Source: a virus. From it: DNA of 64,000 bases. Below the pieces are notes generated by a model. The model was not told the DNA's origin. It saw only the letters and a list, made by a program, of their open reading frames with translations, and ran no database searches. The stretch covers positions 1 to 64,000 of IMG/VR virus record IMGVR_UViG_3300025423_000009. The stretch is one strand, 5' to 3'. A program made the position numbers and the translations under genes. Shown one piece after another: positions 1 through 64,000 of the stretch; positions within the stretch are counted from its first letter, which is position 1; every line of letters starts with the position of its first letter.

Positions 1-1161
1 ATTGAAGTCTCCGGCCACCATCAGATCATGAACGATTGTGTCCATTGTTTCGATGCGTGAGTTGATCTTTCCGGCACGATTCGTGAGGAGAGTGTGATAA
101 TTGAATACGGATCCGTCAGTCGAATAGGCCAATGAGTTCGTCGGCACATACTCCGTGAATGCATCGTAAGTCTCGGATATCTTGACCTGCTGATCGGGCA
201 ACTCATATGGAATCGTGAACTTATCTGAAAGAACCGAGTTCTTATTCATGGTCTGCGATCCATCGAAGGCCTTCTGATAATTGAACTGCTGGCGCTGAAT
301 GGTCTTGGTGGACACGTCCAGATACATGTTGTTCGATGCAAAGGCTCCTCCGGAAAGATTCGGAAGCACCTTGGAAAGCTTGAAGTCCGACGAGACGTCG
401 AGAATGCGAGTCAGACGCTGCTGATAATCTTCCGGAGTATTTGGATCGCTGGAGTATAGGCGTTCATCGTTGTATGTGCGATAGATCGGATTGACTTTGT
501 CCGAGATCAAATTCGTCAATGATCGAAGATTGATGCCATCGATCAGAGTTTCATATAGAAAGAATGGAGAGAACTGCTCGTCATATGCGCGGCGAAGCAT
601 CCAGTAGGCGGAATCCAGAGGATGCATCAGAGGTAATGCACTCGAGAACCTCGAGATCGTCTTGTCGAAGGTACCGATACGTTCGGCCATGCAGTCCTTC
701 TGAACCATCTTAAGGATCTCATCGGACACCAATCCCGAGACGGCTCGCGAGACTCGCTTGAATTGTGAGACGTAAGCCTGCTGCGTGACGGCTACGATCG
801 AGTAGACCTGAGTATTCTGCTGAGTGGATCTTCCAAACTCTGGATACTCGGTCACCCAGAACTTGACCTTGATATCCGTCCAATCCGGAGATTCGTGCTC
901 ATGACGTCCCAGGCGTACCTCGATGGTTTCCTGACCAATCAGCTGAAACTCTTCGATAAAGTTGGCCACATCCTTGACACTTAGGCGTAATGTAAGCGCG
1001 GCCGTGTAGATGCTTTCCGTGATCGAGAAGTCAATGACGATGTTCTGTATGTCGGCCTGATCTCCTTTATGATTCGTCAGAATGATGCCACGAAGCGAAT
1101 ATCCGAATGGCGTCAGCGCCTTCTCGGTATTCGCCTTGATGTTTGCAATGATGTTAGGCAT
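1..1161 (-). CDS. 27: Baseplate hub protein, gp27-like (C-terminus outside window)
   Basis: The frame is open from an ATG at 1161 to the first base of the window, so about 387 residues are visible and the C-terminus is missing. T4 gp27 forms the trimeric hub under the tail tube and is about 391 residues. The visible protein is a mixed alpha/beta structural-type sequence with no signal peptide or membrane segment. It includes a stretch around residue 55 that looks like a hub beta-domain (RLSVKDVANFIEEF). It is directly followed by gp53 and gp48 genes on the same strand, overlapping gp53 by 8 bases. The hub call rests mainly on neighbourhood and length; another baseplate wedge protein is possible. 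Confidence 0.5.
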   Translation of the reverse strand, partial: MPNIIANIKANTEKALTPFGYSLRGIILTNHKGDQADIQNIVIDFSITESIYTAALTLRLSVKDVANFIEEFQLIGQETIEVRLGRHEHESPDWTDIKVKFWVTEYPEFGRSTQQNTQVYSIVAVTQQAYVSQFKRVSRAVSGLVSDEILKMVQKDCMAERIGTFDKTISRFSSALPLMHPLDSAYWMLRRAYDEQFSPFFLYETLIDGINLRSLTNLISDKVNPIYRTYNDERLYSSDPNTPEDYQQRLTRILDVSSDFKLSKVLPNLSGGAFASNNMYLDVSTKTIQRQQFNYQKAFDGSQTMNKNSVLSDKFTIPYELPDQQVKISETYDAFTEYVPTNSLAYSTDGSVFNYHTLLTNRAGKINSRIETMDTIVHDLMVAGDFN

Positions 1162-2164
1162 TCAACACCTCGCGGTATTGCTGAACAAAGGCTCGTATGT
1201 ATGATGGATTGACGACTTGAATTCGAGAACGAATGTCATTCAGATCATTCTCCCAGTCCGCATAGGTGACCGCGACGACTTGATTGGAGGGATAGATTCC
1301 TCGAGAAACGTCCTGTGCCGCAACATTTACGCCATGCCGATCCGTGAAGTAGATCGCGATCTGATTGCCATAAGAATCCGTCACCGCGACACCATTTCGA
1401 GAGTTCGGAAAGGTGGAGTTCGGTAATACGTCGGTCACCTGGCCTGTGATGCCATTGAAGTTTATGACCGTACTTCCCGGCTGAACATAGAACGCGAAGT
1501 GATGAACCGCATTGCGTCCGGACGAGATCAAGGATGGCGTGACGGACGCGATCATTCCGCCACTTCCAGGAAATGATGTTGCGGAAATAAAAGGTCCGGC
1601 ATTTAACTTTGTATTTGCCGGGCATGTAAGATTGAACGTCGAGTAGTTCGACACCAAGGTCGATGAAGAAGCCGAGTTGTATATCCAAAGCTGTTGCATC
1701 GATGGATCATACTTCATCACTCGAGCGGAATTTGATCCATAAGAATCCGTCACGTAATACTGATTGTTCAGAAAGTCGATTCCATTGACATTTGTCAGAT
1801 AGGTTCCACTCGAATCATAGCCAGATGATGTATCGGACATCTGAATGACCGAGTATTGATCATACTCACGTGTCAGATAGTCTTCCATCTCCTTCTGGCT
1901 CTTGGGCCACTCATTGAGTCCTCGCTTCAGAAAGTCATTGATAATGAAGAACGTCCAGTAGTAGTCCGAGTCACCATACAGCTTCTGCGAGACGACGTCC
2001 GGACGATCTCCGTTCTGCACGTCGTAGTACGTGTAAGCCAGATTTGGATCAAGCTTGATCTTCGACTTAGCCGTGACATTGCGAAAGAGATCGACGATCG
2101 TGGTTAGCGATCCATCACGCAATATGTCATACTGAGTCGTTGGAAATTGTCGAAAGAATGACAT
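1154..2164 (-). CDS. 53: Baseplate wedge protein gp53-like
   Basis: A 336-residue protein. The N-terminal 110 residues carry the gp53 signature: the region DRPDVVSQKLYGDSDYYW followed by an F-x-x-N-D-F motif, which resembles a LysM-like fold. In T4, gp53 clamps neighbouring baseplate wedges together. T4 gp53 is about 196 residues, so this one carries an extra C-terminal half (about residues 120-300), rich in Ser, Thr, Asn and Gly, that may be a beta-rich insertion facing the outside of the baseplate. The gene lies 3 bases downstream of gp48 and overlaps the gp27-like start. Confidence 0.75.
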   Translation of the reverse strand: MSFFRQFPTTQYDILRDGSLTTIVDLFRNVTAKSKIKLDPNLAYTYYDVQNGDRPDVVSQKLYGDSDYYWTFFIINDFLKRGLNEWPKSQKEMEDYLTREYDQYSVIQMSDTSSGYDSSGTYLTNVNGIDFLNNQYYVTDSYGSNSARVMKYDPSMQQLWIYNSASSSTLVSNYSTFNLTCPANTKLNAGPFISATSFPGSGGMIASVTPSLISSGRNAVHHFAFYVQPGSTVINFNGITGQVTDVLPNSTFPNSRNGVAVTDSYGNQIAIYFTDRHGVNVAAQDVSRGIYPSNQVVAVTYADWENDLNDIRSRIQVVNPSYIRAFVQQYREVLNA

Positions 2165-2167
2165 GGC

Positions 2168-3079
2168 TTAGTAGTATGTTGATCCCTTAATTTGCTGAGG
2201 AACGGAAGACGTGGCCAGACCGTTTGATCCGATGCCGCGATAGATGTCGGAATTAGGATCATTGCTCGAGACGTACTCGAGATTGTCGATGTCACGCCGC
2301 GTCAGCGTGCGAGTTTCTTGGAAGGTGATGGACACATCAACTTCGTATGGAGATCCATCTTCGTATCGAAAAGTGTTGTTCGAGGCATTGAACGTCGTCT
2401 GCAGAGTCGTCAGATAACAGGCAAAGATCTTGGGCATGTACTGATTCTCATTGCCGTCGATCATGAAACGAATGCGCCAGATCGGAGGATAATCGAGGAC
2501 CAGATTCGGTGACGTTGAGTCGGAGCCTGCGTAGATGTATCGTCTCAGAATTCGATGAATGCGACGAATCTGATCCGTGTCGCTCGAGTTCCGCGCAATC
2601 ATCTTGAGAGAGAACGTAAATGAGCGCAGATTATTACCCGTGAAAGTGGTGTTTGTATTTGGAGCATTGATCTTCTTCATACCAAACATGGCCAGATTAC
2701 CACCTCGCTCGGATCCCATCATGCCTCCAACCTTCTGAGCCGCATATGCCTTGACCTTCGTGAAGATCGACGAGGCCAACCCGCTTTGTCCGAGTGAACC
2801 CATGGCCGCACCGTAAGCACCGGAGACGTCACCTCTCATCAGATTCGACATTGTGTCCATGCCCAGACCTCCGATGGCACCCAGTTCAATCTTCGAATAG
2901 TCACCGCCATCAGCAAAGGTGATGCCCATCGGCATTGGCAGATAGATCGACTTGTACATGCGACCGTCGGCGGCGGATCCCTGAACCGTGAATTCGATCT
3001 GAGGAAAAGCTTTTCCGTCGGCCGTCACGGATCGAAGGTCCGAAGGAAAATAAGCGATATTTGATGTGTCCTCGGCCAT
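2168..3079 (-). CDS. 48: Baseplate tail-tube cap protein gp48-like
   Basis: A 303-residue protein starting at the ATG at 3079 (MAEDTSNIAYFP). A longer open frame upstream overlaps the gp4 gene and is not used. T4 gp48 caps the baseplate and nucleates tube assembly. The motif IYLPMP near residue 45, after FPQIEFTV, is typical of this family. A Gly/Ala/Met-rich middle and a beta-rich C-terminal half (residues 150-290) resemble the tail-tube fold. A T4 late promoter lies 18 bases upstream. The gene is divergent from gp4 and leads a late operon 48-53-27-like. Confidence 0.75.
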   Translation of the reverse strand: MAEDTSNIAYFPSDLRSVTADGKAFPQIEFTVQGSAADGRMYKSIYLPMPMGITFADGGDYSKIELGAIGGLGMDTMSNLMRGDVSGAYGAAMGSLGQSGLASSIFTKVKAYAAQKVGGMMGSERGGNLAMFGMKKINAPNTNTTFTGNNLRSFTFSLKMIARNSSDTDQIRRIHRILRRYIYAGSDSTSPNLVLDYPPIWRIRFMIDGNENQYMPKIFACYLTTLQTTFNASNNTFRYEDGSPYEVDVSITFQETRTLTRRDIDNLEYVSSNDPNSDIYRGIGSNGLATSSVPQQIKGSTYY

Positions 3080-3096
3080 AGATAGTTGTTGAAAAC

Positions 3097-3104
3097 TATT
3101 TATA
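3097..3104 (-). promoter_or_regulatory. T4-type late promoter (TATAAATA)
   Basis: On the minus strand the octamer TATAAATA is followed after 17 bases by the gp48-like start codon. In T4 this motif is recognised by gp55 sigma with gp33 and the gp45 clamp. Confidence 0.75.
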
Positions 3105-3108
3105 CGCC

Positions 3109-3561
3109 GTGCCTGACTATTACAAAGGACGATATTCGATTCGGAACACATCCAAATACCAGGGTGATCCGACTCGAGTCTTCTTTCGCTCTCTTTGGGA
3201 GAGGCAAGTTTTTCGTTGGTGTGATGAGAATCCGGACGTGAAATCATGGGTATCCGAGGAGATCGTGATACCCTACGTCTGCAAGACTGATGGAAGAGTC
3301 CATCGCTACTTCGTGGATTTGAAGGTAACGATGGCCGACGGAAAGACTTACCTGGTTGAGATCAAGCCCAAGAGTCAGACTCAGCCTCCGATTCAGCCAA
3401 AGCATAAGACTCGAAGGTACGTGATCGAGGTCATGAACTACGTGAAGAATACGTCTAAGTGGGAAGCCGCGGACAAATACGCGGTCCAGATGGGATGGAC
3501 ATTTTCCGTCTGGACCGAAGAGACTCTGAAGGGATTCGGAATTCGACTGCTAACGGCCTGA
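3109..3561 (+). CDS. 4: Head completion protein gp4-like (nuclease fold)
   Basis: A 150-residue protein, the same length as T4 gp4 (50/65). It belongs to the head-completion family that acts on filled heads before tail joining and has a restriction-endonuclease-like core. Visible features are FRSLWERQVFRWCDENP (residues 25-41), then a conserved VDLKV segment and YLVEIKPKSQT. The D...ExK pattern (VDLKV ... VEIKP) matches the TnsA/PD-(D/E)XK active site expected for this family. The gene is divergent from gp48 and is followed 12 bases downstream by a tail-tube-fold gene. Confidence 0.85.
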   Translation: MPDYYKGRYSIRNTSKYQGDPTRVFFRSLWERQVFRWCDENPDVKSWVSEEIVIPYVCKTDGRVHRYFVDLKVTMADGKTYLVEIKPKSQTQPPIQPKHKTRRYVIEVMNYVKNTSKWEAADKYAVQMGWTFSVWTEETLKGFGIRLLTA

Positions 3562-3573
3562 TAAATAAGAGAT

Positions 3574-4113
3574 ATGCCAGAACAAGGCTCAATCGATCTA
3601 CTTAAGGCGGCTATCTCCGGTCGAAACGGCATCGTACGCCCCTCGAGGTTTTCCGTCATGATCACACCACCGAGCAACGTTAGTGTGAGCCGAGATCTAA
3701 ATCTGCTCTGCGAAACGGCTCCAATACCATCCCGTAAGATCTCCACGTCCGACTATACATCATATAGAAATCCATTCAAGGTCCCTACCGGATTCACTTA
3801 CGACGACGTGACACTGACTTTCCTGTTGACCGGAGACTACTATGCCAAATCGCTCTTCGATCGATGGTCCGCGTCAATCGTCGACGTGCCCTCGTACCGT
3901 GTGAAGTATACAGACTCGTTCTCCGGACGAGTTCAGATCACTCAGCTCGATGATGCTCTGGAACCGATATATCGAATCACTTTCAATGACGCCTTTCCAA
4001 ACACGGTCGGTGAACTTGCTCTGAACTCCGGCAGTCTGAATGAAACCATGAAGTTGTCCGTGACGTTTTCGTACTATGACTACACGATCGAAGATTACTC
4101 GGCTCTGAACTAA
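3574..4113 (+). CDS. Tail tube fold protein (gp54 tube initiator or gp19-like)
   Basis: A 179-residue protein with the pattern of the T4 tail-tube family: N-terminal RPSRFSVMITPP, an SRKISTSDYTSY loop near residue 55, the strand VTLTFLLTGDYY and C-terminal MKLSVTFSYYDYTIED. T4 gp19 (163 residues) builds the tube and gp54 (about 320 residues) starts it. The length fits gp19, but the position between gp4 and gp26, next to the baseplate genes, suits a tube initiator. The sequence does not decide between them. The start is preceded by GATAAATA, a late-promoter-like octamer, 5 bases upstream. Confidence 0.6.
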   Translation: MPEQGSIDLLKAAISGRNGIVRPSRFSVMITPPSNVSVSRDLNLLCETAPIPSRKISTSDYTSYRNPFKVPTGFTYDDVTLTFLLTGDYYAKSLFDRWSASIVDVPSYRVKYTDSFSGRVQITQLDDALEPIYRITFNDAFPNTVGELALNSGSLNETMKLSVTFSYYDYTIEDYSALN

Positions 4114-4163
4114 CTATCAGTGATCGATTTGCTGATACATAGTATCAGAACCAAAGCTTTACT

Positions 4164-4877
4164 ATGCCACTACCCATCGTTGAAACACCCAAGTACACGG
4201 TAACCATTCCGTCAACCAAGAAGACCATCGAGATTCGTCCGTACCTGGTCAAGGAAGAGAAGGTCCTCATGATCGCTCTGGAATCGAGTGATTCTAAGTC
4301 TATCCTTCAGGCCGTCAAGGACGTCGTTCGCGCATGTACCTTCGAGAAGATCAATCCAAATGATCTGTCGATCGTCGACCTCGAATACATCTTTCTCAAG
4401 CTTCGCGCGGTCTCGGTCGGTGAGACGGCCAATGTTCAACTGAAGTGTCAAAATGAATCATGTGGTCAGATGGTGGAAACGGCCATCGATCTTAACTCCA
4501 TCGAAACCACTCGCGGTGCCGATGTTTCCAATAAGATTCAGTTGACCGACAAAGTCGGAGTGATCATGCAACCGATCACGGTGAAAGCGCTCAATCGCCT
4601 GGACGCGGAAGGCAAGCCGAAGAGTGAAGCCGTCATGCAGATGATCGCCGCATCGATCGAGGCCATCTACGACGAGAATGCCGTTCATCGTTCGGAAGAT
4701 CAGACTCCGGAAGATCTGACCAAATTCATCGACTCTCTGTCCTCCTCACATCTGAACAAGATCCGTCAGTGGATCGAAGCTCAACCCAAGCTTTCCAAGG
4801 ACGTCGAGTATACCTGCAAGAAGTGCGGTAAGCCATCGAAGTTGACTCTTAATGGACTACAGGCTTTTTTCGCCTGA
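4164..4877 (+). CDS. 26: Baseplate hub assembly protein gp26-like; tail assembly chaperone candidate
   Basis: A 237-residue protein of the T4_baseplate (gp26) family. An N-terminal beta region (KTIEIRPYLVKEEKVLMIAL) is followed by a helical core. Two Cys pairs are present: C-x5-C near residue 95 (CQNESC) and C-x2-C near residue 220 (CKKCGK), which suggests a zinc site. In T4, gp26 and gp51 are needed for hub assembly and have been suggested to act as chaperones of the tape measure. The stop at 4875 directly follows a U UUU UUC slippery heptamer, so some ribosomes should continue in the -1 frame into the gp51-like extension. Confidence 0.75.
   Translation: MPLPIVETPKYTVTIPSTKKTIEIRPYLVKEEKVLMIALESSDSKSILQAVKDVVRACTFEKINPNDLSIVDLEYIFLKLRAVSVGETANVQLKCQNESCGQMVETAIDLNSIETTRGADVSNKIQLTDKVGVIMQPITVKALNRLDAEGKPKSEAVMQMIAASIEAIYDENAVHRSEDQTPEDLTKFIDSLSSSHLNKIRQWIEAQPKLSKDVEYTCKKCGKPSKLTLNGLQAFFA
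4865..4871 (+). promoter_or_regulatory. -1 programmed ribosomal frameshift site (T TTT TTC)
   Basis: Codons GCT TTT TTC in the gp26 frame form a canonical X XXY YYZ heptamer four codons before its stop. A -1 slip reads TTT TTT CGC CTG and stays open to 5086. The same arrangement is the rule for tail assembly chaperone genes of many long-tailed phages (lambda G/GT). Confidence 0.7.
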
Positions 4878-5086
4878 GCCTCTCCCACGACTCTCTCGAG
4901 AATCACTATACCGTGAACTTCGAGATGATGCAGAGGCACAAGTACAGTCTATCGGAACTCAATGAGATGCTACCGTGGGAGCGAGAGATCTATGTTTCCT
5001 TACTGATCGAGCACGTCAAGGAAGAGAATAAACGTCAGAAGGAAGAGGTTTCCGCTATAAATAGCAAGTACAAGACACCACACTAA
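4871..5086 (+). CDS. 51: gp51-like -1 frame extension of the tail assembly chaperone
   Basis: About 71 residues open in the -1 frame after the slippery site, ending at TAA 5084-5086, one base before the tape-measure start. It is highly charged, with the core MMQRHKYSLSELNEMLPWE followed by a Glu/Lys-rich helix. There is no convincing independent start at the head of the frame. An ATG pair at 4925 has only a weak ribosome site (CGAG). It therefore most likely exists as the C-terminal part of a gp26-51 fusion of about 307 residues. T4 gp51 is a separate hub assembly factor. Independent initiation at 4925 is the alternative. Confidence 0.6.
   Translation, partial: RLSLSHDSLENHYTVNFEMMQRHKYSLSELNEMLPWEREIYVSLLIEHVKEENKRQKEEVSAINSKYKTPH
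5056..5063 (+). promoter_or_regulatory. Late promoter octamer upstream of the tape-measure gene
   Basis: TATAAATA lies inside the end of the gp51-like frame, 24 bases before the ATG at 5088. Position and sequence match T4 late promoters. Confidence 0.55.
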
Positions 5087-5087
5087 A

Positions 5088-7163
5088 ATGGCAATCTCAT
5101 CCTCAGATGTCAAAAATATAGTCGCTGGCCTAAAGGCTTCATCCAAGGGCATTAAGCCTGACGAGCTTAAGTCATTATCGACTTTGGCGGATTCCATCAT
5201 CGGCCTTGCAAGCTTGGACTTGAAGAAGGCTACTAAGAGCTTCTCGAGTCTGGCAGGATTGAAGGATGTGATCTCCGGATCGAGTGGCGCATTGACTGAG
5301 ATCTCTGCCATTCTAAAAGAAAGTGGACTAGGAACGATCGGACGTAAGCCGATTGAGGCGCTAAAGAACCTTTCCGATGCGCTGAATGCCTTCTCAAGCA
5401 TTGACTGGAAAAACACGCTGAGGGGCTTCTCCTACATGGCCGAGATCGAGAAGATCGCTCCTCAAATCGAAAATGGATTGATCTCAATTGGAGTGGCGGT
5501 CCTCAACATCGCGGATCGTAAACTCATTCAGGCTTTCGAAAATCTCAGTTCGCTCTCAATTGGCCTAAATGCCTTCTCTCAGATCAAGTGGACGAATCTT
5601 ATCGCCGGCTTCACGATCATGGGTCAAATCTCTCGTCTGGCCGAAAGTGCAAAGATCGGATTTAAGGCCGTAGCCATGGCTCTATCAGATCTGGCCAAGA
5701 AGGGTGCACAGAAAGCTTTCGCAGGACTAGAAAGTCTGGCCACAGGATTCAAGACATTTTCAGAGATCGCTTGGGCCAAAGTCGTGTATGGCTTTACGAT
5801 GATGGGTGAAATCTCTCGTCTGGCCGAAAGTGCAAAGATCGGATTTAAGGCCGTATCCGAGGCACTGAGACCTCTGGCCAATAATGAAGGCATTCAGGCT
5901 TTCAAAGATCTGGCTGAAGGATTCAAGACATTTTCAGAGATCGCTTGGGCCAAAGTCGTGTATGGCTTCACGATCATGGGTCGAATCTCTCGTCTGGCCG
6001 AAAGTGCAAAGATCGGATTCGAGGCCGTATCCGAGGCACTGAGACCTCTGGCCAATAACGAAGGCATTCAGGCTTTCAAAGATCTGGCTGAAGGATTCAA
6101 GACATTTTCAGAGATCGCTTGGGCCAAAGTCGTGTATGGCTTTACGATGATGGGTACGATCGTTCGATTGGTGGCTTCTGGAAAGGGATTCGAGGCCGTA
6201 TCCGAGGCACTGAGACCTCTAGCCAATAACGAAGGCATTAAGGCTTTCACAGGTCTGGCCACAGGATTCAAGACGTTCTCGGAGATCAAGTGGCTAAAGA
6301 TCATCATTGGACTCACGGCCGTCAACATGTTCTCCAAAGCGTTTGGCGGATTCGCTAAGGCCGTCGATGCGATGAGCACGCTCTCAAATCCTGAAAGTAA
6401 GGAGACCGTTAAGACTTTCAGTGAGCTCGCAAGCTCTCTTGAGGCATTCGCCAAGGTGTCATGGGTATCTGTTCTCGTTGGACTCAAGATCCTTCAGTAC
6501 ACGGTCAAGCCAGCTTTCGAAGCTCTGGCCTCGGCCGGTGCCATTCTCATGGCTAACATAGAGCTCATCGGACCGGCCATTCTTGCTCTTGGAGCGATCG
6601 GCCTCGCGCTCGTGCCCTTCGGTGTAGCTGCCATGATGGCCGGAGCCGGAGTGCTCATGTTGGGCACAGGAATGCTTCTGATGGCCGTAGCCGTGAAGAA
6701 GGCCGTCGATCCACTGACGCAGTTGGCCAAGTTAGATCTCTTTGGCGCGGCGGCTGGCATCATGGCCGTCTCGGCGGCTCTGGCCGCCTTCGCTTTGGGT
6801 CAAACAGGCATGGCCATCACCGGATTCTTTGGTAAGCTTCTGGGTGGTGGAAAGAGCCCGATCGATCAGCTTAAGGAAATCGCGGATCTGGGCCCGAACC
6901 TCGAGAAGACGGCGGACGCTCTGGAACGAATCAAGGAAGCTCTGGCTGGTATGCCATCGAAGTCCGGTATGGAACTCGGCCGTCTGAACGAAGAAGGCAA
7001 AGAGATCTCCGTGGCTCGCGCTGGTGCTGAAAGCAATGCCGGTGGCGCGGTCGACATGAGTTCAACACGTCGAGCCGTGACAAACAATCTTTCATCGATG
7101 GTCGTCAATAACGGATGGATGCCCGATCGCTCGACGGCATTGGTTCTCGCTCCTGCCATCTGA
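5088..7163 (+). CDS. Tail tape measure protein candidate with internal repeats
   Basis: A 691-residue, Ala-rich, mostly helical protein directly after the chaperone frameshift module, where tape measures normally sit. T4 gp29 is 590 residues. Residues 130-400 are four to five near-identical repeats of about 58 residues, with the signature GFKTFSEIAWAKVVYGFT followed by RLAESAKIGF and SEALRPLA. DNA identity between repeats is high, which implies recent unequal recombination. Residues 470-580 are very hydrophobic (several candidate membrane segments, Gly/Ala/Met-rich), as in tape measures that insert in the host inner membrane. The C-terminus is polar. A hub lysozyme or other structural role is less likely because no enzymatic motif is seen. 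Confidence 0.6.
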   Translation: MAISSSDVKNIVAGLKASSKGIKPDELKSLSTLADSIIGLASLDLKKATKSFSSLAGLKDVISGSSGALTEISAILKESGLGTIGRKPIEALKNLSDALNAFSSIDWKNTLRGFSYMAEIEKIAPQIENGLISIGVAVLNIADRKLIQAFENLSSLSIGLNAFSQIKWTNLIAGFTIMGQISRLAESAKIGFKAVAMALSDLAKKGAQKAFAGLESLATGFKTFSEIAWAKVVYGFTMMGEISRLAESAKIGFKAVSEALRPLANNEGIQAFKDLAEGFKTFSEIAWAKVVYGFTIMGRISRLAESAKIGFEAVSEALRPLANNEGIQAFKDLAEGFKTFSEIAWAKVVYGFTMMGTIVRLVASGKGFEAVSEALRPLANNEGIKAFTGLATGFKTFSEIKWLKIIIGLTAVNMFSKAFGGFAKAVDAMSTLSNPESKETVKTFSELASSLEAFAKVSWVSVLVGLKILQYTVKPAFEALASAGAILMANIELIGPAILALGAIGLALVPFGVAAMMAGAGVLMLGTGMLLMAVAVKKAVDPLTQLAKLDLFGAAAGIMAVSAALAAFALGQTGMAITGFFGKLLGGGKSPIDQLKEIADLGPNLEKTADALERIKEALAGMPSKSGMELGRLNEEGKEISVARAGAESNAGGAVDMSSTRRAVTNNLSSMVVNNGWMPDRSTALVLAPAI

Positions 7164-7172
7164 GCAAGAAAA

Positions 7173-7198
7173 AAGCCTCGGACTTAAGTCCGAGGCTT
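7173..7198 (+). terminator. Perfect 26-bp palindrome terminator after the tape-measure gene
   Basis: AAGCCTCGGACTT is followed directly by its exact reverse complement. It lies 10 bases after the stop codon and can stop transcription leaving the tail operon. Confidence 0.7.
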
Positions 7199-7219
7199 GA
7201 TTCCCAAGGCTGTAATTTG

Positions 7220-7227
7220 TATAAATA
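7220..7227 (+). promoter_or_regulatory. Late promoter of homing endonuclease gene 1
   Basis: TATAAATA with a T-rich upstream flank. The conserved stem-loop begins 5 bases downstream, at the expected transcription start. Confidence 0.7.
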
Positions 7228-7232
7228 GAGAT

Positions 7233-7263
7233 GTTGGCCACGGTATTACTAGTACCTGCCAAC
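7233..7263 (+). ncRNA. Conserved 5' stem-loop, copy 1
   Basis: Outer stem GTTGGC/GCCAAC, then 5' CAC opposite 3' T, inner stem GGTA/TACC and a 7-base loop. This is the same architecture as 21821-21850, 41390-41419 and 25678-25707 (minus strand), with compensatory base changes. Being next to the late promoter, it would form the 5' end of the homing endonuclease mRNA. Confidence 0.7.
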
Positions 7264-7290
7264 TCTACACAAACCCAATTAAAGGCAACT

Positions 7291-7944
7291 ATGCAGCAGA
7301 ATTATATTTATCGCAATCCTACTAGAGAAGTACTCATCAATCTTCCCAAACTTCCATTCTTCTATATCATTGAAGAGTGTGATAGTAAAAGATATTATGC
7401 TGGAATAAAACATTTTAATCCAGATCCTGGCAAATTTATGACTAAAGGTGGATATAGAACATCGTGCAATGAAATTAAAAATAAAGATGTTGCTAATTAT
7501 ATCATTAGAAGAATTGTTTTTATTGAAGATAGAAAGACTCTATATTTGCACGAATTTCGTTTTCTAAAATACGTTGATGCTTTCAACAATTCTAAAATAA
7601 TCAATGGTAATTATGGACCTCTCAATCCAAATACTACTGGATGTTCATTAAAGACACGCGAAAAAATAAGATTGGCTAAGCTTGGAAAACCACAATCGGA
7701 ATCACACAGAAAAAACAATAGTCTTTGTCGTATTGGAATCAAACGAAAACCGCACACTAAAGAGACTATAGAAAAAATGAGATTGGCTAAGCTAGGTAAA
7801 TCTCATTCTTCAGAAACTAAGCAAAAGGTGAGATTGAGTAAGCAAGGCCAATTGTGGTGGAATAATGGATCTAGATCTTGTATGGCTAGGGAATGCCCAG
7901 GGATTGAATGGATTAAAGGTAGAAAAAGAATAGCCTGGACATAA
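7291..7944 (+). CDS. Homing endonuclease, diverged GIY-YIG type with NUMOD3 repeats (HEG1)
   Basis: A 217-residue protein starting at ATG 7291 (MQQNYIYRNP). An upstream ATG at 7231 would run through the conserved stem-loop and is not used. The N-terminal domain has LPKLPFFYIIE and YYAGIKHF, which can be read as a degenerate GIY...YIG pair, followed by a YIIRRIVF segment and HEFRFL, possibly the catalytic Arg and Glu. Residues 125-185 hold NUMOD3 DNA-binding repeats (TREKIRLAKLGKPQS, KETIEKMRLAKLGK). It is much more AT-rich than its neighbours, a sign of transfer. It lies between the tail operon and gp32; T4 also carries a seg gene near gene 32. HEG3 at 41454 is its closest relative in the window. 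Confidence 0.75.
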   Translation: MQQNYIYRNPTREVLINLPKLPFFYIIEECDSKRYYAGIKHFNPDPGKFMTKGGYRTSCNEIKNKDVANYIIRRIVFIEDRKTLYLHEFRFLKYVDAFNNSKIINGNYGPLNPNTTGCSLKTREKIRLAKLGKPQSESHRKNNSLCRIGIKRKPHTKETIEKMRLAKLGKSHSSETKQKVRLSKQGQLWWNNGSRSCMARECPGIEWIKGRKRIAWT

Positions 7945-7959
7945 AAATCCAGGCTATTC
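7928..7959. terminator. Bidirectional terminator between HEG1 and gp32
   Basis: Stem GAATAGCCTGGA/TCCAGGCTATTC with an 8-base AT-rich loop between two convergent genes. It overlaps the end of HEG1. Confidence 0.65.
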
Positions 7960-7976
7960 TATATTCTTGGCCGATA

Positions 7977-8912
7977 TTAGGAATTTGCGAGACGGGCGAA
8001 GTACGACATACCCTTGCCGCCGTCTTCATCTTCAGTCGTTCCAGACAAGCCGTCAACGACCTCTTCTTCCGTAGCCGCCACCGGACCAGCTTCAGGTTCT
8101 GGAGACGTGTGACGAGGAGTCGGAAGCTCATCGACTTCTTCGGCCGTAGCCGGACCGTCCAGAGCCGTTTCACCGACAACTTCGATCAGCTTCTTCTTCA
8201 GCTCCGCGTAGCTCTTGTAGTTCTTCGGATCGAGGAAGTCCTTGAGCGGATATTCCTGCTTGTAGATCGCTTCCAGAGCCTTGTCGTCACCCTTGAAGAG
8301 TTCTGACGAAGCTTCGAACTCGGACTTATCGTAGTTGCGATAACCTTCGACCTGACGAATCTTCAGCTTGAAGTTGGCGCCAGACCAGAAGTCGAACGGA
8401 TTGATCGGCTGCTCGCCGGGGAACTGCGGATGCATCAGATCGTCGATCTTATCCCAGATCTTCTTACCGAACTTGAATAGGAATACCTTGCCCTCGTTGG
8501 CCGGATTGCCGGGATCCGAGATCACCAGAACGTTGGCGACGTAATGAAGGCGGCGTTTCTGAGCTCGAGCTTGCTTACGCTCCGAAGAGTTGTCGTCGGA
8601 CGAAGCATTCCAGAGTTTCGAGTTTAGTTCGGACACCGGATCATTCTGACCGATCGAGGTTAGAGAGTTCTCGATGTACCAGCGACCCGTGGAGCCCTTG
8701 AAGCCATGATCCCAGTAGCGAACCCAGGCGACGTCTTCTCCCTCGGGAGCCGGAAGGAATCGAAGGACCGCGTATCCGTTTCCGGCCTTATCGACGGTCG
8801 GCGACCAGAAACGATCATCGGTCTCATACTTGTTGGCGTTGAGTTTCTCAGCCGCGGCCAGGAGCTTGCTCATGGAGGCTGAACGGTTTTGCTTTAATGC
8901 ACTGAATGACAT
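7977..8912 (-). CDS. 32: Single-stranded DNA-binding protein gp32
   Basis: A 311-residue protein; T4 gp32 has 301. It coats single-stranded DNA in replication, recombination and repair. The N-terminal basic segment is followed by the OB-fold core with GKVFLFKFGKKIWDKI (residues 142-157), which matches T4 closely, and ANFKLKIRQVEGYRNYD. The C-terminal 50 residues are acidic (EEVVDGL, TEDEDGG), as needed for protein contacts. The H-C-C-C zinc ligands of T4 are not visible in the region between IENSLTS and RRLHYV, so the zinc subdomain is probably replaced. The gene has its own leader with a stem-loop and an unstructured A/C-rich tract. Confidence 0.92.
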   Translation of the reverse strand: MSFSALKQNRSASMSKLLAAAEKLNANKYETDDRFWSPTVDKAGNGYAVLRFLPAPEGEDVAWVRYWDHGFKGSTGRWYIENSLTSIGQNDPVSELNSKLWNASSDDNSSERKQARAQKRRLHYVANVLVISDPGNPANEGKVFLFKFGKKIWDKIDDLMHPQFPGEQPINPFDFWSGANFKLKIRQVEGYRNYDKSEFEASSELFKGDDKALEAIYKQEYPLKDFLDPKNYKSYAELKKKLIEVVGETALDGPATAEEVDELPTPRHTSPEPEAGPVAATEEEVVDGLSGTTEDEDGGKGMSYFARLANS

Positions 8913-8972
8913 ATATGTTGTTGTATGTTTGGTTGTGTGTTTGTATTTGCCGAGCTACTCACTCGACAGCAA
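8913..8972 (-). promoter_or_regulatory. gp32 mRNA leader: stem-loop plus unstructured A/C-rich tract
   Basis: On the minus strand a stem-loop (TTGC...CGAG pairing with CTCG...GCAA, 8947-8972) is followed by about 35 bases almost free of G and U pairing partners (ATACAAACACACAACC and onward) up to the start codon. T4 gp32 represses its own translation by binding such an unstructured region 3' of a pseudoknot. Confidence 0.5.
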
Positions 8973-8989
8973 GAGATATGTATACTACC

Positions 8990-9622
8990 TCAAGAATCTT
9001 TTGATGTAAAGGCATCAATTGCGATCTGACGATAGGTCGGTATATGAAGCTCTCGAGCTAGAAGCTGTGCATACTTGCGAGCCTTCAGCGAATGCTCGGT
9101 CCAGAGACCAAGTGGATCATTCACCTTGGGCATCTCGCGATCGAGGAATCCGGTCAGTGTCTGCAGAATCGCTAGGCCATGAATCGATACTTTATCTTGC
9201 GAATAGGCCGCCAGAATCGGAGGAGGTCGAACACCATCGAGCCTATGATTGGCTTCGAGCATGTCGTCGAAGTCCGAGAACCTCTCGACTACGGACTTGA
9301 TTTCCTGAGAGAATCGATACTGCATTGATTCATGATAGGCACGAAGCTCGATGTATGGTTCCTCATTCATGGAACCGATCCACTTCTTTCCGGCCATCAC
9401 GTTCGCGGACACGTACCACAGGCACTCGTTGAATTCCGAATGCCTGCGAGCCAGCTTCTCGAAGAAGTATCGATCCTTGCGAGCCTCAAAGGCTTGAGCC
9501 GAGAGAGACTTCATCGAGAATCGATACTTCACGGCATCGAGCTTTCCCTCGAAATGAAGCTTGATCGAGGTGACCAAGTTCCATGCCTGAAGCGGAGTAA
9601 CCTTGTTCGAGGTCGATTCCAT
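8990..9622 (-). CDS. 59: Helicase loader gp59
   Basis: A 210-residue protein (T4 gp59 has 217) that loads the gp41 helicase onto gp32-coated DNA. The segment RKDRYFFEKLARRH (about residues 49-62), followed by WYVSANVMAGKKWIG, aligns with the T4 HMG-like N-terminal domain. The rest is helical. Gene order 33-x-59-32 on one strand is that of T4, with one extra gene between 33 and 59. It overlaps that gene by one base, so translation is probably coupled. Confidence 0.85.
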   Translation of the reverse strand: MESTSNKVTPLQAWNLVTSIKLHFEGKLDAVKYRFSMKSLSAQAFEARKDRYFFEKLARRHSEFNECLWYVSANVMAGKKWIGSMNEEPYIELRAYHESMQYRFSQEIKSVVERFSDFDDMLEANHRLDGVRPPPILAAYSQDKVSIHGLAILQTLTGFLDREMPKVNDPLGLWTEHSLKARKYAQLLARELHIPTYRQIAIDAFTSKDS

Positions 9623-9969
9623 CAGTGCTTGGCACGATTCTCGACCTTGCGTTCCCTGGCTTCAAGCTTACGCTTGGCACTCTTGGACGGCTCTCGACGA
9701 GGAGCCAGATGCGGAATCACCTTGCCATTCTCGTCAACCTGATTCTGACGAACCTTGATGAAGCGCGAGATCATCGGTCGAGGATTGTTGTTGATCTTGA
9801 TGTTGTACTTCTTCACGAGTTCGAGCATCGTGGCTTTATCCTTGTCGGAAGGCTTGACTCCAGTGTTGACGTACTTCTCGACATATGACTGAATCAGAGC
9901 GCGATCGCCTGGATCCATCTCGAGTGTAGATGAGTTAAGTTTGGTATCGATCATGGTGGTATGTGGCAT
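9622..9969 (-). CDS. Small basic protein between gp33 and gp59, unknown
   Basis: 115 residues (or 110 from the second Met at 9954). The sequence is helical with a strongly basic C-terminus (KSAKRKLEARERKVENRAKH) and a central NPRPMISRFIKVRQNQ segment that could bind nucleic acid. I do not recognise a family. It sits 2 bases downstream of gp33 and overlaps gp59, so it belongs to the 33-59-32 operon and may have a role in replication or late transcription. Confidence 0.6.
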   Translation of the reverse strand: MPHTTMIDTKLNSSTLEMDPGDRALIQSYVEKYVNTGVKPSDKDKATMLELVKKYNIKINNNPRPMISRFIKVRQNQVDENGKVIPHLAPRREPSKSAKRKLEARERKVENRAKH

Positions 9970-9971
9970 AA

Positions 9972-10217
9972 TTAAAGTAACATGGTTGAGGTTCTCTTTC
10001 GCCCCTTCACGGTGTTAAGTTGAATCGATTCCTTCTCGATCTTGCTTTTCAGCGGAGAGGTCAGAATCATCTTTGCGACGTCGATCGGATCGATGCCATG
10101 TTCATCACAAACATGAACGACCGCTTCCGAGTAACGCATGTGTTCTTTCTGGACCAGCAATTCGACTCGCTCGGCCAGAGTTTGCTTGTTGAGGACTGGC
10201 AATGAAGCTATAGTCAT
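9972..10217 (-). CDS. 33: Late transcription coactivator gp33-like
   Basis: An 81-residue protein. T4 gp33 (112 residues) bridges RNA polymerase and the sliding clamp for late transcription. The middle (RYSEAVVHVCDEHGIDP, then VAKMILTSPLKSKIE) matches the T4 region that binds the beta flap. The hydrophobic C-terminus STMLL resembles the T4 clamp-binding tail ending in FLL. Position at the head of the 33-59-32 cluster supports the call. It is shorter than T4 at the N-terminus. Confidence 0.7.
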   Translation of the reverse strand: MTIASLPVLNKQTLAERVELLVQKEHMRYSEAVVHVCDEHGIDPIDVAKMILTSPLKSKIEKESIQLNTVKGRKRTSTMLL

Positions 10218-10270
10218 GATGTGTGTTTAGTGGAGTGGCAAAGTTGAATCAGATTCATGTTAGTATCCTA

Positions 10271-10492
10271 TCACGGTTTCTTCTTTTGTACAGCTAATTG
10301 TTTCCCGAGGGAAGCTTTACAGGACTTGAATACCTTCTTCAGAAGATCCATGTCAATCGTTCGATTCGAGTAGGAGTCACGGCGACACATTTGAGTGTCA
10401 AAGCGACGGCGATAATCTTCTAACTGCTCGCGGTAGGAGTCACGTTCGCATATAGCATCAGTAAGCTTGAGTTGGGTGTCGGTGTATTTCAT
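10271..10492 (-). CDS. Small hypothetical protein, basic
   Basis: 73 residues from ATG 10492, overlapping the stop of the upstream membrane protein gene (ATGA). Charged and probably helical, with a run of Arg/Asp-rich residues and a basic end (QLAVQKKKP). No family recognised. Translation coupling puts it in the small-gene operon 11751-10271. Confidence 0.5.
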   Translation of the reverse strand: MKYTDTQLKLTDAICERDSYREQLEDYRRRFDTQMCRRDSYSNRTIDMDLLKKVFKSCKASLGKQLAVQKKKP

Positions 10493-10722
10493 AATTGTTT
10501 CTTCCAAGCGATGATGCCCCAGACATTCAGAGGAGCGAACATGAGCTGACAGAGCATCAATGCGGTCTGATTCGTGTTCCAAGCATAGGCGAACCAGATC
10601 GCACACGATAGCAGTCCAACGTACCACGTTAGTCGCATCTTCAAGATCGTGAGAATCATGCAGATCACGGTCAACATGAATGCGATCCATGAAAGAGTTT
10701 GATTGATCTCAGGTATATTCAT
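10489..10722 (-). CDS. Small membrane protein, PnuC/PQ-loop-like
   Basis: 77 residues from ATG 10722. Three hydrophobic segments are visible (about residues 9-27, 33-48 and 52-72), with the pattern YVGLLSCAIWFAYAW and NVWGIIAWKK, which recalls small PnuC or SemiSWEET-type transporters that work as oligomers. It would sit in the inner membrane. The substrate cannot be inferred; nicotinamide riboside is only a guess from PnuC-like spacing. Confidence 0.5.
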   Translation of the reverse strand: MNIPEINQTLSWIAFMLTVICMILTILKMRLTWYVGLLSCAIWFAYAWNTNQTALMLCQLMFAPLNVWGIIAWKKQL

Positions 10723-10732
10723 GCCAGAATGA

Positions 10733-11086
10733 CTATTCAAAGGTCGTCTCCTTGTAGATGACTATGACTGATCCATCCTCATGATTGATCGTTCCATAGA
10801 GTTGATATGTGCGAGTCTCGATGGTCGAGGCGGAAATTGGAATAGCTCGTCCATTGACGATCCAGTCGACACGCTTCTGAATCGGCCGTCGCATGAATTT
10901 AGGATAGTTGCCATCATGACACGTGTAAAGCTTCGAATCATCGAGCTCCATTCCATCAGCCGTGTGAATGCGGATGCGATACTTTCCCTCATTAGGCTCA
11001 AACTTTAAGACTTCTTTTTTGCCATAGTTTAGTAATGCAGCCTCTATGGCACGATGTTCATATTCATTGATCTCTGTCTCATTCAT
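10733..11086 (-). CDS. Hypothetical protein, possible SH3-like barrel
   Basis: 117 residues from ATG 11086, which overlaps the stop of the preceding gene. After a short acidic N-terminus comes a beta-rich region (KYRIRIHTADGMEL, YTCHDGNYPKFM, SVIVIYKETTFE). The D-G-x-Y-P motif is shared with the neighbouring 92-residue protein, so the two may be diverged copies of one fold. No enzymatic motif seen. Confidence 0.5.
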   Translation of the reverse strand: MNETEINEYEHRAIEAALLNYGKKEVLKFEPNEGKYRIRIHTADGMELDDSKLYTCHDGNYPKFMRRPIQKRVDWIVNGRAIPISASTIETRTYQLYGTINHEDGSVIVIYKETTFE

Positions 11087-11361
11087 ACTGAAATCTCCTT
11101 GACGGAATCCAGACGGAACGAACGCCATGCCTGCTTGTCGAGATCATACACGCAGATCACGTTCGAATTACGAGGCTGAACCTGCTCCATCAGATCCTTC
11201 TGTTTGAGAGCCGGATAGCTTCCATCCTTCAGTGTGCAGTTCATCGTACGAAGAGTGCCATCGGCCTTTCGAAAGACAACGGTCGTCGAATGACGACCAC
11301 GTAAAGACTCGATCAGAGCCGCTCGTTCCAAATCCGTATTGTTGAATGCTGTAATGTTCAT
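11083..11361 (-). CDS. SH3-beta-barrel fold small phage protein (DUF2693-like)
   Basis: 92 residues. The pattern RKADGTLRTMNCTLKDG, then NVICVYDLDKQAWRSFRLD, is typical of small phage proteins with a WYL/SH3-like barrel (DUF2693). Function unknown; such proteins are usually early accessory genes. It overlaps its neighbours on both sides, so translation is coupled. Confidence 0.55.
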   Translation of the reverse strand: MNITAFNNTDLERAALIESLRGRHSTTVVFRKADGTLRTMNCTLKDGSYPALKQKDLMEQVQPRNSNVICVYDLDKQAWRSFRLDSVKEISV

Positions 11362-11603
11362 TTTTGAAAGTTAGTAACACGAACCAGATCGATGTAGTCA
11401 CCAAAGCGAGCATCGAAAGTTTTGATCAGATGTTCATAGTCCGAGGAAATCATTTCCTCATGTACTTGATTGAGTTGAACTGGAGTGAAGCCAAGCTGCT
11501 TACCTAACCTTTGAGCATATCCAAGTAGAACAAAGGCATTCCCTTCTGGTCCATTCAAATTGATCTCAGGCTTACCGCGATGAATTGGAGCTCTAATTGC
11601 CAT
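11358..11603 (-). CDS. Conserved small phage protein, unknown
   Basis: 81 residues with the pattern GPEGNAFVLLGYAQRL and MISSDYEHLIKTFDARFG, which I recognise as a recurrent small protein of large phages without known role. Acidic, soluble and helical. It overlaps the 52-residue gene upstream by 11 bases. Confidence 0.55.
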   Translation of the reverse strand: MAIRAPIHRGKPEINLNGPEGNAFVLLGYAQRLGKQLGFTPVQLNQVHEEMISSDYEHLIKTFDARFGDYIDLVRVTNFQK

Positions 11604-11751
11604 AGTCTTCTAGATCATGATGTTTGCCGTATTTGGGGCGCCGACGATAATCCTTGACCGTCTCGTGTGCATGGCCAGGAGGAGGTACAGGTTTTCGTAG
11701 TGCATCCATAGCCTGAGCCGCGATGCTTTTCTTCTTTCTTTTAAGTTTCAT
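11593..11751 (-). CDS. Short basic protein, unknown
   Basis: 52 residues, starting ATG 11751 with a very basic N-terminus (MKLKRKKKSIAAQAMDALRK), then PVPPPGHAHETVKDYRRRPK. It overlaps the start of the next gene and lies 6 bases after the ligase stop, so it looks like a real operon member too short for routine calling. No known function. Confidence 0.45.
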   Translation of the reverse strand: MKLKRKKKSIAAQAMDALRKPVPPPGHAHETVKDYRRRPKYGKHHDLEDYGN

Positions 11752-11757
11752 ATAAAT

Positions 11758-12909
11758 TTAACGATCACCCTTCAGGCAATTGTTGGGATCAATGCGAGCA
11801 TAGTTTGGAACACCCAGACCAGTCAGTCCCATGAAAAGGAATGTCACTTTACGACCGATCATCTTTTGTTGTTGTGCCAGAACGCGCGCGCGATCTTCAT
11901 GAGAACCCATAAACACGGCCTCGAATTCCTTACCTTTCCATCGAACCACCGCATTCTGAGCCGTACCATGCCGCTCTCCCTTGCCCTCGACGATAGCCTG
12001 AATGACACACTCATCATCGTCCTCGGGCTTTACCTTCAGAAGACTGTTCGAGCGCTTATGTTCGTAAGCCGAATTCATGTCTCGAAGAATGACACCCTCC
12101 TGATTATCATTCAGAGCCTCTTCATAGATCGCAAGCATCTTTTTTTCGGAATCAACGAGCATGGTATGAACTTTCTCACAAAAATCAAATTTGGCAATGA
12201 TGTTTTTGTCAATCCAAGCCTTGCGAGTCGCATAAGGAGTGTCTTCCGTCATTCCGGCAAAGCCATATCCATCATAGATGTAGAATCGAACCAGACTCTT
12301 GGACTCATTTAGATCCGAGGTCGATGGCTTGGATTTACGAATGATCGAGGTTAAGTCATTCAGGCGCTGGCGTAGCTCGTAATTGAAAAGCTCTCCATCC
12401 AGAACCGCATCGGGCCACGCTTCAAAGAATCCTTCTAGTGCCTGAACAATATGAGGAATCGACGCATAGAGCTTACCTCCACGTGTCAAGAATCCACGAT
12501 TTGTGGCCGCACAGCGATTACCATTGAATTTGATCTGAACTCCCCATGAACCTTGAGTGAAGTCAATAGACTTTTTACGATCACGATATTTTTTGGCAAG
12601 CATGACTTCGATATGACGCAAGGACTTATCAATGTCCTTTACATTTTGCCAATATCCAATCTCTTGATTCTTCTTCCATTGTGCCTCGGCTTCAAAGAGA
12701 GCCTGATCTTCCGCGGAACGCTCATTGGCACGGCCAACATTAGTGGCCAGTGAAGGATACCATTCGGTCGTGGTTGTTTTACCGCCTTCCTGACCGTAGA
12801 TCGTGCGATACTTGGCTCCATCGACTTCGATGGTCCAGTGACGAATCATGCCGGTCGAGGCTCGAGAATATAGAATTGGAAAAATCTTTTTCACTTTGCA
12901 ATTAGACAA
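11758..12909 (-). CDS. 30: ATP-dependent DNA ligase
   Basis: 383 residues from TTG 12909; a GTG at 12894 is an equally possible start. It seals nicks in phage DNA using ATP. The N-terminal 100 residues resemble a WGR-type domain (RHWTIEVDGAKYRTIYG). Nucleotidyltransferase motifs follow: I, KFNGNR at about residue 128 (the usual KxDG has Asn for Asp); III, VLDGELF; IV, EGVILR; V, LLKVKP. A C-terminal OB fold follows (CVIQAIVEGKGERHG, VTFLFMGLTGLG). The D-to-N change in motif I deserves checking, although similar KxNG motifs occur in some phage ligases. Confidence 0.82.
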   Translation of the reverse strand: MSNCKVKKIFPILYSRASTGMIRHWTIEVDGAKYRTIYGQEGGKTTTTEWYPSLATNVGRANERSAEDQALFEAEAQWKKNQEIGYWQNVKDIDKSLRHIEVMLAKKYRDRKKSIDFTQGSWGVQIKFNGNRCAATNRGFLTRGGKLYASIPHIVQALEGFFEAWPDAVLDGELFNYELRQRLNDLTSIIRKSKPSTSDLNESKSLVRFYIYDGYGFAGMTEDTPYATRKAWIDKNIIAKFDFCEKVHTMLVDSEKKMLAIYEEALNDNQEGVILRDMNSAYEHKRSNSLLKVKPEDDDECVIQAIVEGKGERHGTAQNAVVRWKGKEFEAVFMGSHEDRARVLAQQQKMIGRKVTFLFMGLTGLGVPNYARIDPNNCLKGDR

Positions 12910-12953
12910 GAGTCAATTTGTATTTTTTGCCATCAATCTCAACGATACGGCCC
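12902..12953 (-). pseudogene. Displaced C-terminal codons of the beta-solenoid gene
   Basis: In the frame of the solenoid gene shifted by one base, this stretch encodes CEGRIVEIDGKKYKLTLV and stops at TAA 12902-12904, next to the ligase start. The peptide looks like a genuine protein end (beta-hairpin pattern). The 28-base insert just before it is not a multiple of three. Confidence 0.5.
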
Positions 12954-13703
12954 TCACAGGTGGAAGATTGCTCGAACAATCTTCCACGTGGAAGATTGCT
13001 CGGGATTCTTTTTGATGATGTTCACCTTTCCATGAGCCATCGTGCCTGTCACAATTTCCTTACACGTGATGACATCATGTGCATTTTTCATGTAGGGAGA
13101 AGTTCCAGCAAAGATCTTGTAGTCACGACCAGCCTTGATGCCCTCACCAGCATTGATGCCACAGCCAGCATTGATGCCACAGCCAGCCTTGATGCCCGTG
13201 CCAGCCATGATGTCCGAGCCAGCCTCGATGCTCCAGCGAGCGTTGATGCCCTCGCCAGCCATGATGTCCGTGCCAGCCTTGATGCCACAGCCAGCCTTGA
13301 TGCCCGCGCCAGCCTTGATGGCATAGCCAGCCTTGATGCCCGTGCCAGCCTTGATGCCCGTGCCAGCCTTGATGTCCGCGCCAGCCTCGATGCCCTCACC
13401 AGCCTCGATGCCCTCACCAGCCTCGATGTCCCAGCCAGCCTTGATGCCCTTGTCAGCCTCGATGCCCTTGTCAGCATTGATGTACCAGCCAGCATTGATG
13501 CCCTCGCCAGCCGTGATGCCCGAGCCACTTTTAGCTTGAATGTATCCAGTGACGATGAGCGATCCAGAAAAATACACCATTCCTAAGTCTTTTTCGATGA
13601 TGAGATGCCCGTCGAAGTGCCCGTCGAAGTTACTTGAATCGGTGTAATGATTCCGCGAATCCAGATCTTTTTTAGTGATAGTGTAGATAGTGTATGTCTT
13701 CAT
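12954..13703 (-). CDS. Hexapeptide-repeat beta-solenoid protein, C-terminus apparently frameshifted
   Basis: 249 residues. After a unique 60-residue N-terminus (MKTYTIYTITKKDLDSRN...), residues 62-205 are about 24 hexads of the form (I)-x-A-G-x-G, for example GIKAGTGIKAGYAIKAG, which should coil into a parallel beta-helix. A non-repeat end, KEIVTGTMAHGKVNIIKKNP, closes it. The stop at 12954 is caused by a 28-base palindromic duplication. Without it the frame would continue to 12902 and add CEGRIVEIDGKKYKLTLV. Function unknown; such solenoids are often structural. The early promoter at 13713-13740 lies just upstream. Confidence 0.65.
   Translation of the reverse strand: MKTYTIYTITKKDLDSRNHYTDSSNFDGHFDGHLIIEKDLGMVYFSGSLIVTGYIQAKSGSGITAGEGINAGWYINADKGIEADKGIKAGWDIEAGEGIEAGEGIEAGADIKAGTGIKAGTGIKAGYAIKAGAGIKAGCGIKAGTDIMAGEGINARWSIEAGSDIMAGTGIKAGCGINAGCGINAGEGIKAGRDYKIFAGTSPYMKNAHDVITCKEIVTGTMAHGKVNIIKKNPEQSSTWKIVRAIFHL
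12960..13002. repeat. 28-base palindromic duplication
   Basis: GTGGAAGATTGCTCG occurs at 12960 and 12988, and its inverted arm CAATCTTCCAC at 12977-12987, giving a perfect 11-bp stem at 12960-12987. It can form a strong hairpin and may also act as a terminator. Confidence 0.7.
13100..13540. repeat. 18-bp tandem repeat array coding for the hexapeptide solenoid
   Basis: About 24 imperfect units with the core CCAGCCTTGATGCC every 18 bases. The period of six codons leaves several other frames open, which produces long false reading frames on both strands. Confidence 0.85.
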
Positions 13704-13712
13704 TCTGATACC

Positions 13713-13740
13713 ATTCTACCATGAAGCCTTGACTTGTACA
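13713..13740 (-). promoter_or_regulatory. Early (sigma70-like) promoter
   Basis: Minus strand: -35 TGTACA, 16-base spacer, -10 TAGAAT. The spacer ends CTTCATGG, a feature shared with several other early promoters of this window. Reads into the solenoid gene. Confidence 0.6.
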
Positions 13741-13754
13741 TAGGAAAGTGAAAG

Positions 13755-13784
13755 AATATCTCGTTGCAAATCAGCTACTTGCAC
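13755..13784. repeat. 30-bp dispersed repeat, copy A
   Basis: AATATCTCGTTGCAAATCAG plus ten more bases, identical to 17286-17315. Both copies lie 15-20 bases upstream of an early promoter -35 box on the minus strand. It contains an inverted repeat TGCAA...TTGCA. Confidence 0.85.
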
Positions 13785-13885
13785 CGGATGGCCGGATGTG
13801 AGCAGATCTCTCTTTAGTCAAGGTAATGTGTAATCCTTCAATTTGACCTTGATTTCGATCCGCATTGAATCGATTTGAATTCCGA

Positions 13886-14008
13886 ATGAACAGTGGACGG
13901 CTGAGAAGAAGACAGATTTATGTATACGGCCAGACAGCGGATTATCGTAAAAAAGTGAAAGAAAGAAACCCAGAGGCTTTGAAAAAGAAAGAAGCCTTCA
14001 TGCTCTGA
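13886..14008 (+). CDS. Very small basic protein, possible
   Basis: 40 residues on the plus strand (MNSGRLRRRQIYVYGQTADY...). Strongly basic, with QTADYRKKVKERNPEALKKK looking protein-like. The ribosome site is poor (GAATTCCGA). The surrounding 400 bases (13704-14109) otherwise hold only the promoter, the repeat and a terminator. It may be a remnant. Confidence 0.3.
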   Translation: MNSGRLRRRQIYVYGQTADYRKKVKERNPEALKKKEAFML

Positions 14009-14023
14009 GAAAAATGAAGGCTT
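13992..14023 (-). terminator. Terminator of the 14-15 kb minus-strand operon
   Basis: Stem AAGCCTTCAT/ATGAAGGCTT with a 12-base loop, followed on the minus strand by a pyrimidine-rich tract (CTTTCTTTTTC). Confidence 0.6.
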
Positions 14024-14109
14024 GTCTTGAAAGTATGAACGATCGAATTGCTCGGCCGATCAGGGCCTACTCTGGAGTCTTAAGGCTCGTTGCGTCGATC
14101 GCTCTGAAA

Positions 14110-14274
14110 TTATTTATTCGAGGAAGGATTTTGAGAGTCCTTGACAGAGGAAGATTTCGATTTTTTGTCTTTCTTCTTCTCGAAGATTTTATTCCAATTG
14201 TCGGCAAACTCGTCGAGCTTGACGGAGAATGGACGAGGCTTGGATCCCTTACCGTGTTGTGGTTGAGTACTCAT
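14110..14274 (-). CDS. Small conserved phage protein (GKGSKPRP motif)
   Basis: 54 residues from ATG 14274. HGKGSKPRPFSV followed by FADNWNKIFEKKKDKK is a recurrent motif of small proteins in many phages. Lys-rich tail. Role unknown. Its ATG overlaps the stop of the preceding gene (ATGA). Confidence 0.6.
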   Translation of the reverse strand: MSTQPQHGKGSKPRPFSVKLDEFADNWNKIFEKKKDKKSKSSSVKDSQNPSSNK

Positions 14275-14432
14275 GATTGAAATTTTTCCATGCGTTCGGC
14301 AAGGATGCTCGAATAGAGGCTCATCACCCACGCTTGCTTCTGCAGGCGAATCCACTCGGCGTCGTCACACTTGGAGCTCCATTGCTCGTTCTCCTTGAGG
14401 AATGACTGAAGCTTCACGATCTTGGCATCCAA
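14271..14432 (-). CDS. Small helical phage protein with TTG start
   Basis: 53 residues from TTG 14432, chosen because AAGGAG lies 9 bases upstream; no ATG exists in this frame. The pattern DAKIVKLQSFLKENEQW ... LQKQAWVMSLYSSILAER resembles a common phage helical-hairpin protein, whose usual N-terminus (RVVKEKQDL) can be read just upstream without a start. It overlaps the preceding gene by 19 bases and the next by 4. An indel at the gene junction is an alternative explanation. Confidence 0.5.
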   Translation of the reverse strand: MDAKIVKLQSFLKENEQWSSKCDDAEWIRLQKQAWVMSLYSSILAERMEKFQS

Positions 14433-14860
14433 GTCTTGCTTCTCCTTGACGACTCTCTTCTGTTAAGCGGCTCCAGAGAGACGCAGTGTGGGCAGTCGTC
14501 CCACCCTTGGTTTGATTGGTCGTTTCGTATCATTCCAGTCCCCTTGCAGGCTTGGCATTTTGTGGCTCGTTCGATTGCGTCAAGCGCGTCGTGCGCTATA
14601 CACTTCACGTCTTCGCTGCCGTAGTTGCCTTCTTGGATTTTAGCCAGTGCGTTGATTGCGATTTGCGCCCTGTCCATTTGCAGCCGCCATGCCTTGTGAT
14701 AGATTTCAGATGACGATTTTTCGCCGCTTAACAAGTCCTTGGAGGCAAAGACGCCAGCGTCTTGCGCTCCATCATTGGTTGAAATTTGAGTGTTCATTTT
14801 ACGTTCGAGCCGACGCTTCCGCCGTCTTGCCTCAAGTCTGCGATATGATTTCATACTCAT
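14414..14860 (-). CDS. Zinc-ribbon hypothetical protein
   Basis: 148 residues from ATG 14860, which overlaps the upstream stop (ATGA). An Arg-rich N-terminus (YRRLEARRRKRRLERK) could bind nucleic acid; an internal ATG would remove it. The C-terminal part has CQACKGTG and, 17 residues on, CPHC, a DnaJ-type zinc ribbon. Function unknown. Confidence 0.5.
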   Translation of the reverse strand: MSMKSYRRLEARRRKRRLERKMNTQISTNDGAQDAGVFASKDLLSGEKSSSEIYHKAWRLQMDRAQIAINALAKIQEGNYGSEDVKCIAHDALDAIERATKCQACKGTGMIRNDQSNQGWDDCPHCVSLEPLNRRESSRRSKTWMPRS

Positions 14861-15111
14861 ATATTGAAAGTGATGGTCGTGACGCGATCTCCACACTGAT
14901 CACAAGCTTCATCGTCGGATTCCATGGTATCGCATTCGAAGAGATTGATCAGATTCAGGACATTGATCGCTCCTCTTCCATACGATTCACGGAGCTTCTC
15001 GAAAAGCTCGTCTGCGAGCATGTCTAGTTCATGGGTCGTGAAGTCCTTGGAGTTTTTGCCGTCGATGATGACGGCATCTGCCGTGCATCCGGTGCGTACG
15101 ATGATGTTCAT
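14857..15111 (-). CDS. Small acidic hypothetical protein
   Basis: 84 residues, acidic, with a helical middle (HELDMLADELFEKLRES) and a C-x2-C pair near the end (CDQCGD). No family recognised. First of a set of overlapping small genes down to 14110. Confidence 0.5.
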   Translation of the reverse strand: MNIIVRTGCTADAVIIDGKNSKDFTTHELDMLADELFEKLRESYGRGAINVLNLINLFECDTMESDDEACDQCGDRVTTITFNI

Positions 15112-15139
15112 GATAAATAATGACCCTTCTTAAAACATT

Positions 15140-15349
15140 TCAGTTAGGCGACTTGCGGCTTTGGCGGGACGCATCAAGCCACTTATCAAACCATTCTTTA
15201 TGTTGTTTGGCTTCTTCGTGGGATTGGTTCACCCACCATGTTCTGTCATTTTTATAGAGCTTGGTGAGTGCGCGCTCGATGATTGCCCACCGGAACAAGA
15301 AGGCATTTAGAGCCAGTGAGCAGATTAGGATTATTAGCATTGTGTTCAT
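15140..15349 (-). CDS. Small single-pass membrane protein
   Basis: 69 residues. Residues 4-22 form one membrane segment (MLIILICSLALNAFLFRW), followed by a charged, Trp-rich cytoplasmic or periplasmic tail (RTWWVNQSHEEAKQHKEWF). Unknown role. The 165 bases downstream to the tRNA hold two short hairpins and no gene. Confidence 0.5.
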   Translation of the reverse strand: MNTMLIILICSLALNAFLFRWAIIERALTKLYKNDRTWWVNQSHEEAKQHKEWFDKWLDASRQSRKSPN

Positions 15350-15514
15350 AGTCGTCGCCTAACAAATGCGTCGAGCCAATCCCGGTTGGCCACTGCACTT
15401 TATTCGTTCAGGTTTTTGGTTGTTGTGTGTCGTGAGTCCAGGATGGCTCACGCACGGCGATAATGATCGAATGTCGTCAAGGAATAGATTGTAATGCGTA
15501 AAAACAAAATGGAA

Positions 15515-15590
15515 TGGAGCCTGAAGTTGGAATTAAACCAACGACCTGCTGTTTACGAAACAGCCGCTCTATCAACTGAGCTATTCAGGC
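15515..15590 (-). tRNA. tRNA-Thr (CGT)
   Basis: 76 bases with acceptor GCCTGAA/TTCAGGC, anticodon stem GCTGT/ACAGC and loop TTCGTAA (anticodon CGT, codon ACG), T-arm with TTTAATT and an encoded CCA end. Confidence 0.9.
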
Positions 15591-15639
15591 GGCACCGGCT
15601 ACCCATCACTAGGGTTGAGTCGCGTCGGCCGGACGACGT

Positions 15640-15822
15640 TCAGTCTCGCTCAACTGAATTCGATTGAGGCACGTACTTGAGCCTCGAAGAGTTGAGACGA
15701 AGAGCATAGTTTTTCTCCATGGCCTCGCTCTTCGTCATTCGATGATTACGAGTGAGCATCGCTCCGGTTTCCAGATTCATCAGATCGTACGTGTGCAATG
15801 TCTCATTTTCGAGGTGATGCAT
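15640..15822 (-). CDS. Small conserved phage protein, unknown
   Basis: 60 residues. The pattern YDLMNLETGAMLTRNHRMTK followed by EAMEKN recurs in small proteins of unrelated large phages. Probably a small soluble helical protein. No function known. Confidence 0.5.
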   Translation of the reverse strand: MHHLENETLHTYDLMNLETGAMLTRNHRMTKSEAMEKNYALRLNSSRLKYVPQSNSVERD

Positions 15823-15830
15823 AAAATCAT

Positions 15831-16034
15831 TTATCCCTTTAGAAACTGACGAACATTTGGTCCCTCATAGCATGAAAGCTGAGTCGGATCTGTGTGTCTG
15901 GCGATTGGAGCTTCGGGTCCTCCCCACCACTTCGTGGCCTCGGCAAGTACACGCTCGGTCAGAGCGTTTGGACAATTTTTGAATTTGGCACATCCTGCAC
16001 CGGTACAAAACGTAGTGTCTTTATAGCACGTCAT
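15831..16034 (-). CDS. Cys-containing small phage protein
   Basis: 67 residues from ATG 16034. CYKDTTFCTGAGCAKFKNC gives four spaced Cys, a likely metal site, followed by a KWWGG motif seen in other small phage proteins. Function unknown. Confidence 0.5.
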   Translation of the reverse strand: MTCYKDTTFCTGAGCAKFKNCPNALTERVLAEATKWWGGPEAPIARHTDPTQLSCYEGPNVRQFLKG

Positions 16035-16038
16035 AAAA

Positions 16039-16440
16039 TTATTGAAAAAAAGTCTCGATCGACGAGAATCCCGCACCCTTCACTTCGTGTGAATCATTCG
16101 TCTCAATATCCTCCGTGATATGTGAACGTTCCGATCGTTGAGGTTTCGGCATCTCTATATGGATATTCATTGGAATGTACGGCGCTTTCTTTGATTCATA
16201 CCATGTATTGGTAGAAGGCGAGAAATGCCGAATGAGTGGCTTTCCACAAACACCAACATCGACATAGTCCTTGACGCCTCTCTGAGGACCATCATGCCAT
16301 TTCCAGACTTTCGGATCTGGAAAATTGTCGGCATCCATCGGGATTTCAAATCCAGATCGAATCCACACGATATAGGCTTGCTCCCATTCTAAACTATGTG
16401 CGTTTTTATTGGCCATGATATAATTTACGATTCGTGCCAT
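16039..16440 (-). CDS. Hypothetical protein
   Basis: 133 residues from ATG 16440 (125 from ATG 16416). Trp- and Pro-rich, soluble, no recognised motif. It overlaps the triple zinc module gene by 16 bases, so the two are co-translated. Confidence 0.45.
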   Translation of the reverse strand: MARIVNYIMANKNAHSLEWEQAYIVWIRSGFEIPMDADNFPDPKVWKWHDGPQRGVKDYVDVGVCGKPLIRHFSPSTNTWYESKKAPYIPMNIHIEMPKPQRSERSHITEDIETNDSHEVKGAGFSSIETFFQ

Positions 16441-16682
16441 TGTGTAGGCGAGAACGGGCACGTTTTGCCCTTATTCGACGATCCACACCAGATGCACTTC
16501 TTGCCATGCCCACGTTCGTGCGTCTGATTCGGCGAGAACTGACAGGAACGACCATAGTTCTTGGATCCACACCAGATGCATGCGTCAGCATCCGCCGAGT
16601 GCCGATGCCGTCGATTGGGCGAGAAGGCACATGAGTAGCCATAGACCGACTGATCGCAGTACATGCATTTGCTGGTTGACAT
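16425..16682 (-). CDS. Triple C-C-C-H zinc module protein
   Basis: 85 residues almost entirely made of three copies of C-x2-C-x8-C-x7-H (CIWCGSKNYGRSCQFSPNQTH is the middle one). Each copy keeps the FSP core. Three independent zinc sites are expected. Small proteins with single CxWCGS...FSP...H units occur in other phages, but I do not know a function; nucleic acid or protein binding are both possible. Confidence 0.65.
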   Translation of the reverse strand: MSTSKCMYCDQSVYGYSCAFSPNRRHRHSADADACIWCGSKNYGRSCQFSPNQTHERGHGKKCIWCGSSNKGKTCPFSPTQWHES

Positions 16683-16700
16683 GGTATTATTTATTGAAAG

Positions 16701-16776
16701 TGATGAGCGCGACAGGATTTGAACCTGCAATCTTCCTCATTTAAGTGGTGCGTCTGACTATCGGCGCAACCGATAG
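16701..16776 (-). pseudogene. tRNA-Leu-like remnant
   Basis: The minus strand has a good T-arm (GCAGG-TTCAAAT-CCTGT) and a Leu-like D/anticodon stretch (AGACGCACCACTTAAATGAG, anticodon TAA readable). The 3' acceptor strand CGCGCTC has no partner upstream, the anticodon stem does not pair, and the end is TCA rather than CCA. A perfect hairpin CTATCGG/CCGATAG occupies the 5' side. Confidence 0.4.
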
Positions 16777-16831
16777 CAACGATTCTTCATTGAATCGAAT
16801 TCCGCCACACGCTCGAATTGTATTCGATCGA

Positions 16832-17233
16832 TTAACCGATCAACGCCACGCCGGTATGATCGATCGGTTTGTTGATCGACTGGCAATACTTCTCCCAGGA
16901 CTTCTGTGTCTGAGCTTGCTTGCTCAGAACTTCATATCGAGTGATCAGACCGTCCCAGTAAGCCTGAGTGCATTTGCGCTTGCTCTTCGTTTTATCCCAA
17001 TGATTGCCGATCGTGCGAGCCGTCTTGTTCAGCCAGTGCAGAGTCTTCTCGGCATTCATGCTCGAGATATGATTCTGAATCTTCTCGGTCGGTCGAGAGG
17101 GCGTCTTCTTGACTGGCGCGGTGGCATTGATGACAGGAGCCTTCACGGCCCCAGTTTTGATTGTGTTAGTTTTTTTCATAATGTATGTGTTGTTTGTTGG
17201 TGTGTTTCCATTATTGCTGATGTTGTTCTTCAT
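16832..17233 (-). CDS. Hypothetical early protein
   Basis: 133 residues from ATG 17233 (115 from ATG 17179). An Asn/Thr/Lys-rich disordered N-terminus is followed by a basic helical domain (KTLHWLNKTARTIGNHW, TRYEVLSKQAQTQ). No family recognised. First gene after the early promoter at 17243-17271. Confidence 0.5.
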   Translation of the reverse strand: MKNNISNNGNTPTNNTYIMKKTNTIKTGAVKAPVINATAPVKKTPSRPTEKIQNHISSMNAEKTLHWLNKTARTIGNHWDKTKSKRKCTQAYWDGLITRYEVLSKQAQTQKSWEKYCQSINKPIDHTGVALIG

Positions 17234-17242
17234 TCTGGAATA

Positions 17243-17271
17243 ATAATACTCCAGAAGTCGTAATTTGTAAA
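17243..17271 (-). promoter_or_regulatory. Early promoter
   Basis: -35 TTTACA, 17-base spacer, -10 TATTAT on the minus strand, preceded by a T-rich tract (CTTTTTTG) and by the 30-bp repeat. Confidence 0.65.
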
Positions 17272-17285
17272 CAAAAAAGTGCTAA

Positions 17286-17315
17286 AATATCTCGTTGCAA
17301 ATCAGCTACTTGCAC
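17286..17315. repeat. 30-bp dispersed repeat, copy B
   Basis: Identical to 13755-13784. It lies between the end of the ClpP-like gene and the early promoter at 17243-17271. Confidence 0.85.
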
Positions 17316-17322
17316 ACGGAGG

Positions 17323-17952
17323 CTAATTTTCAGCTTTCTTGGCCGCTTCCTCCGAGGCTTTTCGGAGCTCCTGCCGCGCATTCAGGCGCTGCACGACATC
17401 ATCGGCCGACAACCATACGTCTTGACCCTTGAGAATCGAGACGATCTCCATAGGATTCAAGAAGTCCTTGTAAACGTCCTTAAACAAATCTCCGGCCCAC
17501 TTGGTCTCAAAAGTCAACTGATCCATCATCTCACCACCTTTTCCGAAGGCCCCTCCGGAGTAGTTGTGAATCATGAAAGACGAATGTGCGGACACCTCAA
17601 AGGTATCACACGCCAGAAAAATCAGCGTGGCCGCGGACATGCAAGCACCCTCGACGGATCCGACGATGATTCCAGATGATTCCTTGATAACTCTCATGAA
17701 CTGAATGGCCGTGAAGAGATCACCTCCCGGAGAGTTGATGAAGATTCGAATGACGTCGTTTGGGCTGGCGTTTCGAATAGTATCGAACCATTCGGCATAC
17801 TCCTCGGCCTCCTCGATCTCTCCGAGAAGGTAGAAGTCGAGGATTCGTCCTTGATTCCGTTCCGTGAACGACGGCTTGTTCGAGGACTTGCTTTCCAGGA
17901 GATCACTCAGATCCAGAGCTTTAGGGCTTACCGTATGTTTCTTCATAGGCAT
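17323..17952 (-). CDS. ClpP-like serine protease
   Basis: 209 residues. The ClpP/crotonase fold is clear: FINSPGGDLFTAIQFM, the Ser nucleophile in EGACMSAATLIFLAC (Ser 106) and His in SSFMIHNYSGG (His 129). An Asp in the C-terminal KGQDVWLSADD region completes the triad. Host ClpP degrades proteins with an AAA+ partner; no phage ClpX is seen here, so it may use the host ATPase or act on its own. It overlaps the nuclease gene upstream by 32 bases. Its role in the infection is unknown. Confidence 0.8.
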   Translation of the reverse strand: MPMKKHTVSPKALDLSDLLESKSSNKPSFTERNQGRILDFYLLGEIEEAEEYAEWFDTIRNASPNDVIRIFINSPGGDLFTAIQFMRVIKESSGIIVGSVEGACMSAATLIFLACDTFEVSAHSSFMIHNYSGGAFGKGGEMMDQLTFETKWAGDLFKDVYKDFLNPMEIVSILKGQDVWLSADDVVQRLNARQELRKASEEAAKKAEN

Positions 17953-18634
17953 GAATCGCTTTGTGCAGGCTATCTGTCCAGTCGTCTCGCTTCTCCACGA
18001 AGACGAGCGGCTCGCTCTGGCCAGCGACGGCCATGAGCGTCACTAGTCGATCCACGGGAATTCCTGTCCTCTCTTCAAACATGATGGCATAAGCCGATTC
18101 CTGCATGAAGTAATTCTTGATCTGAGAGCGAGTCTTTACTCGTGACGATGACTTGAAGTCAATGACAGCGAGCCGACCATCAAACTCCGCGATCAGGTCC
18201 GTGCGACCAGCGACTCTCAAATGAGTCGAATAGAGCGGCCTCTCTTGGAGGTAGACTCGCCCTACCTTCGTATTTATCCTGGGCACGATTGCACGGAACA
18301 TCGAGATTGCATCTGGCATGTCTGCCGAAGTGATGAATTCTTCATCGTTTCGAATGTACCGCTCGACGATGGAATGCAGGGATTCTCCACGTGAGCAGGC
18401 AACACGAGAGACTCTCTCGGCTTCCGCGGCTCCGACGCGTTTCTTCCAGCTTTCTAGGAACTGACTCTTGCCATGACCAAGGACGGTCGTGATGGAAGGA
18501 TAGGCTTTTCCAGAGGGAATCACGTAGCGACGCTTGCCTTCAATCTCGATGGTCGAAAGGTCGTCGTATCCCAGATCGATCGAAACATGTTCGAAGGTAC
18601 GTGATCGCAGAATGTATGACAGCTTGGAGATCAC
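17921..18634 (-). CDS. PD-(D/E)XK exonuclease (RecB/Cas4-like)
   Basis: 237 residues from GTG 18634. The core RTDLIAEFDGRLAVIDFKSS (about residues 141-160) gives the D...D-x-K active site of RecB-family nucleases, followed by the Q-x-x-x-Y helix (QIKNYFMQESAYAIMF). An N-terminal substrate region includes PSITTVLGH. Many T4-like and cyanophage genomes have such an exonuclease near replication genes. No Fe-S cysteine cluster is evident. Confidence 0.75.
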   Translation of the reverse strand: MISKLSYILRSRTFEHVSIDLGYDDLSTIEIEGKRRYVIPSGKAYPSITTVLGHGKSQFLESWKKRVGAAEAERVSRVACSRGESLHSIVERYIRNDEEFITSADMPDAISMFRAIVPRINTKVGRVYLQERPLYSTHLRVAGRTDLIAEFDGRLAVIDFKSSSRVKTRSQIKNYFMQESAYAIMFEERTGIPVDRLVTLMAVAGQSEPLVFVEKRDDWTDSLHKAIHAYEETYGKP

Positions 18635-18638
18635 ACGA

Positions 18639-18896
18639 TCAGTAGTGATCTACCTGAGACTTCTTGCCGGCATACTTGGCCGCGCGCTTGAGAACGTCGT
18701 TCCAGCCGGAACCGGCACGTTTGATGTCCGAAACGACACCATCATATGAGAGACGCGGCGCCTCAAAGACACGATCGATGATACCCTTCTTGCCACAGAG
18801 CGGGCATTTTTCCTTGGTAGGTTTCTCTCGATCCGCGATCGGAATATTCTTCTCGAAGTCGTGATCACACGACTTGCAATGATAATTGTATGTCAT
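18639..18896 (-). CDS. FmdB-type zinc ribbon protein
   Basis: 85 residues from ATG 18896. The start YNYHCKSCDHDFEK and CPLCGKKGI give two C-x2-C knuckles like FmdB regulatory zinc ribbons. The C-terminal half is basic (DVLKRAAKYAGKKS). Function in phages unknown; possible transcription-related role. Confidence 0.6.
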   Translation of the reverse strand: MTYNYHCKSCDHDFEKNIPIADREKPTKEKCPLCGKKGIIDRVFEAPRLSYDGVVSDIKRAGSGWNDVLKRAAKYAGKKSQVDHY

Positions 18897-18904
18897 GATA
18901 AGAT

Positions 18905-19489
18905 TTATGTTCCATGACCAAAGCCGGCACGAATCCACCAGTGTGGAGCACCGCGCTTCTTCCAAGTCATGGAGAATTTGCTGGCCTTGGTGAAATAGAA
19001 CTTACGATACGAACCGATCGGATCATTGTGATCCATGCATTGAGGTTCGGACTTCATGGCCAGTGGAAACTGAGTCAGAGGACCGTCCTGAAGATTCGCT
19101 GGAAATTGACCAAGAACGGAACGAAGCTCCGAGTCGGTCTTGTGAATTTTACCATATCGAAATGTGTACTCATCACAGAGGGCACAGAAGAGCTCGTAAT
19201 GCCATTTATAGTTGGCTCGAGTGGCTCGAGTCCAGATGTTCGACGGATGATTGGCATGAGTGACTTCGTATAGCAGATTATCGAGAGTCAAGTTGATGAG
19301 GCGCCAGCGTTTAACCATCTTCACCTTGCCGGATTCCAGAGTTTTGGGTTCCATGACGAGGGCGCCGTCGAGGATTCGATGAGCCGTCGAAAGCATCTGA
19401 GCGGCCTCGACGATCATCTTCACAACATGTCTGTCGCAATGCGTATGAGCGGCTTCGATCGGATCGTTTGAAAGTACGAATATGTTCAT
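18905..19489 (-). CDS. Pyr_excise-like protein (putative DNA glycosylase family)
   Basis: 194 residues from ATG 19489. The N-terminus MNIFVLSNDPIEAAHTHCD, then HVVKMIVEAAQMLSTAHR, and the later HPSNIWTRATRANYKW match a family common in large phages that is often labelled pyrimidine dimer DNA glycosylase (Pyr_excise). It does not resemble T4 DenV closely, so the repair function is only an annotation by family name. An early promoter overlaps the region just upstream (19497-19524). Confidence 0.55.
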   Translation of the reverse strand: MNIFVLSNDPIEAAHTHCDRHVVKMIVEAAQMLSTAHRILDGALVMEPKTLESGKVKMVKRWRLINLTLDNLLYEVTHANHPSNIWTRATRANYKWHYELFCALCDEYTFRYGKIHKTDSELRSVLGQFPANLQDGPLTQFPLAMKSEPQCMDHNDPIGSYRKFYFTKASKFSMTWKKRGAPHWWIRAGFGHGT

Positions 19490-19496
19490 GGTCGTA

Positions 19497-19524
19497 ATAT
19501 TACCATGAAGCAAAGAAAAGTAAA
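19497..19524 (-). promoter_or_regulatory. Early promoter
   Basis: -35 TTTACT, 16-base spacer ending CTTCATGG, -10 TAATAT on the minus strand. Starts the block 19489-17323. Confidence 0.65.
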
Positions 19525-19534
19525 CCGCAAAATT

Positions 19535-20062
19535 TCACGTCCAGAGTTTCGCGCGATTCTGAATCATCCAGGTCAGATGCTCGGTCTCGATTCGATCGTA
19601 TTCGCTCTCCAGGCGATTCACCTCGCCATACAGCTCCTCGTATGACTTGAAGATGTCATGAGAATTCAATTGCGGATAGGCCTTCGAGATTTGTTCTCGC
19701 ATCTCATGACGAATGTACTTGGCCCAATGATAGATCTCCTTGATCTTGGTCTCGCCACTCTCGCTCCATACGAGGATTTCCAGTGCTTTCTCACCTTCCA
19801 CGAAGTTAATGATGGCCGCGTAGAGGAACTCAGGAATGAGCTCAACCTTATCGGACCATGAACGCGGAATGCACTTCGTGGCCCAGCGATTTTGAGGAAA
19901 GAAAAAGTCACGAGTCCAGTCATAGCTCTCTCGCATCCATCGAGGAAAGATGTACTTCATCTCGAAGTTGTACCAGTACCAGAGACGCCGGCGCCATCCC
20001 TTAGCTGGAGCACGCTCGACGTCGGTGGTATTGATCTGCTTAATGAAGTCGGTGTCGTTCAT
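19535..20062 (-). CDS. Conserved T4-like protein of unknown function
   Basis: 175 residues, aromatic-rich. The middle (WMRESYDWTRDFFFPQNRW, KCIPRSWSDK, FVEGEKALEILVW) recalls an uncharacterised family found in several T4-like and cyanophage genomes. Probably soluble. It overlaps its neighbour by 4 bases. Confidence 0.55.
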   Translation of the reverse strand: MNDTDFIKQINTTDVERAPAKGWRRRLWYWYNFEMKYIFPRWMRESYDWTRDFFFPQNRWATKCIPRSWSDKVELIPEFLYAAIINFVEGEKALEILVWSESGETKIKEIYHWAKYIRHEMREQISKAYPQLNSHDIFKSYEELYGEVNRLESEYDRIETEHLTWMIQNRAKLWT

Positions 20063-20262
20063 TTGAGTGTAGGCAATGGAGTGAATGATTCCAGAAAGTC
20101 TTCGAGTGGCGAGAACCAGATGTTTGAGTCTGGTTCGGTGGTATTCAGTTTCACGGCCGTACTGGCAACGACACCCTCGTAGTCCGAAGACAAAACCGTG
20201 TAGACTTCGCGCTTTGGCGATTGCTTGTAAGCCCAGCGAGAATTCACCTTCACTTCATTCAT
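20059..20262 (-). CDS. Small hypothetical protein
   Basis: 67 residues. The pattern VYTVLSSDYEGVVAST and IWFSPLEDFLESF suggests a small beta-barrel domain of the kind often seen in phage accessory proteins. ATGA overlaps on both sides show translational coupling with 20259-20696 and 19535-20062. Confidence 0.5.
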   Translation of the reverse strand: MNEVKVNSRWAYKQSPKREVYTVLSSDYEGVVASTAVKLNTTEPDSNIWFSPLEDFLESFTPLPTLK

Positions 20263-20696
20263 AGGATTCCAGAAAGGGCTTCCTGCACGACCTGTCGAGT
20301 GACGTTAGACCATTTGAGCTGAAGCTTATGATCCTTGGCCAGAATGAGCACTTCGGCCTCGCGCTCATTGATGGATTCCAACATGGCAATCCACTTCTTC
20401 AACTTCATGTAAGGCTTTATGTCGGTTCGACGAACGTCGAGTTCCGCAAATTCTCGAACCACGTTGATCGTACGAGCCATAGACATGCTCGGATCTCCGT
20501 TGTCCCGTTGAAACTTAGGAACACCAGGAGGAAGGTCGAAGCGAATGTCATTTCGATAGTTGATCTGCAGGATCGTGTTCAGCTCGAAGCAACGGTACGA
20601 TGCCAAGAGTTTGACTCGTGAGCGATGATCGGGCTGAGAGTTAACGCGATCGAGCATCTCGAACACCAGCGCCGGTCTTTGTTGAGTTGGATTCAT
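20259..20696 (-). CDS. DUF6433-like conserved protein
   Basis: 145 residues. The pattern LASYRCFELNTILQINYRND ... FDLPPGVPKFQ resembles a family widespread in cyanophages and T4-like phages (DUF6433), with no known role. Helical and soluble. It heads a three-gene coupled block. The upstream gap 20697-20765 shows only an AT-rich stretch without a clear promoter. Confidence 0.5.
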   Translation of the reverse strand: MNPTQQRPALVFEMLDRVNSQPDHRSRVKLLASYRCFELNTILQINYRNDIRFDLPPGVPKFQRDNGDPSMSMARTINVVREFAELDVRRTDIKPYMKLKKWIAMLESINEREAEVLILAKDHKLQLKWSNVTRQVVQEALSGIL

Positions 20697-20765
20697 TTGT
20701 ATTACTTATGTATTATTGTTTGAATGGTAAATTACAGGAATATGAGAATGCTAACGGAACTCATA

Positions 20766-21467
20766 TTACACTTTAACGAATCCGTCCTTGACGGCTTGCT
20801 TGGCCTGTGAAAGATTGTAATCGTAGTTGAATATCCCGATGTGAGCAATCTGTCGAGAAAGCTCGTGATCACACCAGACATCATAACCATGTTGCCGTGC
20901 CTTCTGACAGAAGTAGTAGTCCTCACCAACCTCCACTCCATGATCGGCGGAATACTCGAAGATATAGTGTGGTGCCGGAACTTTTTCATACACGGAACGA
21001 TGAACGAGCATCATTCCTTGTGGTAAACAGTCCACTCTCTCGAGCGGCGGAGAGTCGTCGGTCGTGATGAACTCCATGGTCGCTCCAGGCTTACCATTCA
21101 TGGCCGTGAAGTGAGGATTCGGAAAGTAGCGCTTACGATAGTTGGCACCGACGATGGGCACCTGACGATTCAGAAGGCGAATGCCGGCATCCGGAGGAAA
21201 TGACATGTCGGAATCGATCCACCAAGCATAGTCGCAGTTCGATTTCAAAAAGTGACCAATCAGATTTCGACGAGCGATCGTGATGACCGATGAGGTCTCA
21301 AAGGTCGAAGCGACTCCGACTCCATTGGCGACCAGTGTAGCCGAAGCCATGGCCAGAAAGTATGCAAATTGTGAGTAGACCTGATCTCCAGATGGAACCA
21401 AAGTCATGATCGAGATCGGCTTACGAGGCTGCTGAGGAGCAGGATTTCCAGACGTGTGTGTTGGCAT
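20766..21467 (-). CDS. GT-A type glycosyltransferase
   Basis: 233 residues from ATG 21467. It contains the DxD-type metal site in AWWIDSDMSFPPDAG (about residue 84), RRNLIGHFLKS before it, and VGEDYYFCQKARQHG with the catalytic acidic residue near the C-terminus. Similar small phage enzymes modify DNA or surface glycans; substrate unknown. No signal peptide. Confidence 0.65.
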   Translation of the reverse strand: MPTHTSGNPAPQQPRKPISIMTLVPSGDQVYSQFAYFLAMASATLVANGVGVASTFETSSVITIARRNLIGHFLKSNCDYAWWIDSDMSFPPDAGIRLLNRQVPIVGANYRKRYFPNPHFTAMNGKPGATMEFITTDDSPPLERVDCLPQGMMLVHRSVYEKVPAPHYIFEYSADHGVEVGEDYYFCQKARQHGYDVWCDHELSRQIAHIGIFNYDYNLSQAKQAVKDGFVKV

Positions 21468-21481
21468 GATATGATTTATGC

Positions 21482-21694
21482 TTAGTTGAAGAAGAACGAG
21501 AAGGAAGTCTTGATGATTGATAGATTGACCTGTTCGAGAATCAGCCATTTGATCCATGCGATCGGCCAAAAGACGAAGTCGACACAGGCCCAGAATCCTG
21601 GAGAGCATGATTCTGCTTGAACATTGATATGATAACCTAGAATAGCCGTGCCTGTTGCGACGATTATGTTTGCGATTTGATTCAATATTTTCAT
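21482..21694 (-). CDS. Small hydrophobic protein
   Basis: 70 residues with two hydrophobic stretches (IANIIVATGTAILGY, FVFWPIAWIKWLIL) and two Cys between them. Likely membrane bound. First gene after the early promoter at 21704-21732. Function unknown. Confidence 0.45.
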   Translation of the reverse strand: MKILNQIANIIVATGTAILGYHINVQAESCSPGFWACVDFVFWPIAWIKWLILEQVNLSIIKTSFSFFFN

Positions 21695-21703
21695 TGCGTG
21701 AAT

Positions 21704-21732
21704 AATCTAATTTAGAATGAAGGAGAAGTAAA
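21704..21732 (-). promoter_or_regulatory. Early promoter
   Basis: -35 TTTACT, 17-base spacer, -10 TAGATT on the minus strand, divergent from the HEG2 late promoter. Confidence 0.55.
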
Positions 21733-21807
21733 CACTTATTTTACGATGAGGCCATTCAGATGGGCACGACGAACTCGTCCGGATGATCCGGTGTGAAATT
21801 CATTTTG

Positions 21808-21815
21808 CATAAATA
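21808..21815 (+). promoter_or_regulatory. Late promoter of homing endonuclease gene 2
   Basis: CATAAATA, one mismatch from TATAAATA, with the upstream TTTTG also found before the HEG3 promoter. The stem-loop starts 5 bases downstream. Confidence 0.6.
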
Positions 21816-21820
21816 GAAAT

Positions 21821-21850
21821 GCTGGTCGCGATACGTCAATATCCACCAGC
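21821..21850 (+). ncRNA. Conserved 5' stem-loop, copy 2
   Basis: Outer stem GCTGGT/ACCAGC, 5' CGC opposite 3' C, inner stem GATA/TATC, 6-base loop. Differs from copy 1 by paired changes at four positions. Confidence 0.7.
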
Positions 21851-21874
21851 TCTACAATAACCAATTAAGCTATT

Positions 21875-22504
21875 ATGCAGCAGAATCATATTTATTTGGT
21901 CTATAAGACCACGAATAGAATCAATAATCATTTCTACGTAGGTGTTCACAAAAACAAAGGAATAACGTTTGATGGTTATTTGGGGTCTGGTACCGGATTA
22001 AAACGGGCAATCTTAAAATATGGAAAAGATAATTTCTATAGAGAAACTCTTTTTCAATTTGATACTGCAGAAGAAGCTTATAGAAAAGAACGTGAGATAA
22101 TTGGAACATCATATTTAACTGAAGAATGTTATAATATGCATCCCGGTGGACAGGGAATTCGAAATACTCTTATTTATATCCGTAGTCCTGAATGGCGTAA
22201 GGCTGTCTCTAGGGCAGCAAAAAGACAGGTTCATTCCATAAAACGTCGTCGAGAATCCAGTATAAGAATGTCGGGTGAAAAAAATATTGCTTGTAGAACA
22301 GATGTTCGTAAAAAGATTAGTTTGGCTAAAAAAGGAATAAAAAGATGGTATGATCAAAACGGGGCAATATCATTTGCATTTGAATCGCCAGGACCTTTAT
22401 GGAATCCGTGTCAAGGATTAAAATGGTTTCGTACAATTGAAGGAGATACGCGCTTATGTCTTCGTCGTCCTGGCCCTAATTGGCTTTTAGGCAAAGGGTT
22501 TTAA
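21875..22504 (+). CDS. GIY-YIG homing endonuclease (HEG2)
   Basis: 209 residues. A typical GIY-YIG domain: YLVYKTTNRINNHFYVGVHK, DGYLGSGTGLKRAILKYG and the catalytic Glu in AEEAYRKEREIIG. A basic middle and a short helix-turn-helix-like region (NUMOD-type, DVRKKISLAKKGIK) follow. It shares its promoter, stem-loop and N-terminus (MQQNHIY) with HEG1, although the catalytic domain is different, so the leader appears to have been exchanged as a module. AT-rich. The last 29 bases overlap the convergent SegE-like gene. Confidence 0.85.
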   Translation: MQQNHIYLVYKTTNRINNHFYVGVHKNKGITFDGYLGSGTGLKRAILKYGKDNFYRETLFQFDTAEEAYRKEREIIGTSYLTEECYNMHPGGQGIRNTLIYIRSPEWRKAVSRAAKRQVHSIKRRRESSIRMSGEKNIACRTDVRKKISLAKKGIKRWYDQNGAISFAFESPGPLWNPCQGLKWFRTIEGDTRLCLRRPGPNWLLGKGF

Positions 22505-22913
22505 GGTGCTCGGAACGAATTCTAGAGGACACCCATCGATTATAGTATTGATCCGGATTCAGAAGGCAATGACGAGCGAAGATCTCATAGGTTTCCCAGT
22601 ATGTGCAGTGAGCCTTCATGACACAGACGTGAAGGATCTCGCGTGAGAAGTTCTCGACACCAAGCTTCTCAATGTCGGCCAGAAGGTAGCTCGATGAGCC
22701 GCAGTACTCCTTCCAATCAGACTCAATCTTGAACTTCTTTCTCTTACCCTTGACTTGCTTGGACTTCGAAGACCAGAAAAACTTCTTTCCGATGTAGGAT
22801 TTACCGGTCGGAACGTGGGTAATCTTATACACGAATCCCTGAATATTCTTGGGATCCGCATCGGTGGGGAGTTGAAACGCTTTACCTTGATACATCCATG
22901 GATTGAGTGCCAT
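22476..22913 (-). CDS. SegE-like GIY-YIG nuclease domain protein
   Basis: 145 residues from ATG 22913. NIQGFVYKITHVPTGKSYIG is the GIY-YIG core, followed by KKFFWSS, a Lys-rich loop and YCGSSSYLLADIEKLG with the catalytic Glu in YWETYEIFARH. Proteins of this type are found at fixed places in many T4-like genomes and may be domesticated rather than mobile. It has the GC content of the phage. HEG2 ends inside its 3' end. Confidence 0.7.
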   Translation of the reverse strand: MALNPWMYQGKAFQLPTDADPKNIQGFVYKITHVPTGKSYIGKKFFWSSKSKQVKGKRKKFKIESDWKEYCGSSSYLLADIEKLGVENFSREILHVCVMKAHCTYWETYEIFARHCLLNPDQYYNRWVSSRIRSEHLKTLCLKAN

Positions 22914-22924
22914 GGAATTATGTA

Positions 22925-23086
22925 TCAGTCTTCTTCCGCGAGCTGTCCACAGAATGGGCAATAGTCGGCCGAGAGATCAGCTTCCGGATCAAAGTCCATG
23001 TCGGTGTGATCGTCCGGAGCGTCGAATGGAGTCGCACGAATCGTGTAGACCACTCGACAGGTGTTACAGTACATGTCAGTTTTCAT
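22925..23086 (-). CDS. Small zinc-ribbon protein
   Basis: 53 residues, ATG 23086. MYCNTCRVVYTIRA at the start and CPFCGQLAEED at the end give a C-x2-C...C-x2-C zinc ribbon with an acidic linker. Function unknown. Confidence 0.55.
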   Translation of the reverse strand: MKTDMYCNTCRVVYTIRATPFDAPDDHTDMDFDPEADLSADYCPFCGQLAEED

Positions 23087-23203
23087 GTGTATGTGTGATG
23101 CTTGGATTTAGTGTCCGCAGGACTGTCAGCGAGATCATCCCGCTTTCGAGTGCCTTTGCCGTCACATGTGCGGCAACGGGGGTTTTTGATTTTCGGTTGT
23201 CAT
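23083..23203 (-). pseudogene. Frameshifted small zinc-motif gene
   Basis: From ATG 23203 the frame reads MTTENQKPP and stops early. With one base fewer in the AAAAACCCCC tract it would continue CRTCDGKGTRKRDDLADS to a stop overlapping the next gene start. The CRTCDGKG motif is DnaJ-like. Either a real +1 indel or a sequencing error. The rest of 23204-23396 has a stem CGTGCC/GGCACG and an open stretch in line with the end of nrdA but no start codon. Confidence 0.35.
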
Positions 23204-23396
23204 AAGTTCGGCGTGCCTCACTTCGGCACGTTAAATTGTTTTCTGTTCTATCCGATAGTGTGAAATGCCCTGCGGCGTGGTTTTGGTGACGCGCGTCGGC
23301 ATCGTCCATCACAAGCAGCGCGTCGGGGAATAAATCCTTGTTGAACTTGCCTTCTTTCAGGAACGCCAGCGGATCTTGTGAATGTATGCCATAAAC

Positions 23397-25049
23397 TTAT
23401 GCTTCGCAGCTCGCGCAATGGAGCAGATTGCGGGATAGTTCTTGAGCCGGATTCGTTCCACGTTGATAGTACAACGTCTTCACTCCCTGCTCCCACGCAA
23501 AGATGAGGAGCTGATTAACGTCCTTGACCGGAGTCTTTGGATGAATCATGATATTGATCGACTGAGACTGATCGATGTACTTCTGCCGCGCGGCGGCCTG
23601 AATGACGATCTCCTTCTGAGAGATCTCTCCAAAGGTCTTGAAGACTTCCTTCTCGTGATCCGTCAGAAACTTGAGATGCTGTACGGATCCACCCTTCGTA
23701 AGGATCGACGACCAAGTCTCTCGATCGTTCTTCTTATGACCCTCGAGGACACATGCCAGAAACGGATTCTTGTAGGTGAACTTGCCCTTGGCCAGATCCT
23801 TGACGAAGTAGTTCGAGTTGAGCGGCTCAACGGACGGAGAGACCTGACCGAGAATGAAGGATGACGAGGTGGTCGGAGCGATCGCCATCAGAGTCACGTT
23901 TCGACGTCCGGTTCCTTTCAGCAATGCTGGCTCGCCAAACAAAAGAGCCAAAGTCTTGGTTGCTTCCTCGGCTTTCAACTCAATATTCTTGTGAATGGCC
24001 ACGTTGAGCATCTTGGCTTCCATGCTCTCGAAGGCGATCAGCTTGGATTGCAAGTATGAGTGCCAGCCGAGTACGCCAATGCCGAGCGCGCGCTGATTGA
24101 CGGCAAACTTACGAGGAGCTTCCATGTACGGAATGCCCTCGGTCTTATCGATGAACTCCGTCATGACCGCGTCAAGGAACATCACGAGCGTCTGAACCGC
24201 GTCCGTGTCCTTCCATTCATCGTAATGAAGGAGATTCATCGATGACAGATTACATACGAATGACTCATCTGGAGACGATGAGAGGGCTACCTCGCTGCAG
24301 AGATTGGAAGCATGAATGCGCTTGTTCTTCTCTTTATACACTCTTGGAGCGTTCTTATTTACGGTATCCGAGAAGAACAGGTATGGATAACCTGACTCGA
24401 AGCGCTTCTGAATAACCTTGCCCCATACTTTTCGCTTCTCCTTGTCTCCGTCGATCATCGACTTCATCCACTTGTCCGTGATCGTGACACCCAGAGAGAT
24501 GTGCTGAATCGGATTACCGTCGTCTCGAATCTGAAGGAACTCGAGAACGTCGGGATGATCGATCGGCAAATACGCGGCAAATGATCCACGACGAACGTTG
24601 GACTGAGACACCACGTTCGTGACCGTCTCGAAGAGTTCCATGAAGTGAATCGGACCGTTCGACTTTCCTCCAGACTTGATCGTCGCACCACGTTCACGGA
24701 GCGCGCCAAAATAAGCCGACGTTCCACCACCCATCTTGGTCATCATGCCGACCTCGGCCGTCTTGCCGAGAATGGACTCCATCGTGTCGTCGATATACGA
24801 ACCAAAGCAAGAGATCGGAAGGCCGCGTTCAAGTCCAAAGTTTGCCCAGATGGGAGACGAGAGCGAGTACCAGCCAAGCGACATGTACTTCTCGAAGCGC
24901 TCAGCGAAGCCGACCGACTTCAGAATCTTCTCGGCCGCCGCGGCGATCTCCTTAATTCGAGATTCCGGAGTCTGCCCATTTTCAAGGTATCCACGTTCGA
25001 GAAAGAGACGTGAATCCGAATTTAGCCAATAATAAGGTTTTGCTTCCAT
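23397..25049 (-). CDS. nrdA: Ribonucleotide reductase class I large subunit, short form without ATP cone
   Basis: 550 residues; T4 NrdA has 754. It reduces ribonucleoside diphosphates for DNA synthesis with NrdB. Active-site features are present: PISCFGSYIDD (first redox Cys), ASNLCSEV (thiyl radical Cys with Asn and Glu), SFVCNLSS (second redox Cys), TLYYQRGTN (radical transfer Tyr pair) and the C-terminal CASC. The N-terminal ATP cone and part of the N-terminal helical domain of T4-type enzymes are missing, since the protein starts only about 80 residues before PISCFG. NrdA proteins without an ATP cone exist, so it can be active but may lack the usual dATP switch. An HNH homing gene lies directly upstream. 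Confidence 0.88.
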   Translation of the reverse strand: MEAKPYYWLNSDSRLFLERGYLENGQTPESRIKEIAAAAEKILKSVGFAERFEKYMSLGWYSLSSPIWANFGLERGLPISCFGSYIDDTMESILGKTAEVGMMTKMGGGTSAYFGALRERGATIKSGGKSNGPIHFMELFETVTNVVSQSNVRRGSFAAYLPIDHPDVLEFLQIRDDGNPIQHISLGVTITDKWMKSMIDGDKEKRKVWGKVIQKRFESGYPYLFFSDTVNKNAPRVYKEKNKRIHASNLCSEVALSSSPDESFVCNLSSMNLLHYDEWKDTDAVQTLVMFLDAVMTEFIDKTEGIPYMEAPRKFAVNQRALGIGVLGWHSYLQSKLIAFESMEAKMLNVAIHKNIELKAEEATKTLALLFGEPALLKGTGRRNVTLMAIAPTTSSSFILGQVSPSVEPLNSNYFVKDLAKGKFTYKNPFLACVLEGHKKNDRETWSSILTKGGSVQHLKFLTDHEKEVFKTFGEISQKEIVIQAAARQKYIDQSQSINIMIHPKTPVKDVNQLLIFAWEQGVKTLYYQRGTNPAQELSRNLLHCASCEA

Positions 25050-25052
25050 AGT

Positions 25053-25649
25053 TTATATATGAGTATTCAATTCCGCTTTACGCCTTATCCATGATTCTTT
25101 CATTTTTTTCCGAGTTTCTTCTGAATGAGTTTTGCCACTCATTCCCTTTGTTCTATTTCCCGGTTTTCCTTTTTTTGCGATGGATAGTTTTTCCCGCATT
25201 TCTTTAGATTTTGATTTGCCCTTTTGCCATTTGGACATTCTTTTACGAGTTTCTTCTGAATGAGTTTTGCCTGTAAACCCACCAATTCTACCAACCTGCC
25301 CTTCAGATATTTTAATCCGATGATCTTCAGACAATGATACCCCTTTATGTGATTCGGATATCTTTTTGCAAACTTCTTTAGAATGATTGATAAAAGGAGA
25401 ATGTATACCTCGCATCATTTGATATGCTCGTTTATCACCTGGCATTTTATAAATTCTCCAAAGCAAATAATGTGCAATAATATGTTCTTCGTGTGTTAGA
25501 TATGTAAAATTATATTCCTCATCTGTACCACCGGCATGTCTGGGTTTAATGTGATGCCGATATAAGGTTAATCCAGAATTTGAATTCCAAGATTCTTTAA
25601 GAAGTTTGCGAGACTCAACTAGCTTAGTATAAATAAGATTGCTGAACAT
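25053..25649 (-). CDS. HNH homing endonuclease with NUMOD3 repeats (HEG4)
   Basis: 198 residues. The HNH core is LYRHHIKPRHAGG ... NFTYLTHEEHIIAHYLLW (residues 31-67). Then come repeated NUMOD3 DNA-binding motifs (GKTHSEETRKRMSKWQKGK and GKTHSEETRKKMKESW). AT-rich against its nrd neighbours. It lies freely between nrdB and nrdA. Homing genes in nrd genes are known, for example mobE in Aeromonas phage Aeh1 and I-TevIII in T-even nrdB. It carries the same late promoter and 5' stem-loop as the three GIY-YIG type genes. Confidence 0.85.
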   Translation of the reverse strand: MFSNLIYTKLVESRKLLKESWNSNSGLTLYRHHIKPRHAGGTDEEYNFTYLTHEEHIIAHYLLWRIYKMPGDKRAYQMMRGIHSPFINHSKEVCKKISESHKGVSLSEDHRIKISEGQVGRIGGFTGKTHSEETRKRMSKWQKGKSKSKEMREKLSIAKKGKPGNRTKGMSGKTHSEETRKKMKESWIRRKAELNTHI

Positions 25650-25677
25650 AGAGACCTTTCATTCTTACATGTTTAGT

Positions 25678-25707
25678 GCCGATGGGTACATCACTACCGC
25701 GATCGGC
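25678..25707 (-). ncRNA. Conserved 5' stem-loop, copy 4
   Basis: Minus strand: outer stem GCCGAT/ATCGGC, 5' CGC opposite 3' C, inner stem GGTA/TACC, 6-base loop. Two outer-stem pairs differ from all other copies yet still pair. It ends 28 bases before the HNH start codon. Confidence 0.7.
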
Positions 25708-25715
25708 TTCAATCG

Positions 25716-25723
25716 TATTTATA
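25716..25723 (-). promoter_or_regulatory. Late promoter of homing endonuclease gene 4
   Basis: TATAAATA on the minus strand, just after the nrdB stop codon. The stem-loop starts 8 bases downstream. Confidence 0.65.
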
Positions 25724-25734
25724 TAAAGATCTTT

Positions 25735-26712
25735 CTAGAAAAGATCTTCTTCATTGAATGACTTGTCGTTCTTGGAGTACTCTGTCGGGCGTTTGCTAAA
25801 AAAGTCTGTTGCTGTGTTTCCTAAGACATCCTCGGAAAACCATATAGTTTGATCCAATAGCACTTTATCTATGTCTTCAAATACTGGCTTGATGCCGATC
25901 TGAATCAGCGAATCATTTAGACGATTCTTGATGAAGTTTTTGAGAATATCCGCCGTCAGATTCTCGGATTGATAACCGTTTAATGACCAGTCAATAATTT
26001 TGGCCTCGGCCTTATAGGCTTCGATGCATTCCGAACGAATGCGTTCGATCAGCTCGTCATCGAAGAGTTCCGGATGCTCTTCACGAATTGTGTTGACGAG
26101 CTTCATTCCAGCCAACGCGTGAATGAGTTCCTCACGAGATGTGTAGGCAACCTGCTGTGAGGTGTCCTTGAGCATGTTGCGAAAGCGATTAAAGTAGTTG
26201 ATCGTGTAAAACTGAGAGAAGAGGCTCACGTTCTCGACGTACAGTGTGAAGAGAATCAGCGAGTATACATACTGCTTTCGTGAATCCTTGTAATGCTTCT
26301 TGAGGTACTTACGCAGGTATTTGACTCGATTCTGAATCACGTCGAGCTTGAGATTCTCCTCGAAGATGTGCTCCATGTCAAGGACCTTGAGCAGGCGTTC
26401 ATATGCATTGTTATGAATCACCTCGACGTTGGCCATCACGTATCCAAGATCCGTGATCGATGGATGTGGAAGATTCTCACCAACCTTGGCCCAGAACGTC
26501 TTCACGGCCACCTCGATCTGTGCGATCGCCGAAAGCGATCGAGTAATCATGTCCCTCTCGCGATCATTCAGATTGACCTTGAAGTCCTGTATGTCGGATT
26601 GAAAGTTGAATTCTTTATCGGTCCAGAATCCATGATGCATGGAATCTATGAATTCGGAAGTCCATGGATAGTGATCGGGTTTTCTGGAGATTTGTTCATC
26701 GAAGATTGACAT
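25735..26712 (-). CDS. nrdB: Ribonucleotide reductase class I small subunit
   Basis: 325 residues of the ferritin-like diiron family. Ligands and radical site are visible: an acidic ligand in AQIEVAVKTFW, NVEVIHNNAYERL with E-x2-H and the radical Tyr four residues on, TLYVENVSLFSQF (Glu), and SREELIHALAGM (E-x2-H). The C-terminus ends acidic (SFNEEDLF), as needed to dock on NrdA. Transcribed from the repeated promoter cassette at 26727-26755. Confidence 0.9.
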   Translation of the reverse strand: MSIFDEQISRKPDHYPWTSEFIDSMHHGFWTDKEFNFQSDIQDFKVNLNDRERDMITRSLSAIAQIEVAVKTFWAKVGENLPHPSITDLGYVMANVEVIHNNAYERLLKVLDMEHIFEENLKLDVIQNRVKYLRKYLKKHYKDSRKQYVYSLILFTLYVENVSLFSQFYTINYFNRFRNMLKDTSQQVAYTSREELIHALAGMKLVNTIREEHPELFDDELIERIRSECIEAYKAEAKIIDWSLNGYQSENLTADILKNFIKNRLNDSLIQIGIKPVFEDIDKVLLDQTIWFSEDVLGNTATDFFSKRPTEYSKNDKSFNEEDLF

Positions 26713-26725
26713 AGTGCGTGATACA

Positions 26726-26767
26726 ATTTATATCATGTCACGTCTCGAGAGTACACAAAAAAATTAC
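26726..26767. repeat. Regulatory direct repeat, copy 1
   Basis: ATTTATATCATGTCACGTCT and the following 22 bases recur with two to three changes at 27347-27388. The copies bracket the 2H phosphoesterase gene. Confidence 0.85.
26727..26755 (-). promoter_or_regulatory. Promoter cassette copy 1 (early promoter, late-like -10)
   Basis: -35 TGTACT, 17-base spacer, -10 TATAAA(T) on the minus strand, in front of nrdB. It lies in a repeat of about 42 bases (26726-26767) that recurs at 27347-27388. Confidence 0.6.
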
Positions 26768-26782
26768 ATGAACGAACTTATG

Positions 26783-27334
26783 TCAATCGATGGTGACGCG
26801 ACCTTGCTTCTCGGGAAGACTATAGAGGAGAGAATTCACACGAAGCGTTCGACCGATCAATGGCCTAAGTCCTTCTATGGCCGCTTCGGCATTGAATGGA
26901 GCACCCTTCTTGACGTAGGCGACCGTCAGGTGAGGATGATAATCATACTTCGAGGCAGTGATCGAGCGCGCGTAGTGCCGAGCGATGTCATGATTGAGAT
27001 CGATTAAGCTTGAAGAATTCACATCGAACTTGATCACGTCGTATTCCGGACATTCAAACTTCGACAGCTTGCCGATCGTGAACTGAATGGGAAGCACTTC
27101 GGAGCAGAGGCGTTTCAGTTTATTCGAGTCGAAGTCCAAATGAAAGCCATAGAGTACCGTGACGTGAGGTTCTTCCTCATATCCGTTCTCGTGTAGGTCT
27201 TTTTCGGAAACGATGTTCCGCGCCACGTTCAGGAAGTCTTGCTTCTGATCGTTTGGCACCATAGCCATCAGGCAACCATATTTGGGTGTCGCTCCCTCGA
27301 GGAGCACATTACGCGAAGATTCGATTAAGTTCAT
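26783..27334 (-). CDS. 2H phosphoesterase with capsid-targeting N-terminus
   Basis: 183 residues. The two catalytic motifs of the 2H superfamily are EEPHVTVLYG (His 57) and YHPHLTVAYV (His 135). The family opens cyclic phosphates and 2'-5' bonds. T4 Acb1 (57B), which destroys CBASS signal nucleotides, belongs to it, and an anti-defence role is possible here but not proven. The N-terminus MNLIESSRNVLLEG matches the capsid-targeting peptide shared by this region, with a gp21-type site L-L-E-G at residue 14. The gene is bracketed by two copies of the promoter cassette, which suggests acquisition as a unit. Confidence 0.7.
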   Translation of the reverse strand: MNLIESSRNVLLEGATPKYGCLMAMVPNDQKQDFLNVARNIVSEKDLHENGYEEEPHVTVLYGFHLDFDSNKLKRLCSEVLPIQFTIGKLSKFECPEYDVIKFDVNSSSLIDLNHDIARHYARSITASKYDYHPHLTVAYVKKGAPFNAEAAIEGLRPLIGRTLRVNSLLYSLPEKQGRVTID

Positions 27335-27346
27335 TAAGGTATCATC

Positions 27347-27388
27347 ATTTATATCATGTCACGTCTCGAGAGTACACGAAAAAATTGC
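27347..27388. repeat. Regulatory direct repeat, copy 2
   Basis: Same element upstream of the phosphoesterase. It includes the early promoter (27348-27376) and touches the terminator at 27385-27408. Confidence 0.85.
27348..27376 (-). promoter_or_regulatory. Promoter cassette copy 2
   Basis: -35 TGTACT, 17-base spacer, -10 TATAAA(T) on the minus strand, 14 bases before the phosphoesterase start. The TATAAATG core also resembles a late promoter. Confidence 0.6.
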
Positions 27389-27408
27389 ACGAAGATTAGT
27401 TCGTGCAA
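27385..27408 (-). terminator. Intrinsic terminator before the phosphoesterase promoter
   Basis: Minus strand stem TTGCACGAA/TTCGTGCAA, 6-base loop, then TTTTTT. It ends transcription of the 27432-27755 gene immediately before the next promoter. Confidence 0.8.
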
Positions 27409-27431
27409 TCTTACGAAATGATTATTTACGA

Positions 27432-27755
27432 TCAGTCTCCACGATAATTTGAACCTTTACGAGGTCCGGTGGCATGATACATGTAGTTCCCATGCTTCTC
27501 ATCACTCTTTTTCTTATCTTCAATCTCTTGCTTGGTTGCCGATCTCTGAGAAGTGACTTTCCATCCCCAGTAAGGATCCGTAAGTTTTTTGATCAGATCT
27601 TCAACTTTCGAATTCCAAACAATCTCGATGCGTTCATCTCCTTTAGATGGAGCCATTGCAGAACGACCAGTACCGAGTCCAGTAAAGGTGATGACCGTAG
27701 CGCCTTCTTCAGAATTTTCGAGAAGAACCTGCTTGGCGGATTCGTGGAGTTTCAT
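27432..27755 (-). CDS. Capsid-targeted hypothetical protein
   Basis: 107 residues. The N-terminus MKLHESAKQVLLEN|SEEG has the capsid-targeting pattern with a possible protease site after L-L-E. The remainder (TVITFTGLGTGRSAM, RIEIVWNSKVEDLIKKL, YWGWKVTSQRSATKQE) is a small alpha/beta domain without recognised family. Located 11 bases downstream of the acidic protein gene and closed by a strong terminator. Confidence 0.5.
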   Translation of the reverse strand: MKLHESAKQVLLENSEEGATVITFTGLGTGRSAMAPSKGDERIEIVWNSKVEDLIKKLTDPYWGWKVTSQRSATKQEIEDKKKSDEKHGNYMYHATGPRKGSNYRGD

Positions 27756-27766
27756 GTGAAAAATAC

Positions 27767-28156
27767 TTAAACCTTGACTTTAACCGTGGGAACCTTGGCT
27801 TCCTTGCCGAGCTCGTACAGCTTGACGATACATTTGGTTCCATTCTCGTGAATGAGCTGCTCGAGCTCATCCTTGGAGAGAAGAACGACGGCTTCCTCGC
27901 CATCCTTGTTGCATTGCGCGGCGTACTTTGGCTTCTCGCCGGACTTCTTGGGAGCCGGAGTTTCAATCTCGGGTTCCTCGGCTTCTGGAGCGACGTCGGT
28001 ATCGGCCGGCTCTTCGGAAGCAGGCGCCTCGGCGGCCGCGTCCTCTTCGTTCACGGCCGGACGAAAGTACGAGTGACTCCGCATTTGTTCGGGAGTCTTG
28101 GCGGCCAGAACGTTGTTCTTCAGGATGCCTTTGATCGATTCATTGAGAGATTTCAT
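27767..28156 (-). CDS. Acidic internal protein candidate with targeting-like N-terminus
   Basis: 129 residues. The N-terminus MKSLNESIKGILKNNVLAAK resembles the capsid-targeting helix but lacks the E-A/G cleavage residue at the expected place. Residues 35-75 are very rich in Ala, Glu and Pro (disordered), and the C-terminal 50 residues form a small domain (GEEAVVLLSKDELEQLI, CIVKLYELGKEAK). The composition recalls T4 core proteins. Late promoter at 28164-28171. The promoter and first 20 codons are duplicated in tandem upstream. Confidence 0.5.
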   Translation of the reverse strand: MKSLNESIKGILKNNVLAAKTPEQMRSHSYFRPAVNEEDAAAEAPASEEPADTDVAPEAEEPEIETPAPKKSGEKPKYAAQCNKDGEEAVVLLSKDELEQLIHENGTKCIVKLYELGKEAKVPTVKVKV

Positions 28157-28257
28157 TTGATCTTATTTATACGTTTGAGTTTCTTGCGTCGAAGAGTCTT
28201 GGCGGCCAGAACGTTGTTCTTCAGGATGCCTTTGATCGATTCATTGAGAGATTTCAT
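28153..28257 (-). CDS. Duplication-derived 34-residue open frame
   Basis: ATG 28257 starts a frame that repeats the first 20 residues of the acidic protein (MKSLNESIKGILKNN...) and then reads TLRRKKLKRINKIK through the late promoter to a stop overlapping the next ATG. It would be a free targeting-like peptide with a basic tail. It is possibly a by-product of the duplication. Confidence 0.35.
   Translation of the reverse strand: MKSLNESIKGILKNNVLAAKTLRRKKLKRINKIK
28164..28171 (-). promoter_or_regulatory. Late promoter (duplicate pair with 28265-28272)
   Basis: ACG-TATAAATA-AG on the minus strand. The second copy at 28265-28272 is identical in the octamer. Confidence 0.75.
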
Positions 28258-28424
28258 TTGATCTTATTTATACGTTTGAATTTCTTGCGTCGAAGAGGCT
28301 TGGCGGCCATGACGGGATCGAAGGATTGCACGGCCTGAGTGGTCATCTGACCGCCTCCACCACCACCGATGGCTCCAACTCCCATGTCTTCCGAGATTGG
28401 AAATATGTCTCTGAGATTCTTCAT
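28254..28424 (-). CDS. Small Gly-rich and basic protein
   Basis: 56 residues: MKNLRDIFPISEDMGVGAIG, a run of six Gly, then SFDPVMAAK and a basic end (LRRKKFKRINKIK). The start resembles the targeting peptides, with I-S-E-D as a possible processing site. The basic C-terminal 14 residues are encoded by the same DNA as the late promoter copy. The DUF7207-like gene upstream overlaps it by four bases. Confidence 0.5.
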   Translation of the reverse strand: MKNLRDIFPISEDMGVGAIGGGGGGQMTTQAVQSFDPVMAAKPLRRKKFKRINKIK

Positions 28425-28792
28425 ACTTCTTGCAGTCGTTTGGCCACCATCAGATCGATCGTGACACTGTTCATCATGCCCTCTGGCAGATAGTCAAGGA
28501 ATAACAAAAAGGCTTTCAGTGCCGGCCACAACTCACGTTCTATGCGATAGAACATCATGTGATTGGCCGCCGCGATCGGAAAGACGTTGTACAGAGTGAT
28601 CAGATGATTCAGTACGAGCCTTTCCTTGATCTCTCCGGTCTCGATGTACCGTCTGAGCAATCGCTTCACGTACTTGAATCTGGCCAGATCCTCATGAAAC
28701 TCTTCGATCGAGAGACACTGCGGATTGTTGTAGTGCCTCACGGCGTACGATTCAAAATTCTTCTCGTTCAGTTCATCAAACAGCTTAATCAT
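28421..28792 (-). CDS. DUF7207-like conserved phage protein
   Basis: 123 residues, helical. The pattern YAVRHYNNPQCLSIEEFHED ... FKYVKRLLRRYIETGEIKER ... LILYNVF-like LNHLITLYNVF ... ELWPALKAFLLFLDYLPE is one I know from many T4-like and cyanophage genomes, where the gene lies near virion genes. No function established. Confidence 0.65.
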   Translation of the reverse strand: MIKLFDELNEKNFESYAVRHYNNPQCLSIEEFHEDLARFKYVKRLLRRYIETGEIKERLVLNHLITLYNVFPIAAANHMMFYRIERELWPALKAFLLFLDYLPEGMMNSVTIDLMVAKRLQEV

Positions 28793-28821
28793 GACAAAAG
28801 TACTTATACTCGTTGCCGAGA

Positions 28822-29097
28822 TCAGTACATGAATGTGATCGGCGCCGCGTAGACCGTACTGGATCCACTCGACAGAAGCATGTCGCTAGCATCCTTGAAC
28901 AGGTACGTCGCTTCATTAGAATTCACCGTACAGGATCCAATGGTATTGCCCTGACGATCCTGACGAATCACGACGGCCTGAGTGGAAGCGTTGCCAGAAA
29001 GCTGAGAGATCAGACGAACGACGAGAGCGAAGTTCAAGGTTGAACCCGTGGAGGTTGAAAGTGATACTTCGGAGCCAACAAGATTAAGTGCGCGCAT
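28822..29097 (-). CDS. Small virion protein candidate
   Basis: 91 residues, Ser/Thr-rich and predicted all-beta (VGSEVSLSTSTGSTLNFALV, QAVVIRQDRQGNTIGSCTV). Such small beta proteins next to late genes are often head decoration or structural proteins. A late-like octamer (AATAAATA) lies just upstream. No enzymatic motif. Confidence 0.45.
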   Translation of the reverse strand: MRALNLVGSEVSLSTSTGSTLNFALVVRLISQLSGNASTQAVVIRQDRQGNTIGSCTVNSNEATYLFKDASDMLLSSGSSTVYAAPITFMY

Positions 29098-29107
29098 ATG
29101 ATTCTAT

Positions 29108-29722
29108 TTATTCTCCGGCCTTGTAGATGTATCGGCCGTGTTGTCCAACATCCAGAAAGATGTCGACATTGTTTTCGATTCCCAGATTCTTCAGATACGA
29201 GAGTTGACGTGAAGTCATTCGAGAATTGGTATCCATGTCGACGAAAGTCTGATTAGGCTGATGAACCAGACGTGCCCATCCACGTTTACCAAGGATCTCG
29301 GCGGCTTCCAAGCCCTGTCCTCGACGCTCTTCCCACTCGTCACCAAGGATCTTCTCGGCTACTGGACCATGATCCATGCGACCGGATACCGGCGTCTCGA
29401 CACCAGAAGGAGAGAGCCAACCGCCATAGCCGCGTCCTTCACACACCAGTGACTCGGAGAGACGTTTGTTCAGCTGATCCTTATGCAACTGATAGAACGT
29501 GACCAGTTCCTTGGAACGAAGCTCCGAGAGCTCCAGATTCATCTCCAGCTTTTCTGGAATCTTGTCAGCGTCGATGCCATCTTCAATCATCTTTCGAATC
29601 TCATGAAGAGCCTCGAAGTTATTGGACATGTAGAACTGATCGAACTCGTCGAAGGCTTCGGAGCCGGCATGGCCACCTTCACTGAGAAGAGCGTTCTTTA
29701 TGGTCTGATGAAAGGAAGACAT
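29108..29722 (-). CDS. Capsid-targeted internal protein candidate
   Basis: 204 residues. N-terminus MSSFHQTIKNALLSEG with the L-S-E-G site at residue 16. A helical middle (LHEIRKMIEDGIDADKIPEK) and a C-terminal half with GYGGWLSPSG and LGKRGWARLVHQPNQ follow. No known family. It follows the 763-residue protein in a late operon. Confidence 0.5.
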   Translation of the reverse strand: MSSFHQTIKNALLSEGGHAGSEAFDEFDQFYMSNNFEALHEIRKMIEDGIDADKIPEKLEMNLELSELRSKELVTFYQLHKDQLNKRLSESLVCEGRGYGGWLSPSGVETPVSGRMDHGPVAEKILGDEWEERRGQGLEAAEILGKRGWARLVHQPNQTFVDMDTNSRMTSRQLSYLKNLGIENNVDIFLDVGQHGRYIYKAGE

Positions 29723-29734
29723 CTGCTGAGTGGA

Positions 29735-32026
29735 TTAACCTTCGATGTTCTCGAGCTCCTCACACACGTCGGCCAGAAGCGTGTGAGCCTTCTGAACCTT
29801 CATGAAAAGGTGAGTGTTCTTGAAGTCCGCGTGACGAGGAACCACGCCCTCGCAGCGTTCGATGACTTCCGCGAGGTCCTTCAGAGCGTCAACGAGCGCG
29901 TTCTGTGGAACCGTCGTGTCTCCCTGATCCGTCTCGACTTCCGCAGACTCTTTCACGGCACCGTTGGTATTCTCGGCATGCTTGGCACTCACTTCCGCCG
30001 TGCCGTCCCAGCCCTTGGAGTCTTCTTCGACCTGAATGCCCAGGTACTTCTTGAGGCCGTCGCCGTAAGAGGTAATGAACTTCTGAAGCTCGGGTTGCAG
30101 ACGAGAGTCGATGCCGTCCGTACCTCGACCGGAGAGGATCTGCTTGAGCTCTTTCTCGTGATCATCCGCATACTGCTTATCGAAGTTTGACATGCATTCC
30201 TTGATCAGATCTTCTCCAAGGATCTCAAAGGCTTCATTGAAAGAAACATCTTCGGTCACACCACGCTGTTTCAGAAGAGCCTGAATGCGAGACATAGTGG
30301 CCTGAAGTTGCTTAGTGGATTGCTTGGCGAGCTTGGACTGTGCGGCTTTCTGAGCCAAAGTGGCAGCACCGGTTGCCGCAGATTTAGTCGAGGCTATAGA
30401 ATTTGCACTCTGCAACTGTTGCAATTCTTTCTGAATTGGCTTAAGCTTTTCAGCTGAATCGCCGGCATGCTGACGATTCAATAACTGATATTCCAACTGA
30501 TAGACACGTTTGCGTTTCTCTAAGTCTTTGATATCCTGAGGATTTGCATTATCCTTCTTCATCTTGGCTAATGCCTGATCGGCCGTAGTAATACTGTCAA
30601 CCAACGAAGCAGCTTTTTTCTTAAATTCAGTATCATCATTCCCCTTGGCACCAGTTATCGCAGGTTTAGCAGTAGGAGCAGCACCAACAACGGATTGAAT
30701 GCCGGCTTCGACTTTACCAGCGACCGTATCACCCACTTTTTTCACAACATTCTTACCGAGAGCCTTGACCGTATCGAACAGGCCTTCATCAATCATAACA
30801 TCTTCATCCAGAGTCTCTTCCTTGACGGTCTCGTGATACTTCGAAGTTCCCTTGCTCAAAACCTTCTTGATCTTGTCGGCCACCGGCTTGGTAGCCTTGG
30901 CATGTTTGACATGCTTAGAAGCGTTGACGGCGTCTTCGCCCAGAAGAATTACAATAGCCGATTCCTTCAGGCCAGGACCAGTGAGTCCCTTGGGCATGGA
31001 TTCCGCACCCTTATGAGTGGTTCCGGTGGCCTTGGGAGCCTCCGCATTCAACTTACCAGAGGGAGCCGTGTCTTTGACTTTCTCGGCCGATTCAGTGCCA
31101 GATTGCTTGGAGCCAGTCGCCTTGGGAGCCGCGGCGTTCTGTGTACCGCCTTTGGTCGTATCCTTCAAGGACTCGGCGGATTCGGCGCCGGCTTGCTTGG
31201 TGCTTTTGGCTTCGGGAGCCTTGGCTTGCTTGGAGATTGAACTCTTGATGTCCTTGACATCCTGCTCGACCTGTTCCATCTCGTCGTAATGCTCGGGTTT
31301 GGTCGGACTTGTGCCCATCGGAAGAGCAGGCTTCGACTTAGAATCCATGGATTCCGTACCAGTCTGCTTATCCTGATTCACGTCGTGAACTCTGTTGATC
31401 ACATGAGCGGCTTTGAAGCGCTTCTCGCCTTCCGCACGAGGTTCCTCAACACCTTCCTTCACGGAACGTTGAGCGGCATAGTAGGCACCCAGAGCCATGT
31501 TGATGCGCTCGGCTTTGGTCTTACCCTTGAACTTGGCGTCATTGGAGTTCACAAAGTCATGAATCCATTCGGAGGCGGGCTGAGAGGCCTTCAGAGCTTC
31601 AGTGATCTCCTCTTCGGAAATCTCAATGGACTCTTCAATAGGAACGACACGATTCTTAAACATCGAAAACATTTTGCCGTCATCCTGCTTGATTAGAACT
31701 TCCTTCGACCAATCAATAGGTTTATAGTTACCACTAAGATTCATAGGAACTCCGCGGCCGTCAGTCTTAACGTTTGAGCGATCAACGATCACACCTTCTT
31801 TACCAGAATCAAGGCCAGATCCAGAGACGACCTTGACACGTGAGCCAACCTTAAGCGTAGTGGCCTCATCCGTCATGGTATGAGACTCCGGAGTCTCGAC
31901 ATTGGAGATAGGAGTGGTATCTGCCTTATCGACGTAGATGGATGTCGATGCGGCATCGGGCCAGGTTTCGGAGATGATGCCCATGGCCGCTTCGGCAATG
32001 GCCTGAGTAATTTTGTCTTTGATCAT
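29735..32026 (-). CDS. Large disordered internal virion protein candidate
   Basis: 763 residues. The short N-terminus MIKDKITQAIAEA carries I-A-E-A, a fitting gp21 site. Residues 55-125 form a small KOW/SH3-like region (VGSRVKVVSGSGLDSGKEGV). Residues 150-195 hold WIHDFVNSNDAKFKGKTKAE, a module shared with the 225-residue protein at 32730. Residues 250-345 are three imperfect repeats rich in Ala, Lys, Thr and Glu (AAPKATGSKQSGTESAEKVK). A helical Gln/Lys-rich part with AT-richer codons (residues 430-575) and an acidic C-terminus follow. Many (I/L)-x-E sites could allow processing. Late promoter at 32050-32057. Confidence 0.55.
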   Translation of the reverse strand: MIKDKITQAIAEAAMGIISETWPDAASTSIYVDKADTTPISNVETPESHTMTDEATTLKVGSRVKVVSGSGLDSGKEGVIVDRSNVKTDGRGVPMNLSGNYKPIDWSKEVLIKQDDGKMFSMFKNRVVPIEESIEISEEEITEALKASQPASEWIHDFVNSNDAKFKGKTKAERINMALGAYYAAQRSVKEGVEEPRAEGEKRFKAAHVINRVHDVNQDKQTGTESMDSKSKPALPMGTSPTKPEHYDEMEQVEQDVKDIKSSISKQAKAPEAKSTKQAGAESAESLKDTTKGGTQNAAAPKATGSKQSGTESAEKVKDTAPSGKLNAEAPKATGTTHKGAESMPKGLTGPGLKESAIVILLGEDAVNASKHVKHAKATKPVADKIKKVLSKGTSKYHETVKEETLDEDVMIDEGLFDTVKALGKNVVKKVGDTVAGKVEAGIQSVVGAAPTAKPAITGAKGNDDTEFKKKAASLVDSITTADQALAKMKKDNANPQDIKDLEKRKRVYQLEYQLLNRQHAGDSAEKLKPIQKELQQLQSANSIASTKSAATGAATLAQKAAQSKLAKQSTKQLQATMSRIQALLKQRGVTEDVSFNEAFEILGEDLIKECMSNFDKQYADDHEKELKQILSGRGTDGIDSRLQPELQKFITSYGDGLKKYLGIQVEEDSKGWDGTAEVSAKHAENTNGAVKESAEVETDQGDTTVPQNALVDALKDLAEVIERCEGVVPRHADFKNTHLFMKVQKAHTLLADVCEELENIEG

Positions 32027-32049
32027 GGAATTGAAAGGTTGTGTTTTCT

Positions 32050-32057
32050 ATTTATAG
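32050..32057 (-). promoter_or_regulatory. Late promoter of the 763-residue protein gene
   Basis: TATAAATA on the minus strand, 23 bases upstream of the start codon. Confidence 0.75.
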
Positions 32058-32062
32058 GTTTT

Positions 32063-32395
32063 TTACTTTGCAATCGGTGCATGTTGCCACACATTTGTGA
32101 ACCAGACCAGAAAGCCAGCGGCTAATATGGAAGATACAAAGATCCAAAAGAACTTACGAAGGCCCTGAAGAGTATTTCCATCTTTGGCCTGATCGATGCG
32201 AATGTCATTGATCGACTTTTCGTTTCGTGTGGTTCGTTCCTCGATCGAGATGAGCTGTTTCATCAGTACACCGTTTGTCTGCTCGAGGTTCGAGATCTTC
32301 TCTTCGACTCGCGCGAGAGCCACGATGGCTTCCGACAACTTATCAATCTTCTCTTCCATGCGCTCTAGGCGCGTGCTTGTTCCTTCTTGAGACAT
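32063..32395 (-). CDS. Coiled-coil membrane protein (XhlA/DUF7201-like), holin or lysis accessory candidate
   Basis: 110 residues. Residues 5-85 are a heptad-rich coiled coil (RLERMEEKIDKLSEAIVALA), and residues 87-102 a single membrane segment (FFWIFVSSILAAGFLVWF) close to the C-terminus. Small XhlA-like proteins with this layout are often holin or membrane-anchoring proteins in phages. A direct lysis role is not shown by the sequence. Confidence 0.5.
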   Translation of the reverse strand: MSQEGTSTRLERMEEKIDKLSEAIVALARVEEKISNLEQTNGVLMKQLISIEERTTRNEKSINDIRIDQAKDGNTLQGLRKFFWIFVSSILAAGFLVWFTNVWQHAPIAK

Positions 32396-32396
32396 A

Positions 32397-32723
32397 TCAT
32401 TTTACTATTTTTGAGACTGGCGTACTGGTCCATGTGCGGCAACTCCAGTAGTTCGCTTTCCATTTAGGCCCCGGATCCTCGCAGTGATGACGAGCTCGGT
32501 AGTTACGACGACGTGCCGGATCGTCCCGCTTAATCTCCATGTTCGGATCTCCGAATCCGAGCTTGATGACGTTGCCCTTCTCGTTCTTCACGTACACAGC
32601 GAACTTCTTGGGACCGCCGGGAGTACGAAAAGGCTTATTCAGCTCGACCTTGCGGCCATCATATTCGGCTTCCTGAATGTCCAGGAACTCGCAAAACGTC
32701 GAAACTGGAAGGAAATCGTTCAT
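32397..32723 (-). CDS. Conserved phage protein (DPARRxxxRARHxC motif)
   Basis: 108 residues. The pattern LNKPFRTPGGPKKFAVYVKN ... FGDPNMEIKRDDPARRRNYR ... ARHHCEDPGPKWKANYWSC is conserved in large phages of cyanobacteria and proteobacteria. The Cys and His may bind a metal. It is placed among late internal-protein genes; function unknown. Confidence 0.6.
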   Translation of the reverse strand: MNDFLPVSTFCEFLDIQEAEYDGRKVELNKPFRTPGGPKKFAVYVKNEKGNVIKLGFGDPNMEIKRDDPARRRNYRARHHCEDPGPKWKANYWSCRTWTSTPVSKIVK

Positions 32724-32729
32724 GGAAAG

Positions 32730-33407
32730 TTACATCTTGGCCGGAGGAACCGGCAGCTCCGTAGGCACCGGATTGACAGGAGAAGCTACGGCGATACGAA
32801 TCGCATCGGGTTCCGTGCCGGAATCACACGCATAGGCGGCTTCCTGACGTTCCGTGGACTTACGACGATAGTAGTCGTAGATTCCGTGAATCGAGGCGTG
32901 AATGCCGGCGATCTTGTGTTGAATCCAGGCCGGACACTCATCGAAGTTTGGAAGCACATTGAAGAGGTCATCGGCCATGTCGGCGATCTCGTCGAGCTCA
33001 TTACGCGTCATCGAGATCTCCTCGGCTTCGTGTCCACCATCCAGATGACTCTCCTGGACTGGCTTCTTGCCCGTGGCCTTCTGCGCGGCTCCAAAGTCCG
33101 ACAGCGCCATCTTGATTCGAGATGACTTATCCATTCCCTTGAATCGAGGATCCGTCGACTTGGTGTAGTCGGTGATCCATTTTTCAACCGGATCCTTCTC
33201 GGCATTTAAGGATTCTGGAATACGAATCGTTTTAATGGATTTTTCGACTTCATATTCATCCGTGGCCAGATCATGTGCCTGTTCATTGGAACCACGATCG
33301 GCCGAAATAGAAGACTGTGCCTTAGTCGGAGCCACGAAGTGAGCTTCCGTGTCTTCATGTGACGCCGCCTCGACAAGAGCCGTACGAATCTGTTTCAGTG
33401 ATTTCAT
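32730..33407 (-). CDS. Capsid-targeted internal protein candidate
   Basis: 225 residues. N-terminus MKSLKQIRTALVEA|ASHED, a clear targeting peptide with the L-V-E-A site. Residues 70-110 contain the module VEKWITDYTKSTDPRFKGMD then SRIKMALSDFGAAQ, homologous to a part of the 763-residue protein. The middle is acidic and helical, and the end is Pro-rich (PVNPVPTELPVPPAKM). Late promoter variant CATAAATA at 33415-33422. Confidence 0.55.
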   Translation of the reverse strand: MKSLKQIRTALVEAASHEDTEAHFVAPTKAQSSISADRGSNEQAHDLATDEYEVEKSIKTIRIPESLNAEKDPVEKWITDYTKSTDPRFKGMDKSSRIKMALSDFGAAQKATGKKPVQESHLDGGHEAEEISMTRNELDEIADMADDLFNVLPNFDECPAWIQHKIAGIHASIHGIYDYYRRKSTERQEAAYACDSGTEPDAIRIAVASPVNPVPTELPVPPAKM

Positions 33408-33413
33408 GTTTTC

Positions 33414-34616
33414 TTATTTATGAGAGTGAAGCTTCTTGAAACGTTTGAAGTCCGCACGAATGGCCGAAAGTTCCGTTTCGCGACCAATGATGGTGTTCTC
33501 GGCCAGAAACTTCTCGATCAGAGTGCGATTCGATTCCTCAGCGATGAGTTGAATCATTCGCACGTGCTTCTCAGAAACCTGTGTGGACTCAGTCTTCATC
33601 AGCTCGTCCGTGTAGTATCCAGTGATCTCCTCGGGTGACCACTCATTGGCCTGAGACTGACGACCCTTGAACCAGGTGATCAGCTTTCCTTCAGGAGTCA
33701 CGGACTTCGGCCAGTCCTGAGACTCATCCGGATCCGTCATCTCGAACGGACGATCATTGACCAAAACGGAACCGTACTTGACCGTAAGCTTATCGGAAGG
33801 CTTCAGCGTGACCATTGTGGCCAGAGTATTGACATCCATGCCTGATTGGCCGATAGCTTCTGGCACACAATTCGGAACCGTCTTGCCATCCTTCTCCTTG
33901 GTGCCGATGGCCTTATAGCCTTTCCAGCAGGCTTTCTCGAGACTCTCTTTCTTGATTAGATCCTTGATCGGAATGAGCTGTTCGTTCGTCTGTCCCGGCG
34001 TGACTTCTTTGTTCTGCTGAGTCAGCGTCTTGGTGCCCCAGTCACGATCATGGGAGAGCTCCTCGTTCTCACCATTTGCATGGCTCTGAGCGATCTGCTT
34101 GGCTTTCGCGATCGCGTTCGAAGATTGAGCATTGACCTTTCCGATCTGCTTAGCGACGCCGCGCTCCTTTCCCTTTGGAGAGAAGTTGACATGCCAGAAC
34201 AATCCATGCTGAAACAGGATGTAGCGGCCTTGATCCGTGCTAGCCTCTTCCTGACCAGGAATAGCATCGACGGGTTTCCATTCTAGAACCGTCTTAGCAC
34301 CCTCTTCGACTTCGCTTTCCGACTCATTGGCCGACGATTGATTCGGATTCTTGCCTTGAGCATCGATGAAGTTCTCGGCGGCCTGCTTGGCCTTCATGAA
34401 AGCCAGAGGCTGACCGGTCGGAGTCTTGAAGATCTGATTGCCCTTGGTGCCACCGGACGGAACAAACGACACGATCAGATTGCCGGCCACGTTCTTCAGT
34501 GTAAACTTAGATCCGTCCTGAAGCTTTGCTTCCTGTGCTCCGGTATCCTCGCTCGAGGTCTCCCACTTGAGAGTACCCTCGATCATTACGTTTTTGATGG
34601 ATTCTGTTAGATTCAT
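33414..34616 (-). CDS. Capsid-targeted internal protein candidate, 400 residues
   Basis: N-terminus MNLTESIKNVMIEG|TLKWE with site M-I-E-G. Two beta-rich regions (residues 30-75 and 110-165) are separated by disordered Ser/Glu-rich linkers. A motif KACWKGYKAIGTKEKDGK leading to VPNCVPE (about residues 233-258) recurs in cyanophage proteins of unknown function. The C-terminal helix is charged. Possibly several domains delivered together. A late-like octamer (AATAAATA) occurs upstream near 34630. Confidence 0.5.
   Translation of the reverse strand: MNLTESIKNVMIEGTLKWETSSEDTGAQEAKLQDGSKFTLKNVAGNLIVSFVPSGGTKGNQIFKTPTGQPLAFMKAKQAAENFIDAQGKNPNQSSANESESEVEEGAKTVLEWKPVDAIPGQEEASTDQGRYILFQHGLFWHVNFSPKGKERGVAKQIGKVNAQSSNAIAKAKQIAQSHANGENEELSHDRDWGTKTLTQQNKEVTPGQTNEQLIPIKDLIKKESLEKACWKGYKAIGTKEKDGKTVPNCVPEAIGQSGMDVNTLATMVTLKPSDKLTVKYGSVLVNDRPFEMTDPDESQDWPKSVTPEGKLITWFKGRQSQANEWSPEEITGYYTDELMKTESTQVSEKHVRMIQLIAEESNRTLIEKFLAENTIIGRETELSAIRADFKRFKKLHSHK
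33415..33422 (-). promoter_or_regulatory. Late promoter variant
   Basis: CATAAATA on the minus strand, 7 bases upstream of the ATG at 33407. The short distance means a very short leader or a neighbouring promoter in use. Confidence 0.4.
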
Positions 34617-34629
34617 TGAAGTAAAATCT

Positions 34630-35451
34630 TTATTTATTCATTGGCTCGACGTCCGAGAGCCAGTGTTTCTTGTTTCCTTCCGTGACCAGAAAGTTAGGAC
34701 CACGCTTGACGATCTGAACGACTTCTCCGCCTTTCAGACGAATCGAGTCGCCAACATTGAAGACCTCGCCACGAACATATGATTCGCGAATCGTGGACAG
34801 CGGACTGAACTGAACGTCTTCGCGAAAAGTGGCAGATTCCTTCAGGCCCATGCGCTTACGAAGAAGATTGAAGAGTCCGATCGCATCCTCGAATCCGTGT
34901 GGCAAACCCTTGGAGAATGAGCGAAGGTCGTTGTCACGAACCGCCTGACGCATCTTGGAGGCCGACATGCCTTCCACTTCATCATCGGAATCCGGATCAC
35001 GATGACCGGCCGAGACCACCTCAATGCCGCCTGGAAAGTCGTAGTATCCATCATTCTTGAGTTTCTGGCCCTCGTACTTCTGCAGAAGCTTCGAGAATTC
35101 CGTGACTCGATCCTGACCAACCACCAAAACAAAGCGAGTGAAGCCATCCTGATAAGCCTTGCAAGCCACATCGAAGAATGTCTTGATAGACTTATCTTCA
35201 ATGATATTTCGAGCATGCTTGGGAAACATCTGCCGCATCACCTTGACCTTCTCGGAGTAGTGAAGAGGATTCTTTGTTGGATCTGTAGATTGAGAAGCGT
35301 AGATCTTATAGGTTCCACCAGCCGCTTCAGAAGCCACCGCGTCAATTAGCTTTTCATGACCTACAGTTGGAGGATTGAAACGTCCAAACGTGACCGTGAT
35401 CTCCTTGACCGTGGCCTCGACAAACTGTCGAAATGATTTTAAGTTTCCCAT
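34630..35451 (-). CDS. Capsid-targeted HxGH nucleotidyltransferase
   Basis: 273 residues. After the targeting-like start MGNLKSFRQFVEA|TVKE comes an adenylyl/cytidylyltransferase domain: ITVTFGRFNPPTVGHEKLI (T-x-G-H type motif near residue 33), VLVVGQDRV, and the second motif GMSASKMRQAV near residue 165. A C-terminal SH3-like domain follows (FNVGDSIRLKGGEVVQIV). The family includes NMN adenylyltransferases, so NAD synthesis is one possibility; cytidylyl transfer is another. It lies between other internal-protein genes. Confidence 0.65.
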   Translation of the reverse strand: MGNLKSFRQFVEATVKEITVTFGRFNPPTVGHEKLIDAVASEAAGGTYKIYASQSTDPTKNPLHYSEKVKVMRQMFPKHARNIIEDKSIKTFFDVACKAYQDGFTRFVLVVGQDRVTEFSKLLQKYEGQKLKNDGYYDFPGGIEVVSAGHRDPDSDDEVEGMSASKMRQAVRDNDLRSFSKGLPHGFEDAIGLFNLLRKRMGLKESATFREDVQFSPLSTIRESYVRGEVFNVGDSIRLKGGEVVQIVKRGPNFLVTEGNKKHWLSDVEPMNK

Positions 35452-35464
35452 GATGTAGTAAGAT

Positions 35465-35680
35465 TTACGATAGCTTCAGATAGGGCCGTCGAGCTCGTCT
35501 CTCGGCACGCTCAACGAGGCGTCGCGAGTTGGCCCGTCGATACGGCAGGCCTTGCTCACGAAGTCCACGCCGACGCTTGACGTACTGATAGTTCAAGAGG
35601 CCGTCATCGTTCAGATACTCACCTGTGTAGTCTACCGATGTGAGATCCTTGAAGTTGACTTTGGATGAGTCTTGAGCCAT
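35465..35680 (-). CDS. Small basic protein
   Basis: 71 residues ending in a strongly basic stretch (YVKRRRGLREQGLPYRRAN, RRLVERAERRARRP) that could bind DNA or RNA. Late promoter TATAAATA at 35692-35699. A DNA-associated virion role is plausible but unproven. Confidence 0.5.
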   Translation of the reverse strand: MAQDSSKVNFKDLTSVDYTGEYLNDDGLLNYQYVKRRRGLREQGLPYRRANSRRLVERAERRARRPYLKLS

Positions 35681-35691
35681 GTCTATTTCGT

Positions 35692-35699
35692 TATTTATA
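35692..35699 (-). promoter_or_regulatory. Late promoter
   Basis: TATAAATA on the minus strand between the ligase-like protein and the 71-residue basic protein. Confidence 0.7.
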
Positions 35700-35704
35700 C
35701 GAAT

Positions 35705-36919
35705 TCAACGTTGCCAGCCTTTAACCACGTCTGGACTGAAGTTAGCTTTGGAGAACTCCAGTCGATCGACCAGCTTGACGGTTCCGGCCTTGGTTCCGAC
35801 CACGTAGCCTTCCTGTCCGGTTCGTTCGTATCCATCCTTGGTCTTCAGAAACGTCGAGATTCCTCCAAGACGATTTAGCTGAGCAATCAATTCCTTCTTG
35901 GCTCCCACCAGTTGAGCCTGAAGCTTGAATGCCTTGACGATGTTTGACAGATTCTCTCTGGAGAAGAAGTCGAACGTGATCTGACGTCGTGCATTGACGG
36001 CCTGCTTACCCTTCTCGGTCTTCTTCGAAGCCACTTCCCGATCGAAGCGAGCGTTCATCCAGGCCACGAGCTCCGTGGCATGCTTCTGTGGATCATCGAT
36101 CTCTCGGCCCGCACGAACCTTCGAATTAGCAAAGGTCTCGATGGTCTGAGCCAGATCAGGATTGGATTGCAAGGCTTTTAGAATCGAGGACGGAATGGAC
36201 TTGAGAGTGGCCTCGGCTTCCTTGAGAGTCGCATCGACTTTACCGAGGTCTGCGGTGGATGATACCTTCTCCGTGCCGATACCCTTGAGATCCGCCGTGC
36301 GCCACCAGATCGAAGGAATTCGCTTAAACGATTTGGTGTCTACTCCCGGAGAAGCATGGAGTGCACTCAGCTTACCGGTATATGACGTATGAAACACCAC
36401 GCCGATCTTGGCGGCCATGATAGCCTTGGCTTCCGATGAATCGAGTGGAACCGCGTAAACGATCGTGTTTGGATGAAAGGTGACGTAGTCTCGACCTTGA
36501 ATCTTCTGACGCTTCAGAGTGTCGGACGTGAAGAGCAAATCTCCTTGAATGATTCCTCGAATGCCAAGCTTGGAGAACTCGATCAGAGCGACCTTCATCT
36601 TGTTATTGAGATCTCCGGCCTCGATGTGATCGTCGATGTCCTGTGGAGTCTTATACACCTCTGGAACTTTATTGAAGATCGACTTCTTGGCCACGAAGAA
36701 CTTACCATCGGCTGGATCGGTACCACAGAAAATTGCCGGCGCGCCATCCCACTTGACCGTGACGGAAGCCGTGGCTCCTTTTCCGGTCAGAGAGTCACGA
36801 ACCGCACGAAGAGCCTGAATGGCCGACTTGGCGCCCTCGATACCACCATAGAGGACCTGATCCTCCACATGAGTTAGATGTCCAGAACCTTCGAGAATGA
36901 ATTGCTTGAAAGTCATCAT
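35705..36919 (-). CDS. Capsid-targeted ligase-like covalent nucleotidyltransferase (DUF6267-like)
   Basis: 404 residues from ATG 36919. MMTFKQFILEG|SGHLTH has the targeting pattern with site I-L-E-G. The core shows motifs of the DNA/RNA ligase and capping superfamily in order: I, VTVKWDGAPA (Lys 56); III-like, RGIIQGDLLF; IV, GQEGYVVGT; V, TVKLVDR. Similar proteins in cyanophages are usually left as DUF6267. If active it would carry a nucleotide on Lys 56 and could join or cap RNA or DNA ends. The substrate is unknown. It overlaps no gene and follows the 300-residue protein directly. Confidence 0.6.
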   Translation of the reverse strand: MMTFKQFILEGSGHLTHVEDQVLYGGIEGAKSAIQALRAVRDSLTGKGATASVTVKWDGAPAIFCGTDPADGKFFVAKKSIFNKVPEVYKTPQDIDDHIEAGDLNNKMKVALIEFSKLGIRGIIQGDLLFTSDTLKRQKIQGRDYVTFHPNTIVYAVPLDSSEAKAIMAAKIGVVFHTSYTGKLSALHASPGVDTKSFKRIPSIWWRTADLKGIGTEKVSSTADLGKVDATLKEAEATLKSIPSSILKALQSNPDLAQTIETFANSKVRAGREIDDPQKHATELVAWMNARFDREVASKKTEKGKQAVNARRQITFDFFSRENLSNIVKAFKLQAQLVGAKKELIAQLNRLGGISTFLKTKDGYERTGQEGYVVGTKAGTVKLVDRLEFSKANFSPDVVKGWQR

Positions 36920-36923
36920 ATCA

Positions 36924-37826
36924 TCATTCGGCTGAGTCAGAAGCTTCAATCTTTACTAGCGGCTTGATAGTCTTGGAAGTGTATCGCTCGATCGAGACGT
37001 CCGTGGCCTTCACGGATTTAACGGCCACGATCGTTCCCATCTTCGGATAGTTTTCAACGTTGTGAAGGAACACGACCTCGTGATTCTTGAAGTAATGATC
37101 GTAAGCGATCTTTCCAAACTTCTCCTCGATCTTCTGAAACTCTTTGGGAAACTTAGCTTTCAGCTCAGCGATGATTGATCCAGGAATCTCGGAAGTGACT
37201 TCGAATCCACCACGATTGGCCAGATCGATCAATGCGCGCTCGACTTCGATGGTCGAGAAAGTACCTCCGAGCTTAAAGTCATAAGCGTGTCCGGACTTCT
37301 TAACCTTCACGGCCTTGAGTTCATACTCGGCTTCCGGAAGCATGATGTCTTTTCCACCCGAAGATCCGCCACCTAAAGTCGCGTAGTCATACATGAAGTA
37401 GAACAAGACTTCACCGGGACCGATTCCTTTGACTCCATAGTTGTATAGTCTTGCAAATGATTTGCCGCTTTCGAGCTCGGAGTTTTTCAGTTCAGCCAAT
37501 GCGTGATTGAACTCTTCCTTCTTAATCGTCTTGCTCTTTAAAGTCTTAGATATATGGAACTTTGGAAAGTAGTACTTGCAGAAGAGGTATTGAATCTCAC
37601 GCTTGTTCTTCAGAGTCTGAAAGTCCGTGCCGGTTAGATTGAGTTGAGTCACGTGTTCGGCGCGATTGAGGAATTCTTTATCTAGTTTGTCGACGTCAGA
37701 CTTCTCAGAAGTGGCCTCGTTGATGATGACCTCCGCACGATTGATGAATGCTATGTCAAGCCCATACGTTTCAGGATCGATCGATTTGAGGCAATGGCCG
37801 CGAAATTCATTGAGCGTCTTCTTCAT
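36924..37826 (-). CDS. Hypothetical protein, possible PD-(D/E)XK-like fold
   Basis: 300 residues. The middle GPGEVLFYFMYDYATLGGGS ... GKDIMLPEAEYELKAVKV has the spacing G-E-x...D-x(n)-E-x-K found in PD-(D/E)XK nucleases. The N-terminus MKKTLNEFRGHCLKS looks like the targeting helix but has no cleavage Glu. The C-terminal part is beta-rich. Nuclease activity is an inference only. Confidence 0.45.
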   Translation of the reverse strand: MKKTLNEFRGHCLKSIDPETYGLDIAFINRAEVIINEATSEKSDVDKLDKEFLNRAEHVTQLNLTGTDFQTLKNKREIQYLFCKYYFPKFHISKTLKSKTIKKEEFNHALAELKNSELESGKSFARLYNYGVKGIGPGEVLFYFMYDYATLGGGSSGGKDIMLPEAEYELKAVKVKKSGHAYDFKLGGTFSTIEVERALIDLANRGGFEVTSEIPGSIIAELKAKFPKEFQKIEEKFGKIAYDHYFKNHEVVFLHNVENYPKMGTIVAVKSVKATDVSIERYTSKTIKPLVKIEASDSAE

Positions 37827-37839
37827 GTCCTTCTATTTA

Positions 37840-38688
37840 TTAGATTCCTTGTTTCTCGATCGAAGCCGGAAGTTCCGTGGCCTTGGAATTCATGGCCGCT
37901 CGAGGCTTCAGAGTCACTCGAACTCCCTTATACTCCTTACCATCCACCTTGAATCGAGCCGAAGGCATCGCTTCCGCCGATAGAACCACACGCCTCTGTT
38001 GATCATTCAGGTACATATTCAGATCTCGATCATTAAGCCTGAATCCCACGGAAGCTCGAAGAGTGTAAGACTCTCCGGTCTTAGACAGTCGAAACACCTT
38101 TCCCTCACTTCGAAACTCAATATTGTCCTTGCTCTTCTTCGTATCCCTCTTGTACAATGGACCAAATACGGCTCGTCCGGCTAGCTTGCGATCCTTTACA
38201 GGTAGAAAGAAGCTCTTCTGACCTTCCGTGATGTCGATTAAACGACTGGCCACTTGGCGCAGAAATGCCGCGACCTCTGAATCCTTGGAGATGTTGCCGA
38301 TCCGTCCTCCATCGGCATGGAATGACAGGCCCGAGTAGAAGTCGATCTGAGAGGGATTTGTCACCCAATCCAGACAGAAGTAGCACGTCTCCTGAAACTT
38401 GCCATTGATCAGAGAAACGAAGGCCAGATCCGCCTTCGATCGAGTCTGGCGATCAAGATCTATGAGAGGATGATTGAAGACTCGATTGACGCCATAGATG
38501 TCCTTGAGCTTAATTGGTGTGTTGGCGATGGTTAGCGTGATCGGCTCACCGATGCGAAAGAGCTCAGAATTAAAGTAAGTCATGAACGCCGTGATGCCGC
38601 GTTCCATGGAAGACGGATCGTTGAGCTTGTATGACTTGTCGAGTGAGGCCTGCTGAAAGAGCAGGCCATGAGTCTTCGCGGATGGCAT
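37840..38688 (-). CDS. Hypothetical protein, late block
   Basis: 282 residues. Features: MPSAKTHGLLFQQASLDKSY, a KADLAFVSLINGK segment followed by CYFCLDWV, and a beta-rich C-terminus (VRVTLKPRAAMN). No family recognised. It has no targeting peptide. Lies 13 bases upstream of the 300-residue gene, which it may assist. A late-like octamer AATAAATA lies in the gap. Confidence 0.45.
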   Translation of the reverse strand: MPSAKTHGLLFQQASLDKSYKLNDPSSMERGITAFMTYFNSELFRIGEPITLTIANTPIKLKDIYGVNRVFNHPLIDLDRQTRSKADLAFVSLINGKFQETCYFCLDWVTNPSQIDFYSGLSFHADGGRIGNISKDSEVAAFLRQVASRLIDITEGQKSFFLPVKDRKLAGRAVFGPLYKRDTKKSKDNIEFRSEGKVFRLSKTGESYTLRASVGFRLNDRDLNMYLNDQQRRVVLSAEAMPSARFKVDGKEYKGVRVTLKPRAAMNSKATELPASIEKQGI

Positions 38689-38692
38689 GTCC

Positions 38693-39034
38693 TTATTTAC
38701 AAGGGGCAGATGAAGGATGTGACGGTGATTGATAATTCTCGATGCGACGAATCACGTCCTGACGATCGCAGCAGGTGGATATCGAGATCATATTTGGAAT
38801 AGTCTCATGAGCCTCATCGAGCGTATTTTCTGAATCTATACCCTTGAGCTTCTTAATGATTGGAGCCTTACTCTTGGCCAGACACCGTGCTACGGCGCGA
38901 GAAGCAGATACGGATTCAACGACATATTCCCGCTTGGCATAGTTAAACACGTCTCCGATTCGACGGCGAATCTGTCCCGGAGGAATGTCGGTCTGATCGA
39001 GCTCGATGTCATTATATGATATGTTATTTTTCAT
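38693..39034 (-). CDS. Hypothetical protein
   Basis: 113 residues, basic middle (QIRRRIGDVFNYAKREYVV) and two adjacent Cys near residue 88. Soluble. No recognised family or motif. Follows a small membrane protein gene. Confidence 0.45.
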   Translation of the reverse strand: MKNNISYNDIELDQTDIPPGQIRRRIGDVFNYAKREYVVESVSASRAVARCLAKSKAPIIKKLKGIDSENTLDEAHETIPNMISISTCCDRQDVIRRIENYQSPSHPSSAPCK

Positions 39035-39037
39035 AGA

Positions 39038-39181
39038 TTAGTCTGATTGATGATTATCCTGTGGTTCATTTCGAGTCGTATATGTGATGATCTTCCAGGC
39101 CATGAAAGCGAGTGGAAACCAAACGATCGCGATGATCGAAATCATGATACAGGCCAGAATGAATCGTACAAGTGCCTTCAT
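39038..39181 (-). CDS. Single-pass membrane miniprotein
   Basis: 47 residues: a hydrophobic segment LVRFILACIMISIIAIVW continuing to about residue 30, then a polar tail. Its ATG overlaps the exonuclease stop (ATGA), which supports it as real. Unknown function. Confidence 0.5.
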   Translation of the reverse strand: MKALVRFILACIMISIIAIVWFPLAFMAWKIITYTTRNEPQDNHQSD

Positions 39182-39777
39182 GCAATCGGAATCAAGTCTC
39201 GAAGGTATCGATACAGTTCGACGGTCTTACGAATGTCGTACGAGGCATCATGTGCCTGAGAGTCGTCCCATCCAAGTTCCGCGCACTTGCATACCGTATT
39301 CAGCTTAAAATTGGGCAGCGCCCCGCGAATCGACTGAACATACCATGCCGCGGCTTGCATGACACAGAGAGCCGGAACCCAGAACCACGAGCCAAAGAAC
39401 TCGTCGTTGTTCTTGCGAAAGAACTCGCGAACGAAGTCCGCATCGAACTGTGCGTTATATCCGACAAAGTGCATCTTATCGGCCTTGTCGAACTTATCAC
39501 AGTGACGACTCAGGAACTCGACGAATAGGCCATAAGCCTGCGTGGCCGACATCGGCCTGGCCATGAGTTCATCGAGAGTAACCTTGCCGAGCTTCAGGGC
39601 TTCTGGATCGGAGGCTAAGACAATGAACGGACAGAACTTCAGATCGATCTTCTCGAGCTCATTGAGATTCGAGTCCGTGATGATGGCGGACAGTTGATGG
39701 ATGTTGTGTGTCTTTCGATCGATGCCATTGGTCTCGACGTCGATGAAGCAGTATTTGTATTGAGGGCGATCTTTCAT
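39178..39777 (-). CDS. DnaQ-like 3'-5' exonuclease
   Basis: 199 residues from ATG 39777. The DEDDh motifs are visible: CFIDVETNG (D-x-E), FVGYNAQFDADFV, and HDASYDIRKTVELY (H-x4-D). The fold trims DNA or RNA from 3' ends. T4 DexA is a larger relative. It precedes tRNA-Gly on the minus strand. Confidence 0.75.
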   Translation of the reverse strand: MKDRPQYKYCFIDVETNGIDRKTHNIHQLSAIITDSNLNELEKIDLKFCPFIVLASDPEALKLGKVTLDELMARPMSATQAYGLFVEFLSRHCDKFDKADKMHFVGYNAQFDADFVREFFRKNNDEFFGSWFWVPALCVMQAAAWYVQSIRGALPNFKLNTVCKCAELGWDDSQAHDASYDIRKTVELYRYLRDLIPIA

Positions 39778-39784
39778 TGTAAAT

Positions 39785-39860
39785 TGGAGCATCGGATGGG
39801 ATTCGAACCCACGACCAGCACATTGGAAGTGTGCGACTCTACCAACTGAGTTACCGATGC
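39785..39860 (-). tRNA. tRNA-Gly (TCC)
   Basis: 76 bases: acceptor GCATCGG/CCGATGC, anticodon arm GCACA-CTTCCAA-TGTGC (anticodon TCC), T-arm GTGGG-TTCGAAT-CCCAT and encoded CCA. Confidence 0.92.
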
Positions 39861-39861
39861 G

Positions 39862-40209
39862 TTAGCGGCCAACATTGATTAGTTGAGGATTCTGCAAAAA
39901 GAACGAGCTTTCTGGCGTGACGATGGTGCATGACCTTTGAACCAGAGCATGCATCAGATCTTTGGCCAACTTCTCGGCCTCGCTGTCGATGTCCGCTGAA
40001 GTCTTTGGAAATCGCGGATAGTTGATCAGGCCAATGATGGCTCCGGCTTCTCGACCTCCGGTATAGACGTACTCGGTCGGCGTGACCGTGACACATGCAC
40101 CCTCAGCGCAATGATGCTGACAGAAGTGCTTGATCATAGTGATGTCTCCGGCGATGTAGATCTTAACCTCATAGCTCGCGGCCTCGGACGTAATTGAATT
40201 CGAATTCAT
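39862..40209 (-). CDS. Conserved small phage protein, unknown
   Basis: 115 residues. EVKIYIAGDITMIKHFCQHH ... ACVTVTPTEYVYTGGREAG ... GLINYPRFP is a pattern I know from many large phages without a defined role. Two Cys and a His pair near residue 31 might bind metal. Overlaps the next gene start by 4 bases. Confidence 0.55.
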   Translation of the reverse strand: MNSNSITSEAASYEVKIYIAGDITMIKHFCQHHCAEGACVTVTPTEYVYTGGREAGAIIGLINYPRFPKTSADIDSEAEKLAKDLMHALVQRSCTIVTPESSFFLQNPQLINVGR

Positions 40210-40415
40210 ACCTTGATTTCCTTTCCATCATGAACGTTCATAAGACACATGCGCTCATCGAGCATCGCGTCGATGCGTTCGGTCCATCGCTTCTTCAGTT
40301 CCGGAGTCTTGGCTTCGTCTCGTCCTTCCTTGAACATCGCGAGTATCTTGTCGACCTGCTCGATCATGTCGAGAATCTGCTTCTTGTCTTCAGGAGTGAG
40401 TTTGTATTTCATCAT
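40206..40415 (-). CDS. Small helical protein
   Basis: 69 residues from ATG 40415 (MMKYKLTPEDKKQILDMIEQ). A charged helical hairpin likely, ending MCLMNVHDGKEIKV. No known function. Coupled to the next gene by ATGA overlap. Confidence 0.5.
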   Translation of the reverse strand: MMKYKLTPEDKKQILDMIEQVDKILAMFKEGRDEAKTPELKKRWTERIDAMLDERMCLMNVHDGKEIKV

Positions 40416-40419
40416 ATAA

Positions 40420-40866
40420 TTAAGAATTGAATAGTCCCTGAGCCCAGGACTTCTTGGTATGTCCATTTGCGGCGGCCCAACGAACAAACAGCCCGAGCTC
40501 TCGTCCATAGGCTTCGATCTCGAGCGGATCGTCCCAGTAGTTTTCCGCAGGATCTTGATTTCGCATGTGTTCTCCAATCACAAACTGCTTGATGTGAACC
40601 GTCTCATGAGCAATTGATAATAGACTCAGCCTTGTATCAACGGATGGATCCACTCGAATCGTATACTCACCATGACCGACCAAATTGTCTGGAGTCACAT
40701 CCGCACATAGGCCTTCGCGCTTCATCAGACCTCGTTCGGCGATCACATTGATGATCGTCCTATGAGTCTGATCGGATGCCAGGTGATTCAGTGTATATTG
40801 AATCAAGGATGCGATCAGTTCAGCTTTCTGCTCTGAGAATGGCTGCTCAAAATATATTCGTGCCAT
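40420..40866 (-). CDS. HExxH-type metallopeptidase-like protein
   Basis: 148 residues from ATG 40866. LLSIAHETVHIKQF carries H-E-x2-H, the zinc peptidase motif, with a candidate third ligand in the acidic EIEAYGRELG helix about 35 residues on. Small proteins of this type are common in large phages. A peptidase activity is inferred from the motif only. Confidence 0.6.
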   Translation of the reverse strand: MARIYFEQPFSEQKAELIASLIQYTLNHLASDQTHRTIINVIAERGLMKREGLCADVTPDNLVGHGEYTIRVDPSVDTRLSLLSIAHETVHIKQFVIGEHMRNQDPAENYWDDPLEIEAYGRELGLFVRWAAANGHTKKSWAQGLFNS

Positions 40867-40870
40867 AGTA

Positions 40871-41137
40871 TTACTTATCGCTTGGATATGCGGCAATCAG
40901 CTTGCGAGCCTGAATCAAAACCTGCTCAAGCTCATCGAGGTCAAAGCTCAACTTTCCCTCGGAGTCTTCGAAACACTGAGTCAGAACGATGAACGGTCCG
41001 CCTGCCTCATCCTGAATACGAATCTTTGTCACGGAATGACCAAAGATCGGATTCTCACCGACACGATGTATCGAGACCTCGATCGGAGTGGTGACGAGGT
41101 ATTTCACGGATGGAATGTCTTTATTTTCAGTGCTCAT
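40871..41137 (-). CDS. Small hypothetical early protein
   Basis: 88 residues, beta-rich start (SVKYLVTTPIEVSIHRVGEN) and a C-terminal helix (LDELEQVLIQARKLIAAY). No recognised family. First gene after the early promoter at 41183-41210. Confidence 0.5.
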   Translation of the reverse strand: MSTENKDIPSVKYLVTTPIEVSIHRVGENPIFGHSVTKIRIQDEAGGPFIVLTQCFEDSEGKLSFDLDELEQVLIQARKLIAAYPSDK

Positions 41138-41182
41138 TGGTGTGAATTTTGAATTTGTTAAGGTTGTTTTTATTCTGAGATA

Positions 41183-41210
41183 ATTCTATCATGAAGACCT
41201 GAATTGTAAA
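41183..41210 (-). promoter_or_regulatory. Early promoter
   Basis: -35 TTTACA, 16-base spacer containing CTTCATGA, -10 TAGAAT on the minus strand, after a T-rich tract. Divergent from the HEG3 late promoter. Confidence 0.65.
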
Positions 41211-41251
41211 CAAAAAAGTGCAGGAGAATCTCTACTTGTATGAGTTTACGA

Positions 41252-41340
41252 TCTAATTGTGTGAAAATAATCATTTTTGCGTTCTAATTGTGTCAAAGAT
41301 GTCTTTTCAAGGGCTTGGAGAGATCTAATTGAATGAAACG
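41252..41340. repeat. Three short TCTAATTG repeats
   Basis: TCTAATTGTGTGAAA, TCTAATTGTGTCAAA and TCTAATTGAATGAAA occur near 41252, 41282 and 41323 in an AT-rich stretch between the early promoter and HEG3. A stem GCAAATC/GATTTGC follows at 41351-41376. The rest of 41138-41453 holds no other gene. Confidence 0.5.
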
Positions 41341-41375
41341 GATCGATCCTGCAAATCATTTGAAATTGAGATTTG

Positions 41376-41383
41376 CATAAATA
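41376..41383 (+). promoter_or_regulatory. Late promoter of homing endonuclease gene 3
   Basis: CATAAATA, identical to the HEG2 promoter core. The stem-loop starts 6 bases downstream. Confidence 0.6.
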
Positions 41384-41389
41384 AAAGAT

Positions 41390-41419
41390 GCTGGCCACGG
41401 TATGCAACTACCTGCCAGC
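41390..41419 (+). ncRNA. Conserved 5' stem-loop, copy 3
   Basis: Outer stem GCTGGC/GCCAGC, 5' CAC opposite 3' T, inner stem GGTA/TACC, 6-base loop. The start codon is 34 bases downstream. Confidence 0.7.
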
Positions 41420-41453
41420 TCTGCAGTTTAACAATTAACATAGCAACCACAGC

Positions 41454-42116
41454 ATGCATATTTATCGATATCCCTCCCGTGAACTTTTATGTTCACTTCC
41501 CAAACTCCCATTCTTTTATGTCATTCAACATCGCGTATCAGGCAAACTTTATGCCGGTTATAAAGGCAAAAAGCCTGATCTTGGAACGTTTATGACGAAT
41601 GATGGATATATGACCTCATCTGGATCAATCAAATACATTCTTAAAACAGAAGGAATTGACAGTTTTATTATTCGACGAATTCGACTATTTGATACTTATC
41701 AAGATGCATTTAATCATGAAATATCTTTTCTAAGTCGCATTGATGCCATGCATAATCTATCATTCTTTAATAAAACAAATGGCCATCCTGAATATACACA
41801 GACCGGCAGAATCACCTCTCTTCAGGCTCGAAATAAACTTTCAAAGGCCGCTAAAGGCAAAAAACAATCTCCTGAATGGATTGAGAAAAGAACGAAAAAG
41901 ATTCGCGGTATTAAGAGAACGCCTGAGCAAAATGAAAAGAATCGGCAGGCTAAATTGGGAACATTACATTCAGATGAAACCAAGCGTAAGATGTCGGAAT
42001 CACATAGAGGCGTTAAACGAGCTCCCCTCACTGAGGCTCATAGAAAAGCCATCAGTGAAGGGAATCGTAAGCGACAGGCTAATAAAATAAAAACTGCAGG
42101 GCAGCCAAGCCAATAA
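41454..42116 (+). CDS. Homing endonuclease, diverged GIY-YIG type with NUMOD3 repeats (HEG3)
   Basis: 220 residues. LPKLPFFYVIQHRVSGKLYA (residues 18-37) and FIIRRIRLFDTYQDAFNHE match HEG1 closely, with the possible catalytic Arg and Glu kept. Residues 120-205 hold NUMOD3 repeats (RNKLSKAAKGKKQSPEW, TKRKMSESHRGVKRAP). AT-rich. The last 38 bases overlap the 3' end of the convergent AAA+ gene, so insertion probably replaced the original end of that gene. Confidence 0.78.
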   Translation: MHIYRYPSRELLCSLPKLPFFYVIQHRVSGKLYAGYKGKKPDLGTFMTNDGYMTSSGSIKYILKTEGIDSFIIRRIRLFDTYQDAFNHEISFLSRIDAMHNLSFFNKTNGHPEYTQTGRITSLQARNKLSKAAKGKKQSPEWIEKRTKKIRGIKRTPEQNEKNRQAKLGTLHSDETKRKMSESHRGVKRAPLTEAHRKAISEGNRKRQANKIKTAGQPSQ

Positions 42117-43653
42117 AGAATGTCCAAGCGGCGTAAGTCGAAATAAGACGTACTAGTTCATCATCTTTCAGATTAGCACCGCCTGCAGAATACATATTCA
42201 ATCCACGCTGAAGCTTACGAAGGTTGGCCGTCTGCTTAGACTTACCTTCTTTAAGCACCTTGATCACTCTGAGACGTTCTTCATGAGACAATGAAAGACC
42301 GGACTGAAGCGGAATTTTATTACAGATCTGTTCCATGAACTCGAAAACCTCTTCATCACTGGGATTGATATCCACCAAAAAAGCTCTTGTTCTGATTGCT
42401 CCGTCTGGATCGAGCTTGTCCATGTTCAGGTTCGAGATGAAGATGACCTTGCCCGTGAACTCGAAGTATCGAGGAATCTCACCGGCATCCAGAATCTCTT
42501 CGTCCGAACGGTCGTCGTCCGGATCGACAACATTTGATCCGCGTTTATTCCACACCAGCTTACGAATCTTCTTGGTATCAGTCGCCGCCTTCAGAATGTT
42601 ACGCGCTTCCTGATCCTTCAGCGCGTCATCGGAATCATCGAAGAGAATCACGCCATCCTTGTAGCGAAAGAGCAGAGTGTACAGACCGGCAGGAGAAGCC
42701 GTACCCGTGTTCTTGAAATAACCGTCGCCGTCCTTGAGGCCGAGTTCATGCAGCACTTCCTCGACCGTATGAGTCTTACCAACGCCACCGCGACCGGCAA
42801 TGAAGAGAGCATTCGACGAACCTCCGATCGTCATTTTGATCAAATGGCGCAGATCGGAAAGCTGAGTCTTATATGGTAAGCGCTCGATCAGCTTCTCGGT
42901 CTTGGAATCCGTGGAGTATTGCTCATCGGAAGATCCTCGCGATACGGAGGCACCGGTGCATCCGATTCCGGCCAAGACTTTGGACTTGGCAATGATCAAT
43001 TCACGCACGTCTTCGGCCGTTCCTGCCCATGCAAATGACTGCCCCTTCTTGACGATCAGATTGGGAAATTCCTTGATCAAAGCCGCAAAGATAAGCTCAC
43101 CGGTCTTACGATACTGATCGTAGATCGATCCGGGACCATACTTCTTCAAGTTATTGTCCTTGATCATGGCCACGATGCCGTCATAGGCCGTCTCGGGATG
43201 AACGGACTCGAGGATCAGGCCAGAAGCGACTTTCATGTCCAGCGACTCGTTCAGATCCACCTTGGTCGGAGGAGTGAGAAAGTGACCGGACTTGGTGTCA
43301 CCGGTCAGCACGTCGGCGATGATCGGAAGAGTCTGTGCCAAAGAAAGATTCGAGTCGAACTTGATGTGATACGGCGTCTTGGAATCCAACCAGACGTCCG
43401 CGGACTCGACTCCGGTCAGGCCGATCGAGTTGGCCGCCGACCAATTGATGCGGATCGAGCGATTGCCATCCGGAATGAAGAAACGAATGCCATATCCATG
43501 ACCAGCCACTTCGCTCTTAAACTCTTCTGCTTCAGGAAAATGAAAGAGCTCGGCCTCGAGCTTGCGATGCAGGTACGACTTGATCAGCACGGCCGCCTTG
43601 TGTAGGCCAGCCGGTGAGATGCCTTCAGAGAGGTAGTTTTTGAATGATTTCAT
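42079..43653 (-). CDS. Capsid-targeted AAA+ ATPase
   Basis: 524 residues. MKSFKNYLSEG|ISPAG is almost the T4 targeting peptide pattern, with L-S-E-G at residue 11. Residues 12-270 include helical and beta domains and another LNESLDMKVAS stretch. A P-loop ATPase follows: Walker A in AGRGGVGKTHTVEEV, Walker B GVILFDDSDD and the sensor-like KVIFISNLNM. The C-terminal WTFFIGLAALQFLFY is hydrophobic and lies in the overlap with HEG3. A motor or remodelling protein packaged in the head would be unusual. Late promoter at 43666-43673. Confidence 0.65.
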   Translation of the reverse strand: MKSFKNYLSEGISPAGLHKAAVLIKSYLHRKLEAELFHFPEAEEFKSEVAGHGYGIRFFIPDGNRSIRINWSAANSIGLTGVESADVWLDSKTPYHIKFDSNLSLAQTLPIIADVLTGDTKSGHFLTPPTKVDLNESLDMKVASGLILESVHPETAYDGIVAMIKDNNLKKYGPGSIYDQYRKTGELIFAALIKEFPNLIVKKGQSFAWAGTAEDVRELIIAKSKVLAGIGCTGASVSRGSSDEQYSTDSKTEKLIERLPYKTQLSDLRHLIKMTIGGSSNALFIAGRGGVGKTHTVEEVLHELGLKDGDGYFKNTGTASPAGLYTLLFRYKDGVILFDDSDDALKDQEARNILKAATDTKKIRKLVWNKRGSNVVDPDDDRSDEEILDAGEIPRYFEFTGKVIFISNLNMDKLDPDGAIRTRAFLVDINPSDEEVFEFMEQICNKIPLQSGLSLSHEERLRVIKVLKEGKSKQTANLRKLQRGLNMYSAGGANLKDDELVRLISTYAAWTFFIGLAALQFLFY

Positions 43654-43665
43654 GTGTGCTGGCTG

Positions 43666-43673
43666 TATTTATA
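43666..43673 (-). promoter_or_regulatory. Late promoter of the AAA+ gene
   Basis: TATAAATA on the minus strand, 12 bases upstream of the ATG at 43653. Confidence 0.75.
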
Positions 43674-43684
43674 CGACGTTCGGA

Positions 43685-43783
43685 TTATATCCAGCGCCTG
43701 GCCTGCTCACGATCTTCTTCCGTAGTTTGCATGGCAATAAACAGATCGTCAAGCGTCATGTCCGTAACAATGATCTCGGTCAT
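43685..43783 (-). CDS. Very small acidic protein
   Basis: 32 residues (MTEIIVTDMTLDDLFIAMQT then TEEDREQARRWI), 2 bases after the secreted-protein gene. Codon use is like its neighbours. Unknown function. Confidence 0.4.
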   Translation of the reverse strand: MTEIIVTDMTLDDLFIAMQTTEEDREQARRWI

Positions 43784-43785
43784 GT

Positions 43786-44100
43786 TTAATACGCTACCCA
43801 TATACGAACGAAACGAGGTTCAAAGTGACCAGAATATTGATCGTCTATGACCCATACTTCCTGTCGTTCAGTTGCCCAATATCCAGTGCAGACTGGAGTT
43901 ACAACTATAGGAGCATATTGATAATATGGTCGAGAACAATATGGTCTCGGATAGCAATCGCTATTATAGCCTCCGCCGACATAGACTGGTGCCGGTGATG
44001 CTACGATGCCGATTGAGAAGTTAAAATGACTATGGGCTGAAGCCGATAGAGCCATTAAAAGAGAAGTTAAAATAAAGTACTTTTTCATATTCATATTCAT
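43786..44100 (-). CDS. Secreted protein with signal peptide
   Basis: 104 residues from ATG 44100 (MNMNMKKYFILT); ATG 44088 is also possible. A signal peptide (KKYFILTSLLMALSASAHS) is followed by a Tyr/Pro/Cys-rich mature part (YPRPYCSRPYYQYAPIVVTP) and YWATERQEVWV. It would reach the periplasm. It could act in lysis or superinfection exclusion, but nothing in the sequence decides. Late promoter directly upstream. Confidence 0.55.
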   Translation of the reverse strand: MNMNMKKYFILTSLLMALSASAHSHFNFSIGIVASPAPVYVGGGYNSDCYPRPYCSRPYYQYAPIVVTPVCTGYWATERQEVWVIDDQYSGHFEPRFVRIWVAY

Positions 44101-44107
44101 ATTTATA
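44100..44107 (-). promoter_or_regulatory. Late promoter of the secreted protein gene
   Basis: TATAAATA on the minus strand, touching the first ATG at 44100. ATG 44088 or 44094 would fit a transcript starting here. Confidence 0.55.
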
Positions 44108-44299
44108 TCAATCCCAAATTTCCACTCTTTCGAGAGCCGCGGCCGGATAGATTTGAACGGATCCATGTTCGGTCGAGGATTCGACGGCATATCCTTCCGG
44201 AGTCAGCGATGTTGAATAGGTTCCGACGACGATGCCTTTCCAGCATGATCCCTTGATTTTACGAACTGAATCGCCGAGTTTGAATTTTGGTTCTTGCAT
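44108..44299 (-). CDS. R67/DfrB-type dihydrofolate reductase-like protein
   Basis: 63 residues, ATG 44299. [17 protein letters not shown], then [10 protein letters not shown] and [14 protein letters not shown] match the R67 plasmid enzyme (DfrB, 78 residues) over the whole SH3-like barrel. With a constant offset of 18, Lys 14, Gln 49, Ile 50 and Tyr 51 correspond to the R67 active-site residues Lys 32, Gln 67, Ile 68 and Tyr 69. R67 works as a homotetramer with one pore and is insensitive to trimethoprim. T4 itself uses an unrelated DHFR (frd). The gene lies 4 bases downstream of gp41. Confidence 0.75.
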
Positions 44300-44303
44300 A
44301 GTT

Positions 44304-45698
44304 TTATACTTTGATGTTCGAGATTGATATGGCCTTGCGTCCCTTGTCCCAGGGCTTTGTTGTTTGAGATGTTGGACCGTCCGGCGTCGAGGATCCGATG
44401 ATGGTCTGACCCGAGTTGTTGACGTCATACAGTCGCATCTTGGATTTATCTACTCCGACAATGAAGCGCTTATTATTGGCCTTGTTATTGTATCGATTCT
44501 TGAGTTGCTTGATCAAGTATTGACCAAGCTTCTCGAGCTGCTCAGTCTCAGTCAACGAGAGCATGAAGTCCGCCGTGCCGGTCAGAGCGAATGAGTCCGC
44601 GATATCCGTCATCTCGGGATCAGATGAGTTCATGCCCATACGATTGACCTGCGTGGCCGTCCACAGAGGAACATTGAACTCGATGGCCAGACCACGAAGC
44701 TCCTCGGACACGGCCTTCACGAATGAATTTGTGTTCACGGCCGTCGACAGTCCCTTCACACGAGCCGACGAGCAGATGCCGATGTAGTCAACGAATATGA
44801 CTTCTGGAATGAAGTTTCTCTTCAATTTAAGCTCATTGAGGAGAGCTCGAAAGTGACCGGAATGTGCGGCCGCCGTAGGATACTCCTTGATGATCAGCTT
44901 GCCATGAGTCTTGGCCGCGATCTTTTTGACCTTGGACTCGAAGACATCGCGTGGTAACTCTTCTACCTGTTCCAGAGGAACGTCGAAAAGATTGGCATCG
45001 ATGCGTTCGGCGATGCGTTCTTCCGACATCTCGAGCGTGATGTAGAGCACATTCTTGCCCTGTGAGAGATATGATGCGGCCAGATGACAGAGTACCAAAC
45101 TTTTGCCCACATTCACACCAGCCATAACGATGTTCAGCGTCTTCTTGGGAACACCACCACGAGTGATCGCATTCAGCATCTCGATGTCGAATGGCATACG
45201 AGATTCCTTTTTGTGATAGTACTCGTATCGCTGAGGAGCATTCTCGACGTAGTCATGACCGACGTTGGTATCGAACGTGACCGACAATGCCTTCTGCAGA
45301 ATGTTGGGAATCATTCCCGGAGCCGTGTCCTTGCGTTTACCATCGATGATCGCGATCGATTCCATGACGGCCAGAAAGACCGCACGTTCCTGACACCACT
45401 TCTCGGTCTGATGAATCAGCCAATCGTGATCAACCTTCTCAGGTGTAATCAACTCTCGAATGACCTCGGCCGCATGATTTCGAGTCTCCAGCGATCCCTT
45501 GGTCGAAGATTCGAGCTCGATGGTCAATGCCGGAGAAGTCGGAATCTTGTTGTACTTGAGAATGAAGTCGAGGATGAGCTCGTAAGCCACTCGTTCTCCA
45601 CCCTCGAAGTACTCGGGCTTCACGTGAGGCATTGCCTTGCGACAGTATGCCTCATCGTTCACAAACGTCTTAAGAATCAGTCTCTGTAAGTTTTCCAT
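44304..45698 (-). CDS. 41: Replicative DNA helicase gp41
   Basis: 464 residues from ATG 45698 (T4 gp41 has 475). A DnaB-type 5'-3' helicase that unwinds DNA at the fork with primase. An N-terminal helical domain (about 1-150) is followed by the RecA-like core with Walker A in [16 protein letters not shown], Walker B VIFVDYIG, and the late motifs [11 protein letters not shown] and [18 protein letters not shown]. Gene order uvsX-40-41 is as in T4. Confidence 0.9.
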
Positions 45699-46041
45699 TA
45701 TATTCTTTCTTGCCAATCTTCGATCCGGGACTCAGCAGAATCTCTCTAAGAATGTCGCCGGCATGTTGATGAAACTTCAAATCATTCATGAACTTAGTGT
45801 TATGAAGGATCGTGTAGTTGAACGATAGCTTGGCCACTCCAAGCTCGGGATCTTCAGTGACTCGTACCCAGTCGTAACTGTACACGGTTCCCTTGAAGGG
45901 TCCGGTCAGTAATTCTATCACGGCATTGGTGTCTTGTACAGTCTGAAAGAAACCAATGCGATAGTCGACGTCCTCAATCGGATTCGTCTTCAGCCCCAGA
46001 GCTCTTGCGAGTAGCAAGCATCTCTTTGTGGCCCATTGCAT
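45670..46041 (-). CDS. 40: gp40-like protein between uvsX and gp41
   Basis: About 124 residues from ATG 46041, but this start lies deep in uvsX. TTG 46017 or ATT 45978 (which gives EDVDYRIGFFQT directly) are alternatives. The body is beta-rich (AVIELLTGPFKGTVYSYDWV, KLSFNYTILHNTKF) with a polar helical end. T4 gene 40, in the same place, promotes head vertex assembly. The assignment rests on position; similarity was not tested. It overlaps gp41 by 29 bases. Confidence 0.5.
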   Translation of the reverse strand: MQWATKRCLLLARALGLKTNPIEDVDYRIGFFQTVQDTNAVIELLTGPFKGTVYSYDWVRVTEDPELGVAKLSFNYTILHNTKFMNDLKFHQHAGDILREILLSPGSKIGKKEYNGKLTETDS

Positions 46042-47044
46042 AACGATTCTTAACATATTCTTTGAAGTCGGTCTTCTCGTAGATGGTGTTCCAAAATGAA
46101 TCATCGAAGGTCTGATCGGCACGAAGCTTCTTGCTCAGGTCCTTCTTGCTCTTTGGATCATGTGCGACATACCATCCAACTTGAGGCTTGAGCACGTATC
46201 CGCCGTCGACGGCAATATCAAGCAAACCGGAATTGCGTTCGATACCGCCTTCCCAAGACACGGAGATCGGAATCTTGGACTTCTCACGGACGAAGCGTGA
46301 CTTCTCGACGTTGATGTTGAAGTGATAGCCCTTCATCTCATCTCCGTCTTTGTCCTGAGAACGCCCGATGATCCATGCCGTATCGGCGGAATATACTATT
46401 CCAGTGCCACCCGATATGACAGGTTTCGAATACATCTCCTGTGTCATGTAGATGTGTGCGATTCCGATAAGAGGAATGTCTTTCAAAGATAGCATCGGAG
46501 TGACCATGCGGAACAAACCCTTGAGCGCCTTGGCTCGAGTCATGTCGGCTACGGACTTCTCATTGATCGCATCCTCGATTTCTTTCTTTGAGGCTAAATT
46601 GCCGATCGAGTCGATCATGATGATGACCTTGTCACCACGATTGATGTTTTGAAGCTGAGATACCAGATCGAACTTAAGCTCTTCGATATTCGTGATGGGA
46701 GTATGAAGAACACGCGAAGTGTCGATACCAAACGAGGTGAAGTAGGCCTGTGGAGATCCGAACTCGGAGTCATAGAACATGCACACGGCATCTGAATGCT
46801 GCTTCAAGTACGAAGCGACCATGAGCAGACCGAAGCTCGTCTTGAAGTGTTTGGATGGACCGGCCAGAACCGTGAGGCCAGAAGTGAGGCCTCCATCGAT
46901 AGAACCCGAAAGGGCCACGTTAATCATGGGCACTTCGGTTCGAGTGAACTCTTTCGTGCCGAATAGTTTCGAGTCGGCCATGACTTCGGCACCGTCGATC
47001 TTGGATGCTTTCTTGAGACGTTCGAGTAATGATGTTGATGACAT
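45974..47044 (-). CDS. uvsX: Recombinase UvsX
   Basis: 356 residues (T4 UvsX has about 390), the RecA/Rad51-type strand exchange protein of T4-like phages. Walker A is LAGPSKHFKTSFG (about residues 60-72), Walker B VIIMIDSIGNL, then the loop region with IPLIGIAHIYMTQ and GGTGIVYSADTAW. The end is acidic (SSGAEDESD), as in T4. It is transcribed behind the small gene at 47048 from the early promoter at 47234-47262. Confidence 0.9.
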   Translation of the reverse strand: MSSTSLLERLKKASKIDGAEVMADSKLFGTKEFTRTEVPMINVALSGSIDGGLTSGLTVLAGPSKHFKTSFGLLMVASYLKQHSDAVCMFYDSEFGSPQAYFTSFGIDTSRVLHTPITNIEELKFDLVSQLQNINRGDKVIIMIDSIGNLASKKEIEDAINEKSVADMTRAKALKGLFRMVTPMLSLKDIPLIGIAHIYMTQEMYSKPVISGGTGIVYSADTAWIIGRSQDKDGDEMKGYHFNINVEKSRFVREKSKIPISVSWEGGIERNSGLLDIAVDGGYVLKPQVGWYVAHDPKSKKDLSKKLRADQTFDDSFWNTIYEKTDFKEYVKNRYAMGHKEMLATRKSSGAEDESD

Positions 47045-47047
47045 AAA

Positions 47048-47224
47048 TTATTTTTTCTTGGATGATGTGATGATTACTTCATGATTTTCTTCAAGCGTGT
47101 CGGACACTAAATTGATGACCAATTCCGGAGTTACGATAGAACACCAGTCATTCTCTTCATCTTCACAGAAGTCTGAAACTTTCTTCATGTAAAGCTCATA
47201 TAGTTTCTTTCGATCGATCTTCAT
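47048..47224 (-). CDS. Small acidic protein upstream of uvsX
   Basis: 58 residues (MKIDRKKLYELYMKKVSDFC ... VINLVSDTLEENHEVIITSS). Helical and soluble. No recognised family. Directly downstream of an early promoter. Confidence 0.5.
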   Translation of the reverse strand: MKIDRKKLYELYMKKVSDFCEDEENDWCSIVTPELVINLVSDTLEENHEVIITSSKKK

Positions 47225-47233
47225 TGTTTGTTT

Positions 47234-47262
47234 AATATAAACCACTCCAATTTGTTTGTACA
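47234..47262 (-). promoter_or_regulatory. Early promoter of the uvsX block
   Basis: -35 TGTACA, 17-base spacer, -10 TATATT on the minus strand, 9 bases before the first ATG. Confidence 0.6.
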
Positions 47263-47266
47263 GCTA

Positions 47267-48466
47267 TTAAGAAAAGAATGTTTCCAGAGAAGAAGCGTTC
47301 TCGATGCGATCGTGATGATTATCCTGAATCACAAAGTCGGAATTGACGAAGTCAAGTTTACCCTCCAGATACTTTCGAACCATGCGAGCCGGATGACGAG
47401 CCGTAGTAACCGGAACGTTCTGACAGACATGATTAAGATTGCGCAGAGGATTCAGAAGCTGAAAGTCCAGAGGCATCTTCATGATGGAGAGGACTTCGCG
47501 GACATTGAGGAATCGATCCTCGCAATGATGAGTCAGATGCGTGGGCATGTGACCGACAAAGGCACCGATGACTCCACATGGAACCTCGATCTGCTTGCGC
47601 ATGATGTTGCCTCCCATGCCAAGCTTCAGATGCATGGTTTTGCATCTTTCGGCGTGCTTGGAGAAGCCATTACGAGCCATCCATTCGGAGACTTTCATGT
47701 AGTCGTGTCCGGATGATTCGATCGTTCGAAGGACATTGATCGTTCGTGTTAGCGACTCAGTATACTGACGATGTGACATGCCGCCGAGAATTTCCTCGAG
47801 CAGGTAACGGTAATAAGGATCTTGAGAAGGTACTTTTTCATTGGCTAAAATCTGAAACATCGGATCGTTTTTGGCGCAGCGTTTGGCCAGATCAATCGTC
47901 TCCTCGATACGTTCGGATTTAGCATTCTTGTCCGTGTACTCGAGGAGAGGAACACGATCCTTCTCCTTCCAGAAGAAGTAGAACGTGCGTTCGCGAACCT
48001 GAGAGAGTCCATGAAGGCGAGAGGCCGTACGAAAGATGGAGAACGTGTATCCGTTCTTGTGCCCAATCTTGCGAAGGCGATCAACGACCGGCTGACCAAG
48101 CTTGGACGACAATCGCGGCGCATTCTCACCCCACATAACACGAGGACGAACGTTCTCGAGCACGTACTCCGCCGAGCGGTACATCCACTCATTCATCTTG
48201 GAATTTGAAGCCGCGGATTGTGATAGAGAAGAGAGTCCGCTACATGGACAGACCGTGTTGACCACATCAACCGAGTGTGAATGCTTCTGACCCTGATCGA
48301 GTAGAAAGTATGGCACCTCGTTATTGTAGTAGTTGAGTAGATGAGCGTCATTGTCCTTGAATGGAGAGAACGAGAGGATGTAGTCCGGTCGAGTATTGTC
48401 GAACTCGAGTTGCTGAGCGATGGTCTCTCCGCCGATTAGAGGAACTATGGATGCGTGTTTAATCAT
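47267..48466 (-). CDS. DNA C5-cytosine methyltransferase-like protein
   Basis: 399 residues. Motifs in order: a diverged nucleotide site near the N-terminus (SIVPLIGGETIAQQLEF), VNTVCPCSGLSSLSQS with Pro-Cys as catalytic motif IV, RVMWGENAPRLS (motif VI, E-N), GLSQVRERTFYFFWK (motif VIII), and FLNVREVLSIMKMP ... TARHPARMV towards the end (motifs IX-X). The family methylates C5 of cytosine. In a phage that likely contains hydroxymethylcytosine, such an enzyme might act before or on the modified base; this is speculation. ATGA overlap with the SGNH-like gene. Confidence 0.6.
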   Translation of the reverse strand: MIKHASIVPLIGGETIAQQLEFDNTRPDYILSFSPFKDNDAHLLNYYNNEVPYFLLDQGQKHSHSVDVVNTVCPCSGLSSLSQSAASNSKMNEWMYRSAEYVLENVRPRVMWGENAPRLSSKLGQPVVDRLRKIGHKNGYTFSIFRTASRLHGLSQVRERTFYFFWKEKDRVPLLEYTDKNAKSERIEETIDLAKRCAKNDPMFQILANEKVPSQDPYYRYLLEEILGGMSHRQYTESLTRTINVLRTIESSGHDYMKVSEWMARNGFSKHAERCKTMHLKLGMGGNIMRKQIEVPCGVIGAFVGHMPTHLTHHCEDRFLNVREVLSIMKMPLDFQLLNPLRNLNHVCQNVPVTTARHPARMVRKYLEGKLDFVNSDFVIQDNHHDRIENASSLETFFS

Positions 48467-49581
48467 GCAAAGAATTCTTCGAGGATAGTCGTGTGATTGT
48501 TCATATCTGATTTATTCATCTTCTTCAGAGACTTTTTCTTGTCCGGCACTGGAAATTCAGACGTACCATTCCAGTGAGGATAGAACTCTCGAGAGAGGTG
48601 AATCGAATGAGGTTTCTCCATGTATTTGAAATCGAGCTCTCCCTTGGAGTTTAGAAGGTAATCGGTCCAACGAATGAAGCGAATCCCTCTACCTTTACAA
48701 AGATTTTCAAGATCTCGATTAAATACTCTGCGAATATCATCTCTTTGTTGCCAAGAACCCCAGAAAGGTTTGCCTTTATAGTAACCAGTCTTAGGAAGCT
48801 TACGTGACTCATTTTCAATTGGAAGGAGTTCATAGACTGATTTGTTTTTAATAGATAATGCATCTACGGCTTGCACATATCTTTTGGCCAATGAAGTAGC
48901 ATTTTCAAAGGCATCACCCTCGATGCGGCACAGATGATGGCGCACGTCGATGTTGCCAAAGTAACACTCTATAGATGATACCCTATCAAGGCTCGTGAAT
49001 TCATCGATGAACGTATTCAGGCCAGTGTTCAGAGCGCCGTTCAGAGTCTTGAACGGCACGGAGTTCACGGTCCATCCCGGTCGATGCATGCAGATGGCAT
49101 GAGAGTCTCCAATGACGATCTTGTCCGTGACGTGTGGAAAGCGAACTCGAGTCGACTCGAGGCGCATGCGCTTGAGATTCGCCAGATCCGTCTCGAGCCA
49201 TTCGGGCTGAATCTCCTTGGAGTTCTTTCGAGCATTCTCGATGCGTTCGGCAATCATCTCATCGATGGCCGGAAAGTCAACGGCCAGAGAGTACACCTTC
49301 CCTCTGAACTTCGAGAAGTTACGAATGTTCCATGCATATGGAAAGGATTGAACTCCGCCAAAGAGGTTCAGTGTACCGGTCCAATCGGAACCCCAATACA
49401 CATACACAACATCATACTCATTATGATCTTCATGGGCATTACCGGCCCAATTGACGTCAACGCGATCATACTTGCCGGTCTGACGAATCTGATCCGCGTA
49501 GATGACGCCTTGTGCGGATCGATGGGATGCCAGACGAGGAACTATCGGAATGAAGGGTGCGGTTACAAGAGCTTTCATCAT
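48463..49581 (-). CDS. SGNH/GDSL hydrolase-like protein
   Basis: 372 residues from ATG 49581 (ATG 49578 possible). Motifs suggest an SGNH fold: block I in KIVIGDSHAICMHRPG, block III-like ECYFGNIDVRHHLC, and a late D-x-x-H-like YMEKPHSIHLSREF. An N-terminal domain (residues 1-140) has VVYVYWGSDWTG. SGNH enzymes remove or transfer acyl groups. Its place between a methyltransferase-like and a candidate hypermodification gene suggests a role in tailoring the modified base. Confidence 0.45.
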   Translation of the reverse strand: MMKALVTAPFIPIVPRLASHRSAQGVIYADQIRQTGKYDRVDVNWAGNAHEDHNEYDVVYVYWGSDWTGTLNLFGGVQSFPYAWNIRNFSKFRGKVYSLAVDFPAIDEMIAERIENARKNSKEIQPEWLETDLANLKRMRLESTRVRFPHVTDKIVIGDSHAICMHRPGWTVNSVPFKTLNGALNTGLNTFIDEFTSLDRVSSIECYFGNIDVRHHLCRIEGDAFENATSLAKRYVQAVDALSIKNKSVYELLPIENESRKLPKTGYYKGKPFWGSWQQRDDIRRVFNRDLENLCKGRGIRFIRWTDYLLNSKGELDFKYMEKPHSIHLSREFYPHWNGTSEFPVPDKKKSLKKMNKSDMNNHTTILEEFFA

Positions 49582-49587
49582 GTAAGT

Positions 49588-49615
49588 ATTATATCGCACT
49601 TCAGACTTCTGTAAA
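49588..49615 (-). promoter_or_regulatory. Early promoter inside the modification cluster
   Basis: -35 TTTACA, 16-base spacer, -10 TATAAT (consensus) on the minus strand, reading into 49581. It overlaps the end of the 353-residue gene. Confidence 0.65.
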
Positions 49616-50662
49616 TTCCAAAGTAGCGCGATCGTAATTTTTATCCCAGAGACGACGCGTCGTGTGCCCATTCAGCACGACCTTGCCTTCCGGATGCTTG
49701 GCCAGATCGAAATCCATCGGAAAGATCCAATCATAAGGAATACGCTTCGTTGGATGTTTTACGCCATGATGGATAAAAATAGACTTTGCAAAAAAACATG
49801 ACTTATCCTCTACGTTCAGCATCTTCTGCGAAGTCATAGGATTGTCTGGATGCTCACAGAGGTAACTCATCTGAGAAAGCCACACGTTGGCCTGATGATT
49901 CTTTGGAACGAACTCGCCGTCCGCATCGATCTCATACTTCACCTTGCCGTTGACGTTCTCGAGGAAGATCTGATGCATGCCGTCGAAGTGTCCGGTGCCG
50001 CCGAAAAGGACAGACTCCGGATCGACGAGATGAGGATAGGCCATTGCGACGTATCGAGCCGTGTTCTTACACGGATAGAGCGGAGAACGAAAGTTTTGTT
50101 CCTTCTTGAAGTGAGCCTCGAGGATCTTGGCAAACTGCATCATCGTGTACCTCTTGCCGTTTGTAAGGTGATGATGCAGAGCATTCGCCGCTTTCAGCGG
50201 TCCAGTCAGGAGCCACTCCTTCACGTCCGTACCCTTGGGATAGTAGATCTGAAAGAGGTCCGAACGGGCATGGCGATTATGCTTGAAGTGTTCGCGAGTC
50301 TTATCGATGCCGTGGGTCATCAGATGAGTTAGAGTACCCCAATGCTCATTGGTAAACGAGAAGACGAGGGCGTACCAAAGACGATCACGAGAGTCTTTTA
50401 CTCCTGTCATGAGCTCCACGAAAGGATGTTCATGCCAATGAAGACGATGGGAGAAGATCTGATAGTCTTCTCGAAGGAGACGATCTTCTCGCTTATCAAA
50501 CTCTCGGCAGAATTCAAAGAACTTCTCGAGCCTCTCGTCTTGAGTCCACTCACGCATCCAAGAATCCGTAGGCTTACCGTCTTTCAATAGTACCTGCGTC
50601 GTATTTGGATACTCGATGTTGCGATAGGGAATGGATCCCTCGATGAAAGGCTCGAGACTCAT
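49601..50662 (-). CDS. Candidate DNA hypermodification transferase (ADDT/aGPT-Pplase-like)
   Basis: 353 residues. Helical, with ERLEKFFEFCREFDKREDRL, RDRLWYALVFSFTNEH, LTGPLKAANALHHHL and a distinctive RSPLYPCKNTARYVAMAYPH. The arrangement recalls the amino acid:DNA transferase and alpha-glutamyl/putrescinyl-thymine pyrophosphorylase families, which act on hydroxymethylated bases in phage DNA. I recall those families only in outline, so the call rests on pattern and context: the next genes are a PLP enzyme, a second candidate of this kind, a deaminase, a dCMP hydroxymethylase and an Nmad1-like gene. Confidence 0.4.
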   Translation of the reverse strand: MSLEPFIEGSIPYRNIEYPNTTQVLLKDGKPTDSWMREWTQDERLEKFFEFCREFDKREDRLLREDYQIFSHRLHWHEHPFVELMTGVKDSRDRLWYALVFSFTNEHWGTLTHLMTHGIDKTREHFKHNRHARSDLFQIYYPKGTDVKEWLLTGPLKAANALHHHLTNGKRYTMMQFAKILEAHFKKEQNFRSPLYPCKNTARYVAMAYPHLVDPESVLFGGTGHFDGMHQIFLENVNGKVKYEIDADGEFVPKNHQANVWLSQMSYLCEHPDNPMTSQKMLNVEDKSCFFAKSIFIHHGVKHPTKRIPYDWIFPMDFDLAKHPEGKVVLNGHTTRRLWDKNYDRATLEFTEV

Positions 50663-50663
50663 G

Positions 50664-50888
50664 TTATTCGCGTTCTTCGACTGAATCGGCGATCTCGAGG
50701 AGCGAATCAGCGATCAGACGAGCCGCGCGAGGCTCGAACGTAAACGTCGTTACGTCTTCCTCGTTCTCGATGTACTTCAGCGTAACAAACCCCGGGGCCT
50801 GTTGATCCTGCTCGACGAGCCAATGATAGTAGCCGTGACAGTCACTGATTTTTACCGTTTTTTCCCGTGTGTATGTTTTGTTGCTCAT
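50664..50888 (-). CDS. Small hypothetical protein
   Basis: 74 residues with a beta-rich centre (GFVTLKYIENEEDVTTFTFE) and a C-terminal helix (ARLIADSLLEIADSVEERE). No recognised family. Lies 1 base upstream of the 353-residue gene. Confidence 0.5.
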   Translation of the reverse strand: MSNKTYTREKTVKISDCHGYYHWLVEQDQQAPGFVTLKYIENEEDVTTFTFEPRAARLIADSLLEIADSVEERE

Positions 50889-50940
50889 ATTGTTTATTGT
50901 TTTTTTTATCTCGATCCGAATTATTACTTATCTAGATAAA

Positions 50941-51141
50941 TTATAGGGTCTCATTTTTGAACAGAGATTTCAATCTTTTCCAAAACGACTTAAACCAAAA
51001 ATTTCTAATATGGCTACAAACAGGACAATACTCCAATTGATATTCAGCGGTATTAGTCCAGTGAAAGTGACGTTTTGAATGGTCACACGCGATTGATTGG
51101 GCTTCCATTGTTTTGTTAATATTTGTGTCTTTATCGTTCAT
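50941..51141 (-). CDS. Small AT-rich accessory protein with possible zinc site
   Basis: 66 residues: CDHSKRHFHW and YCPVCSHIRN give C-x-H...C-x2-C, followed by a Trp/Phe/Lys-rich end (WFKSFWKRLKSLF). AT-rich against the flanking modification genes, so probably a recent insertion together with the YopX-like gene it overlaps by 4 bases. Confidence 0.5.
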   Translation of the reverse strand: MNDKDTNINKTMEAQSIACDHSKRHFHWTNTAEYQLEYCPVCSHIRNFWFKSFWKRLKSLFKNETL

Positions 51142-51554
51142 TTTAGTAAATCCTTATTTTCAAATATGTTGCCAACCACCTCGAAATCGCACAAAACATC
51201 CACCATCGAATACCACCATGTATAATCTGCAGATTTGTATTTTCCAAAAGCAAACGCACAATCTTCAGATGAATACCACACCTCAGCATTTTTTACATTT
51301 TCGGCTTCAGGCCCATGAGTCATTCCATATTCAGTGAAATTTACAATATCACCTTCATATATCTCTTTACCATTTTTATCTTTGAGTCCTGTGTATTGTT
51401 GAATCACATAATCGCCATCATCAATATTGGATATTGTTATTTGATTGCCTGTGTGATGCCATAGTAATTGTCCACCACTACAGGAATAAAATGGAATATC
51501 CGTAAAATGTTTGGTGGTATTGCACCAGACTCTAAACTTAATTTCTCTATTCAT
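51138..51554 (-). CDS. YopX-domain protein
   Basis: 138 residues. MNREIKFRVWCNTTKHF, then VIQQYTGLKDKNGKEIYEGD and a C-terminal FEVVGNIFENKDLL are the standard YopX pattern (small beta-rich protein of phages and prophages of many hosts). Function unknown. Low GC compared with its neighbours, which marks it as an accessory insertion. Confidence 0.8.
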   Translation of the reverse strand: MNREIKFRVWCNTTKHFTDIPFYSCSGGQLLWHHTGNQITISNIDDGDYVIQQYTGLKDKNGKEIYEGDIVNFTEYGMTHGPEAENVKNAEVWYSSEDCAFAFGKYKSADYTWWYSMVDVLCDFEVVGNIFENKDLLK

Positions 51555-51562
51555 ATTTTATA

Positions 51563-52504
51563 TTATTCATTCCACATGCGACTGCGGTCCAGATCACCGA
51601 AGTCTTTCCACTTGCGCTGAGAGTTGATGCGCTTCACGTCAACCTTCGAGAGGTTGCGATTGATGTGAGCGTCCGAGCCGACATTGATGAATATCGCACC
51701 TGGCTTTCCGTCTTTGACGAATCCCTCCCATGCCTTGGCATCGTATGCGGCCGTGGACGGGAACGGCATAGTCTTGGCACACTTATGAGGAGTCAAAAAT
51801 GGCATCGTGGCCGAAACCACCTTGGCATCGCCGATCTCTCCCTTATGAATGTTTCGAGCCACGGCGACTCCATATGCTTGAGCCGTCGGCCATCCGATCT
51901 GCAATGCACGGACCATCGTGCCAGTAGAAACCGCACACCAGATTTCCGTGGGCTCATCGCCGATGATTTTTGTAATCGTATTGGCCATGTTGGCCAAGCC
52001 AGCCGTGACCATGGGGTTTCCGGTCAGACCAAATGGAAGGTATTGAGCATTGTTGGCCTCGGCCCACTTACGTGCATATGAGTTGAGAACCGGCATCGCG
52101 GCGATCTTGAAGAATCGAAGGTCTACATGTGAATACGCGGCCAGAGATCCTTGATGATTGGAAACTTCCGAGGATGCCGGACAGAAGAAGACGCACTTCT
52201 TACCATACATCTCCGCGAGCATCGCAATAGCATCCGGAGCATGACCCTGGCGAGGGGCGCAGTACACGAGCGTATCCTTATTCGTCTCGGCGATCACTCG
52301 CTCTCCGCCAAAGGCTTTTAGTCCACCTGGTGCCAGATCCGCGCGCAAAATGTACTTATCTCTAAAGCGTTCAACGATCGGCTCGGCGATCTTGGACTTA
52401 AACGTCCCCCAGATCTCCGCATAGTATTGTTTGGCCTCAGATCGAGACATGCCCATCGGAATATCCTTGTTGCTTCCATCCGTAACTATCGTATATGGTT
52501 TCAT
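51563..52504 (-). CDS. PLP-dependent enzyme of the ACC deaminase/tryptophan synthase beta fold
   Basis: 313 residues from ATG 52504. APGGLKAFGGERVIA probably carries the PLP Lys, CAPRQGHAPDAIAMLAEMYG corresponds to the G-x-Q-S-N-H-A-R helix of ACC deaminases, and WCAVSTGTMVRALQIG is the phosphate-binding Gly-rich loop. PLP enzymes take part in some phage base hypermodification pathways, where an amino acid on the base is decarboxylated or rearranged. The context here points the same way. The reaction cannot be named. Confidence 0.6.
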   Translation of the reverse strand: MKPYTIVTDGSNKDIPMGMSRSEAKQYYAEIWGTFKSKIAEPIVERFRDKYILRADLAPGGLKAFGGERVIAETNKDTLVYCAPRQGHAPDAIAMLAEMYGKKCVFFCPASSEVSNHQGSLAAYSHVDLRFFKIAAMPVLNSYARKWAEANNAQYLPFGLTGNPMVTAGLANMANTITKIIGDEPTEIWCAVSTGTMVRALQIGWPTAQAYGVAVARNIHKGEIGDAKVVSATMPFLTPHKCAKTMPFPSTAAYDAKAWEGFVKDGKPGAIFINVGSDAHINRNLSKVDVKRINSQRKWKDFGDLDRSRMWNE

Positions 52505-52511
52505 GGTAAAA

Positions 52512-53720
52512 TTATTTAGTGGGGAACTTATCAGGCACTCCGATCCAGTCCTTGAAGTCAGAATGGGATTGAACAAGCTTGATGTAGGCCTGTGGAGTCA
52601 GATTGTTCGCCTTCAGCACCTCGTCGTAATAGAAGTTCTGTGTTGAATCGTTGAACGTCTTCACGAGGCCGAGCTTAAGCATAGGAAGCTGACGACCGTA
52701 CGGATGAATGATCTTCGTGGAACTGAATACTCGATCTCGATCGATCGTATTGTAGGCTTCTCCCAGGCGAACATACGATGTCACCCAACGAATGTAGTCA
52801 CAGCAAACATCTTCGCAATCGTAAGGCACACTGCCGGTATCTTTGCATGCCATCTCCATGACCGAGTCTAGAAAGTCTTCGGTCTTCATCTTCTTGAGGG
52901 GACGAGCCAGGTACGAGATACATTCGATCGCATTGGAACCATAGAAGAACATCGAGTCGCGAACGACGTATTGAGGATACCAGTCGGCGATGTCGGCCAC
53001 GATCGCCGCGTACTGAAAGTGATACTGTCTCAGGCCATTTCGCACGTTCCAGTCAAGCATGAAGCTTCCGATCTCTCGAAGAGTCTTCTTCTGACCCTTC
53101 ACGAGCCAATCGGCCAGATCTCGTGCCAGTCGTGGAGCATACTCACAAAGGAAGTAGTCTCCTCCACGTTTGTACTTCGATGAAGGCTTGGGAAACGCCG
53201 GAAACTGATAACCCACGGATGTGTAGAATGAGTTCGACTCATGACGGACCATCTCGCACATATCCTCGATCGTCTTGGCTCGATGAAGCTTGAAGAGGAG
53301 AGTGTTATGGTACCCCGAAGGTTTCTGAGCATAGTTGATGCCAGAACCACACACTCGATGAAGGATGAAGATGTAGAGCCATTCGGCCAGAGAGAAGTCA
53401 TCATGCTTTCCAATCCAGTCATGAGCCACTTGACTCCTCTGCTCGGTGATCATTCCGGCTTGCATCTTCTTCCAGTACGGATGACGATCGGTCCATCCAT
53501 AGAAGACGTCATTGACGATCTGAGAGAATCCGGCATACTTACGCTCGACGACGTCGTACAGTTCGACGTGTTCCATGAGATCATCACCCATCTTCGATTC
53601 TCGATGAGTCATCATTCCATATGGAGGCAGAGAGGAGACATTGCACTTGGTCTGTTGCTCTCGAGCCAGATCGTAATACCGCAGAAAGTCCTGATAGTAT
53701 GGAGTCGCTTCAATTTTCAT
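52512..53720 (-). CDS. Candidate aGPT-pyrophosphorylase-like DNA modification protein
   Basis: 402 residues from ATG 53720. The middle FILHRVCGSGINYAQKPSGY followed by HNTLLF, and later FMLDWNVRNGLRQYHFQYAA ... MFFYGSNAIECI, look like the helical, HhH-glycosylase-related enzymes predicted to attach amino acids or amines to hydroxymethyl bases. The similarity is remembered, not computed. It overlaps the dCMP deaminase gene by 11 bases and precedes the PLP enzyme. Confidence 0.4.
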   Translation of the reverse strand: MKIEATPYYQDFLRYYDLAREQQTKCNVSSLPPYGMMTHRESKMGDDLMEHVELYDVVERKYAGFSQIVNDVFYGWTDRHPYWKKMQAGMITEQRSQVAHDWIGKHDDFSLAEWLYIFILHRVCGSGINYAQKPSGYHNTLLFKLHRAKTIEDMCEMVRHESNSFYTSVGYQFPAFPKPSSKYKRGGDYFLCEYAPRLARDLADWLVKGQKKTLREIGSFMLDWNVRNGLRQYHFQYAAIVADIADWYPQYVVRDSMFFYGSNAIECISYLARPLKKMKTEDFLDSVMEMACKDTGSVPYDCEDVCCDYIRWVTSYVRLGEAYNTIDRDRVFSSTKIIHPYGRQLPMLKLGLVKTFNDSTQNFYYDEVLKANNLTPQAYIKLVQSHSDFKDWIGVPDKFPTK

Positions 53721-54168
53721 AATATTGAATCCAATCGTATTCAATTCCGGCTTCCGCAAAGAGTTCTTTAGTAAAGTCACATGACTTAATCCATTGCTCG
53801 GCCACGATCTGTCGTGGAACGACCACGCGTTTAATACCAACCTGAATGATTCCCTTGGCACATTCAGAGCAAATTGGTAAGCCAGTGGCATAGAGAGTTG
53901 CTCCTTTCAGAGAAACACCATGTTCGACCGCGTTGTAGATCGCATTCATCTCGCCATGAACAATATACTTGTATTTGACTTCACGAACATTTAGACGATC
54001 TGGATTATCCTCAATTCCACTAGGAAAGCCATTGTAGCCAGTAGACAAAATCTTTCGATCTCGAACAACAACCGCTCCAATACGAGTCGATGGATCTTTG
54101 GACCATGATGCGACTTGTCGAGCCATGTCCAAAAATCTTATGTCCCATTTGTCGACTTCAGTTTGCAT
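53710..54168 (-). CDS. cd: dCMP deaminase
   Basis: 152 residues (T4 Cd has 193). The zinc deaminase motifs are YIVHGEMNAIYNA (H-x-E) and GLPICSECAKGIIQ (C-x2-C), with the N-terminal WSKDPSTRIGAVVV. Makes dUMP from dCMP, feeding dTMP synthesis while the hydroxymethylase consumes dCMP. It overlaps the hydroxymethylase stop by 11 bases. Confidence 0.9.
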   Translation of the reverse strand: MQTEVDKWDIRFLDMARQVASWSKDPSTRIGAVVVRDRKILSTGYNGFPSGIEDNPDRLNVREVKYKYIVHGEMNAIYNAVEHGVSLKGATLYATGLPICSECAKGIIQVGIKRVVVPRQIVAEQWIKSCDFTKELFAEAGIEYDWIQYYEN

Positions 54169-54904
54169 AGGGGCGTACTTTAGGATAGAACTTACGATAT
54201 TCTTCCTTACTTATCGAGTGCTGTCCAGTCAGATCGAAATGATCGATCAGATAGAACTGACTCGAATAGACATGTAAATTTCCAACGTTCCAGACGATGT
54301 GACCCAGATCGACGTTGGATTCCGTCAAACGATTGTAGTCATTCAGAAGCTTCTTCAATACATGAAGCTGCCAGGCGTAGTCGTTACGATATCCAGCCCA
54401 GGCATCGTTGCTTCGCATCGAGACGATGGCATGCATGGAATTCTCACGAATGAAGTACTGAACCGTGTTCGTGCAGATGAAATCCGACATGCCGTCCTTA
54501 CAGAAGTCTTCATGCATGGAAGGACGCGTGTAGATCATGATCGCACGACGTGAATTCTTATTGCAGATGAGTTCTCTCAGGCATCCGTCATATTGACTAC
54601 CATTCTCCTTCGACCAGATGCACCATCCATAGTTCGAGTTGATCAATCCATTGGGCGTCGCGATCTTCTTCCAGATCTCTGGAACCTTGGCGGGAATGTC
54701 ATTCACGTTTAGTGACTTTGACTCATACCATTGAAGCTCACGCTTCACGTAGTCGTCATTCACGGAGCCAAAGATCGTCGGCTCATCGGCCATGAATTGA
54801 ACTCCGATGATCTCGACGGTCAGAGCTCCGGTCTTGTCGATCGTGAAGTTCTCGTTCCTCAAAAGATCCGAGAACTCTTTGCGAATGTCATTGATGTTCC
54901 GCAT
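54158..54904 (-). CDS. 42: dCMP hydroxymethylase gp42
   Basis: 248 residues (T4 gp42 has 246), thymidylate-synthase fold. It adds hydroxymethyl to dCMP from methylene-tetrahydrofolate so that hydroxymethylcytosine is put into DNA. LINSNYGWCIWSKENGSQYD, RRAIMIYTRPSM, the catalytic Cys in DFICTNTVQY (Cys 144) and MRSNDAWAGYRNDYAW match T4 closely. Asp 175 in RNDYAW stands where thymidylate synthases have the Asn that selects dUMP, which supports dCMP as substrate. Confidence 0.93.
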   Translation of the reverse strand: MRNINDIRKEFSDLLRNENFTIDKTGALTVEIIGVQFMADEPTIFGSVNDDYVKRELQWYESKSLNVNDIPAKVPEIWKKIATPNGLINSNYGWCIWSKENGSQYDGCLRELICNKNSRRAIMIYTRPSMHEDFCKDGMSDFICTNTVQYFIRENSMHAIVSMRSNDAWAGYRNDYAWQLHVLKKLLNDYNRLTESNVDLGHIVWNVGNLHVYSSQFYLIDHFDLTGQHSISKEEYRKFYPKVRPYAN

Positions 54905-55269
54905 TATCCCTTGACCTCCTTCTTGGGACGATTAAAAATGTCATGATTTGCTTTTTGACCATCCATCTTGCCTCGACAGTATGAGACGATGAACGAGCAA
55001 TAGTTAGCCATGTCCTTGGCCGAGTCCTCGATCGATTCGAAGTTGGGTTGATAGTTTGGATCGTTTAGCATGGCTGAAACCACGGATTCCAAACGAAGCT
55101 TCTTGGCATGGACGATGTCCATCAGAGTCAAGATGCCATTTGGATAGTAATCGGCTTGCTTGATTCGAGACACGGCATTTTGATAGTCCACGCCTTTACG
55201 AGTCTGCAATTCAATGCATTCTTGTAAGACGCGAATCGATTCACGAGATGTTGATAGAATAGGTGACAT
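54904..55269 (-). CDS. Nmad1-like (DUF1599) nucleotide-modification-associated protein
   Basis: 121 residues from ATG 55269 (ATG 55284 or 55287 possible). ECIELQTRKGVDYQNAVSRI ... DIVHAKKLRLESVV ... FESIEDSAKDMANYCSF has the Nmad1/DUF1599 pattern of a K-x-x-D-Y segment and an S-x-x-D-x-x-x-D-x-x-N-Y helix. The family was named for its association with phage base modification operons. Its stop overlaps the hydroxymethylase start by one base. Confidence 0.6.
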   Translation of the reverse strand: MSPILSTSRESIRVLQECIELQTRKGVDYQNAVSRIKQADYYPNGILTLMDIVHAKKLRLESVVSAMLNDPNYQPNFESIEDSAKDMANYCSFIVSYCRGKMDGQKANHDIFNRPKKEVKG

Positions 55270-55282
55270 AAAATGAAGAGAC

Positions 55283-55311
55283 ATCATACGGCATTGAGCC
55301 GCTGAAGTACA
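55283..55311 (-). promoter_or_regulatory. Early promoter of the hydroxymethylase operon
   Basis: -35 TGTACT, 17-base spacer, -10 TATGAT on the minus strand. Transcription would begin close to the ATG at 55269. Confidence 0.5.
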
Positions 55312-55348
55312 GTAAATTGTTTCTCAGAGATAGTCCGGCTTCAGATGT

Positions 55349-55645
55349 TCATTTGTAGTAGTTTGGGTTGGTGCAGCAGCCGCAGCAGCCGTGCGTCGAG
55401 TCTTTTTGGGCGCGTTGGCAGTCGGGGTCGGGGTGGCCGACTCCGCAGCGGCAGATTCGTTCGGTGATGCCTCGGTCGGTGCGGTAGTTCAGCGGCCAGT
55501 AGCGCATCGTGTGGTTGCTCGGGTTGTGGACGGGGCAGTGGTTACCAGCGCAGGCGTCTGGGTCGTGGGTGACGAATGCCGACCAGTATTCCCGTTCGTG
55601 CGGCAATAGTTCGCCTGATCGTCCAAGCTTTTCTTTATTTGTCAT
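55349..55645 (-). CDS. Cys-rich protein resembling actinophage small proteins
   Basis: 98 residues, GC-rich. HDPDACAGNHCPVHNPSNH, then ERICRCGVGHPDPDCQRAQK and HGCCGCC; the GVGHPDPD...HGC-x-GCC pattern is one I associate with small proteins of mycobacteriophages. About a tenth of the residues are Cys. Several metal sites are likely. Base composition differs from the neighbours, so transfer from a high-GC phage lineage is plausible. Confidence 0.55.
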   Translation of the reverse strand: MTNKEKLGRSGELLPHEREYWSAFVTHDPDACAGNHCPVHNPSNHTMRYWPLNYRTDRGITERICRCGVGHPDPDCQRAQKDSTHGCCGCCTNPNYYK

Positions 55646-55737
55646 GGGCGTTTTTGATGGTCGATGAAGTCCTTGATCAGGTATACGATCACGACTAAGT
55701 CGATGATGATTCCATTGATCGTGTAGATGTGTTGCAT
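55642..55737 (-). CDS. Membrane miniprotein
   Basis: 31 residues (MQHIYTINGIIIDLVVIVYL then IKDFIDHQKRP), or 35 from ATG 55749. A single membrane segment. Its stop overlaps the next ATG (ATGA). Confidence 0.45.
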   Translation of the reverse strand: MQHIYTINGIIIDLVVIVYLIKDFIDHQKRP

Positions 55738-55755
55738 TGTATGTTGCATTGTAAA

Positions 55756-55830
55756 TGGCGACCCTACCGGGAATCGAACCCGGGCTACCTCCGTGAAAGG
55801 GAGGTGTCCTAACCGCTAGACCATAGGGTC
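55756..55830 (-). tRNA. tRNA-Glu (TTC)
   Basis: 75 bases: acceptor GACCCTA/TAGGGTC, anticodon arm CCTCC-CTTTCAC-GGAGG (anticodon TTC), T-arm CCGGG-TTCGATT-CCCGG and encoded GCCA. Confidence 0.93.
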
Positions 55831-55836
55831 GATGGA

Positions 55837-56484
55837 TTAGTTATAGTTCTGAGTCTCGTCGTCTCGACACTCACGACAACGCAGAGCGATCCAGTGATTG
55901 GACCTCGACTTCACATCATGATTTGATCCACAGGCCTCGCATGTTCGTGCGGACCAGGACTCGGCCATGGAGATCAAGCCATCCACATATTCGTCCGAGA
56001 CATTCTTGTAGATACGCAGAGTTCCGAACTTCTCCTTGACCTGTTCAAAGGTAACTTGAGGATGAACCTTTCGACCAGAGAGCTCTTGGTAAAATATCCA
56101 TCTGGCGTCCCATCTGTCTTGAAAAGCCACCAGTTTCTTCCATTGACCGTCATATCGAGCATATTCAGGAGAACCATCTACCGGAAAGCTTTGTGGAACT
56201 CCGGCCTTCGTGATGAAGTGCCGATAAGCCCAACGTTCGATGAATCGATTGTAGAAGCGATGCCACTCACGAAATACCCAGTAAGTGATCGGACTATACT
56301 TAGGAACATATTCATCACGATCACAGTGATGTTGAATTTGTGCACAGAGTGTGTCGAGGATGTCATACCATCCGTCGTCACATTCGATTCCCCAGCACAT
56401 ACACGTCTCCGTCATTGGCTTCGACGCGGAGGCAAAGATCTTTGGATACTTGTCGTAAAGGGATTTTTGTTTTTTAGGTGTCAT
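55837..56484 (-). CDS. Conserved zinc-ribbon phage protein
   Basis: 215 residues. KQKSLYDKYPKIF, CMCWGIECDDGWYDILDTLC, QVKEKFGTLRIYKN and a C-terminal zinc ribbon (CEACGSNHDV ... RCRECRDD) form a pattern found in many unrelated large phages. Probably two domains with a Trp/Tyr-rich helical middle (residues 65-130). Role unknown. Confidence 0.6.
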   Translation of the reverse strand: MTPKKQKSLYDKYPKIFASASKPMTETCMCWGIECDDGWYDILDTLCAQIQHHCDRDEYVPKYSPITYWVFREWHRFYNRFIERWAYRHFITKAGVPQSFPVDGSPEYARYDGQWKKLVAFQDRWDARWIFYQELSGRKVHPQVTFEQVKEKFGTLRIYKNVSDEYVDGLISMAESWSARTCEACGSNHDVKSRSNHWIALRCRECRDDETQNYN

Positions 56485-56581
56485 AATAAAAAAATCGAGC
56501 CGAATCGGAGTAAGCCGTTGTCGAGTGACTAGTATCTTACCGGACGGGGCATGGAGCCCCTTGTCCTCCGATTCGGCAAAT

Positions 56582-56656
56582 TGGGAGCAGGGGACGGAAT
56601 CGAACCGCCGACCTGGTGGTTATGAGCCACCCGATCTACCACTGATCTACCCTGCA
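56582..56656 (-). tRNA. tRNA-Met or tRNA-Ile2 (CAT)
   Basis: 75 bases with anticodon arm GGTGG-CTCATAA-CCACC, T-arm GGCGG-TTCGATT-CCGTC and an encoded CCA. The first acceptor pair is T-T (unpaired), as in initiators where pair 1-72 is open, but the three G-C pairs of initiator anticodon stems are absent. Elongator Met, or Ile2 after lysidine modification, remain possible. Confidence 0.88.
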
Positions 56657-56746
56657 GTTAAAATTTATTCTGAGATAATTCTATCATGAAAGGCCGCATC
56701 TCAGTCATTCGGCCACTTACTCACTTCCGCTACCGCTCTAAACATA

Positions 56747-56823
56747 TGGCGCGAGTGACGGGGCTCGAACCCGTAACCTCTGCCGTGACAGGGCAGCGCT
56801 CTAACCAATTGAGCTACACCCGC
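56747..56823 (-). tRNA. tRNA-Asp (GTC)
   Basis: 77 bases: acceptor GCGGGTG/CACTCGC (one G-T pair), anticodon arm CTGCC-CTGTCAC-GGCAG (anticodon GTC), T-arm ACGGG-TTCGAGC-CCCGT and encoded GCCA. Confidence 0.93.
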
Positions 56824-57036
56824 TAAATTAAATATCCCGCTGCAAGTGTCCACCGGAATTTTCAGCAGTATTTGCCCACTTGCACTTCGTTCGAGCTTTC
56901 CTCAGCGTATCGCCTAGTATATTCCCGAATCTCGTCCGGCAAAGGAACGGGATAAATTGGAGCGTCGCGGGCGGTTTCCCTGATCGATCAGAGAGGACGT
57001 CCTGTCCAATCGACTTGACCCGCAACGCATTAAGAT
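56824..57036 (-). other. Region without a confident gene
   Basis: Two overlapping frames are open on the minus strand. One, from TTG 57025, gives 65 Arg-rich residues. The other encodes LPDEIREYTRRYAEESSNEV before a stop but has no start codon. The second looks more protein-like and may be the end of a broken small gene. Nothing else is visible. Confidence 0.35.
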
Positions 57037-57207
57037 TTAGGCCGGACGAGGACGATGGCCACAGATGTATGACTGCTCGAGCAAACTCGGACCCGGCTTG
57101 CCATATCGACTTGCCGACGCGGCCACCTTGGGCTTCTTGGACTTTCGCTTGGCACCGATGTCGACTTCGAGGATCGCAGGTTTATTACGTTTGGAGTTGT
57201 TGTTCAT
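57037..57207 (-). CDS. Small basic protein
   Basis: 56 residues (MNNNSKRNKPAILEVDIGAK then RKSKKPKVAASASRYGKPGP). A Lys/Arg-rich, probably disordered N-terminal half. Its ATG overlaps the stop of the zinc miniprotein upstream. No family recognised. Confidence 0.5.
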   Translation of the reverse strand: MNNNSKRNKPAILEVDIGAKRKSKKPKVAASASRYGKPGPSLLEQSYICGHRPRPA

Positions 57208-57359
57208 GTATGTTGTGATTTATCTATGACGATGGATTCAGACATGCATCGATCACAGTAGCAGTTGCCGTACTCATCTACACGCATCTGAAAGACGTCG
57301 TGTAGGTCGTGACAGCACTGGCACTCGATCAGTCCGTATGTCTGATCATCTTCGTCCAT
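57204..57359 (-). CDS. Small zinc-binding protein
   Basis: 51 residues. LIECQCCHDLHDVFQ and GNCYCDRCMSE give a C-x-C-C-H...C-x-C-x2-C arrangement. Directly downstream of an early promoter (57369-57396). Function unknown. Confidence 0.5.
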   Translation of the reverse strand: MDEDDQTYGLIECQCCHDLHDVFQMRVDEYGNCYCDRCMSESIVIDKSQHT

Positions 57360-57368
57360 TGCCAGATC

Positions 57369-57396
57369 ATATTACCATGAAAGGTTCAGAAGTACA
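57369..57396 (-). promoter_or_regulatory. Early promoter
   Basis: -35 TGTACT, 16-base spacer containing CTTTCATGG, -10 TAATAT on the minus strand, between the glycan operon and the zinc miniprotein. Confidence 0.65.
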
Positions 57397-57404
57397 CGGC
57401 GAAA

Positions 57405-58397
57405 TTACGACAGAATTCGATCGACTCGAATCATCACTTGCTTGACGGCCATCCACATGTCGAGGTAAGTATAGGTTGCCAATCGTCCCAGGAAGATTGT
57501 CTTCCTCTCCGCATCAGCCAGCTTCTTGTATTCCATATAGACCTTCAGGCCTTCTCCGAATGGGATTGGATAGAACGGAACGTCTTCATTTCCGCAAGTC
57601 TGAGGATACTCCTCGGTGATGACAGTCAATCCTTCATGATTTGCAGTGAAGTAACCGTGATCGTACTTTCGAGTGTAGTCGTTCGTTCTATTGTTCTCGT
57701 TCTGAATGCAAAACGGCATGCGCTCACTCGTTACTTTATGAACGAATCTGAGAGAACGATAAGGAAGGACACCGAATCGAAAGTTGAAGTACTCGTCGAC
57801 CTTTCCAGTGTAGACGATCAGGTCTGTCGAGTGCTTCTTCCATTCGTCTGAGGCGCATCCGAGCTCTACAGGAATGCCTTCGAGCATGGCTTCGAACATT
57901 TTCGTGTATCCGTTTCGGGGAATGCACTGATACTTCTGGCCTTCGAACCAGGTGGGATCGTCACAATCCTTGGTCTTCGGGATGCGATTCGTGATGCTTG
58001 CTGGGATTTGATCGAACGGAACTCCCCATTGCTTTTCGGAGTACTCGCGAAACATATACTCAATGATCTCTTCCTGAGACAGCTCGCGACCAATCTCGGC
58101 GACGGTCTTTCGAGAATATGGAAGCGATACTAGCCCAAGGCGAGTGTTTCCCTTCGGCTGAAGCTTAAATGGAGTCCACTCTGTGAAACGGGATAGGAAT
58201 TCAAACACTCGCTCATCGTCCGTGTGAAAGACGTGAGGGCCATAGTTGTGAACCGTCACTCCACATACATTGGAATCATAGCAGTTACCGCCGATGTGCT
58301 TGCGCGAGTCGAAAATGCGGCACTCATGTCCAGCATCGGTCAGGAGTCGTGCGGCCGTGATACCAGAGAGGCCGCATCCGACGACGTTAACTTTCAT
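57405..58397 (-). CDS. glf: UDP-galactopyranose mutase
   Basis: 330 residues; bacterial Glf proteins have about 370. It interconverts UDP-galactopyranose and UDP-galactofuranose with FAD. The N-terminal Rossmann motif VVGCGLSGITAARLL, then HIGGNCYDS ... VHNYGPHVFHT with the His-rich substrate region, YSEKQWGVP, and the late Arg/Tyr segments (YNFRFG-like FNFRFGVLPYRSLRF, EYPQTCGNEDVPFYPIP) are conserved. As the last gene of a glycosyltransferase operon it should provide galactofuranose donors. Confidence 0.88.
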   Translation of the reverse strand: MKVNVVGCGLSGITAARLLTDAGHECRIFDSRKHIGGNCYDSNVCGVTVHNYGPHVFHTDDERVFEFLSRFTEWTPFKLQPKGNTRLGLVSLPYSRKTVAEIGRELSQEEIIEYMFREYSEKQWGVPFDQIPASITNRIPKTKDCDDPTWFEGQKYQCIPRNGYTKMFEAMLEGIPVELGCASDEWKKHSTDLIVYTGKVDEYFNFRFGVLPYRSLRFVHKVTSERMPFCIQNENNRTNDYTRKYDHGYFTANHEGLTVITEEYPQTCGNEDVPFYPIPFGEGLKVYMEYKKLADAERKTIFLGRLATYTYLDMWMAVKQVMIRVDRILS

Positions 58398-59047
58398 AGC
58401 TTTTCAAATTCAGGCAGACGTATGGTCTTCGACAGGATGTCGAGGAGATGGTTTCGTTTCTCAAATGTAGCCCGCCAATCTTTGAAGTTCTGCTGAGGAG
58501 AAAATTGCTTTTTCACTTGCACGAACGTCATTCCCCATGATTCCGGATAATGTTTCGACTCGACAAATTCAGTCTTTTGATCCAGACTCGAGATGCCGAA
58601 GAACGCTTTGACCGCTTCTTCTGGCCTTTCCCAGACTATGCCTCCGTACATATCGTGCTTGTCTTTCGGCCATGCGGTGTCATGGAATACGACATAGCCA
58701 CCTTCCCTGATGTGAGGGAACCAGAAGAATAGCTCACAAAGAACCTGCTCTTTGATGTGGCACGTGTCAATGAAGAGCAGGTCGATGGATCCTTTGTTCC
58801 AGTGTTTGCCGATCGTAACTGAGTCTCCGAGTATGAATGCATATCGTTCATGATTCGTCAGATAAGATGGAACCTGAGCAGAGTCAATGTCGACTCCGTG
58901 CACTCTATTATTTCGAGCAGAAGCATCGCGAATCATCATCATCGACGACTCTCCGCTTCTAACGCCTAGATCCACAAACATTCTGTCGGATCCAAGCGAA
59001 TCGACGGTTTGTGCTAGAATCTCTTGATTTGGTCCTAGATCGTTCAT
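58394..59047 (-). CDS. SAM-dependent methyltransferase (Methyltransf_24-like)
   Basis: 217 residues. RMFVDLGVRSGESSMMMI is motif I of class I methyltransferases, VHGVDIDSAQ motif II, IDLLFIDTCHIKEQVLCELF and GGYVVFHDTAW the later strands. Enzymes of this subfamily often O-methylate sugars or glycans. It overlaps both neighbours by 4 bases in the glycan operon. Confidence 0.75.
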   Translation of the reverse strand: MNDLGPNQEILAQTVDSLGSDRMFVDLGVRSGESSMMMIRDASARNNRVHGVDIDSAQVPSYLTNHERYAFILGDSVTIGKHWNKGSIDLLFIDTCHIKEQVLCELFFWFPHIREGGYVVFHDTAWPKDKHDMYGGIVWERPEEAVKAFFGISSLDQKTEFVESKHYPESWGMTFVQVKKQFSPQQNFKDWRATFEKRNHLLDILSKTIRLPEFEKL

Positions 59048-59928
59048 AATAAGTATTCCTTGATTTGCATGTCCAAGTCAGAACATTGATGTTTAAGAAT
59101 GTTTTTACTATTAGCAAATTCGTCTATAATCGTCTCATATGAAGTCAGACATCGTCGAATCACTTCACCTATCATTCGGTGATCGCCGAGTTTATACATG
59201 TCTGGAACCGTTACGTCTTCACTAAAAGCCGCTGAACCTTTACGATTTGTGATAACACAGTTACCGAAAAGCAAAGCTTCACGAGGGATTCGATCCTTTC
59301 CAGGATGATTCCCAAAGTCTATATAAATCTTGCTCTTGCACAGGAGATCGATGACCTGTTCTCGATTCAGTCCTGAGATCGGTCTGAAGTCGATGTTCGG
59401 ATTCTCCGTCATGATCTGCATCGTCACTTCGTACCCCTTGGCCGGATTATAGCATACGAAGTCTTGCTTCTCTGATAGAGGAATGTCTTGAATCGTATTG
59501 GCACCAAAGATGTAATCGTTCAGCATGTGAACATTCTTAGCTCCATTGCGAGTGACGTAGTCGTAAGCGTACCGCGACTGACAGAAGTGAGTAATTGAGG
59601 TGTCGTGAAAGTCCTGAAACTTAGAATGATTGTTGTCAACGCTTAGCCACCAGATAGCCCGTGATATCGATTTGAATGAAGGAAGCATCGCGGTCCACAC
59701 TTCAGGAACGATTAGTAGACTTTCAGCTTCGTCTGGAACAGAGAATCCATACTCTGAAAACTTGTAGTGAGCATAGATGTTTAGGACCGGATTCGAGCAA
59801 TGACGATCAAAGATCGGTATAGCTTTACCTCCAAGTCGATTGATGCCGTCGATCAACTGATACAATGATTCGATCCCTCCGGCCTGATACTGAGCCGGAG
59901 TCATCACATAAATTGCTTTGAATCTCAT
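59044..59928 (-). CDS. GT-B type glycosyltransferase (GT4-like)
   Basis: 294 residues. GGIESLYQLIDGINRLGG near the N-terminus fits the acceptor side of GT-B enzymes. The C-terminal part has IYIDFGNHPGKDRIPREALL then FGNCVITNRKGSAAF, the E-x7-E-like donor region of GT4. Probably soluble or membrane-peripheral. Donor sugar unknown. Confidence 0.65.
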   Translation of the reverse strand: MRFKAIYVMTPAQYQAGGIESLYQLIDGINRLGGKAIPIFDRHCSNPVLNIYAHYKFSEYGFSVPDEAESLLIVPEVWTAMLPSFKSISRAIWWLSVDNNHSKFQDFHDTSITHFCQSRYAYDYVTRNGAKNVHMLNDYIFGANTIQDIPLSEKQDFVCYNPAKGYEVTMQIMTENPNIDFRPISGLNREQVIDLLCKSKIYIDFGNHPGKDRIPREALLFGNCVITNRKGSAAFSEDVTVPDMYKLGDHRMIGEVIRRCLTSYETIIDEFANSKNILKHQCSDLDMQIKEYLL

Positions 59929-60626
59929 GTGCGCACGTACTTTCTTCTTACATATTCAAGTTCAGATTGCTTCTTCGCATCGCTAACCAAAGACGAGCTT
60001 ATCTGATTCGAATGCTCGCGATTTGCCACCGTGATCTGATTGCAGATCGCTGGAAGCCCATGCTTATCATACAGCTGCTTATAGTAGTCGACATCCATCA
60101 GCCATATCAAATTCTCATCGAATCGCAGGACGTTTTCATTCTTGAACATAATGACACTCGGCGAGCTGATAGTATTTGTGCCATATTGAATCTCATCATG
60201 ATAGAATGGAAAGTTCGGTCGTTCCAGCCTGACACCGTCCGGAGACTGGCATGAAGCCGTTGCCAACCAGTAGTTTTGACTTCCCGCGAAATAGAACATC
60301 ATTGCTTCAAGACTTCGATCGGAAGTTAGGAAGTCATCTTGAAAGAGTGGCTTTATCACCTTTCCACATGCGTGATGAATCGCATTGTTGGTATTGTGAG
60401 AAGAGTTACCTCGATTCATCGCTTTAACATATCGAATGAGTAAACGATCATTCCATCGTTCGCATAGTCGATTGATCCCATCGTCGATGCTCTGATCGGA
60501 CACGATCACTTCGAAAGACTTGAATGTCTGACGAGTTAGTATTGAAAATGAATGTTCAAGGTAAGCGACGCCTTGACCGGCCATTTCATAAGTTGGAATG
60601 CATATCGATACGATCGGATCGTTCAT
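59925..60626 (-). CDS. Family 2 glycosyltransferase
   Basis: 233 residues. VSICIPTYEMAGQGVAYLEH, TRQTFKSFEVIVSDQSIDDG and the metal motif KPLFQDDFLT are standard GT2 features; FDENLIWLMDVDYYKQLY holds the catalytic acidic residue. ATGA overlaps show coupling with the neighbours. Confidence 0.78.
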   Translation of the reverse strand: MNDPIVSICIPTYEMAGQGVAYLEHSFSILTRQTFKSFEVIVSDQSIDDGINRLCERWNDRLLIRYVKAMNRGNSSHNTNNAIHHACGKVIKPLFQDDFLTSDRSLEAMMFYFAGSQNYWLATASCQSPDGVRLERPNFPFYHDEIQYGTNTISSPSVIMFKNENVLRFDENLIWLMDVDYYKQLYDKHGLPAICNQITVANREHSNQISSSLVSDAKKQSELEYVRRKYVRT

Positions 60627-61453
60627 AGCTTGGGTAGATTTAGATTCTCAAGTATTTCACTCAGACGATAGAAATAGTCACCCCAGTAGAGAGCCCTCCG
60701 GCAGTTATCTTCGATTGCCTGACTCCTCTTATGATAGTCTTCTTCCGTTAGACCATTGACGATTTGAATGAGTTCGTTCTCGTCATTGAACGTGATGTAC
60801 CCATCTGGATTGAAGAAGTCTGATAGATTTGGACATCCCCAGTATATGGGAACGGTCTTGGTCAGGAAGCTGTCAATCACTTTCTCCGTAAAGTAGTTCT
60901 TATTCCTCGAGTTTTCGACCGCGATATGGAACATGCTTTTCCAGCATACTACTTTGTCTTGAGGTTCGCATTGAAAGATCCAGCTGTTTGGAGTTGTCAC
61001 TGAAGATCGAGAGTTGAAGATGCTGTGTCTAAGCCGATGACCCTCGATGGCATTCTTGACACCGCAAAGAAATGAAGTTTCAAACTTCTTTTCTTTGATG
61101 CTGATATTCTGATATGTCCGCTTGTTGTCCCAGATGAAAGACGTACCAAAGGGAAACATCATGGAGTTTGGACACTTTGACAGTATTGAATCTCCCCAAG
61201 TCAAAATCAAATTAAAAGCTCGATGATTTGTGATCGCCCAGTCGTGTAGACCAAACAATTGATTCGGTTCCTGTATGACGAGTATGTTACATGCGCTAAG
61301 TTTCAGCTGATCTGTATTCGGAATAAAGTCGGTGAATACGGTAACGTTCCTATCGGAGAAGTCGACTTTTTTGCTCGGAAGAATGAAGTCTTCTCCAGTC
61401 AGAAGAGTCTTCTCATAAAGAGAAGGTGGTATGAAGGTCGAGAAGAATTTCAT
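60623..61453 (-). CDS. Alpha-1,3-fucosyltransferase-like (GT10)
   Basis: 276 residues from ATG 61453. The C-terminal half contains the GT10 signature: FHIAVENSRNKNYFTEKVID then SFLTKTVPIYWGCPNLSDFF, which binds GDP-fucose. The N-terminal half is the acceptor domain. Related enzymes transfer fucose in Lewis-type glycans. Confidence 0.78.
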   Translation of the reverse strand: MKFFSTFIPPSLYEKTLLTGEDFILPSKKVDFSDRNVTVFTDFIPNTDQLKLSACNILVIQEPNQLFGLHDWAITNHRAFNLILTWGDSILSKCPNSMMFPFGTSFIWDNKRTYQNISIKEKKFETSFLCGVKNAIEGHRLRHSIFNSRSSVTTPNSWIFQCEPQDKVVCWKSMFHIAVENSRNKNYFTEKVIDSFLTKTVPIYWGCPNLSDFFNPDGYITFNDENELIQIVNGLTEEDYHKRSQAIEDNCRRALYWGDYFYRLSEILENLNLPKL

Positions 61454-62265
61454 ATAATGATCCAGTTTTTCTGATACAGGTCGCTGATATTTGCCTCCGC
61501 CAGGTGCTGACGAAACCACACAGACGGAGCTATAACTTTCTTATTTGGATTAGAGTTTAGCCAACTTCCCCACCATGAGAACGTTGAGTTTGCGATGATA
61601 TTGTGCTGGCACAGGGACATCAGGCATAGCTCGACGAACTGATTGTTAGCCGTGCAAAGACGGACCGAATCGCTCGGACGAATCTTTTGCCCCAGGAATG
61701 CCGGATCGTCCGTGATGTAGATGAAGTCATATGGCTTATCCAAAAAGTTCTCTTCAATGGCCCTACGGTAATATGTTTCATCGCATAAGCCATGCCATGT
61801 ATTTTGCACATAGTCACCTCGCCGAACATGAATCGATACCGTCTCATGATCAGGACGAAGATATTTCTTGGCTTCTTCGATGATCTCGGGTTTGAAAGTG
61901 AATTCACGTCGTACCCGATCTTCAATGTGTTCAAAGTATCGATGAGTTTGAAAGTATCCACGTAGACATACATTATCACCTGTATGAAAGAATTTCTCTT
62001 GAAAATGAAATTCATTTGGACTATTCTCAATGGCAAACTTATACTCGCCAGGAACACAATCCTTACACGACAGATTAAATGCCTTATCAACCGTCATGGC
62101 GTGAAAGGTATTATCAATCGGAAATTCTTTCCACGTAAGAGAATTTCCATATCGTCGATCGATTCCCCAATCGAGATTCTGTTTAGTCGCGATGCCCATC
62201 AGAGCCGCATATTGAAACATTTGATTGCCCAACCTCCCATTAGGTCCTATGAGTGCCGTAATCAT
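61450..62265 (-). CDS. Alpha-1,2-fucosyltransferase-like (GT11)
   Basis: 271 residues from ATG 62265. PNGRLGNQMFQYAALMGIA, the HxRRGDY motif in VSIHVRRGDYVQNT (GDP-fucose binding) and IIANSTFSWWGSWLNSNP are the three typical GT11 motifs. Length fits bacterial FutC-like enzymes. Together with the GT10-like neighbour it indicates a fucosylated product. Confidence 0.85.
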   Translation of the reverse strand: MITALIGPNGRLGNQMFQYAALMGIATKQNLDWGIDRRYGNSLTWKEFPIDNTFHAMTVDKAFNLSCKDCVPGEYKFAIENSPNEFHFQEKFFHTGDNVCLRGYFQTHRYFEHIEDRVRREFTFKPEIIEEAKKYLRPDHETVSIHVRRGDYVQNTWHGLCDETYYRRAIEENFLDKPYDFIYITDDPAFLGQKIRPSDSVRLCTANNQFVELCLMSLCQHNIIANSTFSWWGSWLNSNPNKKVIAPSVWFRQHLAEANISDLYQKNWIII

Positions 62266-62269
62266 AATA

Positions 62270-62965
62270 TCATTTATAGTATTTTTCCGCACGAGGTAGT
62301 CCATCTGCTCCATTGACGAAGACGATGGCCTCAGGTGGAGGAACTTTGCCGTGACCGGTATAATGAACGGCAAACTTAGTCGTATAGTTTACCGTAGGCT
62401 TGAAAGATCTCGCCACATGTTGCTTAGGCAAATGATGCCAGAAGATACGATCTCCGATAATACCGAGTTTCTTCTCCTTAAATGTCCAGAATCCGATGAG
62501 ATTGAAAGCCGATCGAGCGATCAGATAGCAATTCGTATCACAAAAGTTAACGCCGTCGGATTCGAGGCACGTGGCAATGACTTCACCTTGCAGATCTCGC
62601 AAAGTCCTTCCAGTCGTAACGATCGGAGTCTGATCCGTAACTTTAGATATAGCCTCGGCTACGTGATCGGATTCATACCAACAGTCCGCATCGAGGAAGC
62701 ACACGGCGTCGAATCCTTGATTACAGGCAATGGCCGCACCAATCGCTCGTGGAGTGTCACCATAGTCTCCGCAGTTTGGAATCGAAAAATGACGATTCTT
62801 GCCGAATTTCACGCTCGGTAAATCATCGATCCAGGCTTGAGGATGACCATCCGCAACAATGAAGTGAGACACATATGGGTGAGTCTGACTCGTCACGGAA
62901 CGCATGCATCTGACCAGAGTATCGGGATCTTCCTTATAGTAGGGAGTAATGACGGCGACATTCAT
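62270..62965 (-). CDS. Family 2 glycosyltransferase
   Basis: 231 residues from ATG 62965. MNVAVITPYYKEDPDTLVRC, VTSQTHPYVSHFIVADGHPQ and DAVCFLDADCWYESDHV (DxD metal site) give a GT-A fold. IGDRIFWHHLPKQ towards the C-terminus may hold the catalytic base. First gene of the glycan operon after the primase-like gene. Confidence 0.75.
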   Translation of the reverse strand: MNVAVITPYYKEDPDTLVRCMRSVTSQTHPYVSHFIVADGHPQAWIDDLPSVKFGKNRHFSIPNCGDYGDTPRAIGAAIACNQGFDAVCFLDADCWYESDHVAEAISKVTDQTPIVTTGRTLRDLQGEVIATCLESDGVNFCDTNCYLIARSAFNLIGFWTFKEKKLGIIGDRIFWHHLPKQHVARSFKPTVNYTTKFAVHYTGHGKVPPPEAIVFVNGADGLPRAEKYYK

Positions 62966-62969
62966 AAAA

Positions 62970-63920
62970 TTATCTAGACGCTCCACGAAGTGCAAAGGAA
63001 ATGGCTCGCGCGGCCTCGGTCTCCATGCCTCGATTCTTATACCACGATCCGGTATCTCGATCGAGCTCACGACATAGATCGGCGATCTCTCTTGCCGTGA
63101 TTGGATATCCGCGACGAATCGCCGTGGCGGCAATCGAGGACATGACCTGATACATCTTCAAGTACCAGCCGGTCGACGAGATCGATCGATACTGATTGAT
63201 GAGCTCGCGCTTTACGAACGGACAGTTACGGTATGATGTCCACGAATACTTATGACCATTGGTCAATTGACTTCTCTGATGCTTCTCGATGGCCTTCTGC
63301 ACGTGTTCTGGCAGATTGTCGAGGATTCCAGTGGAATGCTTCTCGACATATGGCCATCGGCTCATGAGTTCATATGGATTCAAAGCCGGACCCTTATTCG
63401 AGAAGATGAAGTTGTACGCGTTTGGATACTGAGCCGGAACATAGTACATGCGACTGAGATCCTTGGTCTGCGGATCGGCCAGGGACTTAAACTCCTTGTT
63501 CAGCGCATACCAGAAGTGCCTGATCTTATCGGCCGAAATCGCACAAGTTAACTCGAGGACGACTCGAAACTTCGGATGCTCCTTCTTCGAAGAGGCCGAC
63601 GAGTAGATCACGGAGCGATAGAGCGAAAACGCTTTCACGGCATCGTCATAGCCACCGACTGGATACTCATCGACGTCGATGGCCGCCCATTTGGCCCAGC
63701 AGTCGACGTTGGCGTTAGATCTAGTGGTACCTGGCTTGAAGATCGCCGGAGTGATCAGAGGAGACGCATCCTTGCAGAATCTTTCTTCCTTCTTGGGCTT
63801 GTATCCGGGGACTCTGGACAGCTCATATAAAAGCGACTCAAGCTCGTCAAAGGAATCGAATTCCATTCGACGATGAGTCTTGTTATCGAAGATCGACTTG
63901 AATATAGTCAAAGCTATCAT
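62970..63920 (-). CDS. Primase-polymerase-like protein (AEP-type)
   Basis: 316 residues. WAAIDVDEYPVGGYDDAVKA provides the D-x-D metal motif, SVIYSSASSKKEHPKFRVVL the S-x-H-like second motif, and LSRMYYVPAQYPNAYNFIF a conserved end of the catalytic core seen in phage primases of the archaeo-eukaryotic type. The C-terminal part (residues 230-316) is helical, with REIADLCRELD and EAARAISFAL, like a PriCT domain. It may prime replication or take part in repair. T4 gp61 is unrelated. An early promoter lies just upstream. Confidence 0.6.
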   Translation of the reverse strand: MIALTIFKSIFDNKTHRRMEFDSFDELESLLYELSRVPGYKPKKEERFCKDASPLITPAIFKPGTTRSNANVDCWAKWAAIDVDEYPVGGYDDAVKAFSLYRSVIYSSASSKKEHPKFRVVLELTCAISADKIRHFWYALNKEFKSLADPQTKDLSRMYYVPAQYPNAYNFIFSNKGPALNPYELMSRWPYVEKHSTGILDNLPEHVQKAIEKHQRSQLTNGHKYSWTSYRNCPFVKRELINQYRSISSTGWYLKMYQVMSSIAATAIRRGYPITAREIADLCRELDRDTGSWYKNRGMETEAARAISFALRGASR

Positions 63921-63934
63921 GATGAAGTATGAGC

Positions 63935-63963
63935 ATCATACCATGAAGCTCGGCAAACGTAAA
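63935..63963 (-). promoter_or_regulatory. Early promoter
   Basis: -35 TTTACG, 17-base spacer ending CTTCATGG, -10 TATGAT on the minus strand, 14 bases before the primase-like start. Confidence 0.6.
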
Positions 63964-64000
63964 CGTTTATTTTTCGTATGCCTTCGAAATGATTCCATGA

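Follow-up and report, generated by a model that had tools for sequence, protein, structure and literature searches.

The window analysed here, a stretch of 64,000 nucleotides, is part of a 117,947-base record of an uncultivated virus that carries the T4-like genes gp32, nrdA and nrdB and, on the same contig as the four copies described below, a gene for the gp55 late sigma factor. Four homing endonuclease genes (HEGs) are found in the window, each preceded by a late promoter and a hairpin, HP1. HEG A (7291..7944, plus strand) encodes a 217-aa protein of a diverged GIY-YIG type (phrog_314). Its sense late promoter TATAAATA is located at 7220..7227 on the plus strand with a predicted start at 7233, HP1 occupies 7233..7263 and was assigned to the minus (antisense) strand by covariation, and a predicted antisense late promoter GATAAATA lies at 7305..7312 on the minus strand, within the start of the HEG. 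The same arrangement precedes HEG B (21875..22504, plus strand; 209 aa, GIY-YIG, phrog_314 with an E-value of 5e-36), with the sense promoter CATAAATA at 21808..21815 (plus), HP1 at 21821..21850 (minus, antisense) and the predicted antisense promoter AATAAATA at 21889..21896 (minus). HEG C (41454..42116, plus strand; 220 aa, GIY-YIG type with NUMOD3) has the sense promoter CATAAATA at 41376..41383 (plus), HP1 at 41390..41419 (minus, antisense) and the predicted antisense promoter GATAAATA at 41459..41466 (minus). HEG D is encoded on the minus strand (25053..25649; 198 aa, HNH-type with NUMOD3) with nrdB and nrdA on its two sides; its sense promoter TATAAATA is at 25716..25723 (minus), HP1 at 25678..25707 on the plus strand, which is antisense for this copy, and the predicted antisense promoter TATAAATA at 25628..25635 (plus).

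A preliminary description of the window had reported the four stem-loops with their stems, internal loop and late promoters, and all of them were recovered in place. Six positions vary on both sides, namely outer pairs 2, 3, 5 and 6, the R-Y pair and inner pair 2; HP1 starts 5, 5, 6 and 8 nt after the promoter octamer in the four copies and ends 24-34 nt before the ATG. No other late promoter of the window carries the stem-loop, as a covariance model (R1), built from 117 distinct copies that include these four, finds exactly the four at 37-53 bits. That description included neither the antisense late promoter predicted at the start of the HEG nor a second hairpin (HP2) around the Shine-Dalgarno site. 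As a separate observation, the minus strand at 28171 and 28272 contains a tandem duplication of about 100 bp consisting of a late promoter and the first codons of a small gene (MKSLNESIKGILKNNVLAAKT...), and several late genes nearby have similar MKS/MKK leaders at their start.

Two further copies are present on the contig, both beyond the window. The one at 97.7 kb is upstream of an intact HEG. At contig positions ~95,063-95,200 on the plus strand (11565-11700 of locus L004) a complete element stands before a HEG of which 42 codons remain; this copy is an orphan control module that has outlived its HEG. The claim that all homing genes carry the element holds for the window (4/4 HEGs) but not for the contig, where a HEG-like ORF at 89,746-90,222 on the minus strand (also in L004), GIY-YIG/NUMOD3-like and in tandem with the preceding gene directly behind a late gene, lacks the element and has no obvious late promoter of its own.

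Distribution of the element and its client nucleases

Viral contigs were scanned with a degenerate pattern derived from the core in which the outer stem was left free. At least 119 viral stretches matched, in most of which the outer stem is completely paired despite its great sequence diversity, and the paired copies in contigs of uncultivated viruses numbered more than 100, which is a lower bound from these core-pattern scans. A second pattern that omitted the promoter gave the same picture in viral contigs. Applied to 257 Gb of bacterial and archaeal genomes, the promoter-free pattern yielded two matches, both inside host coding genes, and a bacterial or prophage origin was rejected because cellular genomes gave just these two chance matches. 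The occurrence of the stem-loop is far beyond chance.

A blastn search against named phages gave nothing useful, and the covariance model was required. Cultured phages with the element are Variovorax phage V45v66, Pseudoalteromonas phage XG4 and Rhizobium phage IG49, the latter with two copies, and all three also encode gp55. In IG49, HP1 is kept upstream of two HNH genes (loci L335 and L336), an obvious ATAAATA late promoter is absent on either side of HP1, and gp55 is present but diverged. An R1 scan of T4, S-PM2, S-CRM01, Aeh1 and Aeromonas phage 25 gave no match. Rfam searches yielded only tRNAs in the window and left the element unmatched in six loci at E-values up to 5, and a known RNA family was rejected for want of a match to any Rfam covariance model.

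When loci were collected by HEG protein similarity alone, HP1 was found upstream in 19/21 GIY-YIG and 49/80 HNH homologues, with the R1 match always on the strand opposite the HEG. The structure thus precedes homologous genes in other viruses, one of the points on which the preliminary description turned. The proteins preceded by the element match NUMOD3, SegE/GIY-YIG, several HNH families, a TnsA-like endonuclease and TnpB (OrfB_IS605/Cas12f1-like). On inspection by eye a second TnpB, 74% identical and on a different contig, is arranged in the same way; its altered inner stem is missed by R1. These two genes for an RNA-guided nuclease (L117 and L340) thus share the late promoter and hairpin module. 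The element-bearing nuclease at 1646-2611 of L054 (minus strand) combines a cysteine-rich N-terminus with a TnsA-like endonuclease domain, and is 40% identical over 141 aa to the window ORF 3109-3561. The earlier picture was borne out in that the element covaries, accompanies HEGs together with a late promoter, is common to unrelated nucleases and resembles a private regulatory module.

The folding strand, the second hairpin and the facing promoter boxes

The preliminary description had taken the element for the 5'-end hairpin of the HEG mRNA. In an RNA helix under selection G·U pairs are tolerated and A·C pairs are not, and the strand that shows G·U is therefore the one that folds. Across 1287 pair cells in the 117 distinct copies, the sense strand showed 44 A·C and 0 G·U with 96.5% of the cells paired, whereas the antisense strand showed 44 G·U and a single unpaired cell (99.9% paired). 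By this asymmetry selection acts on the fold of the antisense strand and not on a 5'-terminal hairpin of the HEG mRNA; the hairpin had been described on the wrong strand. The filter used to collect copies handled A·C and G·T alike, and 17 distinct outer stems had A·C and none G·T (p=1.5e-5 counting stems only). Both-side changes occurred at 9/11 pairs and every slid control was far lower. In an independent set, comprising the loci found by HEG protein and the three cultured phages, 10/11 pairs covary, inner stem included, and the antisense strand showed 15 G·U against 1 A·C; no DNA pattern was demanded of this set beyond R1, to which its alignment was fitted, so that these pair counts lean towards the model. 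With more copies aligned, whether the 117 or those found by protein, the covariation is overwhelming. The A·C bias of the sense strand was alike for tandem (14:0) and divergent (26:0) neighbours and therefore belongs to the element. The antisense-strand fold and the sharing of the module are well supported.

HP2, a second short stem, is present between HP1 and the start codon in many copies and has the Shine-Dalgarno AAGG in its loop. It is smaller than HP1 and weak in the window's own copies, and its four inner pairs show about 47 A·C versus 1 G·T on the sense strand, a bias like that of HP1 which assigns HP2 to the antisense strand as well. A conserved CAGC is located just before or after the start codon, and an exact TATTTA follows 5 nt past it in 84/140 copies, any other offset occurring at most 11 times. 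The start codon takes four registers relative to CAGC/TATTTA (-5, +4, +5 and +6) while the spacing between the two motifs stays constant, which is not explained by a conserved 'Ile-Tyr' in the proteins; an N-terminal 'M-x-I-Y' protein motif was rejected on this ground. Read on the other strand the sequence is TAAATA-N5-GCTG, with a spacing equal to the TAAATA-N5-HP1 of the sense promoter, whose distance from HP1 is 5 nt in 71 copies. The antisense NATAAATA is exact at the HEG start in 4/4 window copies, and a TATTTA-like box was present at the HEG start in only 6/22 HNH and GIY-YIG relatives without HP1. From this arrangement the TATTTA box is predicted to be an antisense late promoter facing the HEG promoter, and the antisense boxes are more variable than the sense ones.

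Past HP1 the antisense side is U-rich (56% T versus 36%). Most copies without a sense promoter have a T run there, e.g. ATTTTT. In a subgroup (L121, L133, L147, L148 and L174) a GTCAACAAAAAT-like sequence replaces the sense late promoter and gives a U-run after the antisense hairpin. A simple scan around copy B, the sole copy scanned, passed no intrinsic terminator. The internal loop of HP1 is conserved as R opposite GYG, which exceeds the needs of a terminator or a plain antisense hairpin and hints at a bound protein. The element was also considered as one end of a transposon-like pair and rejected as such, since no conserved motif was found after the HEG stop.

Proposed antisense control of homing genes and alternative explanations

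The fold, its strand, the fixed geometry of the promoter boxes and the sharing by unrelated nuclease families are observations, and the reading that accounts for them with somewhat more than an even chance is that phage homing genes carry a portable control module, an antisense RNA that limits HEG translation in the manner of IS10 RNA-OUT. Two gp55-type late promoters would converge about 75 bp apart. Transcription of the HEG mRNA from the outer promoter would begin with the first base of HP1, and the inner promoter, at the start of the HEG coding sequence, would point back and yield an antisense RNA beginning at the conserved GCUG. This RNA of perhaps 60-70 nt would comprise the small HP2 at its 5' side with an anti-Shine-Dalgarno loop, then the conserved HP1, and would have its 3' end within the U-rich sequence across from the sense promoter. 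Because such an RNA would be complementary to the entire HEG leader, it is expected to anneal there and to keep ribosomes from binding, and the nuclease level would be held low, as RNA-OUT does for the IS10 transposase. The production of the antisense RNA, its start and end, its pairing and the resulting repression are predictions from the sequence layout. Points that count against this reading are the greater variability of the antisense boxes, the weakness of HP2 in the window, the negative terminator scan of copy B, the elaborate internal loop of HP1, and the retention of HP1 in IG49 where an obvious ATAAATA is lacking.

RNA-OUT of IS10/Tn10 is a 69-nt cis-encoded antisense RNA whose promoter faces the transposase promoter; its target is the translation initiation region, with which it pairs, and its end lies close to the opposing promoter (PMC5006887). 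As in the RNA-OUT:RNA-IN pair, the target here would be a nuclease of mobile DNA, the fold is selected on the strand opposite the nuclease gene (44 G·U versus 0, in agreement with the independent set), and a promoter box faces the nuclease promoter such that the RNA would cover the ribosome binding site. The systems differ in that many unrelated homing nucleases are involved here versus one transposase family, and predicted phage late promoters versus host promoters. RNA-OUT is a single hairpin, whereas the module described here has two hairpins and a conserved internal loop, and its repression is presumed. A phage antisense RNA near a homing gene has been described in cyanophage S-PM2, where CfrI is antisense to psbA (PMC5931967 and its reference 33); unlike CfrI, the present element lies opposite the HEG leader, and R1 has no match in S-PM2.

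The best rival explanation, which is considered unlikely, is that the antisense strand forms a cis leader of the gene next to the HEG and repairs or insulates late expression of the interrupted operon. Element-bearing HEGs were opposite to both neighbours in 77 cases versus 32 with both neighbours in the same direction, and the antisense strand is consequently often the neighbour's sense strand; T4 HEGs are moreover known to embed promoters for neighbouring genes (PMC2988022). However, a tandem upstream gene, which would only receive antisense RNA, makes no difference to how well the strand bias and the antisense promoter are preserved. Nor do divergent neighbours differ much from other genes in having their own late promoter box (16/79 versus 329/1428, about equal), and compensation of the neighbour's promoter was rejected because these boxes are neither enriched nor depleted.

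An element acting as single-stranded DNA or as a protein-bound antisense strand in recombination, replication or packaging, the two promoters being there by coincidence, is less probable still. DNA hairpins also tolerate G·T, as is generally known, the conservation of the internal loop (R opposite GYG) resembles that of a protein site, and one copy survived the loss of its HEG. Both promoter boxes nevertheless keep a fixed distance to hairpin and leader, the second hairpin sits on the Shine-Dalgarno site, and a partner element at the other end of the HEG was not found. The sense-strand mRNA hairpin of the preliminary description, protecting the late HEG mRNA or controlling its translation, is the least probable of the alternatives and was rejected by the G·U/A·C test, as G·U is absent from the sense strand (0 versus 44 A·C); the ribosome binding site is, moreover, outside HP1. 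In its favour, HP1 begins at the predicted sense start, and in T4 and Aeh1 a late promoter and an RNA hairpin precede homing genes (I-TevI/II/III, segB, mobE and seg43), the hairpins controlling translation and being described as sense-strand, mostly sequestering the ribosome binding site (PMC2988022). The present element likewise combines a late promoter with a hairpin upstream of a homing gene but, unlike the T-even hairpins, its HP1 stem excludes the Shine-Dalgarno site (24-34 nt before the ATG) and folds on the antisense strand.

If the antisense control module is extended one step further, the cassette, adopted by several unrelated nucleases including the RNA-guided TnpB, could act in trans, so that co-resident HEGs would limit one another, comparable to IS10 multicopy inhibition, and orphans would be anti-homing RNAs; this extension is regarded as doubtful. 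Antisense control of mobile nucleases is itself known, and the new aspect would be its portable form, common to unrelated enzymes. Searches of the open-licence literature yielded no account of homing genes with an antisense module, and control of homing-gene leaders by antisense RNA would, to our knowledge, be without precedent. The presence of the module in cultured phages makes it testable now, and as a sequence marker it would allow new HEG types to be found from the leader instead of the protein. So far only individual cases explain how a phage is spared the burden of its homing genes, and a single RNA module common to unrelated homing nucleases would offer a general answer.
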